Of a DNA stretch of 64,000 nucleotides, positions 1 to 64,000 are shown piece by piece (position 1 is the first letter of the stretch; the number at the start of each line of letters is the position of its first letter). Origin of the DNA: Leuconostoc citreum. Lineage in GTDB: Bacteria > Bacillota > Bacilli > Lactobacillales > Lactobacillaceae. The DNA lies in the NCBI RefSeq assembly GCF_004354555.1, contig NZ_PUFH01000004.1, positions 248,001 through 312,000 of the forward strand. Reading direction: 5' to 3'. Under the pieces are notes generated by a model. It was not told where the DNA came from. It did no database searches and saw only the letters and a program-made list of their open reading frames with translations. The translations under genes were made by a program, and so were the position numbers.

Positions 1-289
1 TTAATAGAGTTACGGCGATTGATAGTACTAAAGTATAGCCAAATAGTGGCATAATTTGCCAACTCACAGTAGCAGCTGACAAAGCCTGCGTATGTAATAA
101 CGGTTGTCGCCACCAAACAATATTGAGACTAACCACAATCACGACAAGTGGCATCCATCGGCGCCAATCAAAAAAACCAGCAGGCGTAAAGTTTTCGTAA
201 CTACGGCGCTCTTGCGGATTGGTTGTGGCGCGTCGTGGTATCACGCGACCATCTGGGAGCTGATGCATTTGTTCATATTGACTATCCAT
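1..289 (-). CDS. Partial membrane protein of unknown family, cut by the window edge
   Basis: Reading leftwards from the ATG at 289, the frame stays open for 96 codons to the edge, so only the N-terminal part is present. The first ~40 residues are polar and rich in Arg and Pro. Hydrophobic stretches follow at about residues 46-60 (MPLVVIVVSLNIVWW) and from about 78 to the edge, suggesting at least two membrane segments. I do not recognise the family. No good SD sits next to the ATG. A TACAAT box at 302-297 lies 7 nt before it, so the mRNA may be leaderless. It is divergent from metK. Confidence 0.6.
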   Translation of the reverse strand, partial: MDSQYEQMHQLPDGRVIPRRATTNPQERRSYENFTPAGFFDWRRWMPLVVIVVSLNIVWWRQPLLHTQALSAATVSWQIMPLFGYTLVLSIAVTLL

Positions 290-402
290 AAGTAATATTG
301 TACCTTAAACCGTAAGTTTTGATGGTACGAGTTTGTGATATTTATGTTACGATTTGCTTTTTTACGCAACCTTTGCTATTCTGAATATACAATTTAAAAC
401 AG

Positions 403-500
403 CTATCAAGAGCAGGTGAGTGATACAGCACTATGACCCTGCACCAACCGGCAAATATGTCAACGCATATTGTGTCACGGTGGTCCATCTGTACAGATAG
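403..500 (+). promoter_or_regulatory. SAM riboswitch, S-box (SAM-I) type, upstream of metK
   Basis: The 5' half carries S-box signatures: ATCAAGAG, GGTGAG, CTATGA and then CCAACC. Visible helices are P1 CTATC (403-407)/GATAG (496-500), P2 GCAGG (412-416)/CCTGC (438-442), and P3 ACCG (447-450)/CGGT (478-481) with AATATG (454-459)/CATATT (466-471). The P4 position is shrunk to a palindrome around 487-498 that overlaps the P1 3' strand, so this is a divergent or P4-less form. An intrinsic terminator follows directly. Known S-boxes terminate transcription of methionine/SAM genes when SAM binds. The metK gene downstream fits that role. Confidence 0.78.
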
Positions 501-510
501 TCGTCACGTT

Positions 511-547
511 AAGCGCGTCCCGACTTATCATTGGGACGCGCTTTTAA
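511..547 (+). terminator. Riboswitch terminator of metK
   Basis: A perfect 11-bp stem, AAGCGCGTCCC / GGGACGCGCTT, closes a 10-nt loop and is followed by a T-rich run. It lies 10 nt after the P1 3' strand of the S-box, as expected of a SAM-controlled expression platform. Confidence 0.85.
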
Positions 548-600
548 TTTGCGGCCAGTAGCTTTTTAATTTGAATTTTGAAGGAGGTCATGTTTTTATC

Positions 601-1758
601 ATGACAAAGTATTTTACATCAGAATCAGTATCTGCGGGGCATCCAGATAAAATAGCCGATCAAATAGCGGATGCGATTTTAGATGCTGTTTTAGCACAAG
701 ATCCTAATGCACGTGCAGCAATTGAAGTGACAACTTCAACAGGCGATGTATCAATTTTTGGTGAATTATCGACATCTGCCTATGTCAATGTTCGGCAAAT
801 TGCGACTGAAACCATTCGTGAAATTGGTTATAATCATGCAGAATTAGGATTCACCGCTGATTCTGTTAATGTATCTAACAAAATTGTCGAACAATCAGGC
901 GATATTGCCCAAGCAGTCGACAATGCTGATGATGACCCAGAACAATTAGGAGCAGGTGATCAAGGCATGGTGTTTGGCTATGCGACAAATGAAACTGATA
1001 GTTATTTGCCACTCACATTAGCCTTATCACACCGTTTGATGCGTAAAATTCGTGATGTGCGTGAAGCGGGCATAGTTGGTTACTTGCGTCCAGATGCTAA
1101 GGCAGAAGTCAGTGTTGAATTGGATGACCAAGATCATATTACACGCATTGCGGCTGTTGTATTATCCACACAACATGATGAAAATGTTTCTCTTGAACAA
1201 TTAAGAAAAGATGTACGTGAATTAGTTATTGACCAAGTATTGCCACAAGAATTAGTTGATGATAAGACAATTTACTATATTAATCCATCTGGTCGCTTTG
1301 TGCTCGGTGGACCGCAAGCAGATTCTGGTTTAACGGGACGTAAAATTATTGTAGATACGTACGGTGGTGCAGCACATCACGGTGGTGGTGCGTTCTCTGG
1401 AAAAGATGCCACGAAAGTAGATCGCTCAGCAGCTTACTTTGCTCGCTATGTTGCAAAAAACCTTGTGGCAGCAGGCGTTGCTGATAAACTCGAGCTTCAA
1501 ATTGCGTACGCTATTGGTGTTGCCCAACCAGTATCATTGAATATTGATACATTTGGCACAGCCAAAATTGACGAAGCTAAAATCCGCGATATTACGGCAG
1601 AACTTTTTGATTTCCGACCATTGGCAATTATTAACCAACTTAATTTACGACGTCCAATCTATAAGCAAACAGCAGCATTTGGTCATTTTGGTCGTACCGA
1701 TATTGATTTACCTTGGGAAGCACTAGACCGTGTCGATGAAATCAAGGCTCGCCTCTAA
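601..1758 (+). CDS. metK: S-adenosylmethionine synthetase
   Basis: Makes SAM from methionine and ATP in the cytosol. The 385-residue protein has the N-terminal GHPDK motif (residues 13-17), the [12 protein letters not shown] signature and the glycine-rich ATP-site signature [17 protein letters not shown], in family order and at normal length. The start is the ATG at 601, giving [17 protein letters not shown]; the upstream TTG at 571 would add ten non-homologous residues. The SD AAGGAGG (581-587) is 13 nt away. A five-codon frame starting at 590 ends with a TGA overlapping the metK ATG. It is controlled by the S-box and terminator upstream and followed by an independently promoted gene. Confidence 0.97.
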
Positions 1759-1780
1759 TTTTTTACCCGCTGGAATATGT

Positions 1781-1786
1781 TAGAAT
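1781..1786 (+). promoter_or_regulatory. Extended -10 five bases before an ATG (leaderless mRNA candidate)
   Basis: TG-T-TAGAAT ends at 1786 and the ATG begins at 1792. Transcription normally starts about 7 nt after the -10, which would be at the ATG itself. Confidence 0.55.
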
Positions 1787-1791
1787 AGGAT

Positions 1792-2730
1792 ATGTTTAAA
1801 AAGCAGTCAACAATTCAATTTTTAATGTTCGGTGTAGCAATTGGCGAGAGCATGACGCAATTGTCTAATAGTCAGCAAGAAGCATTGCTACAACAGCCGA
1901 TGAATTTTCAGCAGGACCTAAGATGGGGTGCCCAAACAAGTTTAGCTTTGACGACGGTCGCTAGCTTATCAAGAGGTTATCAGTTAGCCGATGTCATGAA
2001 CCATTTTCAAAATTGGTACAGAAAACGGCAGTTCGCGCCTGAAAAAACGATCCAACATGTCGACGTGATTACCAAAAAAGCGATGGATAATTATATTAAA
2101 AATCGCGATACCCTGTCTTCAGGTGTTTTTGAGGACACAGCTGATAGCGAAGACATTCTGGTGAGAATGCTACCAGTGGCGCTCTATCTTCATCATGAAT
2201 ATGGGGTCTCATTTATTAATGATGAAATGGCTATGCTGACGTTGCATCGCATTGCTGGATTGACACATAATGATGAGGGCGCATTGGTCAGTGTTGGTAT
2301 GTTAAGTTTGATTGTGAGTCAATTATTAGAAAAACAATCTATTCGCGATGCAGTTGAAAATGGGCTTGCTTTTGGTTTTGAATATTACTCAAGACACAAA
2401 GTGTTTGCTTCTGAATTAAGCGCTTTTGAAGAGTTGAATTTGCCGGACTTTGCTAATATTCCGGTAAGTAATATGACACTTGATGGTCGCAGTGCTAGTA
2501 CACTAGAGGCAGTCATTTGGTCGTTGTTAAATAGTGACAGTTATACCGAAGCGATGCACAACGCGTTCCTACATGGGCATGCAAATAGTGTTGTGCCAAC
2601 GATTGTCAGTGCTATTGCTGCGATTGTTTATCAGGAAGAATTAATATTACAAGCCAGTCAATATCTCGTTTCACGAAAATTGATTGTTGGCGTTGCTAGT
2701 CAGGCAGAACGGTTAGGACGATTTAATTAA
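1792..2730 (+). CDS. ADP-ribosylglycohydrolase-fold protein with eroded metal site
   Basis: This 312-residue protein follows the ADP-ribosylglycohydrolase (DraG/ARH) layout: an N-terminal G-x-A-x-G motif (FGVAIGESM, residues 13-21), a segment matching the usual WTDDT motif, an RMLPVAL segment matching R-x-A/P-PLAL, a THNDEGAL segment, and a C-terminal GHANSVVPTIVSAIAA segment where active members have GGDTDT-IAAI. The acidic metal ligands are missing: WGAQTS replaces W-TDDT (residues 45-50) and GHANS replaces GDTDT. I infer a non-hydrolytic homologue, possibly a binding or regulatory protein. The start has no separate SD and sits 5 nt after a TAGAAT box. It converges on the lipid kinase. Confidence 0.75.
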   Translation: MFKKQSTIQFLMFGVAIGESMTQLSNSQQEALLQQPMNFQQDLRWGAQTSLALTTVASLSRGYQLADVMNHFQNWYRKRQFAPEKTIQHVDVITKKAMDNYIKNRDTLSSGVFEDTADSEDILVRMLPVALYLHHEYGVSFINDEMAMLTLHRIAGLTHNDEGALVSVGMLSLIVSQLLEKQSIRDAVENGLAFGFEYYSRHKVFASELSAFEELNLPDFANIPVSNMTLDGRSASTLEAVIWSLLNSDSYTEAMHNAFLHGHANSVVPTIVSAIAAIVYQEELILQASQYLVSRKLIVGVASQAERLGRFN

Positions 2731-2764
2731 AAAAGATGTTCACGATAACGTGAGCATCTTTTTT
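2729..2764. terminator. Bidirectional terminator
   Basis: AAAAAAGATG-t-TCACG / CGTGA-g-CATCTTTTTT, with A and T tracts on both sides. It separates the convergent genes ending at 2730 and 2767. Confidence 0.85.
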
Positions 2765-2766
2765 AG

Positions 2767-3696
2767 TTAAATCCAAAATGGGTAGGTTTGCAGGGTTGTT
2801 GTAAAAATAAAACTACCATTACCAAGCTCTTCACCATCTAATTGACCTGGTTGGATATCATGCACGTGTATTTGTGCACCTTTTTGTAGTGTAAAATGGT
2901 GTACTTTTTGGTCTTTTAAATGACGACCATCCTTTTTCAAGCCTATAAATAATGTTAAAAAGTGAATAAAAGACATTTTTTCAACAACAATCATGTCTAA
3001 CTGTTCTTCAAACAGATCAGCTTGTGGCAGAATAGCCAAACCACCACCAAAATAAGGTTGGTTGACAATGGTTGCTAAAAATACTTGATGTAGATGATAA
3101 TATTCCTCACCATTTGTAATTGTTACCGGAAAGCTATTTTGATTAAAGAAAGTAGAAAAGGCAGTAAAAGCATAACTCATTGCGCCAAAATGCAATTTGT
3201 TAAAGTATGTTTTCCATTTTGAGTGATTATTTTGAGTAACGACTGCGGCATCAAAGCCCATACCCATGTTATTAATAAAATATTGTGTTGTTTGGTGCGG
3301 CGCTTCACCGATGATTTTGCCGACATTAATCATTTTGGGCTTAACAATTTGTTGTAAACGGTTAATGACTTCATCTGATGAACTAATATGACAAGCACGA
3401 GCGAAATCATTGCCTGTACCGGTAGGAATATAAGCAATAGGCAAGTATTGGTGTCGTTGTATTTGTAATAGACCATTAAGTGTTTCGTTAAGTGTACCAT
3501 CGCCACCGATAACCAGCACCACAGCTTCCGCATCAACCAATGTTTTAGCCAAATTCTTGGCTAAATAAATAGCATGATCCGGATACTCTGTATCAAACCA
3601 TTCGATGACATTAGGCATATTGCGTATATTGTTAGTTACCGCTGTATGTTCACCGTTGCCAGCATGCGGATTATGAATCACATAAAAATTAGGCAT
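2767..3696 (-). CDS. Diacylglycerol-kinase-family lipid kinase (YegS/DgkB-like)
   Basis: 309 residues with the lipid kinase catalytic signature GGDGTLNE (64-71) and the second nucleotide-loop motif PTGTGNDFAR (91-100), followed by the beta-sandwich C-terminal domain ending in QLDGE. The family phosphorylates diacylglycerol or related lipids, recycling lipid head groups released during teichoic acid synthesis. The substrate here is not shown by sequence. A second family member is at 28555-29544, and only that copy has the gatCAB context typical of dgkB. An 18-bp palindrome (AATAAAACT/AGTTTTATT) lies upstream, with a purine-rich AAGG just before the start. The gene is not in an operon with ppcA. 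Confidence 0.88.
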   Translation of the reverse strand: MPNFYVIHNPHAGNGEHTAVTNNIRNMPNVIEWFDTEYPDHAIYLAKNLAKTLVDAEAVVLVIGGDGTLNETLNGLLQIQRHQYLPIAYIPTGTGNDFARACHISSSDEVINRLQQIVKPKMINVGKIIGEAPHQTTQYFINNMGMGFDAAVVTQNNHSKWKTYFNKLHFGAMSYAFTAFSTFFNQNSFPVTITNGEEYYHLHQVFLATIVNQPYFGGGLAILPQADLFEEQLDMIVVEKMSFIHFLTLFIGLKKDGRHLKDQKVHHFTLQKGAQIHVHDIQPGQLDGEELGNGSFIFTTTLQTYPFWI

Positions 3697-3733
3697 TGTC
3701 CTTGTCTTTCAATAAAACTAGTTTTATTGTAAC

Positions 3734-3753
3734 AAAAAAAGCCCATTAGGGCT
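3734..3753 (-). terminator. Terminator of ppcA
   Basis: Read on the minus strand, AGCCC-taat-GGGCT is followed by seven Ts, just after the ppcA stop codon. Confidence 0.85.
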
Positions 3754-3760
3754 ATGCCAG

Positions 3761-5278
3761 TTAACCTAAGAAATGACGAAGTTGTGCCATACGATTAATT
3801 AATGCTGTGACAGCAATTGGGGCACCATCTTTGATTTGAACGACTTGTAGCGCTATTTCTGCGTGTTGTTGTTCTTCTCTGGTTTGTGGGCCAACTTCAA
3901 GGTTGAAAATAGCTTTTAGAATCATAATATCACGTTCGACCTCAGCCCAAGCAGGACTTTGAGTTTTAAGCACTTCAAGTGCATCGAGATTGACATAATG
4001 TGATAATTCTTGGAAATCTTTTTTCATGCTAGGATAATTACGTACAAGGGCGGATAGATGATCGGCGTTTAAGTTTTCTAATGCACGACCGAAACCAATA
4101 AATTCTGGTGGGACACCGATGGAATAAAAGGCGCCAGTAAAGTTAATCGCACGAGGTAATTCGATGCCGTCAACTGACCGAGAATAGCCTAGAACACCCA
4201 CGTGTTGGCGACGGTCACGACGCTTAGGAAAGGCCTTAAAGATTGGTTGCATATCAGGCACCAGTTGATCTAACGTATGAGCGTAGAAGGCCGCGGATTC
4301 TTCAGCAACCTCGGCCAAAATCGTTTGATCTTCAGCTGAGATTTGCAATGGTTCTACGACCGGTAATTTTACTTTCAATTCACTGATGGCACTTTGAACG
4401 TCTTCGATGGGAAAATCATAGCGAAAAGCTGATTGGACAGTCGCTGTTCTCACACCTGGGAATTCTTTAATGTAGCGGTCAATACGCTTTGGTGACAAGC
4501 CACCACGGAAAATAGCAGAGCCTGTACCAGAAATTGGATAAATTTCTATATTTTCTTCGCGCGCAAATTCATGCAGACGTGCAATGGCCAATTTGTTTCC
4601 TGTGATTGAACTCATGAAACCAGCCGTTAATGCTGAATCAGAACCAGCTAGGAAGACACGAAGATACTTAGGACGGAACCCAAAGTGCTTCTCATGGAGC
4701 TGAAGGTATTCTTTTAGAATTTCAGGTGCATGCAGTTGTGTATCGAAATCTTCAAATAATGGAATCATTTCGATGTATGGTGTATTTTTATCTGATCTTG
4801 TAAATTCAACTGATTTAAAGTTAGCCAGCTTTTCAAAAAGCACTTGCATTTCTATTAATTGATCCGCACGTTGCGCCATTGGTAAAATTGTTTCAAATAA
4901 TGGTCGTTGTGCAAAGCCTAAGTCATGTGCAAAATCCTCTGAACTGAGAATTGCGGTCATGGCCTGCATTAAATTATAGCCTTTTTCTTCCCAGATGTTA
5001 GGAAATCGGAAAGTGAGAAATTTATCTCTACCAATTTGATTTGTTTTAAAGTAATCGTATTCGGTGCTAAACAAACGGTCAATGACAGCCGCATCAGCGT
5101 GCTTGCCTTCCCAATCCCACATGTATTCATCAACGTTTAGCTCACTGAAATTTTCAAAAGCTTCATTCATTTCACGGTAAGCGCTGATAAAAGGTTGTTG
5201 AGAAGAATCCCAGAATGGTGCATTAGCGTTATCTGGATGTTGTGTACCCATAATTGTTGGGATTTTTCTTTCTGTCAT
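3761..5278 (-). CDS. ppcA: Phosphoenolpyruvate carboxylase, archaeal type
   Basis: 505 residues, about half the size of the ~900-residue bacterial PEP carboxylases, beginning TERKIPTIMGTQHPDNANAP as in archaeal-type PpcA. It carboxylates PEP to oxaloacetate, feeding aspartate and malate synthesis. Conserved blocks seen include FLAGSDSALTAG, ISGTGSAIFRGGLSP and the C-terminal GFGRALE. In bacteria this form is known from few lineages, Leuconostoc and Oenococcus among them, so it marks the group and suggests ancient transfer. The start has a good SD (AAAGGAG). An extended -10 (TGC-TAGAAT) lies upstream. The gene is monocistronic with its own terminator. Confidence 0.95.
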   Translation of the reverse strand: MTERKIPTIMGTQHPDNANAPFWDSSQQPFISAYREMNEAFENFSELNVDEYMWDWEGKHADAAVIDRLFSTEYDYFKTNQIGRDKFLTFRFPNIWEEKGYNLMQAMTAILSSEDFAHDLGFAQRPLFETILPMAQRADQLIEMQVLFEKLANFKSVEFTRSDKNTPYIEMIPLFEDFDTQLHAPEILKEYLQLHEKHFGFRPKYLRVFLAGSDSALTAGFMSSITGNKLAIARLHEFAREENIEIYPISGTGSAIFRGGLSPKRIDRYIKEFPGVRTATVQSAFRYDFPIEDVQSAISELKVKLPVVEPLQISAEDQTILAEVAEESAAFYAHTLDQLVPDMQPIFKAFPKRRDRRQHVGVLGYSRSVDGIELPRAINFTGAFYSIGVPPEFIGFGRALENLNADHLSALVRNYPSMKKDFQELSHYVNLDALEVLKTQSPAWAEVERDIMILKAIFNLEVGPQTREEQQHAEIALQVVQIKDGAPIAVTALINRMAQLRHFLG

Positions 5279-5415
5279 TGGGGGCTCCTTTAATTGATAC
5301 TTATATCATTCTAGCATACTATGACTTGATTAAAAATAAGAATGTCCAGATTTATTAGAAAACATGATTGTTTTTATTCAAAATGTTCGGAATATACAGT
5401 GGATTTGTTTATATT

Positions 5416-5442
5416 AAAAAAGCACCCAATAGATGGGTGCTT
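5416..5442 (-). terminator. Terminator of rpoY-rnjA
   Basis: Minus-strand reading AAGCACCCA-tctat-TGGGTGCTT then T-rich, immediately after the rnjA stop. Confidence 0.88.
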
Positions 5443-5445
5443 GGT

Positions 5446-7128
5446 TTAAATCATAATTAACATTGGCAAAATCATTGGCTTGCGTGCAGTTTCTTTATAA
5501 AGGAATCTAGATAAGTCATCAATGACAGCTTGTCGAATATCTGCTTCACTGGCATTTGAATTATTCATGATACGACGCATTGTACCAAAAATAATGCGGC
5601 GACCTTCATTAATGAGTTCGCCCGATTCACGCATATAAACAAAGCCACGTGACAAAATATCCGGTCCAGATAGAATTTCTTTCTTTTTTAAATCAATTGT
5701 TGCTGTGACCACCACTAAGCCATCTTGGGATAACTTTTGACGATCATGTAGTACAACAGAACCGATATCACCAATACCTGAGCCGTCAATATAAGTATCG
5801 TCACCAGGAAAATGACCTGCAACACGAGCGTTTTCGCCATCCAAAGCCAAGACATCACCATTTTCTAGGATGAAAGTATGGTCTTTTGGAATATCTAACT
5901 CATGTGCCAAAGAAGCATGGACTTTTAGCATACGGTATTCACCGTGAACTGGCATAAAGTACTTTGGCTTCATTAATGCTAACATCAATTTCTGTTCTTC
6001 TTGACCGCCATGACCAGAAGTATGAATGTTATTGACTTTACCATATATAACATTGGCACCGCCTTCTTCAAGCTTATTGATGACAGCATTGACCGAAGCG
6101 GTATTTCCTGGTATTGGGGAAGATGAGAAAATAACATTATCTTTTGGCTTCAAACGAATTTGCTTGTGTGTACCTTCAGCAATACGTGCTAGAGCGGCCA
6201 TTGGTTCGCCCTGTGATCCAGTAGATAGTATTAATAATTCATCATCAGGTATATGTTTGATTTCTGATTGTTCAACCAACATGTTATCAGGGATGTTCAA
6301 GTAACCAAGGGCACGACCGTTTGTGACCGCAGATTCCATTGAACGGCCGAAAACAGCTATTTTACGCCCATGAGCAATTGCTGCATCAGTTGCCATGCGA
6401 ACACGGTTCATATTAGAAGCAAAAGTTGCAAATATAATGCGACCATGTTCCAACTTGTCAAATATGCGATTAACAGATTTTGCAACCCAAGCTTCAGATT
6501 TCGTCCACTCTGGTCGCTCTGCGTTGGTCGAGTCACTCATCATTAGTAACACGCCTTTTTCACCAAGACGCGCCATTGACCAAAGGTTAGGTGGCTGCTT
6601 TGTTGTTGGCGTCAGGTCAAATTTAAAATCACCAGTTTCGACGATAGTGCCAACAGGGGTGTGTACAGCAACACCAAACACATCAGGAATGGAATGGGTT
6701 GTTCGGAAAAATTCAACATTCAGTTGATCAAATTCTAGAACAGTGCCATCCGTAATTTCGTGTAGTTCAACACGGTTTAACATTTGCTTTTCTTCAAGTT
6801 TGTTCTTGATTAAAGCCATGGCTAATGGGCCGGCATAAACTGGCACATTAACAGCTTGCAAAAAGTAGGCGATAGCACCAATATGGTCTTCGTGTCCGTG
6901 AGTAATGACAAGTGCTTTGACGCGATCGATATTGTCGACTAAATAAGTATAGTCGGGAATAACATAGTCAATACCAAGTAATTCGTCTTCGGGGAACTTA
7001 ATACCCGCGTCAACGACGATAATTTCATCTTGATATTCAATACCATAAGTATTCTTACCAATCTCGCCTAAACCACCTAGCGCATAAACTGCGACTTCGT
7101 TAGGTTTGATATCTACAGAATATGTCAT
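5446..7128 (-). CDS. rnjA: Ribonuclease J1
   Basis: 560 residues, the normal length for RNase J. The metallo-beta-lactamase motif HGHEDH is at residues 77-82 and aligns with HxHxDH, which binds the catalytic zinc ions. A beta-CASP region follows (MSDSTNAERP, FATFASNMNRV, then SGHGGQEE and PVHGEYRML), then a C-terminal domain. It acts as 5'-to-3' exonuclease and endonuclease in mRNA turnover and rRNA maturation. The start MTYSVDIKPNEVAVYALGG lies 3 nt after the rpoY stop with no strong SD of its own, implying translational coupling. The rpoY-rnjA pairing is conserved in Firmicutes. Confidence 0.96.
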   Translation of the reverse strand: MTYSVDIKPNEVAVYALGGLGEIGKNTYGIEYQDEIIVVDAGIKFPEDELLGIDYVIPDYTYLVDNIDRVKALVITHGHEDHIGAIAYFLQAVNVPVYAGPLAMALIKNKLEEKQMLNRVELHEITDGTVLEFDQLNVEFFRTTHSIPDVFGVAVHTPVGTIVETGDFKFDLTPTTKQPPNLWSMARLGEKGVLLMMSDSTNAERPEWTKSEAWVAKSVNRIFDKLEHGRIIFATFASNMNRVRMATDAAIAHGRKIAVFGRSMESAVTNGRALGYLNIPDNMLVEQSEIKHIPDDELLILSTGSQGEPMAALARIAEGTHKQIRLKPKDNVIFSSSPIPGNTASVNAVINKLEEGGANVIYGKVNNIHTSGHGGQEEQKLMLALMKPKYFMPVHGEYRMLKVHASLAHELDIPKDHTFILENGDVLALDGENARVAGHFPGDDTYIDGSGIGDIGSVVLHDRQKLSQDGLVVVTATIDLKKKEILSGPDILSRGFVYMRESGELINEGRRIIFGTMRRIMNNSNASEADIRQAVIDDLSRFLYKETARKPMILPMLIMI

Positions 7129-7131
7129 AGG

Positions 7132-7344
7132 TTAGAATGTTGTCATCTTGAAGTTAGGGTTGGCCTTCTCATAAGTGACGGCCTTATCTGACAACTCTTC
7201 AATAAATTCAACGTTATAGTCAGTGTTTTCTTCAATTATTTCACGTGCTTGTGGTAAACTTTCAGCTGTTAGGTAAAGTGAAAGTGTTGTTTCCCGTTTG
7301 GGATTGCGCTCAGGGTGTTCTTGGTAATAAACTTTGTAAATCAT
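7132..7344 (-). CDS. rpoY: RNA polymerase epsilon subunit
   Basis: A 70-residue protein of the RpoY (YkzG, DUF1447) family, starting MIYKVYYQEHPERNPKRETT and acidic in its second half, as in the family. In Firmicutes it is a small auxiliary subunit bound to core RNA polymerase. Its place directly upstream of rnjA supports the call. SD GGAGG is 5 nt before ATG. A TATAAT box at 7401-7396 on the minus strand is the likely promoter of the rpoY-rnjA operon. Confidence 0.93.
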   Translation of the reverse strand: MIYKVYYQEHPERNPKRETTLSLYLTAESLPQAREIIEENTDYNVEFIEELSDKAVTYEKANPNFKMTTF

Positions 7345-7495
7345 AATGCCTCCAAATAGTGTTTTAATTTTAATTTGTCACGAACGAAAACCTATATTAT
7401 AGTGTACCACATAGCATTTGAAAACGGGAAACTTGTCGACATATTCCTTGCTTATTGGTCCTAATATTGATAAATTGATATAAAGGAATAATTCA

Positions 7496-8050
7496 ATGAC
7501 AGTGCAAGCAATTACAGTATTCATGGGGTCACAACTTGGCAATCAATCGAGCTATATCACGATGGCAAAACAATTAGGTCAAACGATTGCTCAACGGCGT
7601 CTCAAAATGATTTACGGTGGTGGTCGAGATGGTCTAATGGGGATTGCTGCAAGGTCGGCCATGGCTGAAGGTGGCGAAGTTGTAGGTATCTCACCGAATA
7701 ACTTGGCTGAGGAAGCGATAGCTATTGATAGTGTGACGAAACTCATTGAAGTTGCAGATATGGACGAGCGTAAGCGTCTATTAATGGCCTATGCCGATGC
7801 CTTTATTGCGCTACCAGGCGGATTTGGTACATTAGAAGAGATTGCACAAGTGATTAGTTGGGAAAAAATTGGGCTACACCATAAGCCACTGGTATTATTG
7901 AATACAAATGGTTTTTATGATAGTTTGTGGCATTGGCTGATGACGAGTGTGTCCAGTGGTTTTGTGACGCAAAATGATTTAGATAAAATCTACCTTGCGG
8001 ATACTGTCGAGTCAGCCTTAACTTATCTTATTAATGAATCTGACAGATAA
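7496..8050 (+). CDS. LOG-family protein (TIGR00730, lysine-decarboxylase-like fold)
   Basis: 184 residues with both LOG motifs: GGGRDGLMG (41-49) and PGGFGTLEE (107-115), in a Rossmann-like fold. Characterised homologues are phosphoribohydrolases that release free base from nucleoside monophosphates (cytokinin-activating enzymes in plants). The bacterial role is usually unknown, and many are mis-annotated as lysine decarboxylase. SD AAAGGA precedes the ATG. The MarR gene begins 15 nt downstream on the same strand with its own SD, so the two probably form an operon. Confidence 0.9.
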   Translation: MTVQAITVFMGSQLGNQSSYITMAKQLGQTIAQRRLKMIYGGGRDGLMGIAARSAMAEGGEVVGISPNNLAEEAIAIDSVTKLIEVADMDERKRLLMAYADAFIALPGGFGTLEEIAQVISWEKIGLHHKPLVLLNTNGFYDSLWHWLMTSVSSGFVTQNDLDKIYLADTVESALTYLINESDR

Positions 8051-8065
8051 TAGCACGGAGGAAAT

Positions 8066-8530
8066 ATGGCACAATCTGATATGATGGCCGAATTTATTGG
8101 CGTCTATATGTCATCGCTTAAAAATTTAGAAAAATTGATTTCACAGCCAACGAGTGCCTATGGCATTTCTTTTGAACAGTGGTTAATTATGTCGGCCGTG
8201 GCACACAGTCGCACACCATTGACTTTGACAGAAATTGCTGCCGAACGTGGTGTTACCAAGGGCGCGGTCGCGCGTCAACTAAAGCCACTCTTTGAAAAAG
8301 AATATTTACAGCAAGTAACAGACGACAAAGACCGTCGGCGAGTGTTGTTACATCTTACTGAGACAGGCGTAGTGGTTGAGACAACCATTACCGAAAAAGT
8401 TAGCAGTCGTTTCAATAAATGGCTCGGCATTTATGGTTTAGAAGAAGGTAAAAGTTTGTTGGCGCATTTACACCGATTAGAAGACCTAATTGTTAAACCG
8501 GAATTAGCGCATAAAAATATTGAGAAATAA
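8066..8530 (+). CDS. MarR-family transcriptional regulator
   Basis: 154 residues with the MarR winged-helix arrangement: an N-terminal dimerisation helix, then TLTEIAAERGVTKGAVARQLKPLFEKEYL (recognition helix about residues 55-84) and the wing sequence DDKDRRRVLLHLTETG. It likely binds DNA as a dimer and responds to a small ligand. No targets can be named. SD GGAGG with 4-nt spacing. It lies between a LOG gene and efp, and efp has its own promoter. Confidence 0.9.
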   Translation: MAQSDMMAEFIGVYMSSLKNLEKLISQPTSAYGISFEQWLIMSAVAHSRTPLTLTEIAAERGVTKGAVARQLKPLFEKEYLQQVTDDKDRRRVLLHLTETGVVVETTITEKVSSRFNKWLGIYGLEEGKSLLAHLHRLEDLIVKPELAHKNIEK

Positions 8531-8585
8531 GGTTTTTTGTGGTACAATTTTATCTTGTTTGACTACTGCAGAGACAGTTAATTTC

Positions 8586-8594
8586 TGTTATAAT
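8586..8594 (+). promoter_or_regulatory. Extended -10 promoter of efp
   Basis: TG-T-TATAAT, 32 nt before the efp ATG. A TTGACT lies too far upstream (about 24 nt) to act as a regular -35, so the extended -10 is the main signal. Confidence 0.65.
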
Positions 8595-8626
8595 AAACAT
8601 ATTATTTATAAAAGAGGATACTAATC

Positions 8627-9187
8627 ATGGCTATTGGCATGAATGATTTGAAAAATGGATTGACAATTGAGTACTCTAACTCAATTTGGCGTGTTTTGGA
8701 TTTCCAACACGTTAAGCCTGGTAAGGGTGGTGCTTTTGTTCGTTCAAAATTAAAGAACCTCCGTACTGGTGCTGTGAATGAAGTGACATTCCGTCCTGGT
8801 GATAAGTTTGAACAAGCTGACATCACAACGCGTCCAATGTCATATTTATTTGCTGAAAATGATGGCCGTGTGTTCATGGATGTCGAAACTTATGAACAAG
8901 TTAATTTGCCAGATGATAAGATTGCAGCTGCCTTGAAGTTTTTGCTTGAAGGTATGGAAGTTAAGGTTACGATGTACGGTAACGAAATCTTAGGTGCTGA
9001 ATTGCCTTCAACCGTTTCTCTAAAAGTTGTTGAAACACAACCAGGTATTAAAGGTGCAACAGCGACAGGATCAGGTAAGCCAGCGACTGTTGAGACAGGC
9101 GCAACGATTACTGTACCGGACTTTATTAACGAAGGTGAAACAATCATTGTTAATACAGAAGACGGTTCATACAAGGGCCGCGCTTAA
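8627..9187 (+). CDS. efp: Elongation factor P
   Basis: 186 residues with the three beta-barrel domains of EF-P. It enters the ribosomal E site and relieves stalling at consecutive prolines. The loop that reaches the peptidyl-transferase centre is PGKGGAF, with Lys33 at the tip, the position modified in many species. The C-terminal signature [23 protein letters not shown] is present in full. SD AGAGGA. A structured RNA and terminator follow before asp23. Confidence 0.97.
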
Positions 9188-9202
9188 TTAAAGTGTGAAC
9201 TT

Positions 9203-9318
9203 ATGCCATTTGAGAGAATGATTATCGTGGAACAGCTTAAACGCACCAGGATTTTTATGTTGATAATCGGCATGACAGGGAACACGTTTGAAAAAGTTCC
9301 CCAGCGGAACTTTTTATT
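9203..9318 (+). promoter_or_regulatory. Candidate cis-regulatory RNA with terminator/antiterminator between efp and asp23
   Basis: A contiguous 16-nt strand (9258-9273: TGTT, GATAATC, GGCAT) can pair fully with ATGCC (9203-9207), GATTATC (9220-9226) and AACA (9231-9234), leaving a 12-nt and a 4-nt bulge on one side only. It is followed by terminator AAGTTCC (9294-9300)/GGAACTT (9306-9312) plus a T-run. GGGAAC (9278-9283) can instead pair with GTTCCC (9296-9301), which would break the terminator. This is the usual layout of a riboswitch or attenuator. I do not recognise the class and it could simply be the efp 3' UTR. Confidence 0.55.
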
Positions 9319-9320
9319 TT
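9291..9320 (+). terminator. Terminator between efp and asp23
   Basis: AAAAAGTTCC / GGAACTTTTT stem with loop ccagc and a following T-rich tail. It could end efp transcription, attenuate asp23, or both. Confidence 0.85.
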
Positions 9321-9345
9321 AGGAAATATTTTCGAGGATTAAATC

Positions 9346-9807
9346 ATGGCCAGAGAAATAAAACGAAGTAAACAGACAACAAAAAATATTGTGTTAGCGA
9401 CTGAAAGTCCAGTTGAGGGCACAACGCAAGTCACACCTGAAGTTATTGAGATTATTGCACAGATCGCAACACAAGAAGTGCCAGGGGTCTACTCAATGCG
9501 TGGTAAATTATCAGATCACTTCACAGGCGCTTTTGGTTCTAATGGACGCGGTAAAGGGGTTGAATTAACACAATCTGAGGATGGTTTAATCATTGACGCC
9601 TATGTCTTTTTGCAATATGGCGTGGCTGTACCTAAGGTTGCATTGGCAATTCAAAATGCTATTCGTTCGCAAATTTCATCAATGACTGATTTACTGATTG
9701 TGCAGACAAACGTTCATGTCAGTGGCATTGTTCCCGAGAAATTATCAAGTAAGATTGATCCTGACAATTTGTTTGGTGACGTTGTCACATCAGAGGTGCC
9801 CGATTAA
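9346..9807 (+). CDS. Asp23/Gls24 family envelope-stress protein
   Basis: 153 residues with the Asp23 (DUF322, YloU-like) core: TPEVIEIIAQIATQEVPGVYSM, then a glycine-rich GKGVELTQSEDGLIIDAYVFLQYG and VPKVALAIQNAIRSQI. Staphylococcal Asp23 is membrane-associated and linked to alkaline and cell-wall stress. The cognate partner is unknown here. SD GAGGA. Its TAA overlaps the start of nusB by 1 nt, an operon arrangement also typical of Bacillus (yqhY-nusB). Confidence 0.9.
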   Translation: MAREIKRSKQTTKNIVLATESPVEGTTQVTPEVIEIIAQIATQEVPGVYSMRGKLSDHFTGAFGSNGRGKGVELTQSEDGLIIDAYVFLQYGVAVPKVALAIQNAIRSQISSMTDLLIVQTNVHVSGIVPEKLSSKIDPDNLFGDVVTSEVPD

Positions 9808-10229
9808 TGGCTAATTTAACACGACACGAATCGCGACAAGCCGCTTTCCAGATTCTATTTGCGCTGGAAAAGGACCCACAAAATAATAATATTGATCGTT
9901 TATATGATATTGTTTTAGAGGGTAAAGATTTTGATGATTACCTACCACGTTTGGTTAATGGTATTTTGGGTAATAAGATAGATTTAGATGCACAAATTTC
10001 AGAACATTTAGCGGCTGGTTGGGCAATTGCACGTATTAATAAAGCTGATTTAGTTATTTTGAGATTGGCTATCTATGAATTGAGTCAACAACTTGTACCA
10101 TATAAAGTAGCAATTGATGAGGCACTGATTTTAGCAAAGACGTTTGCTGATGAAGATGATCGTAAATTTGTTAATGGCGTTCTGAAAAATTTTGCACCTA
10201 AAGTAGAAGCAACAGACACTAAAGATTGA
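9807..10229 (+). CDS. nusB: Transcription antitermination protein NusB
   Basis: 140 residues, the expected size, with the NusB helical fold: N-terminal RHESRQAAFQILFALE and C-terminal LAIYELSQQLVPYKVAIDEALILAKTFADEDDRKFVNGVLKN. With NusE it binds boxA RNA and supports rRNA antitermination. It overlaps the asp23-family stop codon (TTAATGG) and uses GAGGTG as SD. Confidence 0.95.
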   Translation: MANLTRHESRQAAFQILFALEKDPQNNNIDRLYDIVLEGKDFDDYLPRLVNGILGNKIDLDAQISEHLAAGWAIARINKADLVILRLAIYELSQQLVPYKVAIDEALILAKTFADEDDRKFVNGVLKNFAPKVEATDTKD

Positions 10230-10230
10230 T

Positions 10231-10256
10231 TGAAAAGGCGCCTAGCGGCTTTTTTT
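10231..10256 (+). terminator. Terminator after nusB
   Basis: AAAAG-g-CGC / GCG-g-CTTTT stem with one G-G mismatch and a run of seven Ts. Confidence 0.7.
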
Positions 10257-10321
10257 ATTATGATATACTGATAACAAACTGATGCCAATCTTATCTCTGA
10301 TAAGAAAAAGCGAGTAAAAAC

Positions 10322-10397
10322 GGAGGATCAGGTATTTAAAACACGTGTGGCACAAACTTCGGTTGTGCCAAATGATAGTGCTAGATACATATAGAAT
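10322..10397 (+). promoter_or_regulatory. Hairpin-separated SD of tatD
   Basis: SD GGAGGA (10322-10327) is 70 nt before the ATG. The intervening RNA folds: GTATTTA (10332-10338) pairs with TAGATAC (10382-10388), and inside it TGGCACAA (10348-10355) pairs with TTGTGCCA (10363-10370), capped by a C-UUCG-G tetraloop. Folded, the SD and ATG are about 13 nt apart. No other SD lies near the ATG. Confidence 0.6.
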
Positions 10398-11195
10398 ATG
10401 GCAATTTATGATTTAACAAAAACACCAGCTGATAGTTACGATACGCATACACATCTCAATGATGACAAATTATATCACGACGTTCCAGCGTATATTGGTC
10501 GTGCTAATGAGTTTCGCGTCATGGAAATGAATATTGTTGGCTATGATGCCACGGGTAACGAGCGTGCATTAGAAATTGCACAAGCGCATGATAATATTTA
10601 TGCTGTACTAGGTTTTCAACCCGAAGATACGGCTGATTTTGATGAAGCTGCAGCATTGTTATTGTCGCATCAACTTGAACAAGAAAAAGTAGTTGGCGTT
10701 GGAGAAACTGGTCTGGATTATTATTGGGATACACCATCACGCGAGATACAAAAAAAAGCTTTCCAGACACATCTCGCTTTAGCTAAAAAATATGACTTAC
10801 CAGTGATTATTCATAATCGCGATGCCTTCAATGACGTTTACGATATAGTGAAGGCAAGTGGTGTCACTAAAGGTGTTATGCACAGCTTTTCTGGGACACC
10901 AGAGCAGGCTTTAGCATTTGTTGACTTAGGCATGCATATTTCCTTTAGTGGAGTGGTCACTTTTAAAAAGGCAGAAGAGGTTCGTGACGCGGCGCGAGCT
11001 GTCCCACTTGACCGTATTTTAGTCGAAACAGATGCCCCTTACTTAGCGCCAACGCCATTTCGTGGTAAAGACAATGAACCTGCACTTGTGAAATATGTTA
11101 TCGATTCCTTAGCCGAAACTTTAGCTGTCACGCCTAAGGCGTTATCAGAAATAACACGAACAAACGCGCATCGTCTATTTTTAAACCATGAGTGA
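10398..11195 (+). CDS. tatD: TatD-family metal-dependent hydrolase (DNase)
   Basis: 265 residues of the TatD amidohydrolase fold. Metal-binding DTHTHLND is near the N terminus (residues 15-22), with GVGETGLDYYW (metal-bridging Glu), IIHNRDA, MHSFSG and the C-terminal ETDAPYLAP. Known TatD enzymes are Mg-dependent 3'-5' exonucleases acting on DNA. It heads the tatD-rnmV-ksgA cluster, the same order as Bacillus yabD-rnmV-ksgA. Its start is preceded only by the hairpin-separated SD. The next gene overlaps its 3' end by 8 nt. Confidence 0.94.
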   Translation: MAIYDLTKTPADSYDTHTHLNDDKLYHDVPAYIGRANEFRVMEMNIVGYDATGNERALEIAQAHDNIYAVLGFQPEDTADFDEAAALLLSHQLEQEKVVGVGETGLDYYWDTPSREIQKKAFQTHLALAKKYDLPVIIHNRDAFNDVYDIVKASGVTKGVMHSFSGTPEQALAFVDLGMHISFSGVVTFKKAEEVRDAARAVPLDRILVETDAPYLAPTPFRGKDNEPALVKYVIDSLAETLAVTPKALSEITRTNAHRLFLNHE

Positions 11196-11751
11196 TAAGC
11201 CGAAAATCAATGAATTTATTGTGGTTGAGGGTCGTTCTGATACGGAAAATTTGGCACGTGCTGTTTTAGCAGACACAATAGAAACTGGTGGCAGTGCTAT
11301 TAATGCTGATGCCATAATCCGTGCACAAGTAGCCGCTAAAACAAGAGGCGTTATCATTTTAACCGATCCTGATTTTAATGGTCAGCGCATTCGGCGTCTT
11401 GTTGCTGAAGCTGTGCCAACTGCTAAACATGCTTATATAACACAAGCACAAGGTCGTGCAGCAAAGGACAATGTGCACAAATCACTCGGTGTCGAGCACG
11501 CAACACCTGACACATTGAGAATGGCATTGTCTCGTGTGATGACACCAAAAAAAACCGTTACAACTGATATTACGCAATATTTTTTACAGGAAAATGGTTT
11601 GCTGAATGGGCCGAATGCACGTCAGTTGCGCCAAAAAATCGGCGAAACATTAAACATCGGTTACACTAACGGCAAACAACTATTAAAACGTGCCCAACAA
11701 TTTGGTTTAACGCGAGATCAAATTTTGACAGCACTAAAAAAGGAAACATAG
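11188..11751 (+). CDS. rnmV: Ribonuclease M5
   Basis: 187 residues with a Toprim domain: VVEGRSDTENLARA (catalytic Glu) and LTDPDFNGQRIRR (DxD-like acidic pair). It cleaves precursor 5S rRNA to the mature form, aided by ribosomal protein L18. It overlaps tatD by 8 nt and is followed 1 nt later by ksgA, so translation is likely coupled. Confidence 0.94.
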   Translation: MSDKPKINEFIVVEGRSDTENLARAVLADTIETGGSAINADAIIRAQVAAKTRGVIILTDPDFNGQRIRRLVAEAVPTAKHAYITQAQGRAAKDNVHKSLGVEHATPDTLRMALSRVMTPKKTVTTDITQYFLQENGLLNGPNARQLRQKIGETLNIGYTNGKQLLKRAQQFGLTRDQILTALKKET

Positions 11752-11752
11752 T

Positions 11753-12640
11753 ATGGCAGATATAATTGATATTGCAAATCCAACACGAACACAGGCTATT
11801 TTAAATCAGTATGGGCTACATGCTAAAAAGAAGTTTGGACAGAATTTTTTAACTGATTTGAACGTACTGCACGGTATTGTTGATGTTGCGGGTATCACGT
11901 CAGAAGATTATGTTATTGAAATTGGCCCAGGCATTGGGGCTTTAACCGAACAACTGGCACGTTCAGCCAAAAAAGTTGTTGCGTTTGAAATTGATCCACA
12001 TATGGTTGCTGTACTAGCCGAAACATTATTACCTTATGATAATGTGAAAGTCATTGAAAACGATATTTTAAAAGTTAACTTGGCTCATGTGATTGCAACT
12101 GAATTTGGTGAAGGGGCACACGTCAAGATTGTGGCCAACTTACCTTATTACATTACAACCCCCATCCTCATGCAATTATTACGAGCCAAAATTTCATGGG
12201 ACAATATTGTGGTTATGATGCAACGTGAAGTTGCTGATCGTTTAAACGCTGAGATAGGAACGAAAGCCTACGGTGTACTCACGTTAACGATTCAATATTA
12301 TGCTCAAGCGCAATTGGCAATTAAAGTGCCGGCAAGTGCTTTTAATCCGTCGCCAAATGTTGATTCAGCAGTGGTGATGTTGACGCCGATTGTTCCAGAA
12401 ACTGTTGTTGATAATCCAGATAAATTATTTTCCGTTGTTAAAGGTAGTTTTGCCCATCGGCGTAAGAGTTTATGGAACAATATGTTGCAAATGTTTGGTA
12501 AACAAGAAGACGTTAAGCAACGGATACAAGACGCTTTGGACTCAGTAAACATTGCCTCATCTATTCGTGCCGAGCGTTTATCTTTGAATCAGTTGACAGC
12601 GCTTTATGAAGCCCTTAAGTTGCAAGGATTGATTAAATAA
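11753..12640 (+). CDS. ksgA: 16S rRNA dimethyladenosine transferase
   Basis: 295 residues; dimethylates two adjacent adenines near the 3' end of 16S rRNA during 30S assembly. SAM-binding motif IEIGPGIGALTEQLA is at about residues 60-74, the catalytic NLPYYITTPI motif is at about 128-137, and FGQNFLTD is near the N terminus. SD AAAGGAAA. It is the last gene of the tatD-rnmV-ksgA operon, and veg follows under its own promoter. Confidence 0.96.
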   Translation: MADIIDIANPTRTQAILNQYGLHAKKKFGQNFLTDLNVLHGIVDVAGITSEDYVIEIGPGIGALTEQLARSAKKVVAFEIDPHMVAVLAETLLPYDNVKVIENDILKVNLAHVIATEFGEGAHVKIVANLPYYITTPILMQLLRAKISWDNIVVMMQREVADRLNAEIGTKAYGVLTLTIQYYAQAQLAIKVPASAFNPSPNVDSAVVMLTPIVPETVVDNPDKLFSVVKGSFAHRRKSLWNNMLQMFGKQEDVKQRIQDALDSVNIASSIRAERLSLNQLTALYEALKLQGLIK

Positions 12641-12683
12641 CCGTATATTATTGCATTTTCTGTTGCCATTATACACTCATCAT

Positions 12684-12712
12684 TTGTGAAAAAAACCTAA
12701 TTATGGTATAAT
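12684..12712 (+). promoter_or_regulatory. Promoter of veg
   Basis: TTGTGA (12684-12689), 17-bp spacer, TATAAT (12707-12712), close to the consensus of the vegetative sigma factor. Confidence 0.8.
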
Positions 12713-12743
12713 AGATTAAGTTTTCACGAAAGGTGGTATAAAA

Positions 12744-12974
12744 ATGCCAAGTAGTTTGCAAGACATCAAGATTAAGTTAGATGCACATGTCGGTGAGGCT
12801 GTCACCGTAGTTGCACAAGCTGGTCGCAAAAAAATAACCGAACGTAGTGGTGTATTACGTTCGACATTCCCCTCGCTGTTTGTGGTTGAGTTAGACGATG
12901 CAAACTTTGAGCGGGCATCATACAGTTATACTGATATATTAACGAATAACATTGATATTACCTTTACCGATTAA
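12744..12974 (+). CDS. veg: Veg family protein
   Basis: 76 residues; matches the Veg (DUF1021) family with LQDIKIKLDAHVGEAVTVVAQAGRKK, RSGVLRSTFPSLFVVELD and a final SYSYTDILT. In Bacillus veg lies downstream of ksgA, as here, and influences biofilm formation; the biochemical role is unclear. It has a strong promoter, a good SD (AAAGGTGG) and its own terminator, so it is a highly expressed single gene. Confidence 0.92.
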   Translation: MPSSLQDIKIKLDAHVGEAVTVVAQAGRKKITERSGVLRSTFPSLFVVELDDANFERASYSYTDILTNNIDITFTD

Positions 12975-12984
12975 TTTTTATTTC

Positions 12985-13003
12985 GCCCGTTAGGGCTTTT
13001 TTT
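12985..13003 (+). terminator. Terminator of veg
   Basis: GCCC-gtta-GGGC followed by seven Ts, just after the veg stop codon. Confidence 0.85.
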
Positions 13004-13026
13004 GTAGGTGAGAGATAACAGCAACC

Positions 13027-13881
13027 ATGAACAGACAAGCAATATACGCTATTTTGACAATTTTATTAATTCCGTTAGGTTTACTGTGGGTATTTGTTTA
13101 TATGACAACAGACACACCAGCCCCAAAACATGTACCAGTAAAAATTGTTACTGATAATGTTGCTTATCAACAAATTGCGGCATCTGTTGCTGGTAAGAGT
13201 GGGCAAGTGACTTTGGTGTCTGCTAATTTACCTACCAAAAATCAGCGTCAGGCCTTTAAATCGGCAGAAATTATCTTAACAGATAGCCATCAAGATCAAT
13301 TACTAACGCAACGCAATAAACAGCAGTTACATTCAAAAATTCTAGTTGCTAGTGATGTTGTCAATGATCAAGGCGCAGGGAACTATTGGTTGAGTCCGGA
13401 AATCATGTTGCGAACGATTAATAGGTTATCAGATTTACTGAGTGACTTCGATCCGCAAAATCGTGACGTCTATATGCATAATAGTCAAAAGCTGTTAGAT
13501 AACCATCAGGCCTTATCGAATGGTATCAATACCTTGAAATCAAAAAATAACGTTCAGTATATTGCGACCAACAATGCGCAACAAATTTTTATGTCGCAAT
13601 TGAATTACCGACGTGTTTTACCAAATGTTGAAACGGCAGACGATAAAGCATTTGACCAAATAAGCCAAGATTTTAAAGCCAAAAAAATAAAATTTATATT
13701 AACGGCACCACAGGATCAGAGTCAAAATGATCAGCGCTTGGTGAAGCTGGCAAAAGATGCTAAAATACCAGTAATTACTTTTAATCAAGTTTTGCCTCAT
13801 GACGAAAATATTTTGGCTTGGCAATTCAATTTTGTAACACAAATAAACAATGCAATTCAGACAATAGAAAGTGGTAAATGA
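13027..13881 (+). CDS. Metal-ABC-type substrate-binding protein with degenerate ligand sites
   Basis: 284 residues in the position and general layout of ZnuA/TroA cluster A-I binding proteins, upstream of a matching ATPase and permease. The N terminus has one hydrophobic segment (residues 5-26) but no lipobox cysteine, so it is probably a membrane-anchored rather than lipid-anchored protein. Expected metal-ligand motifs are altered: NYWLSPEIML stands where active members have PHxWLDP, and IATNNAQQIF where they have a His-containing HDAF motif. Zinc or manganese uptake is therefore only inferred from context. SD AGGTGAG is about 12-14 nt from the ATG. Its TGA overlaps the next gene. Confidence 0.72.
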   Translation: MNRQAIYAILTILLIPLGLLWVFVYMTTDTPAPKHVPVKIVTDNVAYQQIAASVAGKSGQVTLVSANLPTKNQRQAFKSAEIILTDSHQDQLLTQRNKQQLHSKILVASDVVNDQGAGNYWLSPEIMLRTINRLSDLLSDFDPQNRDVYMHNSQKLLDNHQALSNGINTLKSKNNVQYIATNNAQQIFMSQLNYRRVLPNVETADDKAFDQISQDFKAKKIKFILTAPQDQSQNDQRLVKLAKDAKIPVITFNQVLPHDENILAWQFNFVTQINNAIQTIESGK

Positions 13882-14582
13882 TGGCAATTATCCAGACACG
13901 TGATTTTGGTATCCGTTATGGTGAAAAAGCTGTCTTGTCACACGTGAACGTTGACGTGCCGGCAGGACGCTTTTTTGCCTTATTGGGAGAAAATGGGGCA
14001 GGTAAAACAACCTTTATTAAAGCTCTCATTGGTCATAATCAGCAGACCAATGGCTTATTAACCCTTAATGCGAAACGTATTGGTTTCGTACCACAGTTTC
14101 GTGATATTACGAGAGATTACCCATTGAGTATAGCAGAATTTGTGGGATTAAATTATAATAAAGGCTGGCGATTATGGTTTTCTCCCGTCGAGAAACAGCA
14201 GATTGCGGCTGCTTTACAACGTATGGATTTATCTGATATTGCGTCAAAGCGTTTAGGTTTGGCATCTGGTGGTCAGCAGCAACGTGCCTTTGTGGCACAG
14301 GCTTTAGTACAGCAACCCGACCTACTTATTCTTGATGAGTCGACAGCTAGTTTGGATCACGAACATAAAGTGGCGTTATTACAAAATATTAAACAGCTAC
14401 AAAAGGCACAGGATCTTACTGTTTTATTTATTACGCATGAGTTAAAGTTAGTATCACAATATGCTGATGGTTATTTATTATTTGACAATGGTCATGTAAC
14501 GCAAGGTGAAGCAAAAGACCTAGGGGCACTAACGACTAAAATGACAGCACCCTATGATGAGGATGAGGTAAGGCATGTTTAA
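13878..14582 (+). CDS. Metal-type ABC transporter ATP-binding protein
   Basis: 234 residues with Walker A GENGAGKTT, signature LASGGQQQR (a variant of LSGGQ) and Walker B LLILDEST followed by H-loop FITHE. Closest in layout to ZnuC/MntB-type ATPases, which power cluster A-I metal importers. It overlaps the binding-protein stop by 4 nt (ATGA) and the permease by 8 nt, a tightly coupled three-gene operon. Starts at 13878 or 13881 are both possible. Confidence 0.88.
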   Translation: MMAIIQTRDFGIRYGEKAVLSHVNVDVPAGRFFALLGENGAGKTTFIKALIGHNQQTNGLLTLNAKRIGFVPQFRDITRDYPLSIAEFVGLNYNKGWRLWFSPVEKQQIAAALQRMDLSDIASKRLGLASGGQQQRAFVAQALVQQPDLLILDESTASLDHEHKVALLQNIKQLQKAQDLTVLFITHELKLVSQYADGYLLFDNGHVTQGEAKDLGALTTKMTAPYDEDEVRHV

Positions 14583-15366
14583 TTATGATTTTATGCAAAA
14601 TGCATTCATGGCAGGGACTGTTGTTAGCATTGTCGCTGGTATTGTTGGGACATTTGTGGTGGCACGGAACTATGCTTTCTTAACGCATACATTAAGTGAG
14701 ATTGGTTTTGCTGGTGCAGCATTTGCCCTGTTTGCTGGTTGGCCAGCATTGTTGGGGATGATGCTAGCAACTAGTGGTGCTTCAGTGGCTATTGGTGCGC
14801 TCGAATCTGGTTATACCAAGCGCGATAATGTGACTAGTGCAGTCTCAGCTTTAGCCATTGGTTTAGGTATTTTATTTTTAGCTCTTGGACATACAAGTAC
14901 CACAGCTGCAACTGGTATTTTATTTGGTTCAGTATTAGGCATTAGCCGTCAAGATTTGTTGCTGTTACTAGCTTTGGCGCTACTCGTCATTATTGTTTTG
15001 TTTTTTAACTATCGTGCATTGAGGCAACTCTCATTTGATGAAGCTGGTATGTTTTTGCAACATGGGACACAAAAAATGGTTCGTTATATTTTCCTGATTA
15101 TTATTGCCTTGTCAGTTAGTATTTCGTCGCAATTAGTTGGGTCATTATTAATTTTTGTTCTGGTAACTTTACCAGCTGCTAGTGCAAAATATTATGTCAC
15201 TACAACGCCACAATTGATGGGTGTAGCCATTGTCTTTGCGCTATTTGGCACCTGGGTGGGACTAACTTTGGCCTATCTGACGAACTTGCCAACGAGCTTT
15301 TTCATTGCTGTAATTGAAGTGTTGATTTATTTAGTTTCTGTCTGGCAATTTCAAAAAAACGCTTAA
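14575..15366 (+). CDS. ABC-3 family metal-type permease
   Basis: 263 residues, mostly hydrophobic with about eight predicted membrane segments. It shows the ABC-3 permease features FVVARNYAFLTHTLSEIGFAG (ATPase-coupling region) and DEAGMFLQ. It pairs with the ATPase and binding protein upstream. SD GAGGTAAGG is inside the ATPase gene. The substrate is not shown by sequence; zinc or manganese is the family norm. Confidence 0.88.
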   Translation: MFNYDFMQNAFMAGTVVSIVAGIVGTFVVARNYAFLTHTLSEIGFAGAAFALFAGWPALLGMMLATSGASVAIGALESGYTKRDNVTSAVSALAIGLGILFLALGHTSTTAATGILFGSVLGISRQDLLLLLALALLVIIVLFFNYRALRQLSFDEAGMFLQHGTQKMVRYIFLIIIALSVSISSQLVGSLLIFVLVTLPAASAKYYVTTTPQLMGVAIVFALFGTWVGLTLAYLTNLPTSFFIAVIEVLIYLVSVWQFQKNA

Positions 15367-15400
15367 ATACCGAACATTGACGGTGTTTAAGTGCTATAAT
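15366..15400 (+). promoter_or_regulatory. PurBox and promoter of purR
   Basis: AATACCGAACATT (15366-15378) fits the PurBox consensus AWWWCCGAACWWT at every position. It overlaps a -35-like GAACAT (15372-15377), which is 17 bp from the extended -10 TGC-TATAAT (15392-15400). PurR probably controls its own gene. In known cases boxes often come in pairs; I see one. Confidence 0.75.
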
Positions 15401-15423
15401 TAAACTCAAATACTAATACTCAA

Positions 15424-15467
15424 AAAGGAGAAAACGTGCTAATTAACTTTTAGCACGTTAACATATT
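15424..15467 (+). promoter_or_regulatory. Hairpin-separated SD of purR
   Basis: SD AAAGGAG (15424-15430) is 37 nt from the ATG. A perfect 10-bp hairpin, AACGTGCTAA (15433-15442)/TTAGCACGTT (15450-15459), fills the gap, leaving 2 + 8 unpaired nt. A GTG five bases after the SD would open a five-codon frame (MLINF) ending at TAG inside the hairpin, so a leader peptide is an alternative. Confidence 0.65.
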
Positions 15468-16301
15468 ATGAAAACACGTCGTTCCGATCGTCTTGTCGAC
15501 ATGGCGCGCTACATGCTTGAGCGCCCACGCACATTAATTTCATTGTCTTATTTTGCGAAGCGATACGATTCAGCTAAGTCTTCTATTTCTGAAGATTTAT
15601 CTATCCTAAAACGCACATTTCAGGAGCGCGGGACAGGATTAATTGAGACAGTACCTGGCGCAGCTGGCGGTGCGCGTTTTGTACCTTTTATGGCTGAAGA
15701 TGAGGCGAGAGACTTCATTGAACAAATACGCCGAGACGTTAATGACGAAACGCGTGTACTACCTGGTGGGTACGTGTATCTTTCAGATTTATTAGGCCGA
15801 CCTGATATTTTAAGACAAGCTGGGCGACTGATTGCAACCCAGTATTTAAGAGATAACATTGATGCTGTTATGACTGCAGCCACGAAAGGTGTACCTTTGG
15901 CACAAGCAGTTGCTGAACAGTTGAATGTGCCTTTTGTGATTGTTCGTGATGATGCTAAAGTGACTGAGGGACCAACGGTTTCAGTTAATTATCTAACAGG
16001 ATCATCAAAGCGTGTTGAAAAAATGGAGTTATCACGTCGTTCTTTGCGAACAGGCTCTCGTGTATTAGTGGTGGATGATTTCATGAAAGCTGGTGGTACC
16101 ATTCAAGGCATGCAGACGCTTGTGAGTGAGTTTGATGGTACCGTGGTTGGTACCGCTGTTTTTGCTGAAGGACGTTCGGCAACTCGATTGTTAGATCGAT
16201 TCACATCGTTGCTTCATGTTGATACGAATTTGAAAAATGGTGATCCCATTTTGGTGACCGCTGGTAACTATTTGCAAGAAATTTATAAGCACGAGGCCTA
16301 A
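15468..16301 (+). CDS. purR: Purine operon regulator PurR (Bacillus type)
   Basis: 277 residues: an N-terminal winged helix (RRSDRLVDMARYMLERPRT start) joined to a phosphoribosyltransferase-fold domain whose PRPP site VLVVDDFMKAGGTIQGM is at about residues 200-216. In Firmicutes this dimer binds PurBoxes and releases or changes activity on PRPP. A consensus PurBox in its own promoter supports autoregulation. glmU follows 5 nt later, matching the purR-to-glmU neighbourhood of Bacillus. The initiation region has an unusual SD hairpin. Confidence 0.95.
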   Translation: MKTRRSDRLVDMARYMLERPRTLISLSYFAKRYDSAKSSISEDLSILKRTFQERGTGLIETVPGAAGGARFVPFMAEDEARDFIEQIRRDVNDETRVLPGGYVYLSDLLGRPDILRQAGRLIATQYLRDNIDAVMTAATKGVPLAQAVAEQLNVPFVIVRDDAKVTEGPTVSVNYLTGSSKRVEKMELSRRSLRTGSRVLVVDDFMKAGGTIQGMQTLVSEFDGTVVGTAVFAEGRSATRLLDRFTSLLHVDTNLKNGDPILVTAGNYLQEIYKHEA

Positions 16302-16306
16302 TTTTA

Positions 16307-17680
16307 ATGAGTGATGAAGTAAACGTTTTAGTATTAGCTGCTGGTCATGGTTCACGCATGAAATCTCGTGTACCAAAAGTATTACATCATGTTGCGGGAC
16401 AAACAATGATTGATTGGGTTCTAGATGCTGTTGCGCCTTTAACACCTAATCGACCAATTACTGTCATTGGTGTGGGGGCTGAAAGTGTTCAAACTCATGT
16501 TGGAGAACGTAGTGACTTTGTTTTACAGGCACAGCAATTGGGTACAGGACATGCAGTACAACAAGCACAAGATAAATTATCAGCGAGTCACGGTGTAACC
16601 TTGATTATGTCTGGAGATACACCAATGTTTCGAGCAGAAACATTATCAGAGTTTATTGCGGCACACCGTCAGTCAAACAATGCTGTCACTGTATTAACTG
16701 CTGTGACGCAAGAGCCAACTGGTTATGGCCGTATCGTTAGAGCAGACGACGATACAGTATTAAAAATTGTTGAACAAAAAGATGCCAGTGTGACGGAACG
16801 TCGAATTCAAGAGATTAACACAGGTGTGTACGTATTTGACAATCAACTCTTGTTTGAAGCTTTGGCGCAGGTTAAAAATAATAACGCACAAGGCGAATAT
16901 TATTTGCCAGATACATTAGACATCCTAAGACAAGCCGGACACCAAATTGGTGCGCACGTGTTGCATGATTTCACAGAGTCATTGGGTGTGAATGATCGTG
17001 TCGCTTTATCCGTTGCCAATCGTGTGATGCACGCTCGTATTAACCAACAATTAATGATTTCTGGCGTTGAGTTGCTAGATCCTGATCATACATATGTTGA
17101 CGCAGGTGTTATTATTGGTCAAGATACGGTGATCGAGGGTGGCGTGACAATTCTTGGTCAGACGACAATTGGCCAGGATAATTTATTGACATATGGTACA
17201 CGTATTGTTGATAGCGTTATTGGTAACCATAACACTATCACAGATTCACACATTGAGTCAGCAACGATTGCTGATCATGTTACCATTGGTCCGTTTGCCC
17301 ATCTAAGACCAGAAGCAGATTTAGCTAATGGCGTGCATATTGGTAATTTTGTCGAAGTGAAACAAGCCAGCTTAGCTGCTAATACGAAAGCGGGTCATTT
17401 AAGCTATATTGGCAATGCAACCGTTGGACAATCAGTTAATATAGGTGCCGGCACAATATTTGTCAACTATGATGGTGTGCATAAATTTAATACCAACGTA
17501 GGCGATCATGCATTTATTGGGTCAAACACTAAGCTTGTGGCACCAGTGACAATTGCTAACGAAACAATTACGGCAGCAGGATCAACCATTACAGAAGACA
17601 TTCCGGAACATGCGATGGGTATTGCGCGTTCACGACAAGTGAATAAACAAGACTTTTGGAAACGCATGCCACATAAGTAA
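16307..17680 (+). CDS. glmU: Bifunctional N-acetylglucosamine-1-phosphate uridyltransferase / glucosamine-1-phosphate acetyltransferase
   Basis: 457 residues, full length. The N-terminal uridyltransferase domain has LAAGHGSRMKS and the C-terminal left-handed beta-helix has hexapeptide repeats (IGQDTVIEGGVTILGQ onward), with GHLSYIGNATVG and NYDGVHKFNT near the acetyltransferase site. It makes UDP-GlcNAc for peptidoglycan and teichoic acid, upstream of the wall-polymer genes at 41-51 kb. SD GAGG lies in the last codons of purR; probably co-transcribed. Confidence 0.96.
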   Translation: MSDEVNVLVLAAGHGSRMKSRVPKVLHHVAGQTMIDWVLDAVAPLTPNRPITVIGVGAESVQTHVGERSDFVLQAQQLGTGHAVQQAQDKLSASHGVTLIMSGDTPMFRAETLSEFIAAHRQSNNAVTVLTAVTQEPTGYGRIVRADDDTVLKIVEQKDASVTERRIQEINTGVYVFDNQLLFEALAQVKNNNAQGEYYLPDTLDILRQAGHQIGAHVLHDFTESLGVNDRVALSVANRVMHARINQQLMISGVELLDPDHTYVDAGVIIGQDTVIEGGVTILGQTTIGQDNLLTYGTRIVDSVIGNHNTITDSHIESATIADHVTIGPFAHLRPEADLANGVHIGNFVEVKQASLAANTKAGHLSYIGNATVGQSVNIGAGTIFVNYDGVHKFNTNVGDHAFIGSNTKLVAPVTIANETITAAGSTITEDIPEHAMGIARSRQVNKQDFWKRMPHK

Positions 17681-17685
17681 TTTTT

Positions 17686-17721
17686 AAAAAGCCGTCGGTC
17701 AAGCTACGTCGCGGCTTTTTT
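17686..17721 (+). terminator. Terminator of purR-glmU
   Basis: AAAAAGCCG ... CGGCTTTTTT stem with inner pairing, directly after the glmU stop. Confidence 0.8.
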
Positions 17722-17787
17722 ATTATGCAACCGTTAACGTCAGTATTTGTGGTAATATAAAAATACGATATAAGTGAGGATAAAGCA

Positions 17788-18261
17788 TTGAATATTACAG
17801 GTCAAAAGGCACTTGAAAATATTGTAGAAAATCATTTTTATGTGGATACATTAACAGTTGGCGATGAGCAGAATATTGACTTGGATGGCTTATTTGAGCG
17901 ATTAGATAAGCACATCACTGATATAACATTTATGCATCTGGATATTTTAGTAGCTGGCGGTGTTAGCGAAGGCGGGACAACGTTGACATTAGAGACAAAT
18001 ATTATTAATCTACCTCTGCGTTACACTAGTCAGCTCAAGAAGCTAGTTTGGCCTGAAAAAACAGATAATGATGTCAATCTCTACATGATAATTGAAAATG
18101 AATTTGTCAGTCAATCACATCTTGTGATTGCATTAGCTAGTTCAGTTGCGGCTTATTTGGATGATTCTGATAGCGTTAAATATAAAATATCACAATGGTT
18201 TACTAACGAATTATCCGTAATACAGGAGCACCAATCAGGACAAAAAAATGACGAGAAATGA
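17788..18261 (+). CDS. Uncharacterised 157-residue acidic protein
   Basis: Begins at TTG 17788 with SD GTGAGGA seven bases upstream. No motif, signal peptide or membrane segment is obvious. It is predicted alpha/beta with many acidic residues (GLFERLDKH, VAGGVSEGGTTLTLETNI). The C-terminal coding end forms one arm of the downstream bidirectional terminator. I do not recognise the family. It is monocistronic between glmU and a convergent small gene. Confidence 0.75.
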   Translation: MNITGQKALENIVENHFYVDTLTVGDEQNIDLDGLFERLDKHITDITFMHLDILVAGGVSEGGTTLTLETNIINLPLRYTSQLKKLVWPEKTDNDVNLYMIIENEFVSQSHLVIALASSVAAYLDDSDSVKYKISQWFTNELSVIQEHQSGQKNDEK

Positions 18262-18290
18262 GCTATAGGATAGCCTGTCTCGTCATTTTT
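18242..18290. terminator. Bidirectional terminator sharing coding sequence
   Basis: Arms AAAAATGACGAGA and TCTCGTCATTTTT, with an inner AGCTAT/ATAGCC pairing. The left arm is the end of the 17788 gene; the right arm contains the stop codon of the convergent 18540 gene. Confidence 0.8.
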
Positions 18291-18540
18291 CTTGTTGTAT
18301 TTTTGCCGTTAGATGGGATATTTGATTGTTGGTAAGATATGAAAATGCGAGAACGTGTGGGGAGGACGTCTGTTTAACACCATCTAAGCTACCAAGATCA
18401 TAAACAGCAATAATGTATTCAGCCATTGCTTGTTTCGAATCAGCATGAAAATCAGGTATGACAATATCATCAAGATGGTTTTTTGGGGGATTGGCAATAC
18501 GATTGATGGCATGCGTTTCAATATTTGTTATTTTTATCAT
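18283..18540 (-). CDS. Uncharacterised 85-residue protein
   Basis: Starts MIKITNIETHAINRIANPPKN and shows no recognised domain. The ATG at 18540 lies 6 nt after a TATAAT box (18552-18547), itself 17 nt from TTGGCA (18575-18570), with no SD. This predicts a leaderless message. It shares a 56-bp intergenic region with the divergent ClC gene, which has the same arrangement. It looks real because of the near-consensus promoter and the terminator at its end. Confidence 0.7.
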   Translation of the reverse strand: MIKITNIETHAINRIANPPKNHLDDIVIPDFHADSKQAMAEYIIAVYDLGSLDGVKQTSSPHVLAFSYLTNNQISHLTAKIQQEK

Positions 18541-18546
18541 AGGCTT

Positions 18547-18590
18547 ATTATAAAGGCAAAGTCTTGTTTTGCCAATCTTTGTAGTATACT
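18547..18590. promoter_or_regulatory. Divergent promoters of two apparently leaderless genes
   Basis: Minus strand: TTGGCA (18575-18570), 17-bp spacer, TATAAT (18552-18547), then 6 nt to the ATG. Plus strand: TATACT (18585-18590), then 6 nt to the clcA-like ATG at 18597, with a weak TTGTTT/CTTGTT -35. The -35 regions overlap. Confidence 0.6.
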
Positions 18591-18596
18591 AAAATT

Positions 18597-20132
18597 ATGT
18601 TTAAAAGAGGCTTTAATTTTAATACAACACGCATATCTTTTGTTGGCCGTGGCTTACTAATAGGGGTATTATCTGGTGTTGTAATTAGTGTTTTTCGCTA
18701 TGCCATTGAAAAATTATTATTGTTTTGGATTGAAATATATCAGTATGTTGCGTTACCAAAGCATGGTTGGTTGGTTATTATTATTGTGTTGGTTAATATA
18801 TGTATTGGTTTGTTGATTGCAAAAATGGTGCAGCAGGAGCCAAATATTTCTGGCTCTGGTATCCCTCAGGTTGAAGGCCAACTCATGGATGAGCTTAACA
18901 CAAAATGGTGGGCGATACTCTGGCGTAAGTTTGTGACGGGCATTTTAGGTATTGGTAGCGGACTCATGCTTGGTCGAGAGGGGCCTTCCATTCAACTTGG
19001 TGCTGCGGTGGGACAAGGCGTTGGTCATACGCTACATTTGGATAAAAACGACAAAAAAATTGCGATAGCTAGTGGTGCTGCTGCTGGCCTATCAGCTGCT
19101 TTTAACGCGCCAATTGCTGGTGTGATGTTTGTATTAGAAGAAATCTACCACAGCTTCTCACCACTAGTATGGTTGTCTGCACTGAGTGGCGCCATTGCGG
19201 CTAACGGCGTATCGAGTAGTTTATTTGGTTTAAAACCAGTTTTATCAGTGACGCAAGTACCTGTATTACCACTATCTAGTTATGGGTTACTGGTTATACT
19301 TGGCTTGATTTTAGGTTGTTTTGGTTATTTTTATCAACGCATCTTGTTAAAAACAAATATTTGGTACCAGAAAATTTTCCCAGTACCGCATGCGTACTTT
19401 GGTATTGTGCCTCTGCTGATTATTATACCAGTTGGCTTACTTTGGCCTAAGGGTTTGGGTGGTGGTAACGGCATTATTTTGTCATTAGGTCATGTTATAC
19501 CATCGCTGCAAATTCTTTGTGTCATGATTGTTGTGCGCTTTATTTTTTCTATGGTGAGTTACGGTTCGGGATTACCTGGCGGTATCTTCCTGCCAATTCT
19601 AACGCTTGGTGCATTAATTAGTGCTGCGACTGGGCAGTTGTTTGTTTTATTGGGTTGGCTAGAGAGTCAATATGTTATTGATTTTATGGTTGTTGGTATG
19701 GCAGGTTATTTTGCCGGTATTGGTAAAGCGCCATTTACAGCTATATTATTAATTGTTGAGATGGTGGGTAGTCTAACACATTTGATGCCACTAGCCATTG
19801 TTAGCTTACTCTCTTATTTGACGGTAGACTTATTAGGTGGCGAACCAATTTATACGAGTTTATTAAAACGATTAATTGGGCCAGGGTCGTTTATTAAAAG
19901 CCAGGAAACAATCACTATTGATATACCAGTATTGGTGGGGAGTGTGTTAGCTGATCAATCGGTACGTGATGTGCCGTGGCCTAAAAATAGTTTGTTAGTT
20001 TTGGTCTTACGTGAAAATAGTAGCATTATACCTCATGGTGATTTAATTTTAAGGCCGGGGGATCAATTACGTATTCAAATCGAAAAGAAACAATCACAGG
20101 CAGTACGAACGCAATTTTTGACATTACATTAG
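18597..20132 (+). CDS. ClC-family chloride/proton antiporter with C-terminal RCK_C (TrkA_C) domain
   Basis: 511 residues with about 10-12 membrane segments and the ClC ion-path motifs GSGIPQVEGQL, GREGPSIQLG (gating Glu) and AAFNAPIAGVMFVLEE; the last holds a Glu at the internal proton-gate position, which favours exchanger over channel. A soluble TrkA_C-like domain occupies roughly the last 70 residues (IDIPVLVGSVLADQSVRDV). RCK_C domains can bind small ligands such as c-di-AMP; that is possible but not shown. The ATG is 6 nt after TATACT, so probably leaderless. The 3' end holds the -35 of the next RNA. Confidence 0.93.
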   Translation: MFKRGFNFNTTRISFVGRGLLIGVLSGVVISVFRYAIEKLLLFWIEIYQYVALPKHGWLVIIIVLVNICIGLLIAKMVQQEPNISGSGIPQVEGQLMDELNTKWWAILWRKFVTGILGIGSGLMLGREGPSIQLGAAVGQGVGHTLHLDKNDKKIAIASGAAAGLSAAFNAPIAGVMFVLEEIYHSFSPLVWLSALSGAIAANGVSSSLFGLKPVLSVTQVPVLPLSSYGLLVILGLILGCFGYFYQRILLKTNIWYQKIFPVPHAYFGIVPLLIIIPVGLLWPKGLGGGNGIILSLGHVIPSLQILCVMIVVRFIFSMVSYGSGLPGGIFLPILTLGALISAATGQLFVLLGWLESQYVIDFMVVGMAGYFAGIGKAPFTAILLIVEMVGSLTHLMPLAIVSLLSYLTVDLLGGEPIYTSLLKRLIGPGSFIKSQETITIDIPVLVGSVLADQSVRDVPWPKNSLLVLVLRENSSIIPHGDLILRPGDQLRIQIEKKQSQAVRTQFLTLH

Positions 20133-20146
20133 TGCCATGGTAAAAT
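20118..20146 (+). promoter_or_regulatory. Strong promoter of a non-coding RNA
   Basis: TTGACA (20118-20123), 17-bp spacer, TAAAAT (20141-20146). It lies in the last codons of the ClC gene and points into a 240-nt non-coding region. Confidence 0.75.
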
Positions 20147-20152
20147 TAAATT

Positions 20153-20390
20153 ATGCGATGAGTCGAAGCGCTTGAAAAATTAGCGCTGATTGCGGCCTGC
20201 TACGTTAAATCGTAAATCTCGTATAGATGCAGGTGTTAATAGTGGTTGTGGAACCCTATTTTCTCACCATGACTAACAGTGCTTGCACTGTGGCGACGCG
20301 ACTTTGCTGTTGGTGTGACAACCAATAGTCGCCCGTAAGAGCGAATCTTACATGCCAAACTAACATCTGACAATTGTCAGGTGTTTTTTA
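20153..20390 (+). ncRNA. Structured non-coding RNA or long leader upstream of comEA
   Basis: A near-consensus promoter and an intrinsic terminator (CATCTGA/TCAGGTG plus Ts, 20363-20390) bracket a gene-free segment rich in pairing. Hairpins include CCTGC/GCAGG (about 20197-20233), a 12-bp mostly paired helix GTTAATAGTGGT/ACCATGACTAAC, CAGTGC-tt-GCACTG, TTGGT/ACCAA, and GTAAGA-gcgaa-TCTTAC. The ends do not pair as in 6S RNA and no T-box, S-box, tmRNA or RNase P signature is present. It could be a trans-acting small RNA or an attenuating leader for comEA. The class is unknown to me. Confidence 0.6.
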
Positions 20391-20436
20391 GTTTTTCAAG
20401 ATGATTGTGCGTATAATCTATTGGAGGTTTCAACCA

Positions 20437-21087
20437 ATGATAGATCAAATACTGGCAATAAAAGAGAAAATACTAGCTTATCGATTCATAAAATGGGTTA
20501 TAAGTGGCATAATGCTAATCCTAGTTCTGGGAATCTATGCGATTTATATGTTGTCACATCAACAGGAACTTACAAGCGTGAAGACGGATCCATCAAAGGA
20601 AGCCAGAAAAGCAACGATGACAAATGCTTCAACTGAGATAAAGAGTCAATCATCTGATGCGGTAATCATGGTTGATGTTAAAGGTGCGGTCAAAAGACCA
20701 GGTGTTTATAACGTTGTCGATAATCCACGTGCACAGAAAGCAATCGCTCAGGCAGGGGGAATAACATCAGAAGCGGATATTACAACAGTTAATTTAGCTC
20801 AGAAAATGTCTGATGGTACGGTGATTTATGTGCCCAACAAAAATGAACCACAACCTAATAACGAGAGAACGGTGATTGCTAAAAAGAGTGATAGTGCAAA
20901 AATTAATCTTAATACGGCGACTGCCAATGAACTTCAAATGTTGGAGGGCATTGGAGCAAAAAAAGCAGAGCAAATTATTGCGTATCGAGAAACACATGGA
21001 CATTTTAAGGATGTAACAGAATTAAAGGGTATACCCGGAATAGGGGACAAACGTATTGAATCTTTAAAAGATAAGTTATTGGTTTAA
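20437..21087 (+). CDS. comEA: Competence DNA receptor ComEA
   Basis: 216 residues. One N-terminal membrane anchor (about residues 20-42) is followed by a linker, an SLBB domain (VMVDVKGAVKRPGVYNV) and two helix-hairpin-helix motifs (INLNTATANELQMLEGIGAKKA and LKGIPGIGDKRIESLK) that bind double-stranded DNA at the cell surface. The start is the ATG at 20437 with SD GGAGGT, not the upstream in-frame ATG. It forms the late competence operon with comEC and holA. Confidence 0.95.
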   Translation: MIDQILAIKEKILAYRFIKWVISGIMLILVLGIYAIYMLSHQQELTSVKTDPSKEARKATMTNASTEIKSQSSDAVIMVDVKGAVKRPGVYNVVDNPRAQKAIAQAGGITSEADITTVNLAQKMSDGTVIYVPNKNEPQPNNERTVIAKKSDSAKINLNTATANELQMLEGIGAKKAEQIIAYRETHGHFKDVTELKGIPGIGDKRIESLKDKLLV

Positions 21088-21088
21088 A

Positions 21089-23386
21089 ATGAGCCGATAT
21101 CTTTTAATTGTGACGCTTATTATTAGTGCACTAAGTGTTTTTGTTTATAGACAAGATACGATGACACTTTGTTTTTTATTAGCTTGCCTTACTTTACTAA
21201 TTTTTAATTTTAAGCAACAAATGATTTTTTTACTCAGTTTATTAGTGATACCATTTCTATGTTATTTTATGTTAGATACCTATCAGCTTGGTCAGCAAGC
21301 TAAGCAATCAGAAAATCAAAGATATATTTGCCGAGGCACCATTTTACCAGATAGTATTGCCATAGATGGTGACCAATTAAGTGCTAATGCCAAGCTTTAC
21401 GAGTCACGTCAGGTCATTCGAGTGTATTACACATTCACTTGTCTAAAAGACAAGCAACAATGGCAATCCAATACAGATGTTTTGCAATTTAGTGCGTCTG
21501 GGCATTATAAACGGATGATGCCAGCTACGAACTTTAACCAATTTGATATGCGACGTTATTATGAAGCAAAACACATAACACATCAGCTAACAGTTCAATC
21601 GTGGTCTAATTTAAAGCAAAAATCAGTCCATTCTCTACTCGATACTTATCGCAACCATATTCATAAATGGCATGCGATAGGAATAAAGAAAGCAGAGATG
21701 TTACCACAGCCACTAAACGAATATGCTGAGTCAGTAATTTTTGGTGCTGCACCAAAATCGTTTTATGTTAATAATCCAGGCGTACAAAAACTTGGTTTAA
21801 TTCATTTATTTAGTATTTCTGGTTTCCACATTAACTATTTATTGAAAATGGTAATGGGTATGTTTCGACGTTTATTTATTCCTAAAGAAATATCAGCAGT
21901 TATTGCAGGCATGATTTTATGTATTTATTTTGTTTTTTCAGGAGAAACAGCTGTCTTAATGCGCGCGGTTATTGTTGGCTTATTTTTTTTGTTACGCATG
22001 ACTGGTTGGTGTAAATTAACGCCGCCCACAGTTTGGTCGGTTAGTTTGTTAGGCACCTTAATATACGAGCCATGTATTTTATTAACATTAGGTGGACAAT
22101 TATCATTTACTTTGACTTTCTGTCTGTTGTTTGCTAAGTCTTTGAATTTTTGGCAAACTAATATGCTATTAAGTTTGGTGAGTTTTCCTTTTATTGTGGC
22201 ACAGCAATATACATGGCACATCCTTCAAACATTAGTCAGTTTTGCTGTTATTCCTATTTTCAGTACGCTAATTGTTCCTTTTACATTACTCGGTTTTGCA
22301 GGGCAAGATATACCTGGTATAGCGAAGGTTGTCAATGTGTTAATACAATGTTTTACTAGTTGTTTAGATAGCATGTCGATGTTGCCTGGTGATATGATTA
22401 TTGGTAAACTGCCTAGTGTCGTGCTAGTATTATTTTTTACTTGTTCGTTGTTGATTTACGTTAAACAAAACGCTTTAGCATTTTTTTGTCGTGGTATGTG
22501 CCTATTATTACTATTTTTTGGGACTATTTGGGTACGTTACCCATTATATGGTGAGTTTACAACCTTTGATGTTGGACAGGGGGATGCCGCTTTAGTCAGA
22601 ACGCCATTTAATCGATCAGTGACCTTGATTGATACTGGTGGTCAGGTTGACTTCAGTGCCAAAAAGGATTGGCAAATAAAACAGTATCAACGGACTAACG
22701 GCGAGTCCGTCATTGTGCATTACCTTCACAGTCGAGGTATTTCTCAGATTAATAACCTTGTGCTATCACATCACGATTATGATCATATTGGTAATGCTAA
22801 AGTTATTTTGAAACATCTTTCGGTTCAACGCGTCATTATCCCTGCTGGTATGCTAAAACAACAAAAATTTTTAAAAGAAATCCAACCCTACCTTGGTAGA
22901 ACAAAGGTATGTGAGTTAACCGCCGGTGATGAAATACCAAATTGCCCATTTCATATTGTCCATCCCTTTACTTCTGGACAAGCAGAAAACCAAGACTCAA
23001 TTGCGTTATTTGGCTGTTTAGGCAATCAACGAATTTTGACAGCTGGCGACTTAGATCGTGCAGGGGAAAAAGCAATTGCAGAACGATATCCAAAGCTGAA
23101 AGTTGATATATTAAAACTTGGACATCACGGTTCTAAAACCGCTAGTGATCCGGAAACACTTAGAAAGTGGCAACCACAGTATGGTATAATTTCAGCTGGA
23201 CGTGACAATCGATATAACCATCCACGTAAAGAAACAATACGAACGTGTACGGTCAATCAGATAACAAACTTGAATACACAAAAAGACGGCATGATTCGCT
23301 ATATTTATGATAATAATCAAACAAGCTATTTTGAGGTAAAAATAACGCATGAACTTAAAGCAACTGTATCAACAAATTCAAAATAA
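21089..23386 (+). CDS. comEC: DNA uptake channel ComEC
   Basis: 765 residues. N-terminal hydrophobic helices and an extracellular DUF4131-like domain are followed by the multi-pass competence domain (GLIHLFSISGFHINYLL, SGETAVLMRA) and a C-terminal metallo-beta-lactamase-like domain (TFDVGQGDAALVR, LSHHDYDHIGNAK, LGHHGSKTASD). It imports single-stranded DNA during transformation. The frame is intact, so this part of the machinery is not decayed. It overlaps holA by 38 nt. Confidence 0.95.
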   Translation: MSRYLLIVTLIISALSVFVYRQDTMTLCFLLACLTLLIFNFKQQMIFLLSLLVIPFLCYFMLDTYQLGQQAKQSENQRYICRGTILPDSIAIDGDQLSANAKLYESRQVIRVYYTFTCLKDKQQWQSNTDVLQFSASGHYKRMMPATNFNQFDMRRYYEAKHITHQLTVQSWSNLKQKSVHSLLDTYRNHIHKWHAIGIKKAEMLPQPLNEYAESVIFGAAPKSFYVNNPGVQKLGLIHLFSISGFHINYLLKMVMGMFRRLFIPKEISAVIAGMILCIYFVFSGETAVLMRAVIVGLFFLLRMTGWCKLTPPTVWSVSLLGTLIYEPCILLTLGGQLSFTLTFCLLFAKSLNFWQTNMLLSLVSFPFIVAQQYTWHILQTLVSFAVIPIFSTLIVPFTLLGFAGQDIPGIAKVVNVLIQCFTSCLDSMSMLPGDMIIGKLPSVVLVLFFTCSLLIYVKQNALAFFCRGMCLLLLFFGTIWVRYPLYGEFTTFDVGQGDAALVRTPFNRSVTLIDTGGQVDFSAKKDWQIKQYQRTNGESVIVHYLHSRGISQINNLVLSHHDYDHIGNAKVILKHLSVQRVIIPAGMLKQQKFLKEIQPYLGRTKVCELTAGDEIPNCPFHIVHPFTSGQAENQDSIALFGCLGNQRILTAGDLDRAGEKAIAERYPKLKVDILKLGHHGSKTASDPETLRKWQPQYGIISAGRDNRYNHPRKETIRTCTVNQITNLNTQKDGMIRYIYDNNQTSYFEVKITHELKATVSTNSK

Positions 23387-24350
23387 TGCACTGGCCAATT
23401 TTTATGTAGTTATTGGCGATGAAGACATACTTATTCAGCGAGCAAAACAAGCTTTTAAAGCAATTATTAAGTCTGACGATCGCGAAATGAATTTTTCGCA
23501 ATTCGATTTGTCGCAGCAGGATTTAAGTGAAGTAATCGACGATGCCATGTCATTACCTTTTTTTGGGGATAGACGTGTTATATTAATTCAAAATCCTGAA
23601 TTTTTAACAGCGAAGGGTAAAATCAGTGAGACAAATCAAGACCAGTTATCAAAACTTATTGAGAGCCCTGTTGCAGACAATGTGGTCGTCTTTTTGATTA
23701 ATGATTTAAAAATAGATAAGCGAAAAAAAATCACTAAACAGGTGCTTAAGCATGCGGAACAGATTGAATTAGCAGCACTTAATGAAAGTGCTGCTAAACA
23801 AGCCATAACACAACAATTACAGCAACAAAACTATACAATGTCACCTGATGCACTGCAAGAACTCGTAGTAAGAACCAATGCACAATATACCGTAATGGTC
23901 AATGAACTGCCAAAATTATTAGCCTATGCAGTATACGATAAGAAGATTACTTTAGATGCAGTTAATGCGCTTGTACCAAAAACGTTAACTGCTAATGTTT
24001 TTGATTTAGTTGATGCAGTCATGACCAAAAAAATCAAACAAGCACTAATCATATATCGTGCGCTATTACAGAATGGTGAACCAGCATTACGAGTGAATGC
24101 AGTTTTAACCGGACAATTTAGATTATTAATCCAAGTTGCTGGATTAAAGGGGAGTGATCAGGAAATTAGTCAACAGTTGGGTGGTATTCATCCTTATCGT
24201 ATTAAGTTAGCACGTAAAATGCTGGGTAAATACAATTTACCAGCATTGCGGACTGGTTATTTAGGGATGATTTTAATTGAAAGTAAGTTAAAATCAACCA
24301 ATCAAGACCCAGAAATGTTATTTGAAAGATTTATTTTACAATATATATAG
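23349..24350 (+). CDS. holA: DNA polymerase III delta subunit
   Basis: 333 residues, typical for HolA of Firmicutes, with the N-terminal FYVVIGDEDILIQRAKQAF, a clamp-loader AAA-like fold lacking a functional Walker A, and a C-terminal collar region (AVLTGQFRLLIQVAGLK). It opens the sliding clamp. It starts within the 3' end of comEC, the arrangement common in Firmicutes, and converges on rpsT. Confidence 0.94.
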   Translation: MNLKQLYQQIQNNALANFYVVIGDEDILIQRAKQAFKAIIKSDDREMNFSQFDLSQQDLSEVIDDAMSLPFFGDRRVILIQNPEFLTAKGKISETNQDQLSKLIESPVADNVVVFLINDLKIDKRKKITKQVLKHAEQIELAALNESAAKQAITQQLQQQNYTMSPDALQELVVRTNAQYTVMVNELPKLLAYAVYDKKITLDAVNALVPKTLTANVFDLVDAVMTKKIKQALIIYRALLQNGEPALRVNAVLTGQFRLLIQVAGLKGSDQEISQQLGGIHPYRIKLARKMLGKYNLPALRTGYLGMILIESKLKSTNQDPEMLFERFILQYI

Positions 24351-24389
24351 TAAAAAAAGACTTGGAACATGTCCAAGTCTTTTTTTACT
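24348..24389. terminator. Bidirectional terminator between holA and rpsT
   Basis: Near-perfect inverted repeat: AGTAAAAAAAGACTTGGA and its complement around a short loop. The left arm runs into the final codons and stop of holA. Confidence 0.9.
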
Positions 24390-24394
24390 ATGAA

Positions 24395-24646
24395 TTACTT
24401 TACATACTTAGCTAAACGTGACTTTTCACGTGAAGCCTTGTTCTTCTTAATCAAACCCTTTGAGTGGGCACGATCAATTGCAGAAGAAGCAATTTTGTAC
24501 AATTCTGCCAAGTTGTCTTCACCAGCAGCTGCAGCCTTTTCAAAACGCTTAACAGCTGTACGGTAAGCACTAGCTTGTGGTTCGTTACGATCGTGTTGCT
24601 TTTTTGTAAGACGAACACGTTGAATTGCTGATTCAATAACAGGCAT
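24395..24646 (-). CDS. rpsT: 30S ribosomal protein S20
   Basis: 83 residues, basic and helical, starting MPVIESAIQRVRLTKKQHDRN with the family EKAAAAGEDNLAELYKIASSAIDRAHSKGLI. It binds 16S rRNA. SD AAGGAG. The holA-rpsT adjacency is conserved in Firmicutes. It lies downstream of rpsO on the same strand and may share its transcript. Confidence 0.95.
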   Translation of the reverse strand: MPVIESAIQRVRLTKKQHDRNEPQASAYRTAVKRFEKAAAAGEDNLAELYKIASSAIDRAHSKGLIKKNKASREKSRLAKYVK

Positions 24647-24697
24647 ATGTCTTTTCTCCTTAAATTTGATACGAGGTTTTCAGGTTAATCTGAAAGA

Positions 24698-24967
24698 TTA
24701 ACGACGCAAACCTAAGCGTTGGATCAATTCACGATAGCGTTGAATATCAGTGTTGCGGAGGTAACGTAACAAGTTACGACGGCTACCAATCTTCTTCATC
24801 AAACCACGTTGTGAGTGGAAATCATGCTTGTGAGCTGCCATGTGTACGTTCAACTCATTAATATCAGCAGTTAAAACTGCGATTTGTACTTCAGCTGAAC
24901 CTGTATCGCCTTCGTGGCGAGCATATTCCTTGATGATTTCGTTCTTACGTTCTTGTGTAAGGGCCAT
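24698..24967 (-). CDS. rpsO: 30S ribosomal protein S15
   Basis: 89 residues, exact family length: [30 protein letters not shown], central [22 protein letters not shown] and LGLRR terminus. A primary 16S rRNA-binding protein. The longer frame from 25045 is just open leader sequence. The ATG at 24967 has SD AAAGGTGG. A hairpin leader upstream may support autoregulation. Confidence 0.96.
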
Positions 24968-25045
24968 AATCATATCCACCTTTCTAAAATGTCGCCAATG
25001 ACTGTGTAAAACGACGGTGAGACGCTGAACAAAGTCATTGGTCAT
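24968..25045 (-). promoter_or_regulatory. rpsO leader hairpin (possible S15 autoregulation site)
   Basis: On the minus strand CCAATGAC and GTCATTGG form an 8-bp stem enclosing about 35 nt with further pairing, ending some 15-20 nt before the SD. S15 represses its own translation through 5' leader structures in several bacteria. Whether this one binds S15 is inference. Confidence 0.5.
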
Positions 25046-25197
25046 GTTGTTTTTACAACAAGATTAATTATACGCGATTTTTGATAAAATGCAAGCGTGT
25101 TAAGCACTTGAGTTATGGTAAAATGGATAAGTATATGTTTAGATGTGCAACGTGTTTGAAATGGCATGATATAGCACACAAGTAAAGGAGTAGATGA

Positions 25198-25506
25198 ATG
25201 TCTGAAACAACAATTTCAAAAGAAGAAGTTGCCCATGTTGCTAAATTAGCTAAGTTATCTTTTGATGATAGCGAACTAACGCAATTTACAACACAATTAG
25301 GTGATATTTTAAATATATTTAATACTTTAGGTGAAGTAGACACTGCTGCAGTCGAACCCACTTATTCAGTCACTGAAAATGTTAACCATTTGCGTGATGA
25401 TGTTGCACATAATTGGCACCAAAAGCAAGGCTTACTAGAAAATGCGCCACTGGCATCAGCTGGATTGATTAAAGTGCCGGCAATATTAGAGGATGAAGGA
25501 GAATAA
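25198..25506 (+). CDS. gatC: Asp/Glu-tRNA amidotransferase subunit C
   Basis: 102 residues with the GatC pattern [33 protein letters not shown] and a C-terminal LRDDV... VPAILED. It stabilises GatA in the complex that converts Glu-tRNA(Gln) and Asp-tRNA(Asn). SD AAAGGAG. The promoter probably uses TGG-TAAAAT about 70 nt upstream. Its stop overlaps the gatA start. Confidence 0.95.
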
Positions 25507-26975
25507 TGATGACGATTGATTTTTTTGATAACGATTTAACATCTCTTCATAATGCCCTTTTAAATAAGCAGTTTACGGCTAGTGAACTAACTAAAGCCAC
25601 GCTTGAAAAAATCGAGAAAACTGATGACAAGCTACATGCTTTTATTATGACGAACCCAGAAATAGCTTTGTCACAAGCTGAAAGCATAGATGAAAAGCAA
25701 GATTTTGCTCACGTCTTATCGGGACTCCCATTAGCATTAAAGGATAACTTAGCTACTAAAGGAATTGAAACAACTGGTGCTTCAAAAATTTTGGAAGGTT
25801 TTAAGCCAGTCTATGATGCCACTGTTGTTGAAAAGCTTAATCAGGATGGTGCCATTTCTGTCGGAAAAGCGAACATGGATGAATTCGCAATGGGTGGCTC
25901 AACAGAAACATCATATTATAGTAAGACAGCTAATGCATGGGATCAAACAAAGGTGCCGGGCGGATCATCTGGTGGTTCAGCGGCAGCTGTTGCTGCAGGA
26001 TTAGTGCCGTTCGCCTTGGGTTCTGATACTGGTGGTTCAATCCGTCAACCAGCAGCATTCAATGGTATTGTCGGTATGAAGCCAACATATGGTCGTGTAT
26101 CGCGTTGGGGGTTGTTTGCGATGGCTTCATCGCTTGATCAAGTGGGGCCTTTTACACGTACTGTAAAAGATAATGCATTGGTTTTGAATACCATTGCTGG
26201 TTTTGACATTAAGGACTCTACTGCTTCAAAACGTGAAGTGCCTGATTTTACAGCACAGTTAACCGGTAATATTAAAGGTTTAAAGATTGCTGTACCAAAA
26301 GAGTATTTTGGTGAGGGAATTGATCCTAAAGTGGCAACAACAGTTAAAGCAGCAATTACGCAGCTCGAGGCAATGGGGGCTACGGTTGATGAAGTGAGCT
26401 TGCCACACACAAAGTACGGTGTTGCTGCCTATTATATTATTATGTCTTCAGAAGCATCTTCTAATTTACAGCGTTACGATGGTGTACGCTATGGCTATCG
26501 CGCTGATGATGTTAAAAATCTTGAAGATTTGTATGTTAAGACACGATCAGAGGGCTTTGGTGATGAAGTAAAGCGTCGCATTATGCTAGGGACATTTTCA
26601 TTATCTGCTGGTGCTTATGATGCGTTCTTTAAAAAAGCAGCTAAGATTCGTACTTTATTAATAGAAGACTTCAATAAAGTATTTGCTAATTATGATGTTA
26701 TAGTCGGTCCCACAGCGCCAACTGTTGCTTATGGCCTAGGAGAAGAGGTAGATGACCCAACAGCTATGTACTTAGCTGATGTACTGACTGTACCGGTTAA
26801 TTTGGCTGGTCTGCCCGGATTATCTGTTAATGCAGGATTTGTAGACGGTTTGCCAGTCGGCTTGCAGATTATTGGTAAGCCATTTGATGAACAAACTGTT
26901 TACCAAACGGGCTATGCCTTTGAACAAGCCACGCGTCTATTCGAACAAATACCAGATATTGCAAAAGAAGACTAA
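25506..26975 (+). CDS. gatA: Asp/Glu-tRNA amidotransferase subunit A
   Basis: 489 residues of the amidase-signature family. The catalytic Lys is in [12 protein letters not shown], and the Ser-cisSer pair is in [34 protein letters not shown]. It releases ammonia from glutamine for GatB. The start at 25506 overlaps the gatC stop (TAATGATG); ATG 25509 is equally possible. SD GAAGGAG. Confidence 0.96.
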
Positions 26976-26992
26976 GAAGGGGACAGTTGATT

Positions 26993-28432
26993 ATGGGAAC
27001 AGGAAATTTTGAAACAACCATTGGATTGGAAGTTCACGTTGAAATGCAAACCAATTCAAAGCTTTTGTCACCATCGCCAGTCCATTATGGTGATCAGCCA
27101 AACGAAAACACGAATGTGATTGATTTTGGCTATCCTGGTGTTTTGCCGGTTGCTAACAAAGGGGCATTAGAATATGGTATGCGTGCAGCGCTAGCCTTGA
27201 ATGCCACCATCTCACCATTTATTCGTTGGGATCGTAAGAATTATTTTTACCCAGATAACCCAAAAGCTTATCAAACAACACAATCACAGACACCTATTGG
27301 TACAAATGGCTATCTTGACGTCGTATTAGCTGATGGACAAACCAAACGCATTCGTATTAAAGAAATGCACGTCGAAGAAGATGCAGGTAAAAATACACAC
27401 GGTGCTGATGGCTATTCATACGTGGATTTGAACCGTCAAGGAACACCTTTAATTGAAATTGTATCGGAAGCAGATATCGCTTCCCCAGATGAAGCTTATG
27501 CTTACCTAGAACAGTTGCGCCAAGCTATTTTGTTTACTGGTATTTCTGAGGCTAAAATGCAAGAAGGTCAAATGCGTGCGGATGTTAACATTTCAATTCG
27601 GCCATTTGGGTCAACCAAATATGGCACTAAAGTTGAAATGAAAAATATTAATTCATTCAACTATGTCCGTAATGCTTTGATTTTTGAAGAGAAACGCCAG
27701 GCAGAGGTGTTGCGCTCAGGTGGTGTCATTCAACAGGAAACACGTCGCTACAACGAACCAACAAAGTCAACAATACTCATGCGTGTTAAAGAGGGTGCAG
27801 ATGATTACCGTTATTTCCCCGAACCAGACTTATCACCTGTTGTGATTGATCAAGAATGGATTGATCAAGTAGCAGCTGAATTACCAAAATCTGCTAAGGA
27901 ACGCCAGCAGGACTATGTTACACATTTGGGCATTGAACAATACGATGCTGAGGTATTAACTCAGACTTTAGCGATGGCTGATTTTTATGACGCAACTATC
28001 GCAGCTGGGGCCGATGCAAAACGTGCAGCTAATTATCTAATTGGCGATGTGAATGCTTTCATGAATAAGCACCAAGTTGAATTACAAGAAACACAATTAA
28101 CGCCACAGCATTTGGCAGGTATGATTAAGTTGATTGAGGCTGGTACGATTTCAACAAAACAGGCAAAACAAGTCTTTGAGGCAATTATGACAGGTGAGGA
28201 ACCAGAAGCTTTTGCTAAGAAAAATGGTTTGGTTCAAATTAGTGATCCGGCTGTCCTACTAGAATGGATTACAGACGTATTAGATAATAATCCGCAATCC
28301 ATTGAAGATTTCAAGGGTGGTAAGGATCGCGCAACTGGCTATTTGATTGGACAATTGATGAAAATGTCTAAAGGACAAGCCAATCCTGGCATTATGAACA
28401 AATTATTATTAGAAGAGCTAGCCAAGCGCTAA
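26993..28432 (+). CDS. gatB: Asp/Glu-tRNA amidotransferase subunit B
   Basis: 479 residues. N-terminal [23 protein letters not shown], the [12 protein letters not shown] segment, the [15 protein letters not shown] motif and the C-terminal YqeY-like tail domain ([15 protein letters not shown]) are all present. It activates and amidates the misacylated tRNA. The ATG at 26993 has SD AAGGGG and is preferred over TTG 26987. The gatCAB-dgkB-rlmD order matches Bacillus. Confidence 0.96.
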
Positions 28433-28485
28433 TAATGCTGGATAGTCACATAACAGGTAAACTTACCTGTGTACATAAGTTTTAT

Positions 28486-28554
28486 GAAAGGATAGTGTGG
28501 CACGGTAACGTGTTTAACAAATAATTAGCATTATTTGTGACGTCACACGCTAAC
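28486..28554 (+). promoter_or_regulatory. Hairpin-separated SD of the second lipid kinase (three-way junction)
   Basis: SD GAAAGGA (28486-28492) is 62 nt before the ATG at 28555. Between them lies a three-way junction: GTGTG (28495-28499)/CACAC (28544-28548), CACG-GTAA-CGTG (28501-28512, a GNRA-type loop) and ACAAATAAT (28517-28525)/ATTATTTGT (28530-28538). Folding leaves 2 + 6 nt between SD and ATG. A separate hairpin ACAGGTAA/TTACCTGT at 28453-28470 is upstream. Confidence 0.65.
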
Positions 28555-29544
28555 ATGAGAGCAAGAATTATTTATAATCCAACATCCGGTCGTGAAGCAA
28601 TTAAGCGGGAAATGTTGGACATTTTGCAAGTTTATGAGTCAGCTGGTTATGAAACATCGGCATTTGCCACGACGCCAGAACCAATGTCTGCTGCCATAGA
28701 AGCCAGACGAGCCGCTGAAGCGGGATTTGATTTGATTGTTGCTGCCGGTGGTGATGGCACGATTAATGAGGTGGTTAATGGTTTAGCACAATTAGATAAG
28801 CGGCCAATGATGGCGGTTATTCCAGCTGGCACTACAAATGATTACGCACGTGCTTTAAAGTTGCCTCGCGATGAACCTCTAGAGTCAGCCAAAGTTATTT
28901 TGCAAAATGAAACAATTAAGATGGATATTGGTAAAATTGACCAATATGGGCAGTCAAAGTATTTTATGAATATTGCAGCCTTAGGCACCATTAGTGAAGT
29001 TACCTATGCTGTGCCGTCATTAATGAAGTCATTATATGGGTACTTGGCATATCTAGTTAAAGGCGCGGAGTTAATTACAAGAATTAAGCCAGTAAACGCT
29101 AAGGTTGTGTACGATGAGGGTGAATATTCTGGGAAAATTTCGATGATTTTTTTGGCATTAACTAATTCAGTTGGTGGCTTCGAATCAATTGTGCCAGATG
29201 CTAAGTTAGACGATGGCAAGTTTACATTATTGATTATCAAGGAATCTAACCTTGCCCAAATTCTCCAGATTGTTGCGCAGATGCTCAATGGGGGGAAGCA
29301 TGTTGATAACCCGCAATTGATTTATAAAAAAACTAACAAAGTGGAAATCATACCATTGGATGATGACCGGTTAAAGGTTAATTTAGATGGTGAATATGGT
29401 GGCGATGCCCCAATGCTTTTCACTGATTTACAGCAACATATTGAATTTATTGCGAACCGTTCTGGTATGCCAGAAGCAGCAACTGTTTCGGACCGAACTA
29501 AACAGCAATTTATGGCTGACGTCGAAAAACTCGACGTTAAATAA
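28555..29544 (+). CDS. dgkB: Diacylglycerol kinase family protein (DgkB-like)
   Basis: 329 residues with NPTSGRE at the N terminus, GGDGTINEVVNGLAQ, the IPAGTTNDYARAL motif and a C-terminal VNLDGEYGGDAP, close to DgkB, which phosphorylates diacylglycerol produced by lipoteichoic acid synthesis. The position between gatB and rlmD matches dgkB in Bacillus. ATG 28555 gives the family N terminus MRARIIYNPTSG; the GTG at 28537 adds six non-homologous residues and would sit within the leader stem. Confidence 0.9.
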   Translation: MRARIIYNPTSGREAIKREMLDILQVYESAGYETSAFATTPEPMSAAIEARRAAEAGFDLIVAAGGDGTINEVVNGLAQLDKRPMMAVIPAGTTNDYARALKLPRDEPLESAKVILQNETIKMDIGKIDQYGQSKYFMNIAALGTISEVTYAVPSLMKSLYGYLAYLVKGAELITRIKPVNAKVVYDEGEYSGKISMIFLALTNSVGGFESIVPDAKLDDGKFTLLIIKESNLAQILQIVAQMLNGGKHVDNPQLIYKKTNKVEIIPLDDDRLKVNLDGEYGGDAPMLFTDLQQHIEFIANRSGMPEAATVSDRTKQQFMADVEKLDVK

Positions 29545-29574
29545 TGTTTGTAGTGGGTGTCGAAAAACCCAAGA

Positions 29575-29637
29575 AAAGGAGTGTGCGATTAATATCATAC
29601 GATGATGAATTATGTCGTGATGATGAGCACGAATATT
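29575..29637 (+). promoter_or_regulatory. Hairpin-separated SD of rlmD
   Basis: SD AAAGGAG (29575-29581) is 56 nt before the ATG at 29638. GTGC (29583-29586) pairs with GCAC (29627-29630), and inside ATCATACGA (29594-29602) pairs with TCGT-G-ATGAT (29615-29624, one bulge). Folding leaves 1 + 7 nt. A GTG at 29583 also opens a 26-codon frame overlapping the rlmD start out of frame. Confidence 0.6.
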
Positions 29638-31023
29638 ATGGCAAAAGCAAATCGTGTCTATAAAACGAAGGTTCCCGTAACCAAAAATCAACAAGTTGAG
29701 GCTGAAGTGGTTGATATTACTTATCAAGGTATGGGTGTCATTAAAATCGATAATTTTCCAATTTTTGTAATTGATGCCATACCTGGTGAAGTGGTACAAG
29801 TTGGTATTACCAAAGTGTTAAAAAGTTACGCTTTTGGTCGCGTGATTAAGCGCGTAAAGGCCTCACCAAATCGTGCCGAAAATGTCGATAAGGTCGCAAT
29901 TACAACAGGCATTGCGCCATTGGCGAATTTGAAATACGAAGCCCAGTTGACATTTAAGCAACGGCAAGTAGAACAACTCTTCAAAAAAGTTAATGTTAGT
30001 GTTGAAGTGAACCCAACGATTGGGATGACAGATCCAACAAAATACAGAAACAAAGCGCAGGTGCCTGTCCAAATGGTTAATGGCCAATTGGAAACAGGCT
30101 TTTATCGGCGTGGATCACATAAATTAATGCCAGTAGAGGACTTCTATATTCAAGATCCAAAAGTTGACGAAGCTGTTTCCGTTACACGTGATGTGTTACG
30201 TGATCTTGGTATTTCGGCATATGACGAGGAAACACATAAAGGTGTTGTACGCCATATTATGGCACGTCGTGGTTTTTATTCACATGAACTGATGGTTGTG
30301 ATTATCACCAATACGAAAAAATTACCCGAAGCCGATAACATTGCAGCAGCTTTACGTGCAAAACTACCTGAATTAAAGAGCTTTATCCACAATATTAATA
30401 ATCACGATACCAACGTCATTATGGGTCAGTGGAATGAAACAGTATGGGGTGCAGATGAGATTCATGATCAGCTAATGGGAAAGGACTTCATCATTGGCCC
30501 AAACTCATTTTATCAAATTAACCCGCAGACAACTGCTGTTTTGTATACATTGGCTGCCGAGAAAGCAGGCTTAAAACCGACAGATGTAGTGGTAGATGCT
30601 TATTCAGGCATTGGCACGATTACCTTGTCAATTGCTGATCAAGTGGCCAAAGTTTATGGTGTGGAAGTTGTTGAAGATGCTGTCCTAGATGCAGAAAAAA
30701 ATGCCCAAAATAATCATATTGACAACGTTGAATTTGTTACAGCCGATGCGCCCGAGCAGATGACACAATGGGCAGCAGATGGTCTGAAACCGGATGTTGT
30801 ATTTGTTGATCCACCACGTAAAGGCTTAACCAATGAATTAATCTCAGCTGTTAGTGCGATGCAACCGAAGACATTTGTATATATAAGTTGTAATCCTGCG
30901 ACCTTGGCACGTGATACAGTTCAGATATTAGCAGAAGGTTTTCATATTGATGGGCCAATTCAACCAATTGACCAATTCCCTCAAACAACACATGTTGAAA
31001 GTGTGTTGATATTTAAGCGTTAA
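29638..31023 (+). CDS. rlmD: 23S rRNA m5U methyltransferase, RlmD/RumA family, lacking the Fe-S cysteines
   Basis: 461 residues. TRAM domain (about residues 10-65), then the methyltransferase with VVDAYSGIGTITLSIA (SAM site), DPPRKGL and the catalytic FVYISCNPATLARD. Uridine-5-methyltransferases of this group usually carry a CxxxxxCxxC 4Fe-4S motif after TRAM. Here the segment is AITTGIAPLANLKYEAQL, and the catalytic cysteine is the only cysteine I find. This could reflect adaptation to low-iron life. The yefA-like position supports the call; the exact uridine target is uncertain. Confidence 0.9.
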   Translation: MAKANRVYKTKVPVTKNQQVEAEVVDITYQGMGVIKIDNFPIFVIDAIPGEVVQVGITKVLKSYAFGRVIKRVKASPNRAENVDKVAITTGIAPLANLKYEAQLTFKQRQVEQLFKKVNVSVEVNPTIGMTDPTKYRNKAQVPVQMVNGQLETGFYRRGSHKLMPVEDFYIQDPKVDEAVSVTRDVLRDLGISAYDEETHKGVVRHIMARRGFYSHELMVVIITNTKKLPEADNIAAALRAKLPELKSFIHNINNHDTNVIMGQWNETVWGADEIHDQLMGKDFIIGPNSFYQINPQTTAVLYTLAAEKAGLKPTDVVVDAYSGIGTITLSIADQVAKVYGVEVVEDAVLDAEKNAQNNHIDNVEFVTADAPEQMTQWAADGLKPDVVFVDPPRKGLTNELISAVSAMQPKTFVYISCNPATLARDTVQILAEGFHIDGPIQPIDQFPQTTHVESVLIFKR

Positions 31024-31065
31024 GCACTATGTGAATACTATTTTGTCAAAACAACTCAAAATAAT

Positions 31066-31101
31066 TTGACAAATATTGGTTAACTCTGTAATATATATTA
31101 G
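31066..31101 (+). promoter_or_regulatory. pyrG promoter with GGGC start site
   Basis: TTGACA (31066-31071), 17-bp spacer, TAATAT (31089-31094), then 6 nt to GGGCTCCC starting at 31101. The initially transcribed GGGC is the hallmark of reiterative-transcription control of pyrG. Confidence 0.82.
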
Positions 31102-31163
31102 GGCTCCCATTAAATGGGACAGACGTTAAAAGCTCCCAAGTATTATACTTGGGAGCTTTTCTA
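31101..31163 (+). promoter_or_regulatory. CTP-sensing reiterative transcription attenuator of pyrG
   Basis: The leader begins GGGCTCCC. A perfect terminator AAAAGCTCCCAAGTA / TACTTGGGAGCTTTT (31128-31160) lies 27 nt downstream. In Bacillus subtilis, low CTP stalls polymerase at the C after GGG, adding extra Gs that pair with the C/U-rich left arm of the terminator and let transcription proceed. All sequence elements are present, so the same mechanism is inferred here. Confidence 0.85.
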
Positions 31164-31214
31164 TTTTTATTTTTACCCCTGAAACGTTGCATGCGCGCAA
31201 GCGCTTAATCATGA

Positions 31215-32843
<1,629 letters not shown>

Positions 32844-32905
32844 ATTTATTTTTGAACACGCGAACGCGTGTTTTTATTTTCGAACAAAATACTTGCTTTG
32901 CTTGG

Positions 32906-32911
32906 TATAAT
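32906..32911 (+). promoter_or_regulatory. Extended -10 of uvrC, six bases before ATG
   Basis: TGG-TATAAT ends at 32911, followed by aataat and the ATG at 32918. There is no room for an SD, so the mRNA is predicted to be leaderless. Confidence 0.65.
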
Positions 32912-32917
32912 AATAAT

Positions 32918-34714
32918 ATGTTAGCAAATCCATCAAAACACATTGAACAAAAACTCGCGTTGCTGCCATCAGAACCCGGGTCATATCAAATGAAAGATAA
33001 GAACGGCAAGATTATTTATGTTGGTAAAGCCAAAAATTTAAAGAATCGTGTTCGCTCTTATTTCAAGCAAGATCATAGTGGCAAAACAGCAGAATTAGTG
33101 CAAAATATCACCGATTTTGATTATATTGTCACAAATTCCGATAAGGAAGCTTTTTTACTAGAAAACGAATTAATTAAAAAGTATAAGCCTTATTATAATA
33201 TTCGCTTGAAGTATGGTACTGGTTATCCTTATATTAAAATTACTAAAGAGCGCGATCCTAAAATGGCTTTAGTTAATGAAGTCAAGCGAGATGGCGGCTT
33301 TTATTTTGGACCCTATCCAAACGTTTATGCTGCACAGGAAACCTTACGATTTTTGGAAAAAAATTATCCTCTACGACGCTGCAACGGTTATCAAGGCAGG
33401 CCATGCTTATACTACAATATTGGACAATGCTTAGGACCGTGCTGGCATGATGTACCACAAAAAGCGTATGATGATCAAATTGCGCGTATTAAACACTTTT
33501 TAGATGGTAATACTGCTTCAGTTAAAAAAGCCATTGCACAGAAAATGCAAATAGCTGCCGAAACATTAGAATTTGAGCGTGCGGCTGATTTAAGAGATCA
33601 ACTCAAATATATTGATGAAACAGTTGAAAGTCAACGTGTACTCTCAAAAGACACGACACCTCGCGACTTGTTTAATTATTATCTTGACAAGGGTTGGATG
33701 ACGGTTGAAGTCTTTTTCTTAAGACAAGCACGTCTAATTCGACAATACAAACAGACATTTTCGGTTGTCGGGGCAGCTGATGAAGAAATGATGAACTTCA
33801 TGCAACAGTTCTATGCACAGCGTAACATTCAAAAACCCAATGAAGTATTAGTACCCAAAGGGATTGATACTAATGCATTATCAGAGATGTTACAAATTCC
33901 TGTACGTGTACCTGTGCGTGGTGAAAAACGTGATTTGCTAGATTTAGCTCAAAAAAATGCTCGAATTGCTTTAGAAGAAAAGTTTCGTTTGATGCAGTTG
34001 AATGAGAAAAAAACGACAGGCGCGATGCGCGAAATCACCCATGCTTTAAACATTCCTATGGGCAAAAGAATTGAGGCTTTTGATCATTCACATACCCAAG
34101 GTGTCGAAATTGTCAGCGCTATGGTTGTCTTTGATGATGGCGTGCCCAACAAAGACCTATATCGTAAATATAAAATTAAATCGGTCAGTCACGCTGATGA
34201 ATGGTCTGAAACCCAAGAAGTAATCCGCCGCCGATACTCACGTATTTTGAAAGAGGGCGGTGAAATGCCAGACCTTATTTTAATGGATGGTGGAGAAATT
34301 CAGCTACACGCTGCCAAAGAAGTGTTAGAAGATGAACTTGGTCTAACTAGCTTGCCGATTGCAGCCATGGTGAAAAATGATAAGCATAAGACAGCTGATC
34401 TGATTGATGGGCGAACAGGTGAAGTAGTAGTTTTGAGTAAGCAATCTGAAGGTTTCTTCTTGATTCAGCGTGTACAAGAGGAAGTGCATCGGTTTGCGAT
34501 TAATTTCCATCGCCAACTGCGTAGTAAGAACTCGTTAGCATCACGCTTAGATATGATTGACGGTGTCGGCCCTAAAACGCGACAGAAATTACTACGTGAA
34601 TTTGGGTCACTACCAAAAATAGCTGGGGCTTCCATTGAAGCATTGCAAGCCATCGGCATTAATGAAAAATTAGCGCGTGTTATCCATATGAGTTTAAAAT
34701 CAGGCATACAATAG
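32918..34714 (+). CDS. uvrC: UvrABC excinuclease subunit C
   Basis: 598 residues: GIY-YIG nuclease domain (GSYQMKDKNGKIIYVGKAKNLKNRV, residues about 20-45), Cys-rich RRCNGYQGRPCLYYNIGQCLGPC, UVR motif (EFERAADLRDQLKYI), RNase H-like nuclease half (EAFDHSHTQGVEIVSAMV) and C-terminal HhH. It makes both incisions in nucleotide excision repair. The start at 32918 gives MLANPSKHIEQKLALLP, the family N terminus. The TTG at 32852 would precede the promoter. Confidence 0.95.
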   Translation: MLANPSKHIEQKLALLPSEPGSYQMKDKNGKIIYVGKAKNLKNRVRSYFKQDHSGKTAELVQNITDFDYIVTNSDKEAFLLENELIKKYKPYYNIRLKYGTGYPYIKITKERDPKMALVNEVKRDGGFYFGPYPNVYAAQETLRFLEKNYPLRRCNGYQGRPCLYYNIGQCLGPCWHDVPQKAYDDQIARIKHFLDGNTASVKKAIAQKMQIAAETLEFERAADLRDQLKYIDETVESQRVLSKDTTPRDLFNYYLDKGWMTVEVFFLRQARLIRQYKQTFSVVGAADEEMMNFMQQFYAQRNIQKPNEVLVPKGIDTNALSEMLQIPVRVPVRGEKRDLLDLAQKNARIALEEKFRLMQLNEKKTTGAMREITHALNIPMGKRIEAFDHSHTQGVEIVSAMVVFDDGVPNKDLYRKYKIKSVSHADEWSETQEVIRRRYSRILKEGGEMPDLILMDGGEIQLHAAKEVLEDELGLTSLPIAAMVKNDKHKTADLIDGRTGEVVVLSKQSEGFFLIQRVQEEVHRFAINFHRQLRSKNSLASRLDMIDGVGPKTRQKLLREFGSLPKIAGASIEALQAIGINEKLARVIHMSLKSGIQ

Positions 34715-34799
34715 TAATAAACCTCATGGTCGCACGACGACGCGTTTTATGTTAAACTAGAGTATTAAAAGTATCGCAAGCTCAATGATATGAGCGGAC

Positions 34800-34870
34800 A
34801 AGGAGAATCGCATCAAACAAGACGCGTCCGATTAGTAACAGCGTGTCGGTTGGTTTGGTGCACTAAAGCT
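34800..34870 (+). promoter_or_regulatory. Hairpin-separated SD of obgE
   Basis: SD AAGGAGA (34800-34806) is 64 nt before the ATG at 34871. GCATCAAAC (34810-34818) pairs with GTTTGGTGC (34853-34861), nine pairs with one G-U. Inside, ACGC/GCGT (34822-34825/34841-34844) and CCGA/TCGG (34828-34831/34846-34849) could form alternatives or a pseudoknot. Folding leaves 3 + 9 nt between SD and ATG. Confidence 0.65.
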
Positions 34871-36190
34871 ATGGCATTTGTAGATCAAGCAGAAATTGAA
34901 GTAAAAGCTGGAAAAGGTGGCGATGGTATTGTATCCTTCCGTCACGAAAAATTTGTGGCTATGGGCGGTCCATTCGGTGGAGATGGTGGCCACGGAGGGT
35001 CAATCATTTTTAAAGTGGACGAAGGTCTACGCACTTTGATGGATTTTCGTTATAATCGTCATTTTAAGGCTCAGCCTGGTGGCAACGGTGGCACAAAAGG
35101 AATGACAGGTGCCTCAGCCGAAGATCGATATATCAAAGTGCCACAAGGCACAACGGTAAAAGATGTTGAAACGGGCGAAGTTTTAGGCGACTTACTGGAA
35201 AATGGTCAAGAATTAGTTGTCGTAAAAGGTGGCCGTGGTGGCCGCGGCAACATTCATTTTGCTACACCAGCTAACCCAGCACCTGAATTGTCAGAAAATG
35301 GCGAGCCAGGTCAAGTCCGAAAGCTTAAGTTAGAGCTTAAGGTGCTTGCCGATGTTGGACTCGTTGGTTTTCCTTCGGCGGGAAAGTCCACGCTATTGTC
35401 TGTTGTTTCTAATGCAAAACCTAAAGTTGCGGCTTACCATTTCACAACGCTGTCACCTAATATTGGCATGGTTCGTCTAGATGATGCGCGCGATTTTGTT
35501 ATGGCCGATTTGCCCGGTTTGATAGAAGGTGCATCTCAAGGTGTTGGACTTGGCTTCCAGTTTTTACGTCACGTTGAACGTACGCGTGTCGTACTGCACC
35601 TTGTGGATATGTCAGGTATTGAAGGAAACGACCCGTACACACAATATCGTAAAATATTAGATGAACTAGGTCAGTATGATGAAACAATACTAAATCGACC
35701 ACATATTGTTGTGCCAACGAAGATGGACATGCCAGATTCTGAAGAAAATTTGGTTAAATTCCGTCAAGAAGTTGCCGCTGATTCAGGTTTGCCTGTACAA
35801 CCGGAGATTATGCCTATTTCTGCTTTAACGCGTGAAGGGGTTCAACCTTTGATGCGATTAACTGCTGACTTATTAGCCACTGCACCTGTACCGGAAAGTT
35901 ACCGTCCTGTGGTAGAAAAGGTGTCTAACGATAAAACTTATGACTTTAAGCCAGAACAGCATAACTTTACTGTTGAATGGTCCGAGGAGACAGAAGAGTG
36001 GGTTATTGGCGGCGCTGAAATTGAGAAACTATTCTTAATGACAAATATTCAGCGTGATGCAACGATTATGCGTTTTGGGAGACAGCTCAGGCATATGGGC
36101 GTTGATGACGCGCTTCGCAAAGCTGGTGCCAAAGACGGTGATGATGTGCGCATCAATAACTCGGATTTTGTATTCGAATTCAGTGATTAA
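34871..36190 (+). CDS. obgE: GTPase Obg
   Basis: 439 residues from the family start [19 protein letters not shown]. Glycine-rich Obg fold (about 1-158), a G domain with [12 protein letters not shown] (G1), TTLSPN (G2), DLPGLIEGA (G3) and the G4-position motif PTKMDM (usual form NKMD), and a C-terminal OCT domain (about 355-430). It acts in late 50S assembly and the stringent response. An in-frame ATG at 34790 would add 27 residues unlike any Obg and precedes the SD, so I reject it. The initiation region has the 9-bp stem described separately. Confidence 0.95.
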
Positions 36191-36196
36191 TGTTTT

Positions 36197-36230
36197 AAAA
36201 CAGCCAGTGTACTACTGACTGTTTTTTATT
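36197..36230 (+). terminator. Terminator of obgE
   Basis: AAAACAG-cc-AGT / ACT-ga-CTGTTTT followed by Ts, 7 nt after the obgE stop. Confidence 0.82.
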
Positions 36231-36340
36231 GCTTAAAATAGTTTGTGAATAAAAGAACATTGATGTAGCAAGCTATTTCACAATCTTTATTTCGCATAGA
36301 CTAGTGAAAAGTGCTATGATATGGTTATTGAAAAAAGTTT

Positions 36341-36410
36341 GGAGGAAATGAGTGACACCACGCGATGAGTGAGAGTTATCATTCAAGCGCAGCGCACACT
36401 CCTTAATAAA
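36341..36410 (+). promoter_or_regulatory. Hairpin-separated SD of alsS, with short upstream frame
   Basis: SD GGAGG (36341-36345) is 65 nt before the ATG at 36411. GAGTG (36350-36354) pairs with CACTC (36397-36401), with inner CGC/GCG and ATGA/TCAT pairs, leaving 4 + 9 nt. An ATG only 2 nt after the SD opens a six-codon frame (MSDTTR) ending at 36368, abutting a GTG at 36369 that is in frame with alsS, so reinitiation is an alternative. An extended -10 (TGC-TATGAT) lies upstream. Confidence 0.55.
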
Positions 36411-38096
36411 ATGGCAGAAAAAAAGTTTGGTGCAGATATTGTTGCACAAAGTCTAACAAACCACGGTGTTGATTTAGTATTCGGCATTCCGGGTGCGAAA
36501 ATTGATCGCTTATTTGAGACATTGGAACACCCTTCAGCAGGTGTGAAAGTACCCCATTTGATTGTCACACGACACGAACAAAATGCTGCGTTCATGGCTC
36601 AAGCATTTGCCCGTATTACGGGTAAAACTGGTGTTGTCATTGTGACTTCAGGCCCTGGTGTTGGTAATCTTGTGAGCGGGTTGATGACCGCTAGTGCCGA
36701 AAATGACCCAGTTGTCGCTATTGGTGGCCAGGTACCGCGTCGTGATCTTTATCGTTTAACGCATCAGTCAACAAATTCTGTAGCACTCTTTAATTCGATT
36801 ACTAATTTCAGTTCAGAAATTCAAGATCCTAATAATATTTCAGAAATTATTGCCAATGCTTTCGCAGCTGCTAATGGTGCCAAAAAAGGTGCTGCTTTCG
36901 TTTCTCTGCCCCAGGATGTTGATGATGCACCTGTAACCATTGATGCATTACCACAAGTGCCCGCAGCGCAACAAGGTGCCGCTTCTCTTGCTGATCTTGA
37001 TTGGTTAGCTAACCAAATTAAGCAAGCACAGCTTCCTGTTTTGCTAGTTGGTGCGCGAGGTTCTGATGATCAGACTGTTGCAGCTTTGCACAGCTTGCTT
37101 GGCGACACACCGCTACCAGTTGTCGAAACATTCCAAGGTGCTGGTGTTATATCGCATGACTTAGAACCAACAACTTTCTTTGGTCGTATTGGTCTTTTCC
37201 GTAACCAAACTGGTGATAAGCTACTAAAACAATCAGACTTAGTGATTACAGTTGGTTATGACGCTATCGAATATGAACCACGTAACTGGAATAAAGAAAA
37301 CGACTTAAATATTGTCGCCTTAGATACGACACCGGTTCAAATTGATAATAATTTTGTGCCAAAACGGCAATTAGTAGGTAATATTGCGCAAAGTCTTGAC
37401 TTGTTAGCTGAACGTATCAAAGGTTATGTATTACCTGAGGCTAGTCAAAGTCAATTAAAGGCATTGAAGAAAGATCTGAATGACACGGACGAGCCAACTT
37501 ATACACCTGCTGAAGGCAACTTAAATCATCCGTTGAATATTATTAAGGCGCTACAAGCACGTGTCACAGATGACATGACAGTGTCCACTGATATTGGCTC
37601 ACATTATATCTGGATGGCACGTCACTTCAAGTCATATGTCCCACGTCATTTCTTAATTTCAAATGGTATGCAAACACTTGGTGTTGGACTACCATGGGCA
37701 TTAACCGCAGCCATGGTACGACCAAATGCTAAATCTATTTCTGTTTCTGGCGATGGTGGTTTCTTCTTTTCAGCGATGGAATTGGAAACAGCTGTTCGTC
37801 TAAACTTAGATACAGTGCACATTGTTTGGAATGATAATGCACACTATGATATGGTTAAATTCCAAGAAGAATTAAAGTATGATGGTGAATCAGCTGGTGT
37901 TGATTTTGGTAATATTGATCTTGTCAAGTATGCCGAAAGCTTCGGAGCTAAAGGTTTACGTGTCAATACTCCGGCAGAACTCGATGCTGTATTGGATGAG
38001 GCATTTGCAACTAAGGGACCAGTTGTGGTCGATATACCAGTTGATTATTCACATAATTTCGAGTTAGGTGAACAATTAATTGAGTCAGAAGGCTAA
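36411..38096 (+). CDS. alsS: Acetolactate synthase, catabolic type
   Basis: 561 residues of the thiamine-diphosphate enzyme family: N-terminal VFGIPGAKIDRLFE, catalytic Glu in TRHEQNAAFMAQ, and C-terminal ThDP-binding GDGGFFFSAMELETA ... WND. It joins two pyruvates to acetolactate, the precursor of diacetyl and acetoin. No regulatory ilvN or other branched-chain genes lie nearby, which favours the catabolic role. The ATG at 36411 gives the family N terminus MAEKKFGADIVAQSL. It has its own terminator; no alsD gene is adjacent. Confidence 0.92.
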   Translation: MAEKKFGADIVAQSLTNHGVDLVFGIPGAKIDRLFETLEHPSAGVKVPHLIVTRHEQNAAFMAQAFARITGKTGVVIVTSGPGVGNLVSGLMTASAENDPVVAIGGQVPRRDLYRLTHQSTNSVALFNSITNFSSEIQDPNNISEIIANAFAAANGAKKGAAFVSLPQDVDDAPVTIDALPQVPAAQQGAASLADLDWLANQIKQAQLPVLLVGARGSDDQTVAALHSLLGDTPLPVVETFQGAGVISHDLEPTTFFGRIGLFRNQTGDKLLKQSDLVITVGYDAIEYEPRNWNKENDLNIVALDTTPVQIDNNFVPKRQLVGNIAQSLDLLAERIKGYVLPEASQSQLKALKKDLNDTDEPTYTPAEGNLNHPLNIIKALQARVTDDMTVSTDIGSHYIWMARHFKSYVPRHFLISNGMQTLGVGLPWALTAAMVRPNAKSISVSGDGGFFFSAMELETAVRLNLDTVHIVWNDNAHYDMVKFQEELKYDGESAGVDFGNIDLVKYAESFGAKGLRVNTPAELDAVLDEAFATKGPVVVDIPVDYSHNFELGEQLIESEG

Positions 38097-38111
38097 TGAT
38101 AATAGGTAAGT

Positions 38112-38137
38112 AAAAAGCACATTATTGTGCTTTTTTT
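38112..38137 (+). terminator. Terminator of alsS
   Basis: AAAAAGCAC-attatt-GTGCTTTTTTT, 15 nt after the alsS stop. Confidence 0.88.
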
Positions 38138-38451
38138 GTGAACAAAATTTGTAATCAGATTGTTATTTTGTGAACTTATACATTGGAAAAAAGAAAATAG
38201 ATGAACGTATAAGGTTATTTTAAAAAAACTTACAAAAAATAATGAATAAATACTTGGTGTTATAGATTTAACAAATAACAAGACTGACTTGCTAATACGC
38301 TATTAAAAATAAATGAAACAAACATTCGCATGAATGTTTATACATAGAACAAGTGTTTGACATTAACCAGTAAAGGGGCGCATAATTCTAAATACAGTCA
38401 TCAAATTGATTAGTCACAAAAATCACAATAAAATTAAAAGGGGAACAAGAG
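38138..38451 (+). promoter_or_regulatory. AT-rich nrdD upstream region with inverted repeat and promoter
   Basis: A gene-free stretch of about 310 nt. It holds a perfect 8+4+8 inverted repeat AAACATTC-gcat-GAATGTTT (38320-38339), then TTGACA (38357-38362), an 18-bp spacer and CATAAT (38381-38386) as promoter of nrdDG. The repeat lies just upstream of the -35, a position for an activator or repressor. I do not see a standard NrdR box. The rest is featureless. Confidence 0.6.
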
Positions 38452-40584
38452 ATGTCGTTAGGTCAAACATTACTAAAAGTCACAAAACAGACGGGGGAGA
38501 CAGTGACGTTTCACGCTTATAAGGTCGCTTTGATACTAAATCTTTTGGGGGTAAAAGATGATGTTTATCAACAAGTGATGGCCGCGGTGGAAAACCAGAC
38601 GAAACAACCACAATTAACAACAGCACAAATATATAATACTGTGTTATCCGAACTCAAAAAATTGGATGGTGCTGCAGCCGCAGCTTTTGAGCAAGAACAT
38701 ATTCGAGCAGAAAAAAAGTGGCAACAGGCCATTAATCCATCAAACAAAATCAATCGACTCATTGCGCAAGAAGATGATATTGTTCACGAAAATGCTAACA
38801 AAGATGCGCAAGTTTTTAATACATTTCGCGACCTAACAGCTGGTATGGTTGGTAAATCAACAGGGCTGAAAATGTTGCCAGAAGATGTAGCTAAAGCTCA
38901 TTTACGTGGTGATATGCACTGGCATGATTTAGATTATTCGCCCTTGAGTCCAATGACAAACTGTTGCTTAGTCGATTTTAAGTTTATGTTTGAGCATGGC
39001 TATACAATGGGCAATGCGCAAGTTGAACAGCCGCAATCAATCGGGACGGCCACAGCTCAAATGGCGCAAATTATTGCCAACGTTGCTTCATCACAATACG
39101 GTGGTATTTCTATTAATCGTGCTGATGAATTGCTCGCACCATATGCAGCAATGAATTACAAGAAGCACCTAGCTGAAGCCGAAACCTATGTTGTGCCCGA
39201 AAAAAGAGAAGCATATGCTGTGTCCAGCACAAAAAAAGATATATATGATGCGATGCAAGCATTAGAGTATGAAATTAATACGTTATCTTCAGCACAAGGA
39301 CAAACACCTTTTACAACATTGGCTTTTGGTTTAGGCACAGATTGGTTAGCGCGTGAAATTCAAAAAGCTATTTTTGATATTCGCATTAAGGGTATTGGGC
39401 CAAATCATCGTACAGCGATTTTTCCAAAGCTGGTATTCTCGTTGAAACGTGGCGTGAACATGCTTAAAAACGATCCAAACTATGATATTAAAAAAATGGC
39501 GATAGTGTGTGCAACAAAACGCATGTATCCTGATGTTTTGAATTATGAAAAAATAATTGAAATTACTGGTTCGTTTAAGGCGCCAATGGGCTGCCGTTCA
39601 TTTTTACAAGGTTGGCGTGATGAAAATCAAACGGAAGTCAACGAAGGGCGTATGAATTTAGGTGTGGTAACCCTAAATATCCCACGTATTGCGATCCAGT
39701 CGGGTGGGGATGTGAATATGTTTTGGGAGATTTTAGCAGAGCGTCTAGCGTTGGCCAAAAAGGCATTACAATTTAGAGTAGCACGTACCAAAACAGCGAT
39801 TCCTGAAAACGCACCAATTCTTTATCAAGGTGGCGTTTTTGGCAGTCAAAGTGTCACCGAAGTTGATAGTTTATTCAGAAATGGCCGCGCCACAGTGTCT
39901 TTGGGTTACATAGGATTATACGAAGTGGGCGCTTATTTCTTTGGTGCGAATTGGGAAGATAATAGTCAGGCACATGATTTTACGGTTGCTATTGTGCGCC
40001 GTCTTAATGAAGCATGTCAGCAGTGGGAAAAAGAGGATGGCTACCATTATTCTGTGTATTCAACGCCAGCGGAATCACTAACAGACCGCTTTTGTGAACT
40101 TGATAAGGCGCGATTTGGCGTGGTTGATAATGTGACTGATAAAGATTACTATACGAATTCATTCCATTACGATGTGCGAAAGCATCCTAATCCTTTTGAA
40201 AAACTACTGTTTGAAGAAGCTTATCCACATTATGCAAGTGGTGGGTTTATTCACTATTGTGAATATCCTAATTTAAAACAAAATCCAGCAGCACTTGAAT
40301 CAGTTTGGGATTTTGCTTATGATCATGTTGGTTATTTAGGCACAAATACACCAATTGATAAGTGCTTTAAATGTGGCTATGAAGGAGAGTTTAAGCCAAC
40401 TGCACGTGGTTTTTGCTGCCCAGAGTGTGGCAACCATGACCCAAAGACTTGTGATGTGGTTAAACGAACTTGTGGTTACTTAGGAAATCCACAAGCTAGG
40501 CCTATGATTCACGGACGCCATGCTGAAATTACGGCCCGTGTGAAAAATATGTCACAAAATGAGGTGGATGAAGGCCATGTCTAA
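38452..40584 (+). CDS. nrdD: Anaerobic (class III) ribonucleoside-triphosphate reductase
   Basis: 710 residues. An N-terminal ATP-cone (VTKQTGETVTFHAYKVALILNLLG) senses ATP/dATP. The glycyl radical domain ends with RTCGYLGNPQARP, whose Gly carries the radical. A zinc site lies just before it (CFKCGYEGEF ... CCPECGNHD). Active-site Cys candidates include the one in APMGCRSFLQGW. It makes deoxynucleotides without oxygen, fitting a fermentative life. SD AAAAGGGG. It overlaps nrdG by 8 nt. Confidence 0.96.
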   Translation: MSLGQTLLKVTKQTGETVTFHAYKVALILNLLGVKDDVYQQVMAAVENQTKQPQLTTAQIYNTVLSELKKLDGAAAAAFEQEHIRAEKKWQQAINPSNKINRLIAQEDDIVHENANKDAQVFNTFRDLTAGMVGKSTGLKMLPEDVAKAHLRGDMHWHDLDYSPLSPMTNCCLVDFKFMFEHGYTMGNAQVEQPQSIGTATAQMAQIIANVASSQYGGISINRADELLAPYAAMNYKKHLAEAETYVVPEKREAYAVSSTKKDIYDAMQALEYEINTLSSAQGQTPFTTLAFGLGTDWLAREIQKAIFDIRIKGIGPNHRTAIFPKLVFSLKRGVNMLKNDPNYDIKKMAIVCATKRMYPDVLNYEKIIEITGSFKAPMGCRSFLQGWRDENQTEVNEGRMNLGVVTLNIPRIAIQSGGDVNMFWEILAERLALAKKALQFRVARTKTAIPENAPILYQGGVFGSQSVTEVDSLFRNGRATVSLGYIGLYEVGAYFFGANWEDNSQAHDFTVAIVRRLNEACQQWEKEDGYHYSVYSTPAESLTDRFCELDKARFGVVDNVTDKDYYTNSFHYDVRKHPNPFEKLLFEEAYPHYASGGFIHYCEYPNLKQNPAALESVWDFAYDHVGYLGTNTPIDKCFKCGYEGEFKPTARGFCCPECGNHDPKTCDVVKRTCGYLGNPQARPMIHGRHAEITARVKNMSQNEVDEGHV

Positions 40585-41164
40585 AAAATTAGAAAACGGT
40601 ATTACTGTACCGGATAGTCAAGAATGGCGCTCGGAAGATTTGACACGTAATTTTGTAGCCGATTACAAACCCTTCGTTATGGTCGATGGCCCAGGCGTAC
40701 GTTGCTCAATTTACTTGTCCGGTTGCAAATTCTTATGTCCTGGCTGTTATAATGTTGTCGCGCAAAACTTTCATTATGGCACAGAATATACACAGGCACT
40801 AGAAGATCAGATTATTGCAGATTTGAGTCAACCGTATGTTCAAGGATTGACTTTGCTTGGTGGTGAACCATTTTTAAATACACCTGTTGCTTTACAATTA
40901 ACACGTCGTGTGAGAGCAGAATTTGGCGATACGAAAGATATTTGGTCTTGGACTGGCTATACGTGGGATGAATTAATGAAGGAAACCGATGATAAAAAAG
41001 CACTATTAGCAGAAATTGATGTTTTGGTAGATGGTCGATTTGTGCAAGCTCTGATGGACTTATCTTTAAGATTTAAAGGATCTGCCAATCAGCGCATCAT
41101 CGATGTGCCGCAGTCGCTAGAGGCACAGCGCCTTATTTTGTGGCAAGATGAATATGGGATTTAA
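40577..41164 (+). CDS. nrdG: Anaerobic ribonucleotide reductase activating protein
   Basis: 195 residues, a radical SAM enzyme with CKFLCPGC (CxxxCxxC 4Fe-4S motif) and TLLGGEPFLN. It generates the glycyl radical on NrdD. The ATG at 40577 has SD GAAGG; the upstream ATG 40559 is possible but less well supported. It overlaps the end of nrdD by 8 nt, so translation is coupled. Confidence 0.95.
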   Translation: MSKKLENGITVPDSQEWRSEDLTRNFVADYKPFVMVDGPGVRCSIYLSGCKFLCPGCYNVVAQNFHYGTEYTQALEDQIIADLSQPYVQGLTLLGGEPFLNTPVALQLTRRVRAEFGDTKDIWSWTGYTWDELMKETDDKKALLAEIDVLVDGRFVQALMDLSLRFKGSANQRIIDVPQSLEAQRLILWQDEYGI

Positions 41165-41169
41165 GTTTT

Positions 41170-41197
41170 AAAAGCACTGGTTTAGGTGCTTTTTTTA
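41170..41197 (+). terminator. Terminator of nrdDG
   Basis: AAAAGCAC ... GTGCTTTTTTT, just after the nrdG stop. Confidence 0.85.
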
Positions 41198-41316
41198 TGT
41201 TGTTAACGCTCAAAATGTCGTGTGTTTTGTGGCGTTCGACTATTTTGGTGTAAATAAGGTATAATAGTTAAGTGTTGTGACTTTTTCACACATGTACATT
41301 TAGTCGGAGGAAGGAC

Positions 41317-42414
41317 ATGACTGAAGATATTAAAAAAGCGGTTTATGAACCCAATGATCCACGTGGGTTAGATGAACCCTTCTTACCGGTGTCTGTGGCT
41401 AAACAGCTTGATTTACCCGGAAACCATAATAATTCAGAAGCACCACTGAAAGTAAGTGGCCGTTATATTACAAAAGAATACGATATGGGTACGTCCCGCA
41501 ATGAAAAGATTCAGGCAATATTAAATCCTTTGAAATCAGATAAGGAAAAGTTTTGGGGCTTGAAGGGCATCTCTTTTGATGTCTTTGAAGGTGATGTTGT
41601 CGGCGTGATAGGCGTCAACGGCTCAGGAAAATCAACATTACTTAATATATTGAGTGGCGCCTTGGCTGAAACTTCTGGTCGTTTGAAAATTAAGGGGCAA
41701 ACCTCATTGCTATCGGTTTGGGATGGCTTACGCGATAATTTGACCGGATTAGAAAATATCCGATTGAAGTCACTCATGATGGGGTTATCAAATAAAGAAA
41801 TTGATGACCAAATTGACGACATATCCGATTTTTCTGAACTTGGTAAGTTCATTAAACAACCAGTTAAAAACTATTCATCGGGGATGCGTTCAAAACTCGG
41901 ATTTTCAATAGCAGTGCATCAAGATCCTGATATTATGATTATCGATGAAGCGTTATCTGTTGGGGACCAAACCTTTACACGTAAAGCTTTGAACAAAATG
42001 AAGGAATTTAAAGCTGCAGGTAAAACAATTTTCTTCGTGTCACATGCCCTAGGCCAAATTGAAGAATTCACAGACAAAACAATGTGGATTCAATATGGTG
42101 AGTTAAGAGCCTATGGTGATACGGAAACGATTCTGCAAGAATATAAAGATTGGACTAAATGGTACAATCAGCTCGATGATGATGTTAAAAAGTCGTATGT
42201 TGCAGCACGTAAACAAGCACAAAACGACTTCAATCGTCAACAGTTAACAGAACGTATAGCATTAGATCAGCATTTGACGAATACAGAAAAGAAAAAAATT
42301 GTCAGAGACAATGCTGTTGGTGGCCGCCTAAGTTGGTGGAACTGGCTACTTGCTTTTGCTGGTACGGGTATTCTGATTTATGCTGTGTACGCTTATATGT
42401 ATTTTGGACGGTAA
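41317..42414 (+). CDS. tagH: Teichoic-acid/polysaccharide exporter ATPase (TagH-like)
   Basis: 365 residues. ABC ATPase with Walker A GVNGSGKSTLL, signature NYSSGMRSKLGFS (S-S-G-M-R form typical of polysaccharide exporters) and Walker B IMIIDEALSVGD. The C-terminal extension is charged and ends in one membrane helix (about residues 340-360), as in TagH. With TagG it exports undecaprenol-linked wall teichoic acid. SD CGGAGGAAGG. A TATAAT promoter lies about 50 nt upstream. First gene of a wall-polymer operon. Confidence 0.88.
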   Translation: MTEDIKKAVYEPNDPRGLDEPFLPVSVAKQLDLPGNHNNSEAPLKVSGRYITKEYDMGTSRNEKIQAILNPLKSDKEKFWGLKGISFDVFEGDVVGVIGVNGSGKSTLLNILSGALAETSGRLKIKGQTSLLSVWDGLRDNLTGLENIRLKSLMMGLSNKEIDDQIDDISDFSELGKFIKQPVKNYSSGMRSKLGFSIAVHQDPDIMIIDEALSVGDQTFTRKALNKMKEFKAAGKTIFFVSHALGQIEEFTDKTMWIQYGELRAYGDTETILQEYKDWTKWYNQLDDDVKKSYVAARKQAQNDFNRQQLTERIALDQHLTNTEKKKIVRDNAVGGRLSWWNWLLAFAGTGILIYAVYAYMYFGR

Positions 42415-42421
42415 GTAAAAC

Positions 42422-43237
42422 ATGAAAGAAATATGGCTTGTGCTACGGGAGCAAATAAAATACTTTCCCGTTATTTTACGTTTAGCGCGCTATGAAACTC
42501 GCGCGAAATACATGGACCATTCTTTGGGTGTGCTGTGGGATATTATCAACCCTGTTATGCAGATTGCAACGTATTGGTTAGTCTTTGGTGTCGGTTTGCG
42601 GCAAGGCGGTGAAACTGATGGTGTGCCATATATTGGTTGGTTAGTAATAGGTCAGGCAGTATGGTTGTTTTTGAATACATCATTTATGGATGCTACTTGG
42701 AGTATTCGTAACAATGTACGACAAGTTTCTAAAATGAATTTTCCAATCAGCATTATGCCAAGTGTGAGAACTTGGATTAACGTCATCCCATTTTTTATTA
42801 CATTAGCCGTGGGTGTTGTCATTGCTGTTTTGTCAGGTGTTCATCTAACGCCACATGCATTCCAATTTATTTATTATTTCTTTGCGATGCTCGTCTTTTT
42901 GCACGCTTTAGGCATATTTAATGCGACTATTACAGTACTTTTCCCTGATTATCAACAATTGATACAAACAATTATGCGATTCGTATTTTGGTTTTCTGGT
43001 GCAGTTATCGATATTGCACAAAAATTGGGCCCAACACACGCACGCATTGGTCGTTTAATAGAAATGAACCCGTTTTATTATTTAATTGCTGGTGTTCGTG
43101 ATTCATTCTTGAGTACCGGCTGGGTATGGGATCATCCATCACAAAATATAGCCTTCTGGTCATTTGTGCTGGTTGTATTACTGTTAGGATCACATTTGCA
43201 TTTGAAATTCCGTGCTTATTTTGCGGACCTTGTTTAA
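42422..43237 (+). CDS. tagG: Teichoic-acid/polysaccharide exporter permease (TagG-like)
   Basis: 271 residues, ABC-2 type permease with about six membrane segments and N-terminal RYETRAKYMDHSLGVLWDIINPVMQI, characteristic of polysaccharide and teichoic acid export permeases. It starts 7 nt after the ATPase gene. The substrate is inferred from the polymerase-like gene downstream. Confidence 0.9.
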   Translation: MKEIWLVLREQIKYFPVILRLARYETRAKYMDHSLGVLWDIINPVMQIATYWLVFGVGLRQGGETDGVPYIGWLVIGQAVWLFLNTSFMDATWSIRNNVRQVSKMNFPISIMPSVRTWINVIPFFITLAVGVVIAVLSGVHLTPHAFQFIYYFFAMLVFLHALGIFNATITVLFPDYQQLIQTIMRFVFWFSGAVIDIAQKLGPTHARIGRLIEMNPFYYLIAGVRDSFLSTGWVWDHPSQNIAFWSFVLVVLLLGSHLHLKFRAYFADLV

Positions 43238-43243
43238 TACTTA

Positions 43244-43284
43244 AGCGAAAAGAGGGTGCGGCCAAGTGGTTCGTACCCCCTCTT
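43244..43284 (+). terminator. Intercistronic hairpin after tagG
   Basis: AAAGAGGG and CCCCTCTTT form a GC-rich stem but are followed by only three Ts. It may partially terminate or protect the exporter mRNA ahead of the 43315 gene, which has its own SD (AGGAG). Confidence 0.5.
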
Positions 43285-43314
43285 TGCATACATAATTACA
43301 ATAGGAGTTAATCC

Positions 43315-46300
43315 ATGACTGAACCAATTATTCATATCCCTAAAAATCATGACAAGCCTGTCACCATTGTTAAAAAAAGTTGTCGGGCAACAACAAAGCT
43401 AAGCGTTGTTGTGCCAATGTATAATGTGTCACTTTTTCTAAGAGAGGCGTTAGATTCTCTACTTAGGCAAGGTGTTGATGGGGGCTATCAAGTTATTTTA
43501 ATTGATGATGGTTCAAAAGACGCAACCCCGGAAATTGCGCGTGAGTACGTTGATAACTATCCAGAAATATTTGAATTATACCTGTTTGAGAACGGCGGAC
43601 TGGGTTCAGCAAGAAATCGTGGGACTAATTTAGCCGAAGGTGAATTTATTACCTATGTTGACCCAGATGACATTGTCATCGATTTTTCGTATCGCAAAAT
43701 GTTAAATATGATTATGCGTACGGGATCTGATTTGATTGGCGGAGCGGTTAGAAGGTTTAATAGTACAGGCGAATCATGGACGTCTTATGTTCATCATAGA
43801 GCTTATCATGATACATATGAAGCCACAACATTGGCAGAACATCCCGAAATGGTTTGGGATTCGACTGCATGGAATAAAATATATCGTCTCGATTTTATTT
43901 TAAAATATAGTCTTTATTTCCCAGAAAAAGTATTGTACGAAGATATGCCAACTGTTGTACCAATGTATAGCTTAGCGCAAAAAATTGATATTTTTGATGA
44001 GATTGTTTATTTGTGGCGATTCCGTGATATTGGGGCACCTTCAATCACACAGGCAACAGGTCAAATTAAAAGTTTTACTGACCGCGTTAAGGGCATGAAG
44101 TTCATTCTCGAAAGCCTAAAAAAGTATGACGCTCCAAGAAGTGCACAAGATGAACAGTTACACAAAATGCTTGATTTTGATTTAACTATTCCTTTTACTT
44201 ACGATAACTATTTAGTGCTAGATCAAGATTATAAAGATGTAATCTATCGTGAAGTGAAATCCTTTTTGGAAATGCTAACCCCACAACAATTTAATCAAGC
44301 ACGTTTTTGGTATCGTGCACTATATACTATCTGGCTAAATGAGCCGTATAATCTTGTACAACAAGCAATTTTAACTTATGCCAAAAAAGAATTTCATATT
44401 AGCTTTAATCCAAAAACAAAGCAGTTGCATAGTAGCTACCAAGATGATTTTGATTTTGAACTACCAACATTCAAGCATGATTTTGAAAGTCGCACACGTT
44501 TATATGAAGTAAAGCAAGAAGATAATGTTGTCACCCTTGATGGTCATCTATATTATCAGTATTTGGATGTCAATAATTTAGATGATATTGGCGATGCTGA
44601 GGTAACATTCGTTAATAAGTATGGTGAGACAGTTGCGCCGTTTACAGGCAGCATCGTCTTCTCCGAAGATCCTAATATAACAGCGTACAGTGGCTTTGAT
44701 AACACACAAACAAAAGTCGAAGCACCGGCACACCACTATCAATACAATCACTATCATATTGAAATACCATTAACAGACTTAACGGCGCTTACCGAACCAG
44801 CTTACATTAAAATTAGCCAAGTAGTACATGGTATGTCATTGCAGGCTATTGTGACGGAACCATTACCCGGTGATGATCCAAGACCTGAAGGATTTATGGT
44901 TGGTGATGACTTCATTGTGCCCGGTTATTCATCGGACTGGCGACTAAAATTTACTAGGTATCCCAAAGCACCCGTAGTTGTTTCTAGCCGGTATTATAAT
45001 AATAATTACATATGGCAACTTACTCATACTAAGGCCCATGTCGCATTATGGGATGACGCTAATCAACGTTACTTACCAGTAGTGCGTCAAGGACAAAACT
45101 ATACAATTTCAGAAGCAGACCAGTCATTCTTAGGTGAGGCGGATCCTAATGCTAAACGGTGGTGGCAATTAATTACCACAGATGATTTATCTGATGTGAC
45201 GAGCTACGAGAAAATCCGCATGTCACAACAACAGATTGCAGCACCGCAAAGTATTGGTGCAAATATGAGTATTTTTCATGTTTCTAATCATGTCGCCACT
45301 TTAGCTATCTCATGGGAATACCCAATTGTGAAATCTTTTAGTGTGGATGATAACACAGCTAAAATACAATTTTGGCTCGGAGGCTGGACAAAGACAGCAT
45401 TGTCGGCCAAACTAACCTTTGCTGCAGATGGGTTATCAAATAGTTATCGTGCCAAAAAATTGACGCATGGTTTTGGCAAGCGCCAATTGTGGGAAGTATC
45501 GATGCCATTGTCATTTGGTCAATATCGTGATGTTGCATTACTGCATCCTGAAATTTCTATACATTTCTTGCGTCGTGATGATTTCACGATGCCTTTGCGA
45601 TGGGGTAAGTCAGTTCATGAGTTACTGAATAAAACCATACCAATGGGACAGTTAGAGTGGTTAATTAGTACAGACGATAAAGAGGAACATCGTAAAGTTG
45701 TATTAAGACAAAACACGAACCGTGAAGGCTTTAGAGATATGGCCGATAAAGTGGCCTTCTGGCAAACGGACTATCTAGAATATTTAAAACAGCCATTATT
45801 GAATAATACAGTTGTTTATTCATCCCTTTGGGGAGACAAGTTTGGCGATAATCCAAAAGCTATTTATGATTACCTACAGGCACATACTCAAAAGTTTAAC
45901 CATGTTGTCGTATTAAAAAATATAGTCGAAGAGGTCGACCTACCAAATACTAAATTTATTTCATTTGGCACAAAAGAATATTGGTATTATTTAGCTCGAG
46001 CAAAGTATTTTGTTAATAATGTTAATTTTGAACAAGATGAACGCATTAAACGGTCATCACAAGTTGAAATACAGACAATGCACGGGACACCATTAAAAAA
46101 TATGGGATTTAATGTACTAAATGAATGGAATCCTGCTAACTACGAGCGTTATTTACGTAAAAATTTGAATTGGGACTATCTTACAGTCCCAAGTGATTAT
46201 GTAGCGGAGGTAGCACAAGACGCATATCGCCACCAAGCTCAGGTCTTACCGACAGGTTATCCAAGAAATGATGCTTTATTTAGTAGGGCCAATTCTGAAA

Positions 46301-46863
46301 ACACAAAACAGATGAAGCAAAAGATGGGGATACCCACAAATAAAAAAATTGTTTTATATGCTCCGACATGGCGAGTTCGTGGCGAAATCGAATTGCCAAT
46401 TGATTTTGTGCAATTAGAAAAAACTTTAGATAAAGAGCTTTACATGATTATTCACCCGCACTATTGGAATAATGTCAGTAATGTTCCAAAAGCTAATAAT
46501 ATATCATTAGCTAATCAAGATTTTTCAATTGAAGACTATTACTTAGTTTCTGATGTGATGATTACTGATTACTCATCTACGATGTTTGACTATGCATTGC
46601 TTGATAAACCAATGATTTTTTATACTTATGATTATAAAGAATATGTGTCGTCACGTGGGCTGAATTTTGATTTTGAGCATGATGCGCCCGGACCACTAGT
46701 CTACAATCAAAACGAATTATTAGCAGCAATTAATAATTTTGAGGCTATTGAACATCAATATCGTGAAAAAATTGCAAACTTTAAGCATAAGTTTATACAA
46801 TATGATGATGGTCATGCTAGCCAAAAACTTGTTGAAACGGTCTTTAAGGATGATATGGCATGA
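43315..46863 (+). CDS. Large bifunctional wall-polymer synthase: GT2 domain plus CDP-glycerol glycerophosphotransferase domain
   Basis: 1182 residues. The N-terminal GT-A domain (about 25-270) has KLSVVVPMYNVSLFLREALDSL, IDDGSKDATPE and YVDPDDIV (DxD). A middle region of ~450 residues looks beta-rich with no family I can name. The C-terminal part (about 830-1182) is a TagF-like Glyphos_transf domain with IQTMHGTPLKNMG, APTWR and ITDYSSTMFDYALLDKPMIF. It probably adds sugar and polymerises glycerol- or ribitol-phosphate. The adjacent exporter supports a teichoic acid role. It overlaps the next gene by 4 nt (ATGA). Confidence 0.87.
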   Translation: MTEPIIHIPKNHDKPVTIVKKSCRATTKLSVVVPMYNVSLFLREALDSLLRQGVDGGYQVILIDDGSKDATPEIAREYVDNYPEIFELYLFENGGLGSARNRGTNLAEGEFITYVDPDDIVIDFSYRKMLNMIMRTGSDLIGGAVRRFNSTGESWTSYVHHRAYHDTYEATTLAEHPEMVWDSTAWNKIYRLDFILKYSLYFPEKVLYEDMPTVVPMYSLAQKIDIFDEIVYLWRFRDIGAPSITQATGQIKSFTDRVKGMKFILESLKKYDAPRSAQDEQLHKMLDFDLTIPFTYDNYLVLDQDYKDVIYREVKSFLEMLTPQQFNQARFWYRALYTIWLNEPYNLVQQAILTYAKKEFHISFNPKTKQLHSSYQDDFDFELPTFKHDFESRTRLYEVKQEDNVVTLDGHLYYQYLDVNNLDDIGDAEVTFVNKYGETVAPFTGSIVFSEDPNITAYSGFDNTQTKVEAPAHHYQYNHYHIEIPLTDLTALTEPAYIKISQVVHGMSLQAIVTEPLPGDDPRPEGFMVGDDFIVPGYSSDWRLKFTRYPKAPVVVSSRYYNNNYIWQLTHTKAHVALWDDANQRYLPVVRQGQNYTISEADQSFLGEADPNAKRWWQLITTDDLSDVTSYEKIRMSQQQIAAPQSIGANMSIFHVSNHVATLAISWEYPIVKSFSVDDNTAKIQFWLGGWTKTALSAKLTFAADGLSNSYRAKKLTHGFGKRQLWEVSMPLSFGQYRDVALLHPEISIHFLRRDDFTMPLRWGKSVHELLNKTIPMGQLEWLISTDDKEEHRKVVLRQNTNREGFRDMADKVAFWQTDYLEYLKQPLLNNTVVYSSLWGDKFGDNPKAIYDYLQAHTQKFNHVVVLKNIVEEVDLPNTKFISFGTKEYWYYLARAKYFVNNVNFEQDERIKRSSQVEIQTMHGTPLKNMGFNVLNEWNPANYERYLRKNLNWDYLTVPSDYVAEVAQDAYRHQAQVLPTGYPRNDALFSRANSENTKQMKQKMGIPTNKKIVLYAPTWRVRGEIELPIDFVQLEKTLDKELYMIIHPHYWNNVSNVPKANNISLANQDFSIEDYYLVSDVMITDYSSTMFDYALLDKPMIFYTYDYKEYVSSRGLNFDFEHDAPGPLVYNQNELLAAINNFEAIEHQYREKIANFKHKFIQYDDGHASQKLVETVFKDDMA

Positions 46864-48587
46864 AACAAGCGATGAAGAAAATACAATGGTATCAGGCATA
46901 CCCATATTTGATTATATTAGCCATTGCTTTGATTTTTGCCCTACCACAACTTCATAGCAGAGGCATCTATTTAGGGGCAGATACAGCATTTCACTTTAAT
47001 CGTGCTTTTGAATCTATGCAACGGCTCAAGCATTTAAACTTTCATAATATGACGATGTCACTTTATGGTTTCGGTGCAACTGGGCGTATAGTCAATGCTT
47101 TTTACGGACCCGGATTAGGCTATTGTTTCGGTCTTATCTTGTTGATGACACAGGCATGGCTGAAATTTCAATTAATCACTAACTTTATTCTAACGTTTGG
47201 GACAATAGCTTTGAGTTATTGGTTGTTCAATAAGTATTCTAGACAGCCATTTTTGAGTTTGACTGTGGCTACGCTATTATCACTGACAAGTTATTGGGCA
47301 TTAACTTATTGGTACCAAAGTTCGGGAGGAATGCCGTGGGGCATGATGTTCCTGCCATTAGTAATTGATGCCGGTATGCAGATGACTAGTGGGCAAAGGC
47401 AGCTGGTGAAGCCCATAAAGCTTGGAATTACCATGGCCATTATTTTGGAATGTCACATGCTATCGTTTGTTTTTAGTGTCTTCATAATAGCTGCCTTCTT
47501 TATAGTTGCGTTAGTGACTACCAATCAAAAACTTATGCTTGTTAAGCAAATTGCTTTGGCGGGCTTAATCAGTGTTGGTTTAACGCTGGGATATTGGATT
47601 GACTACTTGACAATCATAAAAACACAGCCAATTTTGTCTCCATTTATTTTCACCTCACCTAAAGCATTATCAACGAATCCTTATCAAGGGCTGGCTTTTT
47701 GGTTAATTGTGTTGTCAATAACTTTGCTAGTTGCTTGTGTTAAACAAGTATCAAAGCAACAGTGGTTGTTATTAATTTTTGGATTATTATTTCTATTCAT
47801 TGCCTCGGCACCAGCGATTGTAACAAATCATTGGAATGATATTGCTTTCTTTAAAATTGTGCAGTTCCCAATGCGGTTTACGCTACCTGGTTTATATTTA
47901 CTTAGTTTTTTTGTTATTTTATCGTTGACGCAACTGATCAATACACTAAATTTAAAGAAACAATATCTTTTAGCGATAAGCATTGGACTGTTACTCATCG
48001 GCGGCATGACAATTAAAAATACTTATATTAGTAACGAAAACGCCAACCAAAATTTTTGGCGTCAGGATAATACGTTAGCATCAAAGTTGGTTATTCCAAA
48101 TGATGAATCCAAAGAAGCTAGCCAAATACAGGACTTGTTACAAAAAAGGCAACAACAGTTTGACAAGAGTATGCATGTTGTTAATTTTAGCGCACCGGAT
48201 TATTTGCCCGGCAAAGATGAGGTTTTCTCAAATGATAAACATTATCAAGCTGTTGTCAATAATCTGATTTTACCGAGCCAGTTTAAAAAACGCATAAATA
48301 ATGCTGGGAATCTGGAAATTACTTGGTATCAAGCACATCCGGCTAAGATACAAGTGCCAGCCGTAGCTTACCGACAAACAGTAGCTACCCTGAATGGCAA
48401 ACAAATAATGCCTAAGACCGGGCTGGTGGGCGTGATTGATGTGGTTGGTCGTGAAGGAGAGAATCAACTGATATTGGGCATCAAAACATCTTTGCTACAA
48501 ACAGTAGCGTATGTGAGTCCAATCATTGTAATCGTGATTCTTTTGAGCTATCAAGTTATAAGCATAAGGAAACGTCACAATGAATAA
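46860..48587 (+). CDS. Polytopic membrane protein (PTPS-related/YfhO-like)
   Basis: 575 residues with about 11-13 hydrophobic segments, starting LIILAIALIFALPQLHSRGIYLGADTAFHFNRAFE. The acidic-aromatic loop after the first helix and overall layout resemble the 6-pyruvoyl-tetrahydropterin-synthase-related membrane proteins and YfhO-type GT-C proteins, some of which glycosylate lipoteichoic acid. The activity is not proven. It overlaps the genes on both sides (4 and 8 nt), so it is co-translated within the wall-polymer operon. Confidence 0.75.
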   Translation: MKQAMKKIQWYQAYPYLIILAIALIFALPQLHSRGIYLGADTAFHFNRAFESMQRLKHLNFHNMTMSLYGFGATGRIVNAFYGPGLGYCFGLILLMTQAWLKFQLITNFILTFGTIALSYWLFNKYSRQPFLSLTVATLLSLTSYWALTYWYQSSGGMPWGMMFLPLVIDAGMQMTSGQRQLVKPIKLGITMAIILECHMLSFVFSVFIIAAFFIVALVTTNQKLMLVKQIALAGLISVGLTLGYWIDYLTIIKTQPILSPFIFTSPKALSTNPYQGLAFWLIVLSITLLVACVKQVSKQQWLLLIFGLLFLFIASAPAIVTNHWNDIAFFKIVQFPMRFTLPGLYLLSFFVILSLTQLINTLNLKKQYLLAISIGLLLIGGMTIKNTYISNENANQNFWRQDNTLASKLVIPNDESKEASQIQDLLQKRQQQFDKSMHVVNFSAPDYLPGKDEVFSNDKHYQAVVNNLILPSQFKKRINNAGNLEITWYQAHPAKIQVPAVAYRQTVATLNGKQIMPKTGLVGVIDVVGREGENQLILGIKTSLLQTVAYVSPIIVIVILLSYQVISIRKRHNE

Positions 48588-49638
48588 TAGATACGATGTA
48601 TTAGACATCTTTAAACTAATTGCGGCCATTTTTGTAGTAGGTATTCACATTTGGCCTTTGCCTAACCCAGAGAGTAATATTGTTCTTTTTTTAGGCATTG
48701 GCCGCTTTGCCGTACCATTTTTTCTACTGACATCTGGTTTTTTGGTGCATAAAAAGTTAATGACTTTGCCATCGTTAGCTGAGCGAAAACAGTATACATG
48801 GCACTACCTTAAACGTCTATTTAAGTTTTATCTGGCTTGGTGGTTACTATATCTTTGGCTAATACCATTAGATTGGAGTGGTCATTTTCGTTTCAAAGGT
48901 GAGCATGGATTACGATTGGTATGGTCGTTGTTTAAGAAATATATTCTTAATTTTTTCACAGGTAGCACCTTCCAAGGCTCTTGGTATATTTCAGCAACTA
49001 TCTTGGGCGGAATTATCGTCTTTGTATTACTTAATCGTTTAAATGTGTTATCACAGACTGCGATTGGGACTATTTGGTTGGCAATTTTACTGATTGTCTT
49101 GCTTAAGGGCAAGAATATACCAATGGTTATGACCACGCTTAAGCATATCCCAAATTTTTTGCCAGCTGAGTCTTTCCTAGTGGCTGTACCATTTTTGATT
49201 TTTGGCCGCTTTATTGCTGAATATGAGGGCTTTTTCCGAAGAATACCTATCTTGCTGTTGACTGTGTCAATCATGTTGATTCAACTATTAACTGTTAAAG
49301 AAGTATTTCATTGGCGTGCAGCAGGGACAACATTATCGACTGAGCAATTTATCTTTGTTGATTTATTGGCGGTAAGCGTTTTGTTATTGGCAATCAATGT
49401 CGCTGTCAGACAAATTACTATACCTTGTTCGAACGATATACGTCGTCTCTCTAGCTTTGTTTACATGGGACAATTTGGTTTAATCGTGTTAACAGCAATT
49501 TTACATAATCGCTTCGCTATTAACATGAGTGGTTGGACAAAATTTAGTTTGGTGTTAACTGCCTTAATGTTACTGTTTAGTTTGTCTTATGCTTTACAAA
49601 AGAATACTAGACTTAAGTTGATTAGATATTTATGGTAA
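48580..49638 (+). CDS. Acyltransferase family 3 membrane protein
   Basis: 352 residues with about ten membrane helices. It begins RYDVLDIFKLIAAIFVVGIHIWPL, with the family His in the first helix, then GRFAVPFFLLTSGFLV. Such proteins O-acetylate or O-acylate sugars and wall polymers. Given the operon, the likely substrate is a teichoic acid or cell-surface glycan. SD AAGGAAA lies inside the previous gene. Confidence 0.85.
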   Translation: MNNRYDVLDIFKLIAAIFVVGIHIWPLPNPESNIVLFLGIGRFAVPFFLLTSGFLVHKKLMTLPSLAERKQYTWHYLKRLFKFYLAWWLLYLWLIPLDWSGHFRFKGEHGLRLVWSLFKKYILNFFTGSTFQGSWYISATILGGIIVFVLLNRLNVLSQTAIGTIWLAILLIVLLKGKNIPMVMTTLKHIPNFLPAESFLVAVPFLIFGRFIAEYEGFFRRIPILLLTVSIMLIQLLTVKEVFHWRAAGTTLSTEQFIFVDLLAVSVLLLAINVAVRQITIPCSNDIRRLSSFVYMGQFGLIVLTAILHNRFAINMSGWTKFSLVLTALMLLFSLSYALQKNTRLKLIRYLW

Positions 49639-49670
49639 GCTGTGAGTTAGTGATGTGACACAAGATGGAT

Positions 49671-49699
49671 TTGTAAAACACTGCTGTTTTACGTATAAT
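49671..49699 (+). promoter_or_regulatory. Promoter with embedded operator-like inverted repeat
   Basis: TTGTAA (49671-49676), 17-bp spacer, TATAAT (49694-49699). A perfect 8+4+8 repeat GTAAAACA-ctgc-TGTTTTAC (49673-49692) covers the -35 and spacer, a typical repressor position. It drives the glycosyltransferase at 49732. Confidence 0.7.
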
Positions 49700-49731
49700 T
49701 GAACTACTGAACTTATGAAGGAAATAATCAG

Positions 49732-50709
49732 ATGACTGACAAAACTGTCGCTGCTGCTATTGTGACATACAATCGCTTGCCATTATTGAAAGAATCACTC
49801 GCTGCGGTTTTAGCGCAAACAAATTATTTATCACATGTTATTGTAGTTGATAATTTATCAACTGATGGTACAAAAGAGTATCTGGATAGTTTGCATGATA
49901 GTCGCGTGGTTGTTTATCACGCTGACAAAAATTTAGGTGGTGCTGGGGGCTTTAACCAAGCTGTCCGGTTATTTGGTGAAACTTTAGAAGATGATTATGT
50001 CTGGTTAATGGATGATGATACGATTCCAGAGCCAGATGCTTTAAAACATCTTGTCGAATTTTCAGAATCGCATCCAGAAGCTGGTTTTGTTAACTCACAG
50101 GTGCGTTGGGGTAGTATGACGGGTAATCCTTCTTGGATGAATGTCACGGCGCCACGTGCTTTTACTTGGCAAAGATACCTCACTGATAAGAACCAACCAG
50201 CAATTGAAGTTGTTAATTCAACTTTTGTGTCAGTTATGTTTTCACGTGAGATGGTAGCAATGGTAGGCTTGCCTCAAAAAGAGTACTTTATTTGGGGTGA
50301 TGACATGGAATACACAAATCGTATTGCTGACATCAAACGAGGCTATATGGTTATTAATTCTATTGCTGTGCATAAATCAAAAGAAAACACTAAACCTGGT
50401 GATATAATTGCGGAAAAAGATGCTAGTCGTCTATGGCGTTATGATTATGAGTACCGTAATCGTGTCTTAACGGCACGTCGCATTTCTACCAAAGATATGA
50501 TCAAAACAATTATCGGGGCAGTTATTTATGATTGGCGTCGGACCTTATTAAAGCGAGGCGTTCCTTTCCGAGCTAAGAAACTTGGTATGATTATCCGCGG
50601 TTTATGGCGTGGTTTGTTTTTTAAGCCAACAATTGAGTATGCAGCTGGATTACACCAAACAAAGACCATTAGTTTAAGAGAGTTGGATTTAGAAGAATTA
50701 CTTAACTAA
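49732..50709 (+). CDS. Glycosyltransferase family 2 (galactofuranosyl/rhamnosyl-transferase-like)
   Basis: 325 residues: VAAAIVTYNRLPLLKESLAAVLAQ, IVVDNLSTDGT, NLGGAGGFNQAV and VWLMDDDTIPEPDAL (DDD metal site), then IWGDDMEYTNRI. The NLGGAGGF and DDD combination is typical of GlfT2-like and rhamnosyltransferase GT2 enzymes. No signal peptide or membrane helix. It has its own promoter, unlike the preceding wall-polymer genes. Confidence 0.87.
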   Translation: MTDKTVAAAIVTYNRLPLLKESLAAVLAQTNYLSHVIVVDNLSTDGTKEYLDSLHDSRVVVYHADKNLGGAGGFNQAVRLFGETLEDDYVWLMDDDTIPEPDALKHLVEFSESHPEAGFVNSQVRWGSMTGNPSWMNVTAPRAFTWQRYLTDKNQPAIEVVNSTFVSVMFSREMVAMVGLPQKEYFIWGDDMEYTNRIADIKRGYMVINSIAVHKSKENTKPGDIIAEKDASRLWRYDYEYRNRVLTARRISTKDMIKTIIGAVIYDWRRTLLKRGVPFRAKKLGMIIRGLWRGLFFKPTIEYAAGLHQTKTISLRELDLEELLN

Positions 50710-50742
50710 AAAAGTTGTCACTTTCAAAGTGACAACTTTTTT
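50708..50742. terminator. Bidirectional terminator carrying AAAGTGACAACTT repeats
   Basis: Two 17-nt arms (AAAAAAGTTGTCACTTT and complement) around one C, between convergent genes. The inner 13-mer AAAGTGACAACTT is identical to the half-site next to busR/opuA at 55552-55564. Confidence 0.88.
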
Positions 50743-51241
50743 AATTTGCAATAAATTCATGGGCTAAAATACCCATCATCATACTATCGTGATACTTACC
50801 TTCAGCGAAAAAATGACCCCGTAAGACACCTTCTTGAGTGAAACCAACTTTTTTATAAATATGAATAGCAGCAGCGTTGTCAACGTCAACATACAGGTAA
50901 ACTTTGTGCATGTTCAAAACTTTAAAGGCATATTCAATGCCCGCTTTGATAGCTGATTGAGCGTAACCATGTCCCTGGTGGTCTGGATGGATGATAACTT
51001 GTATTTCAGTATGGCGATGTAACCCATCAATATACATTAATTCAACCACACCAATAAATTGGTCCTTATCTTCAACGACAAAACGTCGTTCTGTCTGATC
51101 TAATACATGTCGTTCGTACAACAACTGTAACTCATCAAACGACGTGTATGCTTCCTGAAACCAAAGTGCCATCACTTTACGGGAATTTTCTTGTTGATAA
51201 ATATAAGGTAAATCTCTTTTTTCTAGTGGCCTAATTTTCAT
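50741..51241 (-). CDS. GNAT acetyltransferase, SpeG-like
   Basis: 166 residues with the GNAT acetyl-CoA loop HPDHQGHGYAQSAI (variant of QxxGxG/A) and the C-terminal VDVDNAAAIHIYKKVGFTQEGVLRGHFF. Its layout resembles spermidine/diamine N-acetyltransferase SpeG, but the substrate is not certain. The start MKIRPLEKRDL at 51241 has SD AAAGGA; the longer frame adds seven residues before it. It follows thyA by 36 nt on the same strand and is probably co-transcribed. Confidence 0.86.
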   Translation of the reverse strand: MKIRPLEKRDLPYIYQQENSRKVMALWFQEAYTSFDELQLLYERHVLDQTERRFVVEDKDQFIGVVELMYIDGLHRHTEIQVIIHPDHQGHGYAQSAIKAGIEYAFKVLNMHKVYLYVDVDNAAAIHIYKKVGFTQEGVLRGHFFAEGKYHDSMMMGILAHEFIAN

Positions 51242-51277
51242 TTCTAATCCTTTCGACAACATGATCTATTAAGATTA

Positions 51278-52237
51278 TTATACCGCAACAGGCGCTTTAA
51301 TCGCAGGCTCACTTTCATAATCGAGCACCTTGATGTCATCCATTGTATAGTCAAATAGTGACTTGACTTCAGGATTCAGCCATAGCTTTGGCAAATGGTG
51401 CATTGGACGAGAGAGTTGTTCGGTGATTTGTTCAATATGGTTATTATAAATGTGCGTGTCACCAATCGTATGGATAAAATCGCCAACTTCATAGCCAGTC
51501 TGCGCGGCAACCATATGTAGCAGAAGAGAATATGATGCTATGTTGAATGGCACACCCAAGAAGAAGTCACCAGAGCGTTGGTATAATTGCAGGCTAAGCT
51601 TGCCATCAGCAACATAAAATTGACTGAGCACATGGCATGACGGTAATGGCGCTTGTGGTGTTGTTTCGGCATTCCAGGCAGTTAATATAAGGCGACGTGA
51701 ATCAGGTGTTGCCTTAATTTGATTCACTAGGCGATTAACTTGATCAATGGCGTTTTCACCAGATATTGTTTCCCAGCCGCGCCAAAGCTTACCGTAGACA
51801 TCGCCGATATAACCAAACTTCTCCATAAAATCATCATCATTGAGAATATTGTCCACGAAAATAGCTTTTTGTGCTTGATAAGCTGCAGCAAAATCAGCAT
51901 CTTCTTGTGCACGATGGCTGAAGTTCGTCATATCAGGACCAGAATATTCTTCTGAAGATACCCAATTTTTAAAAGCCCATTCATCCCAAATGTGATTGTT
52001 GTGTTGGAGTAAAAATCGAATATTATTATCACCCCTTAAAAACCAAAGCAATTCTGACTTTATCAGTCCAAAAAAAACTTTTTTTGTGGTGAGTAGGGGA
52101 AAACCCTCTTGCAGATTGAAACGCATTTGTGATCCGAATAAAGAATGCGTGCCAGTACCAGTGCGGTCGCCCTTGAGGTGACCTTCATCTAGTATTTTTT
52201 GTGCTAAGTCGAGGTATTGTTGTTCGTTTTTTGACAT
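51278..52237 (-). CDS. thyA: Thymidylate synthase
   Basis: 319 residues, the longer Lactobacillus-type enzyme with an insert compared with the 264-residue E. coli form. Shows [18 protein letters not shown], the active-site [12 protein letters not shown] (catalytic Cys) and [17 protein letters not shown]. It converts dUMP to dTMP using methylene-THF; the folate enzyme folD and dCMP deaminase lie nearby. Its start has no adjacent SD; the SD lies 34 nt away beyond a hairpin. Confidence 0.96.
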
Positions 52238-52278
52238 GATTATATTATGTCGTGTTCATAGAACACGGTTATCCTTTC
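52238..52278 (-). promoter_or_regulatory. Hairpin-separated SD and possible leader peptide of thyA
   Basis: SD GAAAGGA (52278-52272) is 34 nt before the ATG at 52237. CGTGTTC (52267-52261) and GAACACG (52257-52251) form a 7-bp stem with a 3-nt loop. A GTG five bases after the SD opens an eight-codon frame (MFYEHDII) whose TAA ends two bases before the thyA ATG, so translational coupling from a leader peptide is at least as plausible as looping. Confidence 0.6.
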
Positions 52279-52392
52279 GCGTGTGGTAATGATTAAAATC
52301 TTAACAAATATACGATAAAATATTAATTTTGTCCGTGTTTTGTTTTTGCGATGATATCGCCAAATAACGGCTAATACGATTGTAGCATGTTT

Positions 52393-52415
52393 AAAAGCAT
52401 TGGTAAAACAATGCT
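52393..52415 (-). terminator. Likely terminator of comEB
   Basis: Minus-strand AGCATTG-ttttac-CAATGCT followed by TTTAAA, about 110 nt after the comEB stop. The rest of 52279-52524 is AT-rich with no gene, holding thyA promoter signals I could not place precisely. Confidence 0.55.
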
Positions 52416-52524
52416 AAAATGAGGTTAATGTATCATGATTAGATATTCGTTTTCTAAAACAAAAAACTGTGATAGAATAATAATAGTTCGTTATTAACAA
52501 ATAATTCATTTTTTTTGGAGAGTA

Positions 52525-53010
52525 TCATTCATGTGTGATGAATTGTTGCCAATTAATTTGTTGTGCTGTTTGTGGTAAAAAAGGGACTTGTTTGACGGTG
52601 ACATGTTTTTGAGCCAGCAATTCTTCTGCAAAAGCGTTATTGTGATAATCGCGCATGAAGTTGATTTTTTTGATACCAGCTTGCAACAATAATTTGGTGC
52701 ATTGGATACAAGGCACATCAGTCACATAAAATTCTGCCCCTGAGACGCTGATGCCCATTTGAGCGGCTTGCATTAAAGCGTTTTGTTCAGCATGTACTGC
52801 ACGAACGCAGTGGCCATCAACCATTAAATCACCGACCTCGGTACAATGTGGCGTGCCTGAAACTGAACCGTTATAGCCGCTGGCAATAATGCGATTATTC
52901 TGGACAATTATCGCGCCAACATGCAGCCTGGTGCATGTAGAACGAGTGGATAAAATAGCTGCCTGTGCAATAAAATATTGATCCCAGCTAATACGATTAT
53001 TCTTCGACAT
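52525..53010 (-). CDS. comEB: dCMP deaminase / ComE operon protein 2
   Basis: 161 residues of the deoxycytidylate deaminase family. Zinc site: HAEQNALMQAA (HAE) and VPCIQCTKLLLQAG (PCxxC). Also CTRLHVGAIIVQNNRIIASGYNGS. It makes dUMP for thyA next door. In Bacillus the homologue sits in the comE operon; here it is separated from comEA/comEC. The start MSKNNRISWDQYF at 53010 has SD GGGAG. Confidence 0.92.
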   Translation of the reverse strand: MSKNNRISWDQYFIAQAAILSTRSTCTRLHVGAIIVQNNRIIASGYNGSVSGTPHCTEVGDLMVDGHCVRAVHAEQNALMQAAQMGISVSGAEFYVTDVPCIQCTKLLLQAGIKKINFMRDYHNNAFAEELLAQKHVTVKQVPFLPQTAQQINWQQFITHE

Positions 53011-53083
53011 ATTGAATGACTCCCATGATCTTTTTGTTAAGAAAAATATAACATAAATCGCGAACAAACGAAGGAGCTTTTTG

Positions 53084-53932
53084 ATGACTGAAATACTTGA
53101 CGGTGCAGCAGTAGCAAAGTTAACTAACGAGAAAACTGCTAATCGTGTGGCAAAACTAGGGAAGCCAGTAACATTAGCTGTTATATATGATCCTCAAAAT
53201 GACGGTAGTCGATTATATGTCGGCATGAAATCCAAAAAAGCCGCTGCTTTAGGTATTCAGACCAAAGATATTCCGACAGCAGCTGATGCAACGACAGAAA
53301 GTGTGTTGGCATTAGTCGCGTCACTGAATGCTGACCCTTCAATTACAGGAATTCTAGTACAAAGTCCGTTAGCAAAAGGCGTCAAAGAACGTGAAATTTT
53401 TTCAGCAGTGGCACCACATAAAGATGCTGATGGCTTAGGCGCAACGGTACAAGGGATGTTGTTTGGTGACGCATTAGATGATTACACTGTTGCAGCGACA
53501 CCGCAGGGTGTGATGACACTATTAAAGCACTACAACATCGATATTTTTGGCAAACAAGCGCTTGTTATCGGTCGTTCTCAATTATTCGGCCGTCCAATGT
53601 TTGCTTTATTGACTAATGCTGACGCAACTGTAACGTTAGCACACCGCTACACACCAGAAAATGTCCTGAAAGATTATTTGAAGCGCGCAGATATTGTAGT
53701 TGTTGGTGTGGGCAAGCCAGACTTTATTCAAGGTTCAGACTTGAAGCCGGGGGCTGTGGTTATTGATGTTGGCATGAATTTTGTTAACGGTAAAGCTGTT
53801 GGAGATGTCAATTTTGATTCTGTCCAAAGTATTGCCAGCTACATCACGCCAGTGCCTGGCGGTGTTGGACCAATGACTATTGCGACACTATTAGAAAACA
53901 CAATTACCTTAGCAGAAAATTACCAAGCATAA
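53084..53932 (+). CDS. folD: Bifunctional methylenetetrahydrofolate dehydrogenase/cyclohydrolase
   Basis: 282 residues. Catalytic YVGMKSKKAAALGI (Tyr and Lys), GILVQSPLAKG, the HKDADGLG loop, VIGRSQLFGRP (NADP site) and C-terminal TPVPGGVGPMTIA. It interconverts one-carbon folates, feeding purine and thymidylate synthesis. The ATG at 53084 has SD AAGGAG. Its last codons are part of the terminator shared with the convergent gene. Confidence 0.96.
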   Translation: MTEILDGAAVAKLTNEKTANRVAKLGKPVTLAVIYDPQNDGSRLYVGMKSKKAAALGIQTKDIPTAADATTESVLALVASLNADPSITGILVQSPLAKGVKEREIFSAVAPHKDADGLGATVQGMLFGDALDDYTVAATPQGVMTLLKHYNIDIFGKQALVIGRSQLFGRPMFALLTNADATVTLAHRYTPENVLKDYLKRADIVVVGVGKPDFIQGSDLKPGAVVIDVGMNFVNGKAVGDVNFDSVQSIASYITPVPGGVGPMTIATLLENTITLAENYQA

Positions 53933-53986
53933 AAAAGCAATGATCTTTCTATCAAATAGACGGATCATTGCTTTTTTATGCTTGGT
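53922..53986. terminator. Bidirectional terminator with 24-nt arms reaching into both genes
   Basis: The left arm (53922-53945) and right arm (53963-53986) are exact complements over 24 nt. Each arm holds the last codons of one gene, so both proteins end in Gln-Ala-stop encoded by CAAGCATAA. Confidence 0.9.
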
Positions 53987-54266
53987 GAAGGTGACATTTA
54001 GGATTAAATGCGTGCTGACATTGTGGACAGTTAGTTGATTTAAGATATATTGTGCCAGTCATTTCAAAACCACAGTTACCACATCGCACACTTTTTGCTG
54101 TCAATGTTGCCGGTTGAAACGCATGACGACGTAATGAATCATGACACAGGTAGCAAGCAAAGTATTCCTGACATAGCTCGCATTGATTGGCAATGATATC
54201 AAAATCTTGGTGCCAATGTTGACATCGCCCTGACGCATCAACAGCAATCCCTAAAATCTTAGTCAT
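53976..54266 (-). CDS. CHY zinc finger protein
   Basis: 96 residues with a CHY-type zinc finger set: CQHWHQDFDIIANQC, CQEYFACYLCHD, H-x-F, RCGNCGFEMT and CPQCQHAFNPKCHLH, enough Cys/His for about three zinc ions. Related domains occur in eukaryotic ubiquitin ligases (RCHY1) and the yeast mitochondrial factor Hot13. The bacterial role is unknown. Its start overlaps the bioY end by 8 nt, so the two are co-translated. Confidence 0.85.
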   Translation of the reverse strand: MTKILGIAVDASGRCQHWHQDFDIIANQCELCQEYFACYLCHDSLRRHAFQPATLTAKSVRCGNCGFEMTGTIYLKSTNCPQCQHAFNPKCHLHQA

Positions 54267-54804
54267 GCTCTAATACACTAAAACGACGGCGCAGTGTGAG
54301 TGCAATTGTTGTGGCAAGTGCAGCTTTAATCAAATCGCCAGGAATAAAAGTAAGCTGCATTAGCAAAGCCTTAGAAAATGACATGTGTGTGATAAGAGTC
54401 AAACCAACAGCACCACTGACATCAATAAAGATAACCCCAAAAATAATAATTGCGATAAAAAGTGTTACAAAGTTGAACTTATTGAAATGCTTTAAGTACT
54501 TAACAGACAATCCAATCAATAGTGCAGCAAACGGATAGGCCCAAATATAGCCAGCAGTGGGGGCGATGAAATGAACAAAGCCACCACTACCACCGACCAA
54601 GACAGGTAAGCCAATGGCAGCCATAATTAACCAAACGATAACAGCGATAAAGCCGCTACGCCAGCCTAAAATGGCCCCTGCCAGCATAATGCCCATATTC
54701 TGCACTACAATTGGGACAATCCCGATTGGAATGGCCGGAATATAAGCCATGATAATCAATATGGCGATAATCGCAACGGTGAAGGTGAGTCTTTGTGTCT
54801 TCAT
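54259..54804 (-). CDS. bioY: Biotin transporter substrate-binding subunit BioY
   Basis: 181 residues with six hydrophobic segments and the S-component features GIVPIVVQNMGIMLAGAILGWRSG, LPVLVGGSGGFVHFIAPTAGYIWAYPFAA. It captures biotin for uptake, alone or with an ECF module encoded elsewhere. SD AGAGGAAA. A BirA operator overlaps its promoter, so it is expected to be repressed by biotin. Confidence 0.94.
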   Translation of the reverse strand: MKTQRLTFTVAIIAILIIMAYIPAIPIGIVPIVVQNMGIMLAGAILGWRSGFIAVIVWLIMAAIGLPVLVGGSGGFVHFIAPTAGYIWAYPFAALLIGLSVKYLKHFNKFNFVTLFIAIIIFGVIFIDVSGAVGLTLITHMSFSKALLMQLTFIPGDLIKAALATTIALTLRRRFSVLEHD

Positions 54805-54813
54805 AATTTCCTC

Positions 54814-54865
54814 TTGTTAACTTATTTTTCTATATAAGTTTACAACTAGGCGATGCAGTTGTCAA
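54814..54865 (-). promoter_or_regulatory. bioY promoter with BirA (biotin) operator
   Basis: Promoter TTGACA (54865-54860), 17-bp spacer, TAAACT (54842-54837). The operator TTGTAAAC (54845-54838), 16 nt, GTTAACAA (54821-54814) matches the known BirA form TTGTAAAC-N16-GTTAACAA and covers the -10 and start site. Confidence 0.88.
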
Positions 54866-54872
54866 GAAAATA

Positions 54873-54897
54873 AAAAAAGCTATTTTAATAGCTTTTT
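54873..54897 (-). terminator. Terminator of busR
   Basis: Minus-strand AAAAAGCTATT-aaa-ATAGCTTTTTTT, at the end of the busR gene. Confidence 0.85.
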
Positions 54898-55519
54898 AAG
54901 GTGTATCGTAGAAGAAATTTTTGACATGGTTGATAGCTACTTCATTACCAACAAAGTATAATGTATCGCCACGCTCAATCACAGCATAGGGACCAGGTGA
55001 AATCACTAATTCATCATTATGCATGAGGGCAACAATTGTTGCGCCAGTACTCTGCCAAAAATTCAAACTAGCAATTGACTGTCCAAATTTTGAACTATCT
55101 GAGATGAGTTCAAGTTCAAAAGGATTGAGGGGATTGTGATACTGCACACGCTGAGTTTGATCGAATAAACGCGACATTGACTCTTCTAAAGTTTTAATTT
55201 CTCTTTTCTGTTGTGAAATTGTTTCTTTAATTTGGCTATGAATTGTTTGTATATCAGATGTTTCTTGTGCTTGGTTTAAAAAGATTTTAGCTTTTTCCCG
55301 TGACAAGACTTCAATACCACTGCCATGGACTGGTTTGACAATTTCCAAATCAGCTAATACGCTTATGGCTTTACGGGCTGTCTCAGATGACACGCCAAAA
55401 GCAGCTGAAAGAGTAGAACGTGCGTGTAGTTTACTACCCACTGGATAATTATTGTCAGCTATTTTCTGCGCAATTTGATAAGCTATTTTACGATAACGGG
55501 GTTCTCTAATTGTTGGCAT
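54896..55519 (-). CDS. busR: BusR-type osmolyte repressor: GntR helix-turn-helix with RCK_C domain
   Basis: 207 residues. The N-terminal GntR winged helix (KIADNNYPVGSKLHARSTLSAAFGVSSETARKAISVL) is followed by a coiled region (about 85-120) and a C-terminal TrkA_C/RCK_C domain (FELELISDSSKFGQSIASLNFWQSTGATIVAL). This domain pair defines BusR, which represses busAB/opuA and needs c-di-AMP bound to RCK_C. It is divergent from opuA. ATG 55519 is 5 nt from SD GGAGG; ATG 55522 is possible. c-di-AMP binding is inferred by family. Confidence 0.9.
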   Translation of the reverse strand: MPTIREPRYRKIAYQIAQKIADNNYPVGSKLHARSTLSAAFGVSSETARKAISVLADLEIVKPVHGSGIEVLSREKAKIFLNQAQETSDIQTIHSQIKETISQQKREIKTLEESMSRLFDQTQRVQYHNPLNPFELELISDSSKFGQSIASLNFWQSTGATIVALMHNDELVISPGPYAVIERGDTLYFVGNEVAINHVKNFFYDTP

Positions 55520-55544
55520 CATGTCCTCCAAACGATAGGATAAT

Positions 55545-55623
55545 TTGACAAAAGTGACAACTTATGACAAAATAGAAGACATCACTTAGTGGCAATCTAT
55601 TATTTATAACAAGTTGTCACTTT
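55545..55623. promoter_or_regulatory. BusR-type operator region between busR and opuA
   Basis: AAAGTGACAACTT (55552-55564) and its complement AAGTTGTCACTTT (55611-55623) face each other 46 nt apart, with further TGACA-like half-sites at 55545 and 55564. TTGACA (55545-55550), 17 bp and CAAAAT form a possible opuA promoter inside the site. Known BusR sites are built from TGACA-type half-sites; the exact spacing rule was not checked. Confidence 0.7.
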
Positions 55624-55654
55624 GAAGTATAAGTTAAATCATAAACTGAGTCAA

Positions 55655-55690
55655 TGAAAAAATAGCATTGTCATCATGCTATTTGAACAA
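55655..55690 (+). other. Leader hairpin upstream of opuA SD
   Basis: AAATAGCAT and ATGCTATTT form a perfect 9-bp stem with loop tgtcatc, about 10 nt before SD GGAGG. It is upstream of the SD, not between SD and ATG, and has no T-run. Confidence 0.5.
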
Positions 55691-55703
55691 AGTGGAGGAT
55701 TTC

Positions 55704-56897
55704 ATGGCGAAAGTAGAGATTAAGCATCTCACAAAAATTTTTGGGAAGCGTCCAAAAGCGGCGCTGAAAATGGTAAAACAGAACAAAAGTAAGAACGAAA
55801 TTGTCGAAAAAACAGGGAGTACAGTTGGTGTCTATGATATCAACATGAGTATTGAAGAAGGCGAAATATTCGTCATTATGGGGCTGTCAGGATCGGGAAA
55901 ATCAACGTTGATTCGCTTACTGAATCGCTTGATTGAGCCAACTGATGGTCAATTATTTATTGATGGGCAAGAAATCACTAAGTTTAATAAGAAACAAATG
56001 CTTGATATTCGTCGTAAAAAGATGAGCATGGTCTTCCAGAACTTTGGACTGTTCCCACATCGTACGCTTCTAGAAAATACTGAATATGGCCTAGAAGTAC
56101 AAGGTGTTGATAAAGCAGAACGTCGCAAAAGAGCGGAAAAAGCATTGGATAATGCTAAGCTATTAAGCTTTAAAGACCAATACCCAAGTCAGTTATCAGG
56201 TGGTATGCAACAACGTGTTGGTTTGGCACGCGCACTGACAAATGACCCGGATATACTCTTGATGGATGAAGCGTTTTCTGCTTTGGACCCCCTTGTTCGA
56301 GGTGAAATGCAAGAAGAACTCTTGGATTTGCAAGCTAATGTCCGCAAGACAATTATCTTCATTACACATGATTTGAATGAAGCCTTACACATTGGTGATC
56401 ATATTGCCATTATGAAAGACGGGCAATTACAACAAGTTGGTACCGGTGAAGAAATTTTGACGGATCCTGCTAATGAATATGTTGAAACGTTTATTGGCGG
56501 TGTTGATCGTACCAAAGTGTTGACAGCTGAAAGTATTATGATTCCAGCACTCACGACAAATATTGCGGTTGATGGGCCAACGGTTGCCTTACGTAAAATG
56601 TCTGATGAAGAAGTGTCTGGTTTGGTTGCAGTTGACCGTAACCGTAAGTTATTGGGTTATTTGTCTTCCGATTCTGCCGTTTCTGCACGTCGCGAACGTA
56701 AGTCACTGACAGAAGTAATTGCAGAAATGCCGACTGTATCATTAGATACGTTAATTGCTGATATCATGCCGATTATTTATGATTCGCAGACACCGGTAGC
56801 TGTTATTGACAGTAATAATCGCGTGAAAGGTGTCATTATTCGCGGTGCGGTCATAGAAGCACTTGCCGACACAGAAGGAGATGATGAGAATGCTTAA
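55704..56897 (+). CDS. opuAA: Glycine betaine/carnitine ABC transporter ATPase with CBS domains (OpuAA/BusAA)
   Basis: 397 residues. Walker [18 protein letters not shown], signature [16 protein letters not shown], Walker [14 protein letters not shown]. Two CBS domains fill the last ~130 residues ([19 protein letters not shown] onward), the ionic-strength sensor in OpuA-type importers; some bind c-di-AMP. It imports compatible solutes under osmotic stress. ATG 55704 with SD GGAGG is preferred over the earlier in-frame ATG. It overlaps the next gene by 8 nt. Confidence 0.93.
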
Positions 56898-58596
56898 TAT
56901 ACCTCAACTACCCCTTGAAGATATTGTAACCAAGGGCGTCAATTGGCTAACAAATCACTTATCTGGACTGTTTAACTTAATGCAACATGTTGGACAAACA
57001 GTCATGGATGGGATGACTAACGCTTTAGTTGCTGTGCCAATGCCGTTAATGATTGCCGGCATTACGTTAATCGCTATCTTAACCACACCTAAAAAGTATG
57101 GTTTTCCGTTATTCACATTTGTTGGGTTAGCCATTATTGCTAACCAGAATTTGTGGGATGACTTGATGAGTACCTTAACATTAGTTATCATGGCTTCTGT
57201 TATCTCCCTAGTCATAGGGATACCACTTGGTATTATAACGGCTAAGTCACCAAAAACAGCCGCTGTTGTGAAGCCAATTCTTGATTTCATGCAGACAATG
57301 CCCGGTTTCGTCTACTTAATTCCTGCCGTTGCTTTCTTTGGTATCGGTGTGGTGCCTGGTGTGTTCGCATCGATAATATTTGCTTTGCCACCAATGGTTC
57401 GTATGACAGACCTTGGTATTCGTCAAGTACCTGTTTCATTGGTTGAAGCAGCAGATTCATTTGGGTCAACGACTTGGCAGAAATTAATTAAGCTCGAACT
57501 ACCAAGTGCTAGAAATACTATCTTAGCTGGTGCCAATCAAACAATTATGTTGGCCTTATCGATGGTTGTTACTGCTTCTATGATTGGTGCGCCTGGACTG
57601 GGTCGTGGCGTCTTATCTGCCGTACAACATGCTAATATTGGTTCTGGATTTGTGAATGGTTTGGGTCTGGTGATTTTAGCGATTATTATTGATCGCTTCA
57701 CACAAAAACTGAACTCTAAGCCTGGCGAAAAAGCAGAAACAAAGCCTTGGAAACGTTGGACTATCTTAGCAACACTAGTTGTTATGATTGGTGGTGGGGT
57801 TGTCAATGCTGTCACCACTAAAAAAGAAACAGGGCAACGCGTTAATCTTGGTTATGTTGAATGGGATTCAGAAGTTGCTTCCACGAATGTCTTAGCCGAA
57901 TCTTTAAAACAACATGGTTATAATGTGACGATGACCCCGTTAGATAATGCAGTGTTATGGCAGTCTGTTGCTAATGGGCAAGTTGATGCTTCACTAAGTG
58001 CATGGCTACCTATAACTCATAAGACTTTATATGACAAATTTAAGAATGATGTGAATGTATTAGGTTCAAATTTAAAAGGTGCTAAAACCGGTTTAGTTGT
58101 ACCTGATTATATGAATGTTAACTCTATTGAAGATTTAACAAATCAAGCTGACAAAACAATTACCGGTATCGAACCTGGTGCTGGTGAAATGGTCTCAGCG
58201 AAAAAAACGCTGTCTAGCTACGCCAACTTGAATGGTTGGCAACTCCAAGGTTCATCATCAGGGGCTATGGCAATTGCTTTAGATAAAGCTTATAAAGCTA
58301 AAAAAGACATTGTGGTAACAGGTTGGTCACCACATTGGATGTTTAGTAAATACAACTTGAAATATTTAGCAGACCCTAAAGGCACGATGGGTAAAGGCGA
58401 AAGTATTAATACCTTTACAAGAAAGGGATTAAAGAAAGAGAATCCTAAGCTTGAAAAAGTACTTGATAAGTTCCATTGGTCAAAAGACGATATGGAAAGC
58501 GTCATGTTAGCTATACAAAATGGTAAATCACCAAAAGAAGCAGCAAATAACTGGTTAAAATCACACCAAAAATTAGCTGATAGTTGGTATCAATAA
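56890..58596 (+). CDS. opuABC: Glycine betaine ABC transporter permease fused to binding protein (OpuABC/BusAB)
   Basis: 568 residues. The permease half (about 1-300) has the BPD-type coupling loop [22 protein letters not shown]. After a hydrophobic segment (about 303-320) comes the C-terminal betaine-binding domain ([24 protein letters not shown] ... [11 protein letters not shown]), where Trp residues form the aromatic cage. The fused layout is typical of Lactococcus and Leuconostoc BusAB. Its start overlaps opuAA, with SD GAAGGAG. Regulated by the adjacent busR. Confidence 0.94.
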
Positions 58597-58642
58597 TAAA
58601 AAAGCAATGCTGTTTAATTACAGCATTGCTTTTTTATTATTG
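58587..58642. terminator. Bidirectional terminator with long arms reaching into both genes
   Basis: Arms of about 24 nt (ATCAATAATAAAAAAGCAAT plus TGCTG) flank an 8-nt loop. The left arm contains the last codons and stop of opuABC; the right arm the end of the convergent gene, again with the same coding. Confidence 0.88.
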
Positions 58643-59107
58643 ATTCAATTGTTGGTCTTGCTGAATAATCCAATGATTCAAATTTTCATCAACCACACTT
58701 TGCGGGTGTTGCTTCAAAAATTGGCGATATAATGTGGCAATGCGCTTTCTAAATATGAGCGTATTAGGCGCTGAAAGTGAATCATCAAGTAACTGATAAG
58801 AGCGAATAGCCGCACTGATGAAACGTAGTTCAGCTTTGATGTCATCAGAAGATAACCCGTGTTCTTCTGATAAATAATGTTTTTTGGCTGCAAATCCAAG
58901 TGCTTGCTGGAAACGATTGAGATGTTCAGGATCAATCGTCGTTTCTCGACTAAGCTGTAGCATTGTTTCTTTGAAACTGGCAATTGCTTCAGGGCTTGCT
59001 TGATTAGTCAATTCGAATCTTTGAAAAGGAAGCCCATTGGCGGTGAGACGCTCTTCGTAAGTATACCACTTGGGATTTATTAGGAAATAAGGTTTATCAT
59101 TCAACAT
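58637..59107 (-). CDS. Uncharacterised 156-residue soluble protein
   Basis: Predicted largely alpha-helical, starting MLNDKPYFLINPKWYTYEERLTANGLPF and ending in a Gln-rich tail. No motif recognised. It begins 16 nt after the ABC permease stop and is probably the last gene of the XRE-ABC operon. SD AGAGGG is about 12 nt away. Function cannot be inferred beyond the operon. Confidence 0.72.
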   Translation of the reverse strand: MLNDKPYFLINPKWYTYEERLTANGLPFQRFELTNQASPEAIASFKETMLQLSRETTIDPEHLNRFQQALGFAAKKHYLSEEHGLSSDDIKAELRFISAAIRSYQLLDDSLSAPNTLIFRKRIATLYRQFLKQHPQSVVDENLNHWIIQQDQQLNQ

Positions 59108-59123
59108 TGTCTATTAATACCCT

Positions 59124-60353
59124 CTAATCATGACGGGTTATATTTTTAATCAACTGTGACATGATTTTATCATCACTATATGATAAGACATTTTTTGCAT
59201 AGATTTTTTTGCCAAACCAAGCTAACAAAATCAGTGATACGAATGCAATGATAAGTGAGATAATGCCACCAGGCCAAGTTTCTACTTTGGTTACTAATCT
59301 AACTGGCATCATGCTTTGTGAAACAAAAGGAACATAGCTAAGGATTTTAATTGCAAAGTTATTTGGCATATTAGTCATAATGAAACTAAAAATATACCCA
59401 ATCATTGCTAAGAAAGTGATTGGTTGTATTGCTTGTTGGACTTGAGAATTATCATTGATTAGCGAAGCTATCAAAGCTGTTAAGACAAGATATAAAGCAA
59501 TAGCAACTAAAATGAACAGGATAGCGTATATAGAGAAGCCTAAGGTCATGCTAGAAAAAGTCTGGGAAAAGCTCTTAACTATGGCGTTATCCTTAAAGCT
59601 AAAGTATCCAATCGTCCCGGCTACCACATAAATTAGCATATGCGTAACGGCAAGGGCAAAAATACCAATCATTTTGCCGAAGTATTGAATATTTGAAGAA
59701 GTGGCTGCTAGTAAGGTTTCCATGATTCGCGATGACTTTTCATTAGCAATCTCGGTCGCAATCATTGATGTGTACCACATAACAACGACCCAAGTGATGA
59801 TACCAATGGCCACGGCAATACCATAGTTGGCAGTATTTGAATTATCGCCATTGGTTGACTTATTATTGGCCTGCTTAACCACTGATTTAAGGTTAAAAGG
59901 TTGACTGAGCGCTTGTGTCTGTTCCGCTGTTAAGCCAAAACTTGACGCCTTTTGTGTCCGTGATAGGTTGCCTAGGATACTGGCAATCGCTTCTTTGTTA
60001 ATGTGGTTACTCTTTGGTTGAGTTGTTAAAGTTGCATTATCATTAGATGTGATAGTCACAACACCATCAAGTGACTGTTTATCAAGTGCAGTGTTTGCTT
60101 GTTTTGCATCAGTGATAGATGAAATTTTCATATCCAGTGTTTTATCGCTCTTCACAAAAATTTGTCGCACATTTTGATTGCCGATAATGGCCACTGTTGG
60201 GGTGGTGTTTCCTTGCATCTTAGTAACACCAAAAACAATACCACCAATGATAGCTGTAAAGATGATTGGTGAAAGCACGAGTAACCAGTATCCTCGTGAT
60301 TTAAAGTGGTTACGATATGTTTGTTTGATAACGACGTTAAGTCCATTAAGCAT
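59124..60353 (-). CDS. ABC-2 type permease (NatB-like)
   Basis: 409 residues: one N-terminal helix, a large extracellular domain (about 45-180), then five or six clustered helices (VAIGIITWVVVMWYTSMIATEIANEKSSRIMETLLA, the ABC-2 signature region). The layout matches NatB and related export permeases. It overlaps the ATPase gene by 8 nt. The substrate could be sodium, a drug or a peptide; the sequence does not decide. Confidence 0.87.
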   Translation of the reverse strand: MLNGLNVVIKQTYRNHFKSRGYWLLVLSPIIFTAIIGGIVFGVTKMQGNTTPTVAIIGNQNVRQIFVKSDKTLDMKISSITDAKQANTALDKQSLDGVVTITSNDNATLTTQPKSNHINKEAIASILGNLSRTQKASSFGLTAEQTQALSQPFNLKSVVKQANNKSTNGDNSNTANYGIAVAIGIITWVVVMWYTSMIATEIANEKSSRIMETLLAATSSNIQYFGKMIGIFALAVTHMLIYVVAGTIGYFSFKDNAIVKSFSQTFSSMTLGFSIYAILFILVAIALYLVLTALIASLINDNSQVQQAIQPITFLAMIGYIFSFIMTNMPNNFAIKILSYVPFVSQSMMPVRLVTKVETWPGGIISLIIAFVSLILLAWFGKKIYAKNVLSYSDDKIMSQLIKNITRHD

Positions 60354-61239
60354 TGTGTGCTACCTCCTGTCGGAAAATATCATCAAGTGTCGGTGGTTGT
60401 TGAGAGAAGGCTGGTATATAACCATTTTTGGTCACATAAGTAAAAATATCGTGGCCGACATGGTCTTCTGTAATGGTGAGATCAAATCCAGCACCTTGTG
60501 GTATGACATTGATAACACCTGGCAAATGAGCTAATTCTTCTCGTGAGAAAGGCCCTTCAATGTACACTTTTGTGCGACCGAATTGTTCCCTGATTTCTTG
60601 GACGCCACCTTGTAAAATACTTTTTCCTTGCTTAAGCATGGTCAGATTATCAGAAATTTTAGTCACATTATTCATGTCATGACTAGAAAAGATAATCATT
60701 GCGCCTTGGTCACGCATACGCATGATTTCAGACATCATAATACTTGTATTGACTGGATCAAGGCCAGAAAAAGGTTCATCTAAAATAATAAATTCTGGTT
60801 TAAAAATTAATGATGCAATCATTTGAACCTTTTGTGCATTACCTTTGGAAAGAGATTGTACCTTGTCTGATGCTTTACCAACAACATCTAAGCGCTTTAG
60901 CCAATGTGTTAATTCAGATTTGGCATCGGCACGTGACATACCATGCAATTCCGCAAAGTATAAAATTTGTTCTTCAATCGTTAACTTTTGATACAGACCA
61001 CGTTCTTCTGGTAAAAAGCCAATTTTTTGCTTATCTTTTTGTGTAATGGGGCGGTTGTCCCATGTAATTGTGCCAGATGTTGGCACGATAAAATTCAGAA
61101 TCATGCGAAATGTCGTGGTCTTACCGGCACCATTTTGGCCAATTAATCCCATAACTTTTCCTGGCTCTAAAATCATATTAAGATCATTGACAGCAATTTT
61201 GTCTCCAAACCGTTTGCTGAGATGTGTGAGTTGAATCAT
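60346..61239 (-). CDS. ABC transporter ATPase (NatA-like)
   Basis: 297 residues with Walker A GQNGAGKTTTFRM, a variant signature SLSKGNAQKVQ in place of LSGGQ, Walker B FIILDEPFSGLDP and H-loop FSSHD. The SKGNxQK form is typical of NatA-type exporters. SD AAGGAG. It works with the permease downstream. Confidence 0.9.
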   Translation of the reverse strand: MIQLTHLSKRFGDKIAVNDLNMILEPGKVMGLIGQNGAGKTTTFRMILNFIVPTSGTITWDNRPITQKDKQKIGFLPEERGLYQKLTIEEQILYFAELHGMSRADAKSELTHWLKRLDVVGKASDKVQSLSKGNAQKVQMIASLIFKPEFIILDEPFSGLDPVNTSIMMSEIMRMRDQGAMIIFSSHDMNNVTKISDNLTMLKQGKSILQGGVQEIREQFGRTKVYIEGPFSREELAHLPGVINVIPQGAGFDLTITEDHVGHDIFTYVTKNGYIPAFSQQPPTLDDIFRQEVAHNA

Positions 61240-61249
61240 AGTGTGCTCC

Positions 61250-61726
61250 TTATAGTAACTGATTGAGCAGCCAGCGTAAGCTTGCTCTTAGTGCAAGTAG
61301 TAGAATAAGCGGTATGATGAGAAAAAACCAACCTTGGTCGCTATTACTATAGCCGTATAGGGCCGCAGTAATTGCGAGTAGAAGTAAAAAATTGAGACTC
61401 AAGGCATCAGCACGTTGCCGTATGAATTGTGTTCGTTCATCCGATTCAATCACCTTGTGCTTATGTAGACGTTCAGGATGTGACAAGTCATATAAGATAC
61501 TCAATTTAAAACCTAACGCGATAGCAAAAAAAAAGTTAGACAAAGTAGCCAGGAAGGTTAGGTCAATACCAATGAAGTAATGTTTAACCAGACTGTTACT
61601 AATAATCGTCAAAATACCTAAGACAACAAATAATACCGTAAAGGCGTTTCTTCGATAGGTTGTTACTTTTTCATAGGTCTGATCAGACATACCAGGGTTA
61701 ACTTTGATGAGTATTTTTTTTATCAT
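61250..61726 (-). CDS. Small membrane protein of DUF2178-like type
   Basis: 158 residues with about four hydrophobic helices (two near 32-75, two near 108-150) separated by HKHKVIESDERTQFIRQRADALS, whose DER motif recalls DUF2178-type proteins that accompany XRE regulators. The start MIKKILIKVN at 61726 has SD GGAG and overlaps the regulator gene by 29 nt. Role unknown; possibly a signalling partner of the regulator. Confidence 0.75.
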   Translation of the reverse strand: MIKKILIKVNPGMSDQTYEKVTTYRRNAFTVLFVVLGILTIISNSLVKHYFIGIDLTFLATLSNFFFAIALGFKLSILYDLSHPERLHKHKVIESDERTQFIRQRADALSLNFLLLLAITAALYGYSNSDQGWFFLIIPLILLLALRASLRWLLNQLL

Positions 61727-61928
61727 CAGTTTCTCCGTTCTCAAAAATAAACACTTCTTCAATTGATAAGCCAAAAAAATGTGCAATGTCATAAGCTAAA
61801 AATAATGAGGCATTATATTTTCCCTTTTCCAAAGAGATAATCGTTTGTCTAGTGACTGCTAATGCTTCAGCTAAATCAGCCTGTGTCATTTGACGCGCTT
61901 TTCGGAGTTCTTGAATTCGCGTTTTCAT
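61698..61928 (-). CDS. XRE-family HTH regulator
   Basis: 76 residues, almost entirely a Cro/C1 helix-turn-helix: TRIQELRKARQMTQADLAEALAVTRQTIISLEKGKYNASLFLAYDIAHFFGLSIEEVF. Heads a four- or five-gene operon with the DUF2178-like protein and the NatAB-like transporter, so it probably controls that exporter. SD GAGGT. TATACT on the minus strand about 30-35 nt upstream is a likely -10. Confidence 0.9.
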   Translation of the reverse strand: MKTRIQELRKARQMTQADLAEALAVTRQTIISLEKGKYNASLFLAYDIAHFFGLSIEEVFIFENGETDDKKNTHQS

Positions 61929-62088
61929 AGGTATACCTCGATTTTAACATCATAAAGTATAGTTCGCTTTACAAAATTTAGTATAGCAAGCTTGACAATA
62001 AAAGTAAAGTAATAATTTTATAATTGTTGATGATTGCAATTTTCAATAAAAAGAACTATAACTGAGGTGTAAGAAAGGGGCCCATAAA

Positions 62089-62298
62089 ATGGCAGATGAA
62101 AAATATCAAATGTTAGATCTTCCGATGAACGAGGTGTTTGATTGGAGTGAGGACAAAACCCCATTACGTGACGCTCTATGGAACCATTATATGAATACAA
62201 GTAATAAGGATACCTTATCAACATTGAATCATATGAATGCATTTAAAACAATGAGCGGGGATGAAATTAAGGTAGAAGCAGAAAAAGTTTTGCACTAA
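62089..62298 (+). CDS. Uncharacterised 69-residue protein
   Basis: Starts MADEKYQMLDLPMNEVFDWSED and is acidic and helical with no recognised motif. SD AAAGGGG 7-9 nt upstream and a dedicated terminator (62317-62362) support it as a real gene. Divergent from the XRE operon. Confidence 0.7.
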   Translation: MADEKYQMLDLPMNEVFDWSEDKTPLRDALWNHYMNTSNKDTLSTLNHMNAFKTMSGDEIKVEAEKVLH

Positions 62299-62316
62299 GC
62301 CAAAATAGCTTTTGCT

Positions 62317-62362
62317 AAATAAACGGTTAACATTGTTTGTCAAATGTTGGCCGTTTATTTTT
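62317..62362 (+). terminator. Terminator of the 62089 gene
   Basis: AAATAAACGG ... CCGTTTATTTTT with inner TAACAT/ATGTTG pairing. Confidence 0.82.
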
Positions 62363-62395
62363 GACGCTTTTTTAATTGTTGTTTTATTTTACTGG

Positions 62396-62424
62396 TTGAC
62401 GAGCGGTACTTTTTTCTGTATACT
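62396..62424 (+). promoter_or_regulatory. Promoter of tRNA-Glu
   Basis: TTGACG (62396-62401), 17-bp spacer, TATACT (62419-62424), ending 13 nt before the tRNA. Confidence 0.82.
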
Positions 62425-62437
62425 TATATCTTGTTAT

Positions 62438-62509
62438 GGCGCTATGGTCAAGTGGTTAAGACGTCGGCTTCTCAGGCCGAAATCGAGGGTTCGACTCCCT
62501 CTAGCGCTA
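62438..62509 (+). tRNA. tRNA-Glu (anticodon CTC)
   Basis: Acceptor GGCGCTA/TAGCGCT with a G-U first pair, D-arm GGTCAAGTGGTTAAGAC typical of glutamate tRNAs, anticodon stem TCGGC/GCCGA with loop TTCTCAG giving CTC (62471-62473), T-arm GAGGG-TTCGACT-CCCTC, discriminator A, CCA not encoded. Most low-GC Firmicutes read Glu with UUC alone, so the CTC isoacceptor is a modest oddity. Confidence 0.93.
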
Positions 62510-62521
62510 TTATATTGCAGA

Positions 62522-62563
62522 GCGGTGCATCTAGTTTGAAAAAACTTGATGTATCGTTTTTTG
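62522..62563 (+). terminator. Terminator of tRNA-Glu
   Basis: CGGTGCATC/GATGTATCG with inner AGTTT/AAACT and a six-T run. Confidence 0.78.
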
Positions 62564-62896
62564 TTATGAAAAACGTTGCACTGTATTTCATACAAAATGG
62601 GAAACATTTTAAATAGGCAAGGCAGCAGTGTAATAGCTATAGAATCCGAAAAAATTTTAAGGGTCAACTATGATAAGTACAGGGCCGACTTATTAAAAGG
62701 GGCGGGGTGTTTAATTTTATTGTCTTTTAAAGCGAACTAACAGGCAAATTAAGTACTTTAGAACTAAGGTAGTGTATTGCTATTTAGACCATGAATGTGT
62801 AAATAGCAGCGCCTAAATCGGCTCTTAGAGTGTTTAGTAGCATTGAAATTTTAATGTATACTGTACTAAGTATAAAGTTATGAGTGGGGAAGTATT
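62564..62896. other. Gene-free region after tRNA-Glu
   Basis: About 330 nt without a supported gene. It holds TATACTG/TATAAAG promoter-like motifs just before the 62897 gene. I searched by eye for a repeat of the tRNA 3' end (attachment site) and found none in the window. Confidence 0.5.
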
Positions 62897-63139
62897 ATGT
62901 TATTGAATATTATTTATTGGTTCGTTATTTGTCTGTTAATTGTAGTTGGTGCATTGTTAATTTATAAAAGTTATAAGTATCGTAATGTGAACCTAGCTTG
63001 GTGGGATTACCTGCTATATTTTTCTGTGTTTATCTTATGGATTGTGGTGAAGAAAAGTGTTGATATTACATACCTGGTTTCTTTAATTACTACACTAGCT
63101 GTTCTGTATTTGCTGTTAGCCACTGACAAAAAGAGTTAA
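62897..63139 (+). CDS. Small membrane protein, unknown
   Basis: 80 residues with three hydrophobic helices (about 3-22, 34-52 and 56-76) and no motif. SD GTGGGGAAG 5-6 nt before ATG. AT-rich like the DNA around it. Function unknown. Confidence 0.65.
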   Translation: MLLNIIYWFVICLLIVVGALLIYKSYKYRNVNLAWWDYLLYFSVFILWIVVKKSVDITYLVSLITTLAVLYLLLATDKKS

Positions 63140-63200
63140 TAAAAAAGTCATGCCCTAGATTAAAACTAGCGCGTGGTTTTATTTTGTATATGTGGATAAA

Positions 63201-63611
63201 TTACTTTGTTTCACAGCCAACAATAAATTTTTCAAAATCTTCTAAGCTACCTTTAAATGATTTGACGTTATCCAAAAAATAGAACGTTGATGTTAGGTCA
63301 AAATTCTCTATTTCATTATTAACATCTAAAATATATATTCTTTTCTTTAGAGCAGTGGCAATACCAAATTCAATGTTAGATCCTTTACCACTAGGAAAGA
63401 TGAACACGAGAAAGTCAGCTCGTTCAACACCTTGTAACTCTTCGTTAGCAATCTTATGCAACGTTTCAATGGAGTCCGATCTCTTATTTAACGTCCAGTT
63501 GTAGGTGCGTAAAAATGATGAGTGTTCTAGCATAACAGATAAATTATTAATTAATTCTGCATATCTAAAGGAACCAGCAATATAAAATTTTGTTTTCTTA
63601 TTTTGAGACAT
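63201..63611 (-). CDS. Nucleoside 2-deoxyribosyltransferase-like protein
   Basis: 136 residues: KFYIAGSFRYAELI at the N terminus, ANEELQGVERADFLVFIF, then GKGSNIEFGIATALKKRIYIL, the pattern of the nucleoside 2-deoxyribosyltransferase fold (catalytic Glu in NIEFG). Related proteins are also found in phages and defence islands with TIR-like roles. Start MSQNKKTKFYIAG at 63611 has SD AAGGAG at 6 nt; the longer frame from 63665 has no SD. It lies in AT-rich DNA. Confidence 0.75.
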   Translation of the reverse strand: MSQNKKTKFYIAGSFRYAELINNLSVMLEHSSFLRTYNWTLNKRSDSIETLHKIANEELQGVERADFLVFIFPSGKGSNIEFGIATALKKRIYILDVNNEIENFDLTSTFYFLDNVKSFKGSLEDFEKFIVGCETK

Positions 63612-63665
63612 ACCATACTCCTTGAACAGTATTATATAAATTGAACAGAGACATCGATACGGCAT

Positions 63666-64000
63666 TTAAATTATCTTAATAAACATGATAATGAATTATC
63701 GATACTCAATTTTACAGTTACGCAAGCAAAGCAGCCATTCAAGGTCAAAAAATTGTTAGTAAATGTTAGTGTGCAACCGAAGTATTTTCGAGTATGGTAA
63801 TACCAACAAATATATATACATATATTTATAGGCGTTTTTAACTGTTGCTATCAATCGCTATATAGGTTGTTACAAAGCTTTTAACAGCGCGTGATTTCGT
63901 TATATCAAAGAAGGTTAAATTTAGCATTGCAAATTTTTACTTTCCTAACGAGTAGAAAAATACAACAAATATTATATGAGACACTCCTAATATACTGTTA
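63666..64000. other. AT-rich gene-free end of window
   Basis: About 330 nt with no frame or structured element I can support, apart from short TA-rich runs near 63810-63830. Confidence 0.5.

Follow-up and report, generated by a model that had tools for sequence, protein, structure and literature searches.

Seven genes in the 64,000-nucleotide stretch of Leuconostoc citreum DNA analyzed here (the window) share one leader layout. At tatD, purR, dgkB, rlmD, obgE, alsS, and thyA, the sole good Shine–Dalgarno sequence (SD) lies 34–71 nt 5′ of the conserved AUG, with the intervening gap closed by a stem (Table 1). An earlier note on this DNA had claimed a far SD and a gap-closing stem at each of these genes. 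All seven leaders match that description, and their SD–AUG spacings differ by at most 1 nt from those it gave. The 5′ foot of the stem falls 0–5 nt past the SD, and the 3′ foot falls 6–13 nt ahead of the AUG. The start codons are consistent with NCBIfam family alignments, in which, for example, the ObgE profile starts at residue 28 of the 34790 open reading frame (ORF), which is codon 34871. Among the 56 ORFs scanned in the window, these seven genes carry no ordinary SD that is nearer to the start, except for a chance one ahead of an internal rlmD GTG.

Table 1. Leaders and stems of the seven genes (window positions; tail, nucleotides between the 3′ foot and the AUG)
Feature	Position	Strand	SD and AUG	SD end to AUG (nt)	Details
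tatD leader	10322..10397	+	SD GGAGG 10322-10326; AUG 10398	71	9-nt tail
tatD closing stem	10332-10338 / 10382-10388	+			GTATTTA / TAGATAC; encloses inner hairpin with CUUCGG loop
purR leader	15425..15467	+	SD AAGGAG 15425-15430; AUG 15468	37	8-nt tail
purR stem	15433-15442 / 15450-15459	+			10 bp
dgkB leader	28487..28554	+	SD AAAGGAT 28487-28493; AUG 28555	61	three-way junction
dgkB closing stem	28495-28499 / 28544-28548	+			GTGTG / CACAC
dgkB first inner hairpin	28501-28512	+			CACG-GTAA-CGTG
dgkB second inner hairpin	28517-28538	+			ACAAATAAT-TAGC-ATTATTTGT
rlmD leader	29574..29637	+	SD AAAAGGAG 29574-29581; AUG 29638	56	6-nt tail
rlmD closing stem	29582-29586 / 29627-29631	+			TGTGC / GCACG; encloses inner hairpin; closing probability 1.0
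obgE leader	34800..34870	+	SD AAGGAG 34800-34805; AUG 34871	65	9-nt tail
obgE closing stem	34810-34818 / 34853-34861	+			9 bp; GCATCAAAC / GTTTGGTGC
alsS leader	36341..36410	+	SD GGAGG 36341-36345; AUG 36411	65	9-nt tail
alsS closing stem	36350-36354 / 36397-36401	+			GAGTG / CACTC; closing probability 0.99
thyA leader	52238..52277	-	SD AAAGGA 52277-52272; AUG 52237	34	13-nt tail
thyA hairpin	52267-52251	-			7 bp; CGTGTTC-TAT-GAACACG; closing probability 0.99

Whole-leader folding energy was dropped as a test. Its z-scores range from −0.07 (rlmD) to −4.6 (purR) over six leaders, thyA not among them, and most leaders are unremarkable. It is the position of the closing stem, not its strength, that carries the informative signal. 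The tatD leader, for example, closes with a probability of 0.92–0.94, compared with 0.18 for shuffles. An unbiased scan of the 56 window ORFs recovered tatD, purR, rlmD, obgE, alsS, and thyA and yielded no other convincing case beyond these known genes. The scan missed dgkB. In this genome the computed closing stem of dgkB (closing probability 0.10) gains two pairs and reaches 2 nt before the AUG, so the leader fails the tail rule for a bridged call, which places the 3′ foot 4–16 nt from the AUG.

The earlier note had also proposed a chromosome-wide set and had named a lack of enrichment over shuffled leaders as a refuting result; enrichment was found. In the 1.21 of 1.84 Mb scanned, the layout occurs at 29 of 1,177 genes of this genome. 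These counts come from later scans that leave out genes having an ordinary SD; a first, loose scan (92 hits) was replaced because it held many false pairs within coding sequence. The total of 29 genes is an incomplete count that also includes false hits: the filters lose true cases (the window's tatD, dgkB, and alsS are absent), and about eight of 33 pairs are expected by chance. Specifically, 33 of 75 SD–AUG pairs in the 1.21 Mb of this genome (G000) are bridged, versus 8.1 expected from dinucleotide shuffles. The corresponding values are 17 of 29 versus 3.3 expected in genome G004 and 7 of 22 versus 2.1 in genome G018. Eight sets of permuted motifs also scored lower, with 12–25 bridged among 73–138 pairs, compared with 33 of 74 for the SD itself. 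Among enterococci, streptococci, and their kin the layout was found at none of 365 genes, and none of six pairs is bridged (0.5 expected). Bacillaceae and Listeria have 2 of 31 pairs bridged versus 3.6 expected, and hence no excess. The antiSD is normal.

Across 19 Leuconostoc genomes, the layout is kept while the insert between SD and AUG is replaced. At obgE, AAGGAG is present in all 19 leaders, and the inserts range from 41 to 124 nt. All 19 close (mean probability 0.985, shuffles 0.16), and their stems terminate 6–12 nt ahead of the AUG. The median identity of these inserts is 0.48, versus 0.46 for shuffled inserts, and they form nine families at a 60% cut-off. Insert identity is 0.47 versus 0.44 shuffled for tatD and 0.56 versus 0.51 for rlmD; coding identity for the three genes is 0.85–0.88 (0.88 for obgE). 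The purR layout is likewise found in all 19 genomes. Its inserts belong to a single family (identity 0.67 versus 0.49 shuffled) with no outright replacement, which counts against the reading preferred below. In sister genera, purR keeps the layout with different stems (closing probability 0.98–1.0; 10 leaders folded), and in dgkB of other species the second hairpin differs but the three-way plan is retained.

For the six genes other than obgE, which was counted separately, 110 leaders have an ATG at the aligned start. A far SD (31–126 nt) is carried by 84 of them and a near SD by 7, and 19 have no SD of at least 5 nt. When closing is called at a probability above 0.5, 77 of the 84 far-SD leaders close (mean 0.90, shuffles 0.24), and 12 of 15 long dgkB leaders score at least 0.93. 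The seven that do not close are dgkB of G000, G006, and G010, tatD of G010 and G011, and alsS and thyA of G012. The dgkB leaders of G006 and G010 favor other folds (closing probability 0.10 and 0.07), and in both tatD leaders the rule picked a nearer AAAGGA over a GGAGG 6 nt upstream. The alsS leader of G012, whose weak AAGGA lies at 125 nt, was kept within the 84. The thyA leaders of G002 and G005 were dropped because the extracted position is not a start codon (match near contig end), and G003 gave no match for alsS or thyA. The computed folds thus close the gap (0.90–0.985 versus 0.16–0.24 for shuffles), which supports the hairpin-bridged spacing proposed earlier.

Could the pattern arise by chance, given that AU-rich leaders fold readily and SD-like words often occur at a distance? 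The shuffled expectation for G000 implies that some of the bridged calls are false. However, G000 exceeds shuffles fourfold and G004 fivefold, the closing probability of orthologue leaders is 0.90–0.99 versus 0.16–0.24 for shuffles, and the two outside groups of bacteria have no excess. Chance as the main explanation is already refuted, and we assign it almost no weight.

The note had called for compensatory changes in relatives, and structure is indeed conserved among them with covariation. In equal-length groups, changes at paired positions comprise 19 compensatory, 64 one-sided, and 76 broken cases, versus 1.5, 23.7, and 95, respectively, in a slid control. A single purR group accounts for 52 of the 76 broken pairs. 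Two formal tests of covariation within purR alignments were not significant under shuffling (103/500 for nine sequences, 179/500 for three). The nine-sequence set is ungapped and leaves out G001, whose 3′ arm is offset by a single base. MAFFT alignments spanning both purR clades displaced the 3′ arm by one base and were excluded from the counts.

The inserts might instead be mobile or copied hairpin elements that landed between SD and AUG and are bypassed. At tatD, dgkB, and alsS the presence or absence of an insert at the same site is lineage-specific, and the dgkB insert of G001 contains a perfect, young-looking 25-bp inverted repeat. However, when 40 inserts from 32 genes were searched against 1.21 of 1.84 Mb, each had a full match solely at its own place, and only three had extra matches, of 16–32 nt. 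The G001 repeat, its own other arm aside, matches no further site in that genome over more than 29 bases. No insert therefore has a second full copy in the 1.21 Mb, so the inserts are not a copied element, and we consider a mobile origin very unlikely. Together with the compensatory changes, this result bears out the view that selection acts on structure and that the stems were not copied.

The positions of the stem feet were compiled over 102 leaders (83 from the six genes and 19 from obgE, with SD rules slightly different from those of the 84-leader set). The 5′ foot is 2–4 nt from the SD in 70 of 102, the 3′ foot is 8–10 nt from the AUG in 67, and the unpaired spacing is 10–15 nt in 77. This spacing exceeds the ordinary one (the peak for AAGGAG in this genome is 7 nt), which counts against the reading preferred below. 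Also counting against it, the mean unpaired probability in wider context over the 102 leaders is 0.58 (SD) and 0.43 (AUG). Among 95 distinct inserts, G is scarce in the nine nucleotides ahead of the AUG (0–9% per position). A terminator reading was checked and set aside; TTTT occurs within the last 14 nt of 8 of these 95 inserts.

The far SD might also serve a short upstream frame, with the main gene reached by re-initiation or coupling and the hairpin a by-product or part of an attenuator. The alsS SD lies 2 nt ahead of an ATG that opens a six-codon frame, and an ATG or GTG is found 4–12 nt past the SD in 53 of 102 leaders, versus 25.1 expected from shuffles. In contrast, ATG alone is found there in 11 leaders versus 16.7 expected, and 43 have no ATG, GTG, or TTG at this distance in any frame. 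The presence of a start codon near the SD differs inside every gene (10/19 for obgE, 3/9 for rlmD), so that no upstream start codon is conserved at a working distance, and a GTG may be present because it naturally forms the 5′ side of a stem foot of the type GTG..CAC. Furthermore, translating an upstream frame would melt the conserved stem. The rival, which the earlier note had raised itself, is thus weakened although the excess of ATG or GTG stands, and we judge it quite improbable in general, though it may apply at single genes such as alsS. An in-frame ATG, GTG, or TTG 4–12 nt past the SD and open to the gene occurs in just 1 of 102 leaders. This count argues indirectly against initiation at a start codon adjoining the SD, and it was the basis for rejecting an N-terminal extension.

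These observations are probably best explained by split ribosome binding sites, used lineage-wide and operating in the manner of T4 genes 38 and 25. At about two dozen ordinary genes here, and at the same genes in relatives, a hairpin seems to join the far SD and the start. Computation directly shows the anatomy of the leaders, that this anatomy is conserved and exceeds controls, and that it is concentrated in a single clade. From these we infer that ribosomes use the far SD by way of the folded hairpin, which would stay folded during initiation, with translation depending on it. In such a mechanism, the 30S subunit would pair with the SD, which would be followed by two to four nucleotides (A in most cases at the first two). 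Next, a hairpin or branched helix would project from the mRNA, and about nine A/U-rich, G-poor nucleotides would then reach the AUG in the P site. Folding would convert a linear gap of ∼30–125 nt into an unpaired spacing of ∼10–15 nt. Judging by where the 3′ foot falls, the helix would lie outside the mRNA exit channel, next to the SD–antiSD duplex. The stem would be kept by compensatory change or replaced outright; if selection is on closing of the loop alone, then the insert sequence is free to turn over. In Leuconostoc and its nearest relatives, the SD–start gap would thus tolerate folded RNA and in many genes seemingly require it.

Each hairpin might further be a condition-dependent switch that is on when folded and off when melted (for example, on in the cold), or one controlled by a protein able to bind or cleave double-stranded RNA. 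Fold-dependent spacing is switchable by construction, and insert energies span −52.9 to −6.0 kcal/mol (median −15.5; 95 distinct inserts). However, visual inspection of the protein starts points to a mixture of housekeeping functions, and the stems have no common sequence. In addition, none of the seven leaders matches a known riboswitch or cis-regulatory RNA family in Rfam at the gathering score; an Rfam search of the window returned only a SAM riboswitch (400–503) and one tRNA. Such switching appears unlikely.

To our knowledge, the only other cases of a far SD bridged by a hairpin are single phage genes. In translational bypassing, ribosomes pass folded mRNA inserts, at T4 gene 60 and the yeast mitochondrial byps, but those inserts lie within reading frames and are passed in elongation, whereas the Leuconostoc inserts precede the start codon. 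Standby structures are located upstream of the SD, whereas the Leuconostoc stems are placed between SD and AUG, and their foot distances vary little. At the structured standby sites described in PMC3936740, mRNA structure close to the ribosome binding site influences initiation with no protein regulator involved. For T4, PMC3014915 describes structures that shorten the SD–AUG gap from 22 to 5 nt (gene 38) and from 27 to 11 nt (gene 25); destabilizing mutations reduce initiation, and the gene 25 arrangement is given as limited to close T-even phages. What the T4 sites, so described, have in common with Leuconostoc is an over-long SD–AUG gap that is shortened by intervening RNA structure. Unlike these single phage genes with short inserts, the Leuconostoc set comprises some two dozen chromosomal genes, has inserts of up to ∼125 nt and three-way junctions, is present clade-wide, and has had its insert sequence replaced at one and the same site. 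A literature search, largely of open-access papers and without bioRxiv preprints, found no paper describing the Leuconostoc layout.

If split sites operate as proposed, then this clade departs from the linear SD-spacing rule at a set of genes and follows a folded rule. Searches restricted to near SDs would class such genes as lacking an SD or may misplace their starts. More tentatively, at somewhat below an even chance, the whole lineage may have a distinct class of ribosome binding site, in which RNA folding sets start choice at dozens of housekeeping genes. The spacer would then be a free slot in which any structured RNA of up to ∼125 nt can arise and be replaced, and each gene would be a fold-on switch that evolution or temperature can set. 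Sequence that turns over while the geometry stays constant would be a clean example of RNA shape being under selection.

The same leaders also provide natural experiments, in that species differ at one and the same gene, some having a near SD and others bridged sites that vary in sequence. The size of structure that the initiating ribosome tolerates, its required position, and the costs or gains of folding stability are therefore directly testable. At rlmD, 10 of 19 species have no SD of at least 5 nt, and the gene is presumably translated without one in those species. Elsewhere in Leuconostoc, a near SD is found at tatD in two species (5 nt) and at dgkB in four (14–15 nt).

The earlier note had claimed that at seven genes of the window (tatD, purR, dgkB, rlmD, obgE, alsS, and thyA) a hairpin separates a distant SD from the AUG. 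This layout is borne out. The only good SD in these leaders lies 34–71 nt upstream of the AUG assigned by family alignment, and a stem resides within the gap. A scan of 56 window ORFs recovered such a closed gap at every one of these genes except dgkB, which was missed because its closing stem reaches to 2 nt before the AUG in the computed fold. The scan found no ordinary SD at tatD, purR, obgE, alsS, or thyA, and the sole ordinary SD at rlmD is a chance one preceding an internal GTG. Genes with an ordinary SD account for three additional pairs (two at 31224, one at 56863), and alsS carries a second bridged pair with an upstream GTG as start. The alsS insert, which is the RNA between SD and AUG, also contains two short overlapping frames (see table), and ATGAGYG beginnings like theirs are seen in several relatives.

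The same note had proposed a comparison with shuffled controls, and enrichment is observed. The window genome, G000, comprises 1.84 Mb in 10 contigs, of which 1.21 Mb was scanned for far SD–AUG pairs only in genes lacking an ordinary SD. Among 75 such pairs, 33 are bridged compared with 8.1 expected, corresponding to 29 of 1,177 genes. In 0.4-Mb samples of two other Leuconostoc genomes, both containing stretches picked to include some of the seven genes, bridging occurs in 17 of 29 pairs (3.3 expected; 15 of 386 genes; G004) and in 7 of 22 pairs (2.1 expected; 7 of 400 genes; G018). Eight permuted-motif controls gave 12–25 bridged among 73–138 pairs versus 33 of 74 for the true SD. Under a different filter, an earlier scan had counted 12 bridged among 23 pairs both in 451 kb of the window contig (2.5 expected) and at ten other Leuconostoc loci around obgE (2.4 expected); for other Bacilli the count was 1 of 22 (1.8 expected). 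Judged by eye from protein starts, with family alignment covering only part of the set, the bridged genes resemble MutL, Ffh, ObgE, RlmD, Era, RbgA, RecR, PyrR, CarA, AccD, FabZ, Tgt, PepF, and others.

Orthologous leaders from G000 and 18 further Leuconostoc genomes reveal that the layout persists while the insert is replaced. At obgE, AAGGAG is kept in all 19 genomes, 41–124 nt from the AUG, and every insert has a closing stem with its 5′ foot 3–5 nt past the SD and its 3′ foot 6–12 nt short of the AUG. The mean closing probability is 0.985 versus 0.161 for shuffled inserts. The median insert identity between species (0.48) is close to that of shuffled inserts (0.46), whereas identity over the first 120 bases of coding sequence is 0.88. 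These inserts form nine families at a 60% cut-off, although short foot sequences such as GCGC are common to several. At the remaining six genes, an ATG stands at the aligned position in 110 leaders, and their SD is far in 84, near in 7, and absent (no match of at least 5 nt) in 19. Most of the far-SD leaders (77 of 84) close at a probability >0.5, with a mean of 0.90 compared with 0.24 for shuffles. Turnover is gene-dependent: inserts fall into seven families for tatD, five for thyA, three each for dgkB, rlmD, and alsS, and one for purR (identity 0.67 versus 0.49 shuffled). Near SDs occur at tatD in G002 and G016 (GGAGG, 5 nt) and at dgkB in four species (14–15 nt). Since the same gene has a near SD in some Leuconostoc, these sites are gained or lost.

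Two individual cases are also recorded. The rlmD leaders of 10 of the 19 species (L196–L201 and L203–L206) have no SD of at least 5 nt and share a similar stretch before the AUG, approximately GTGCGTRTCAAAAGGCGC followed by AGAAAG. The dgkB leader of G001 (L180) holds a perfect 25-bp inverted repeat with a 3-nt loop within its insert (−52.9 kcal/mol), and no second copy of the repeat was found in that genome.

The geometry of 102 leaders is narrowly distributed. The 5′ foot is 2–4 nt from the SD in 70, the 3′ foot is 8–10 nt from the AUG in 67 (peak at 9), and the unpaired spacing is 10–15 nt in 77. The nine nucleotides preceding the AUG are A/U-rich, with G at 0–9% per position. Ordinary AAGGAG sites of G000 have a spacing peak of 7 nt, and the extra unpaired nucleotides may be the price of bridging the helix base.

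Covariation in relatives, which the earlier note had put forward as a check, is evident in pair changes and does not reach significance in formal tests on purR. Over sequence pairs in equal-length insert groups, stem-pair changes include 19 compensatory ones, 64 tolerated one-sided ones, and 76 that break the pair, versus 1.5, 23.7, and 95 when the partner is slid by 1–3 columns; these counts ignore shared ancestry, and one purR group gives 52 of the 76 breaks. Clear examples are rlmD, where ACGGTGTAC/GTATGCCGT in G007 corresponds to ACGACGTAC/GTACGTCGT in G005 and G004, and the second dgkB hairpin, whose sequence differs between G000 and G005. For nine purR sequences, 92.6% of cells are paired, against 18–49% after sliding, but the result is not significant by shuffling (103/500). 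Three purR sequences of genus g2 are 100% paired, again without significance against shuffles (179/500).

Of 151 genomes in the family, 144 have a purR match, and 138 of these lie outside Leuconostoc. Among the best-scoring 24 of these 138, an SD-like word followed by a stem, with 25–45 nt to the AUG, is present in the single g8 genome, two genomes each of g7 and g39, and five of the six g2 genomes; no start could be assigned in the sixth g2 genome (G019). The word reads AGGGGG in g39 and in one genome of g2, and AGGAGG elsewhere. All ten leaders close with probabilities of 0.98–1.0 (mononucleotide shuffles, 0.25–0.47). Genera g8, g2, and g7 probably represent the L. fallax group, Fructobacillus, and Convivina, respectively, as judged by similarity. 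In the same 24, every g19 genome (five) and every g29 genome (four) has an ordinary SD at 4–7 nt, as do three g18 genomes out of four. The purR matches of both g7 genomes (L325 and L326, from G063 and G024) each contain one TAG, which may be only a match running beyond the gene end. The obgE SD lies at 41–124 nt in 10 of 10 named Leuconostoc, L. fallax included, and in Fructobacillus at 23–25 nt in 4 of 11 and at 9–12 nt in the other 7. Because the purR and obgE leaders agree, the layout seems to have arisen on the Leuconostoc–Fructobacillus side of the family.

Controls from 70 non-Leuconostoc loci, up to 21 kb around obgE, gave few bridged genes. Fructobacillus has 4 of 214 (4 of 9 pairs; 1.6 expected), all obgE with inserts of 22–24 nt, and Convivina plus a relative has 1 of 59. 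Among 365 genes of enterococci, streptococci, and their kin none is bridged. The counts are 2 of 608 for Bacillaceae with Listeria (2 of 31 pairs; 3.6 expected) and 1 of 199 for lactobacilli with Periweissella (1 of 3 pairs; 0.2 expected).

The best-supported explanation is a split ribosome binding site, wherein folding of the insert would bring SD and AUG together as in T4 genes 38 and 25. On this reading the insert would fold in the cell, and translation would start at the AUG and depend on the stem. According to the review PMC3014915, structure shortens the gap from 22 to 5 nt in gene 38 and from 27 to 11 nt in gene 25, destabilizing mutations reduce initiation, and the gene 25 arrangement is present in close T-even phages and absent from more distant ones. 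Given this precedent, we class the layout with a known mechanism. As far as searches of open-licence full texts show, the new points are its use at a gene set on bacterial chromosomes, how large and branched its inserts are, and the exchange of insert sequences while the geometry stays nearly constant. G000 carries an ordinary anti-SD (GGATCACCTCCTTTCT, at two sites), so an altered one plays no part. Short upstream frames, the rival offered in the earlier note, may account for the far SD at single genes, but such frames are not conserved in general. In-frame N-terminal extension was tested and does not explain the far SD; likewise, mobile copies, sought in the 1.21 Mb of G000, and terminators do not explain the inserts, nor do known RNA families explain the leaders.

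RNA elements and insert frames in the window (window coordinates)
Feature	Position	Strand	Remarks
SAM riboswitch	400–503	+	RF00162, 49.4 bits; upstream of gene starting near 571–601
GGGCTCCC, then terminator-like hairpin	31100–31175	+	leader of gene at 31224
alsS insert	36348–36406	+	frames of 6 codons from 36348 and 13 codons from 36365

The gene at 31224 has a start that by eye resembles CTP synthase PyrG, and its leader presumably resembles the pyrG attenuator of other Firmicutes.
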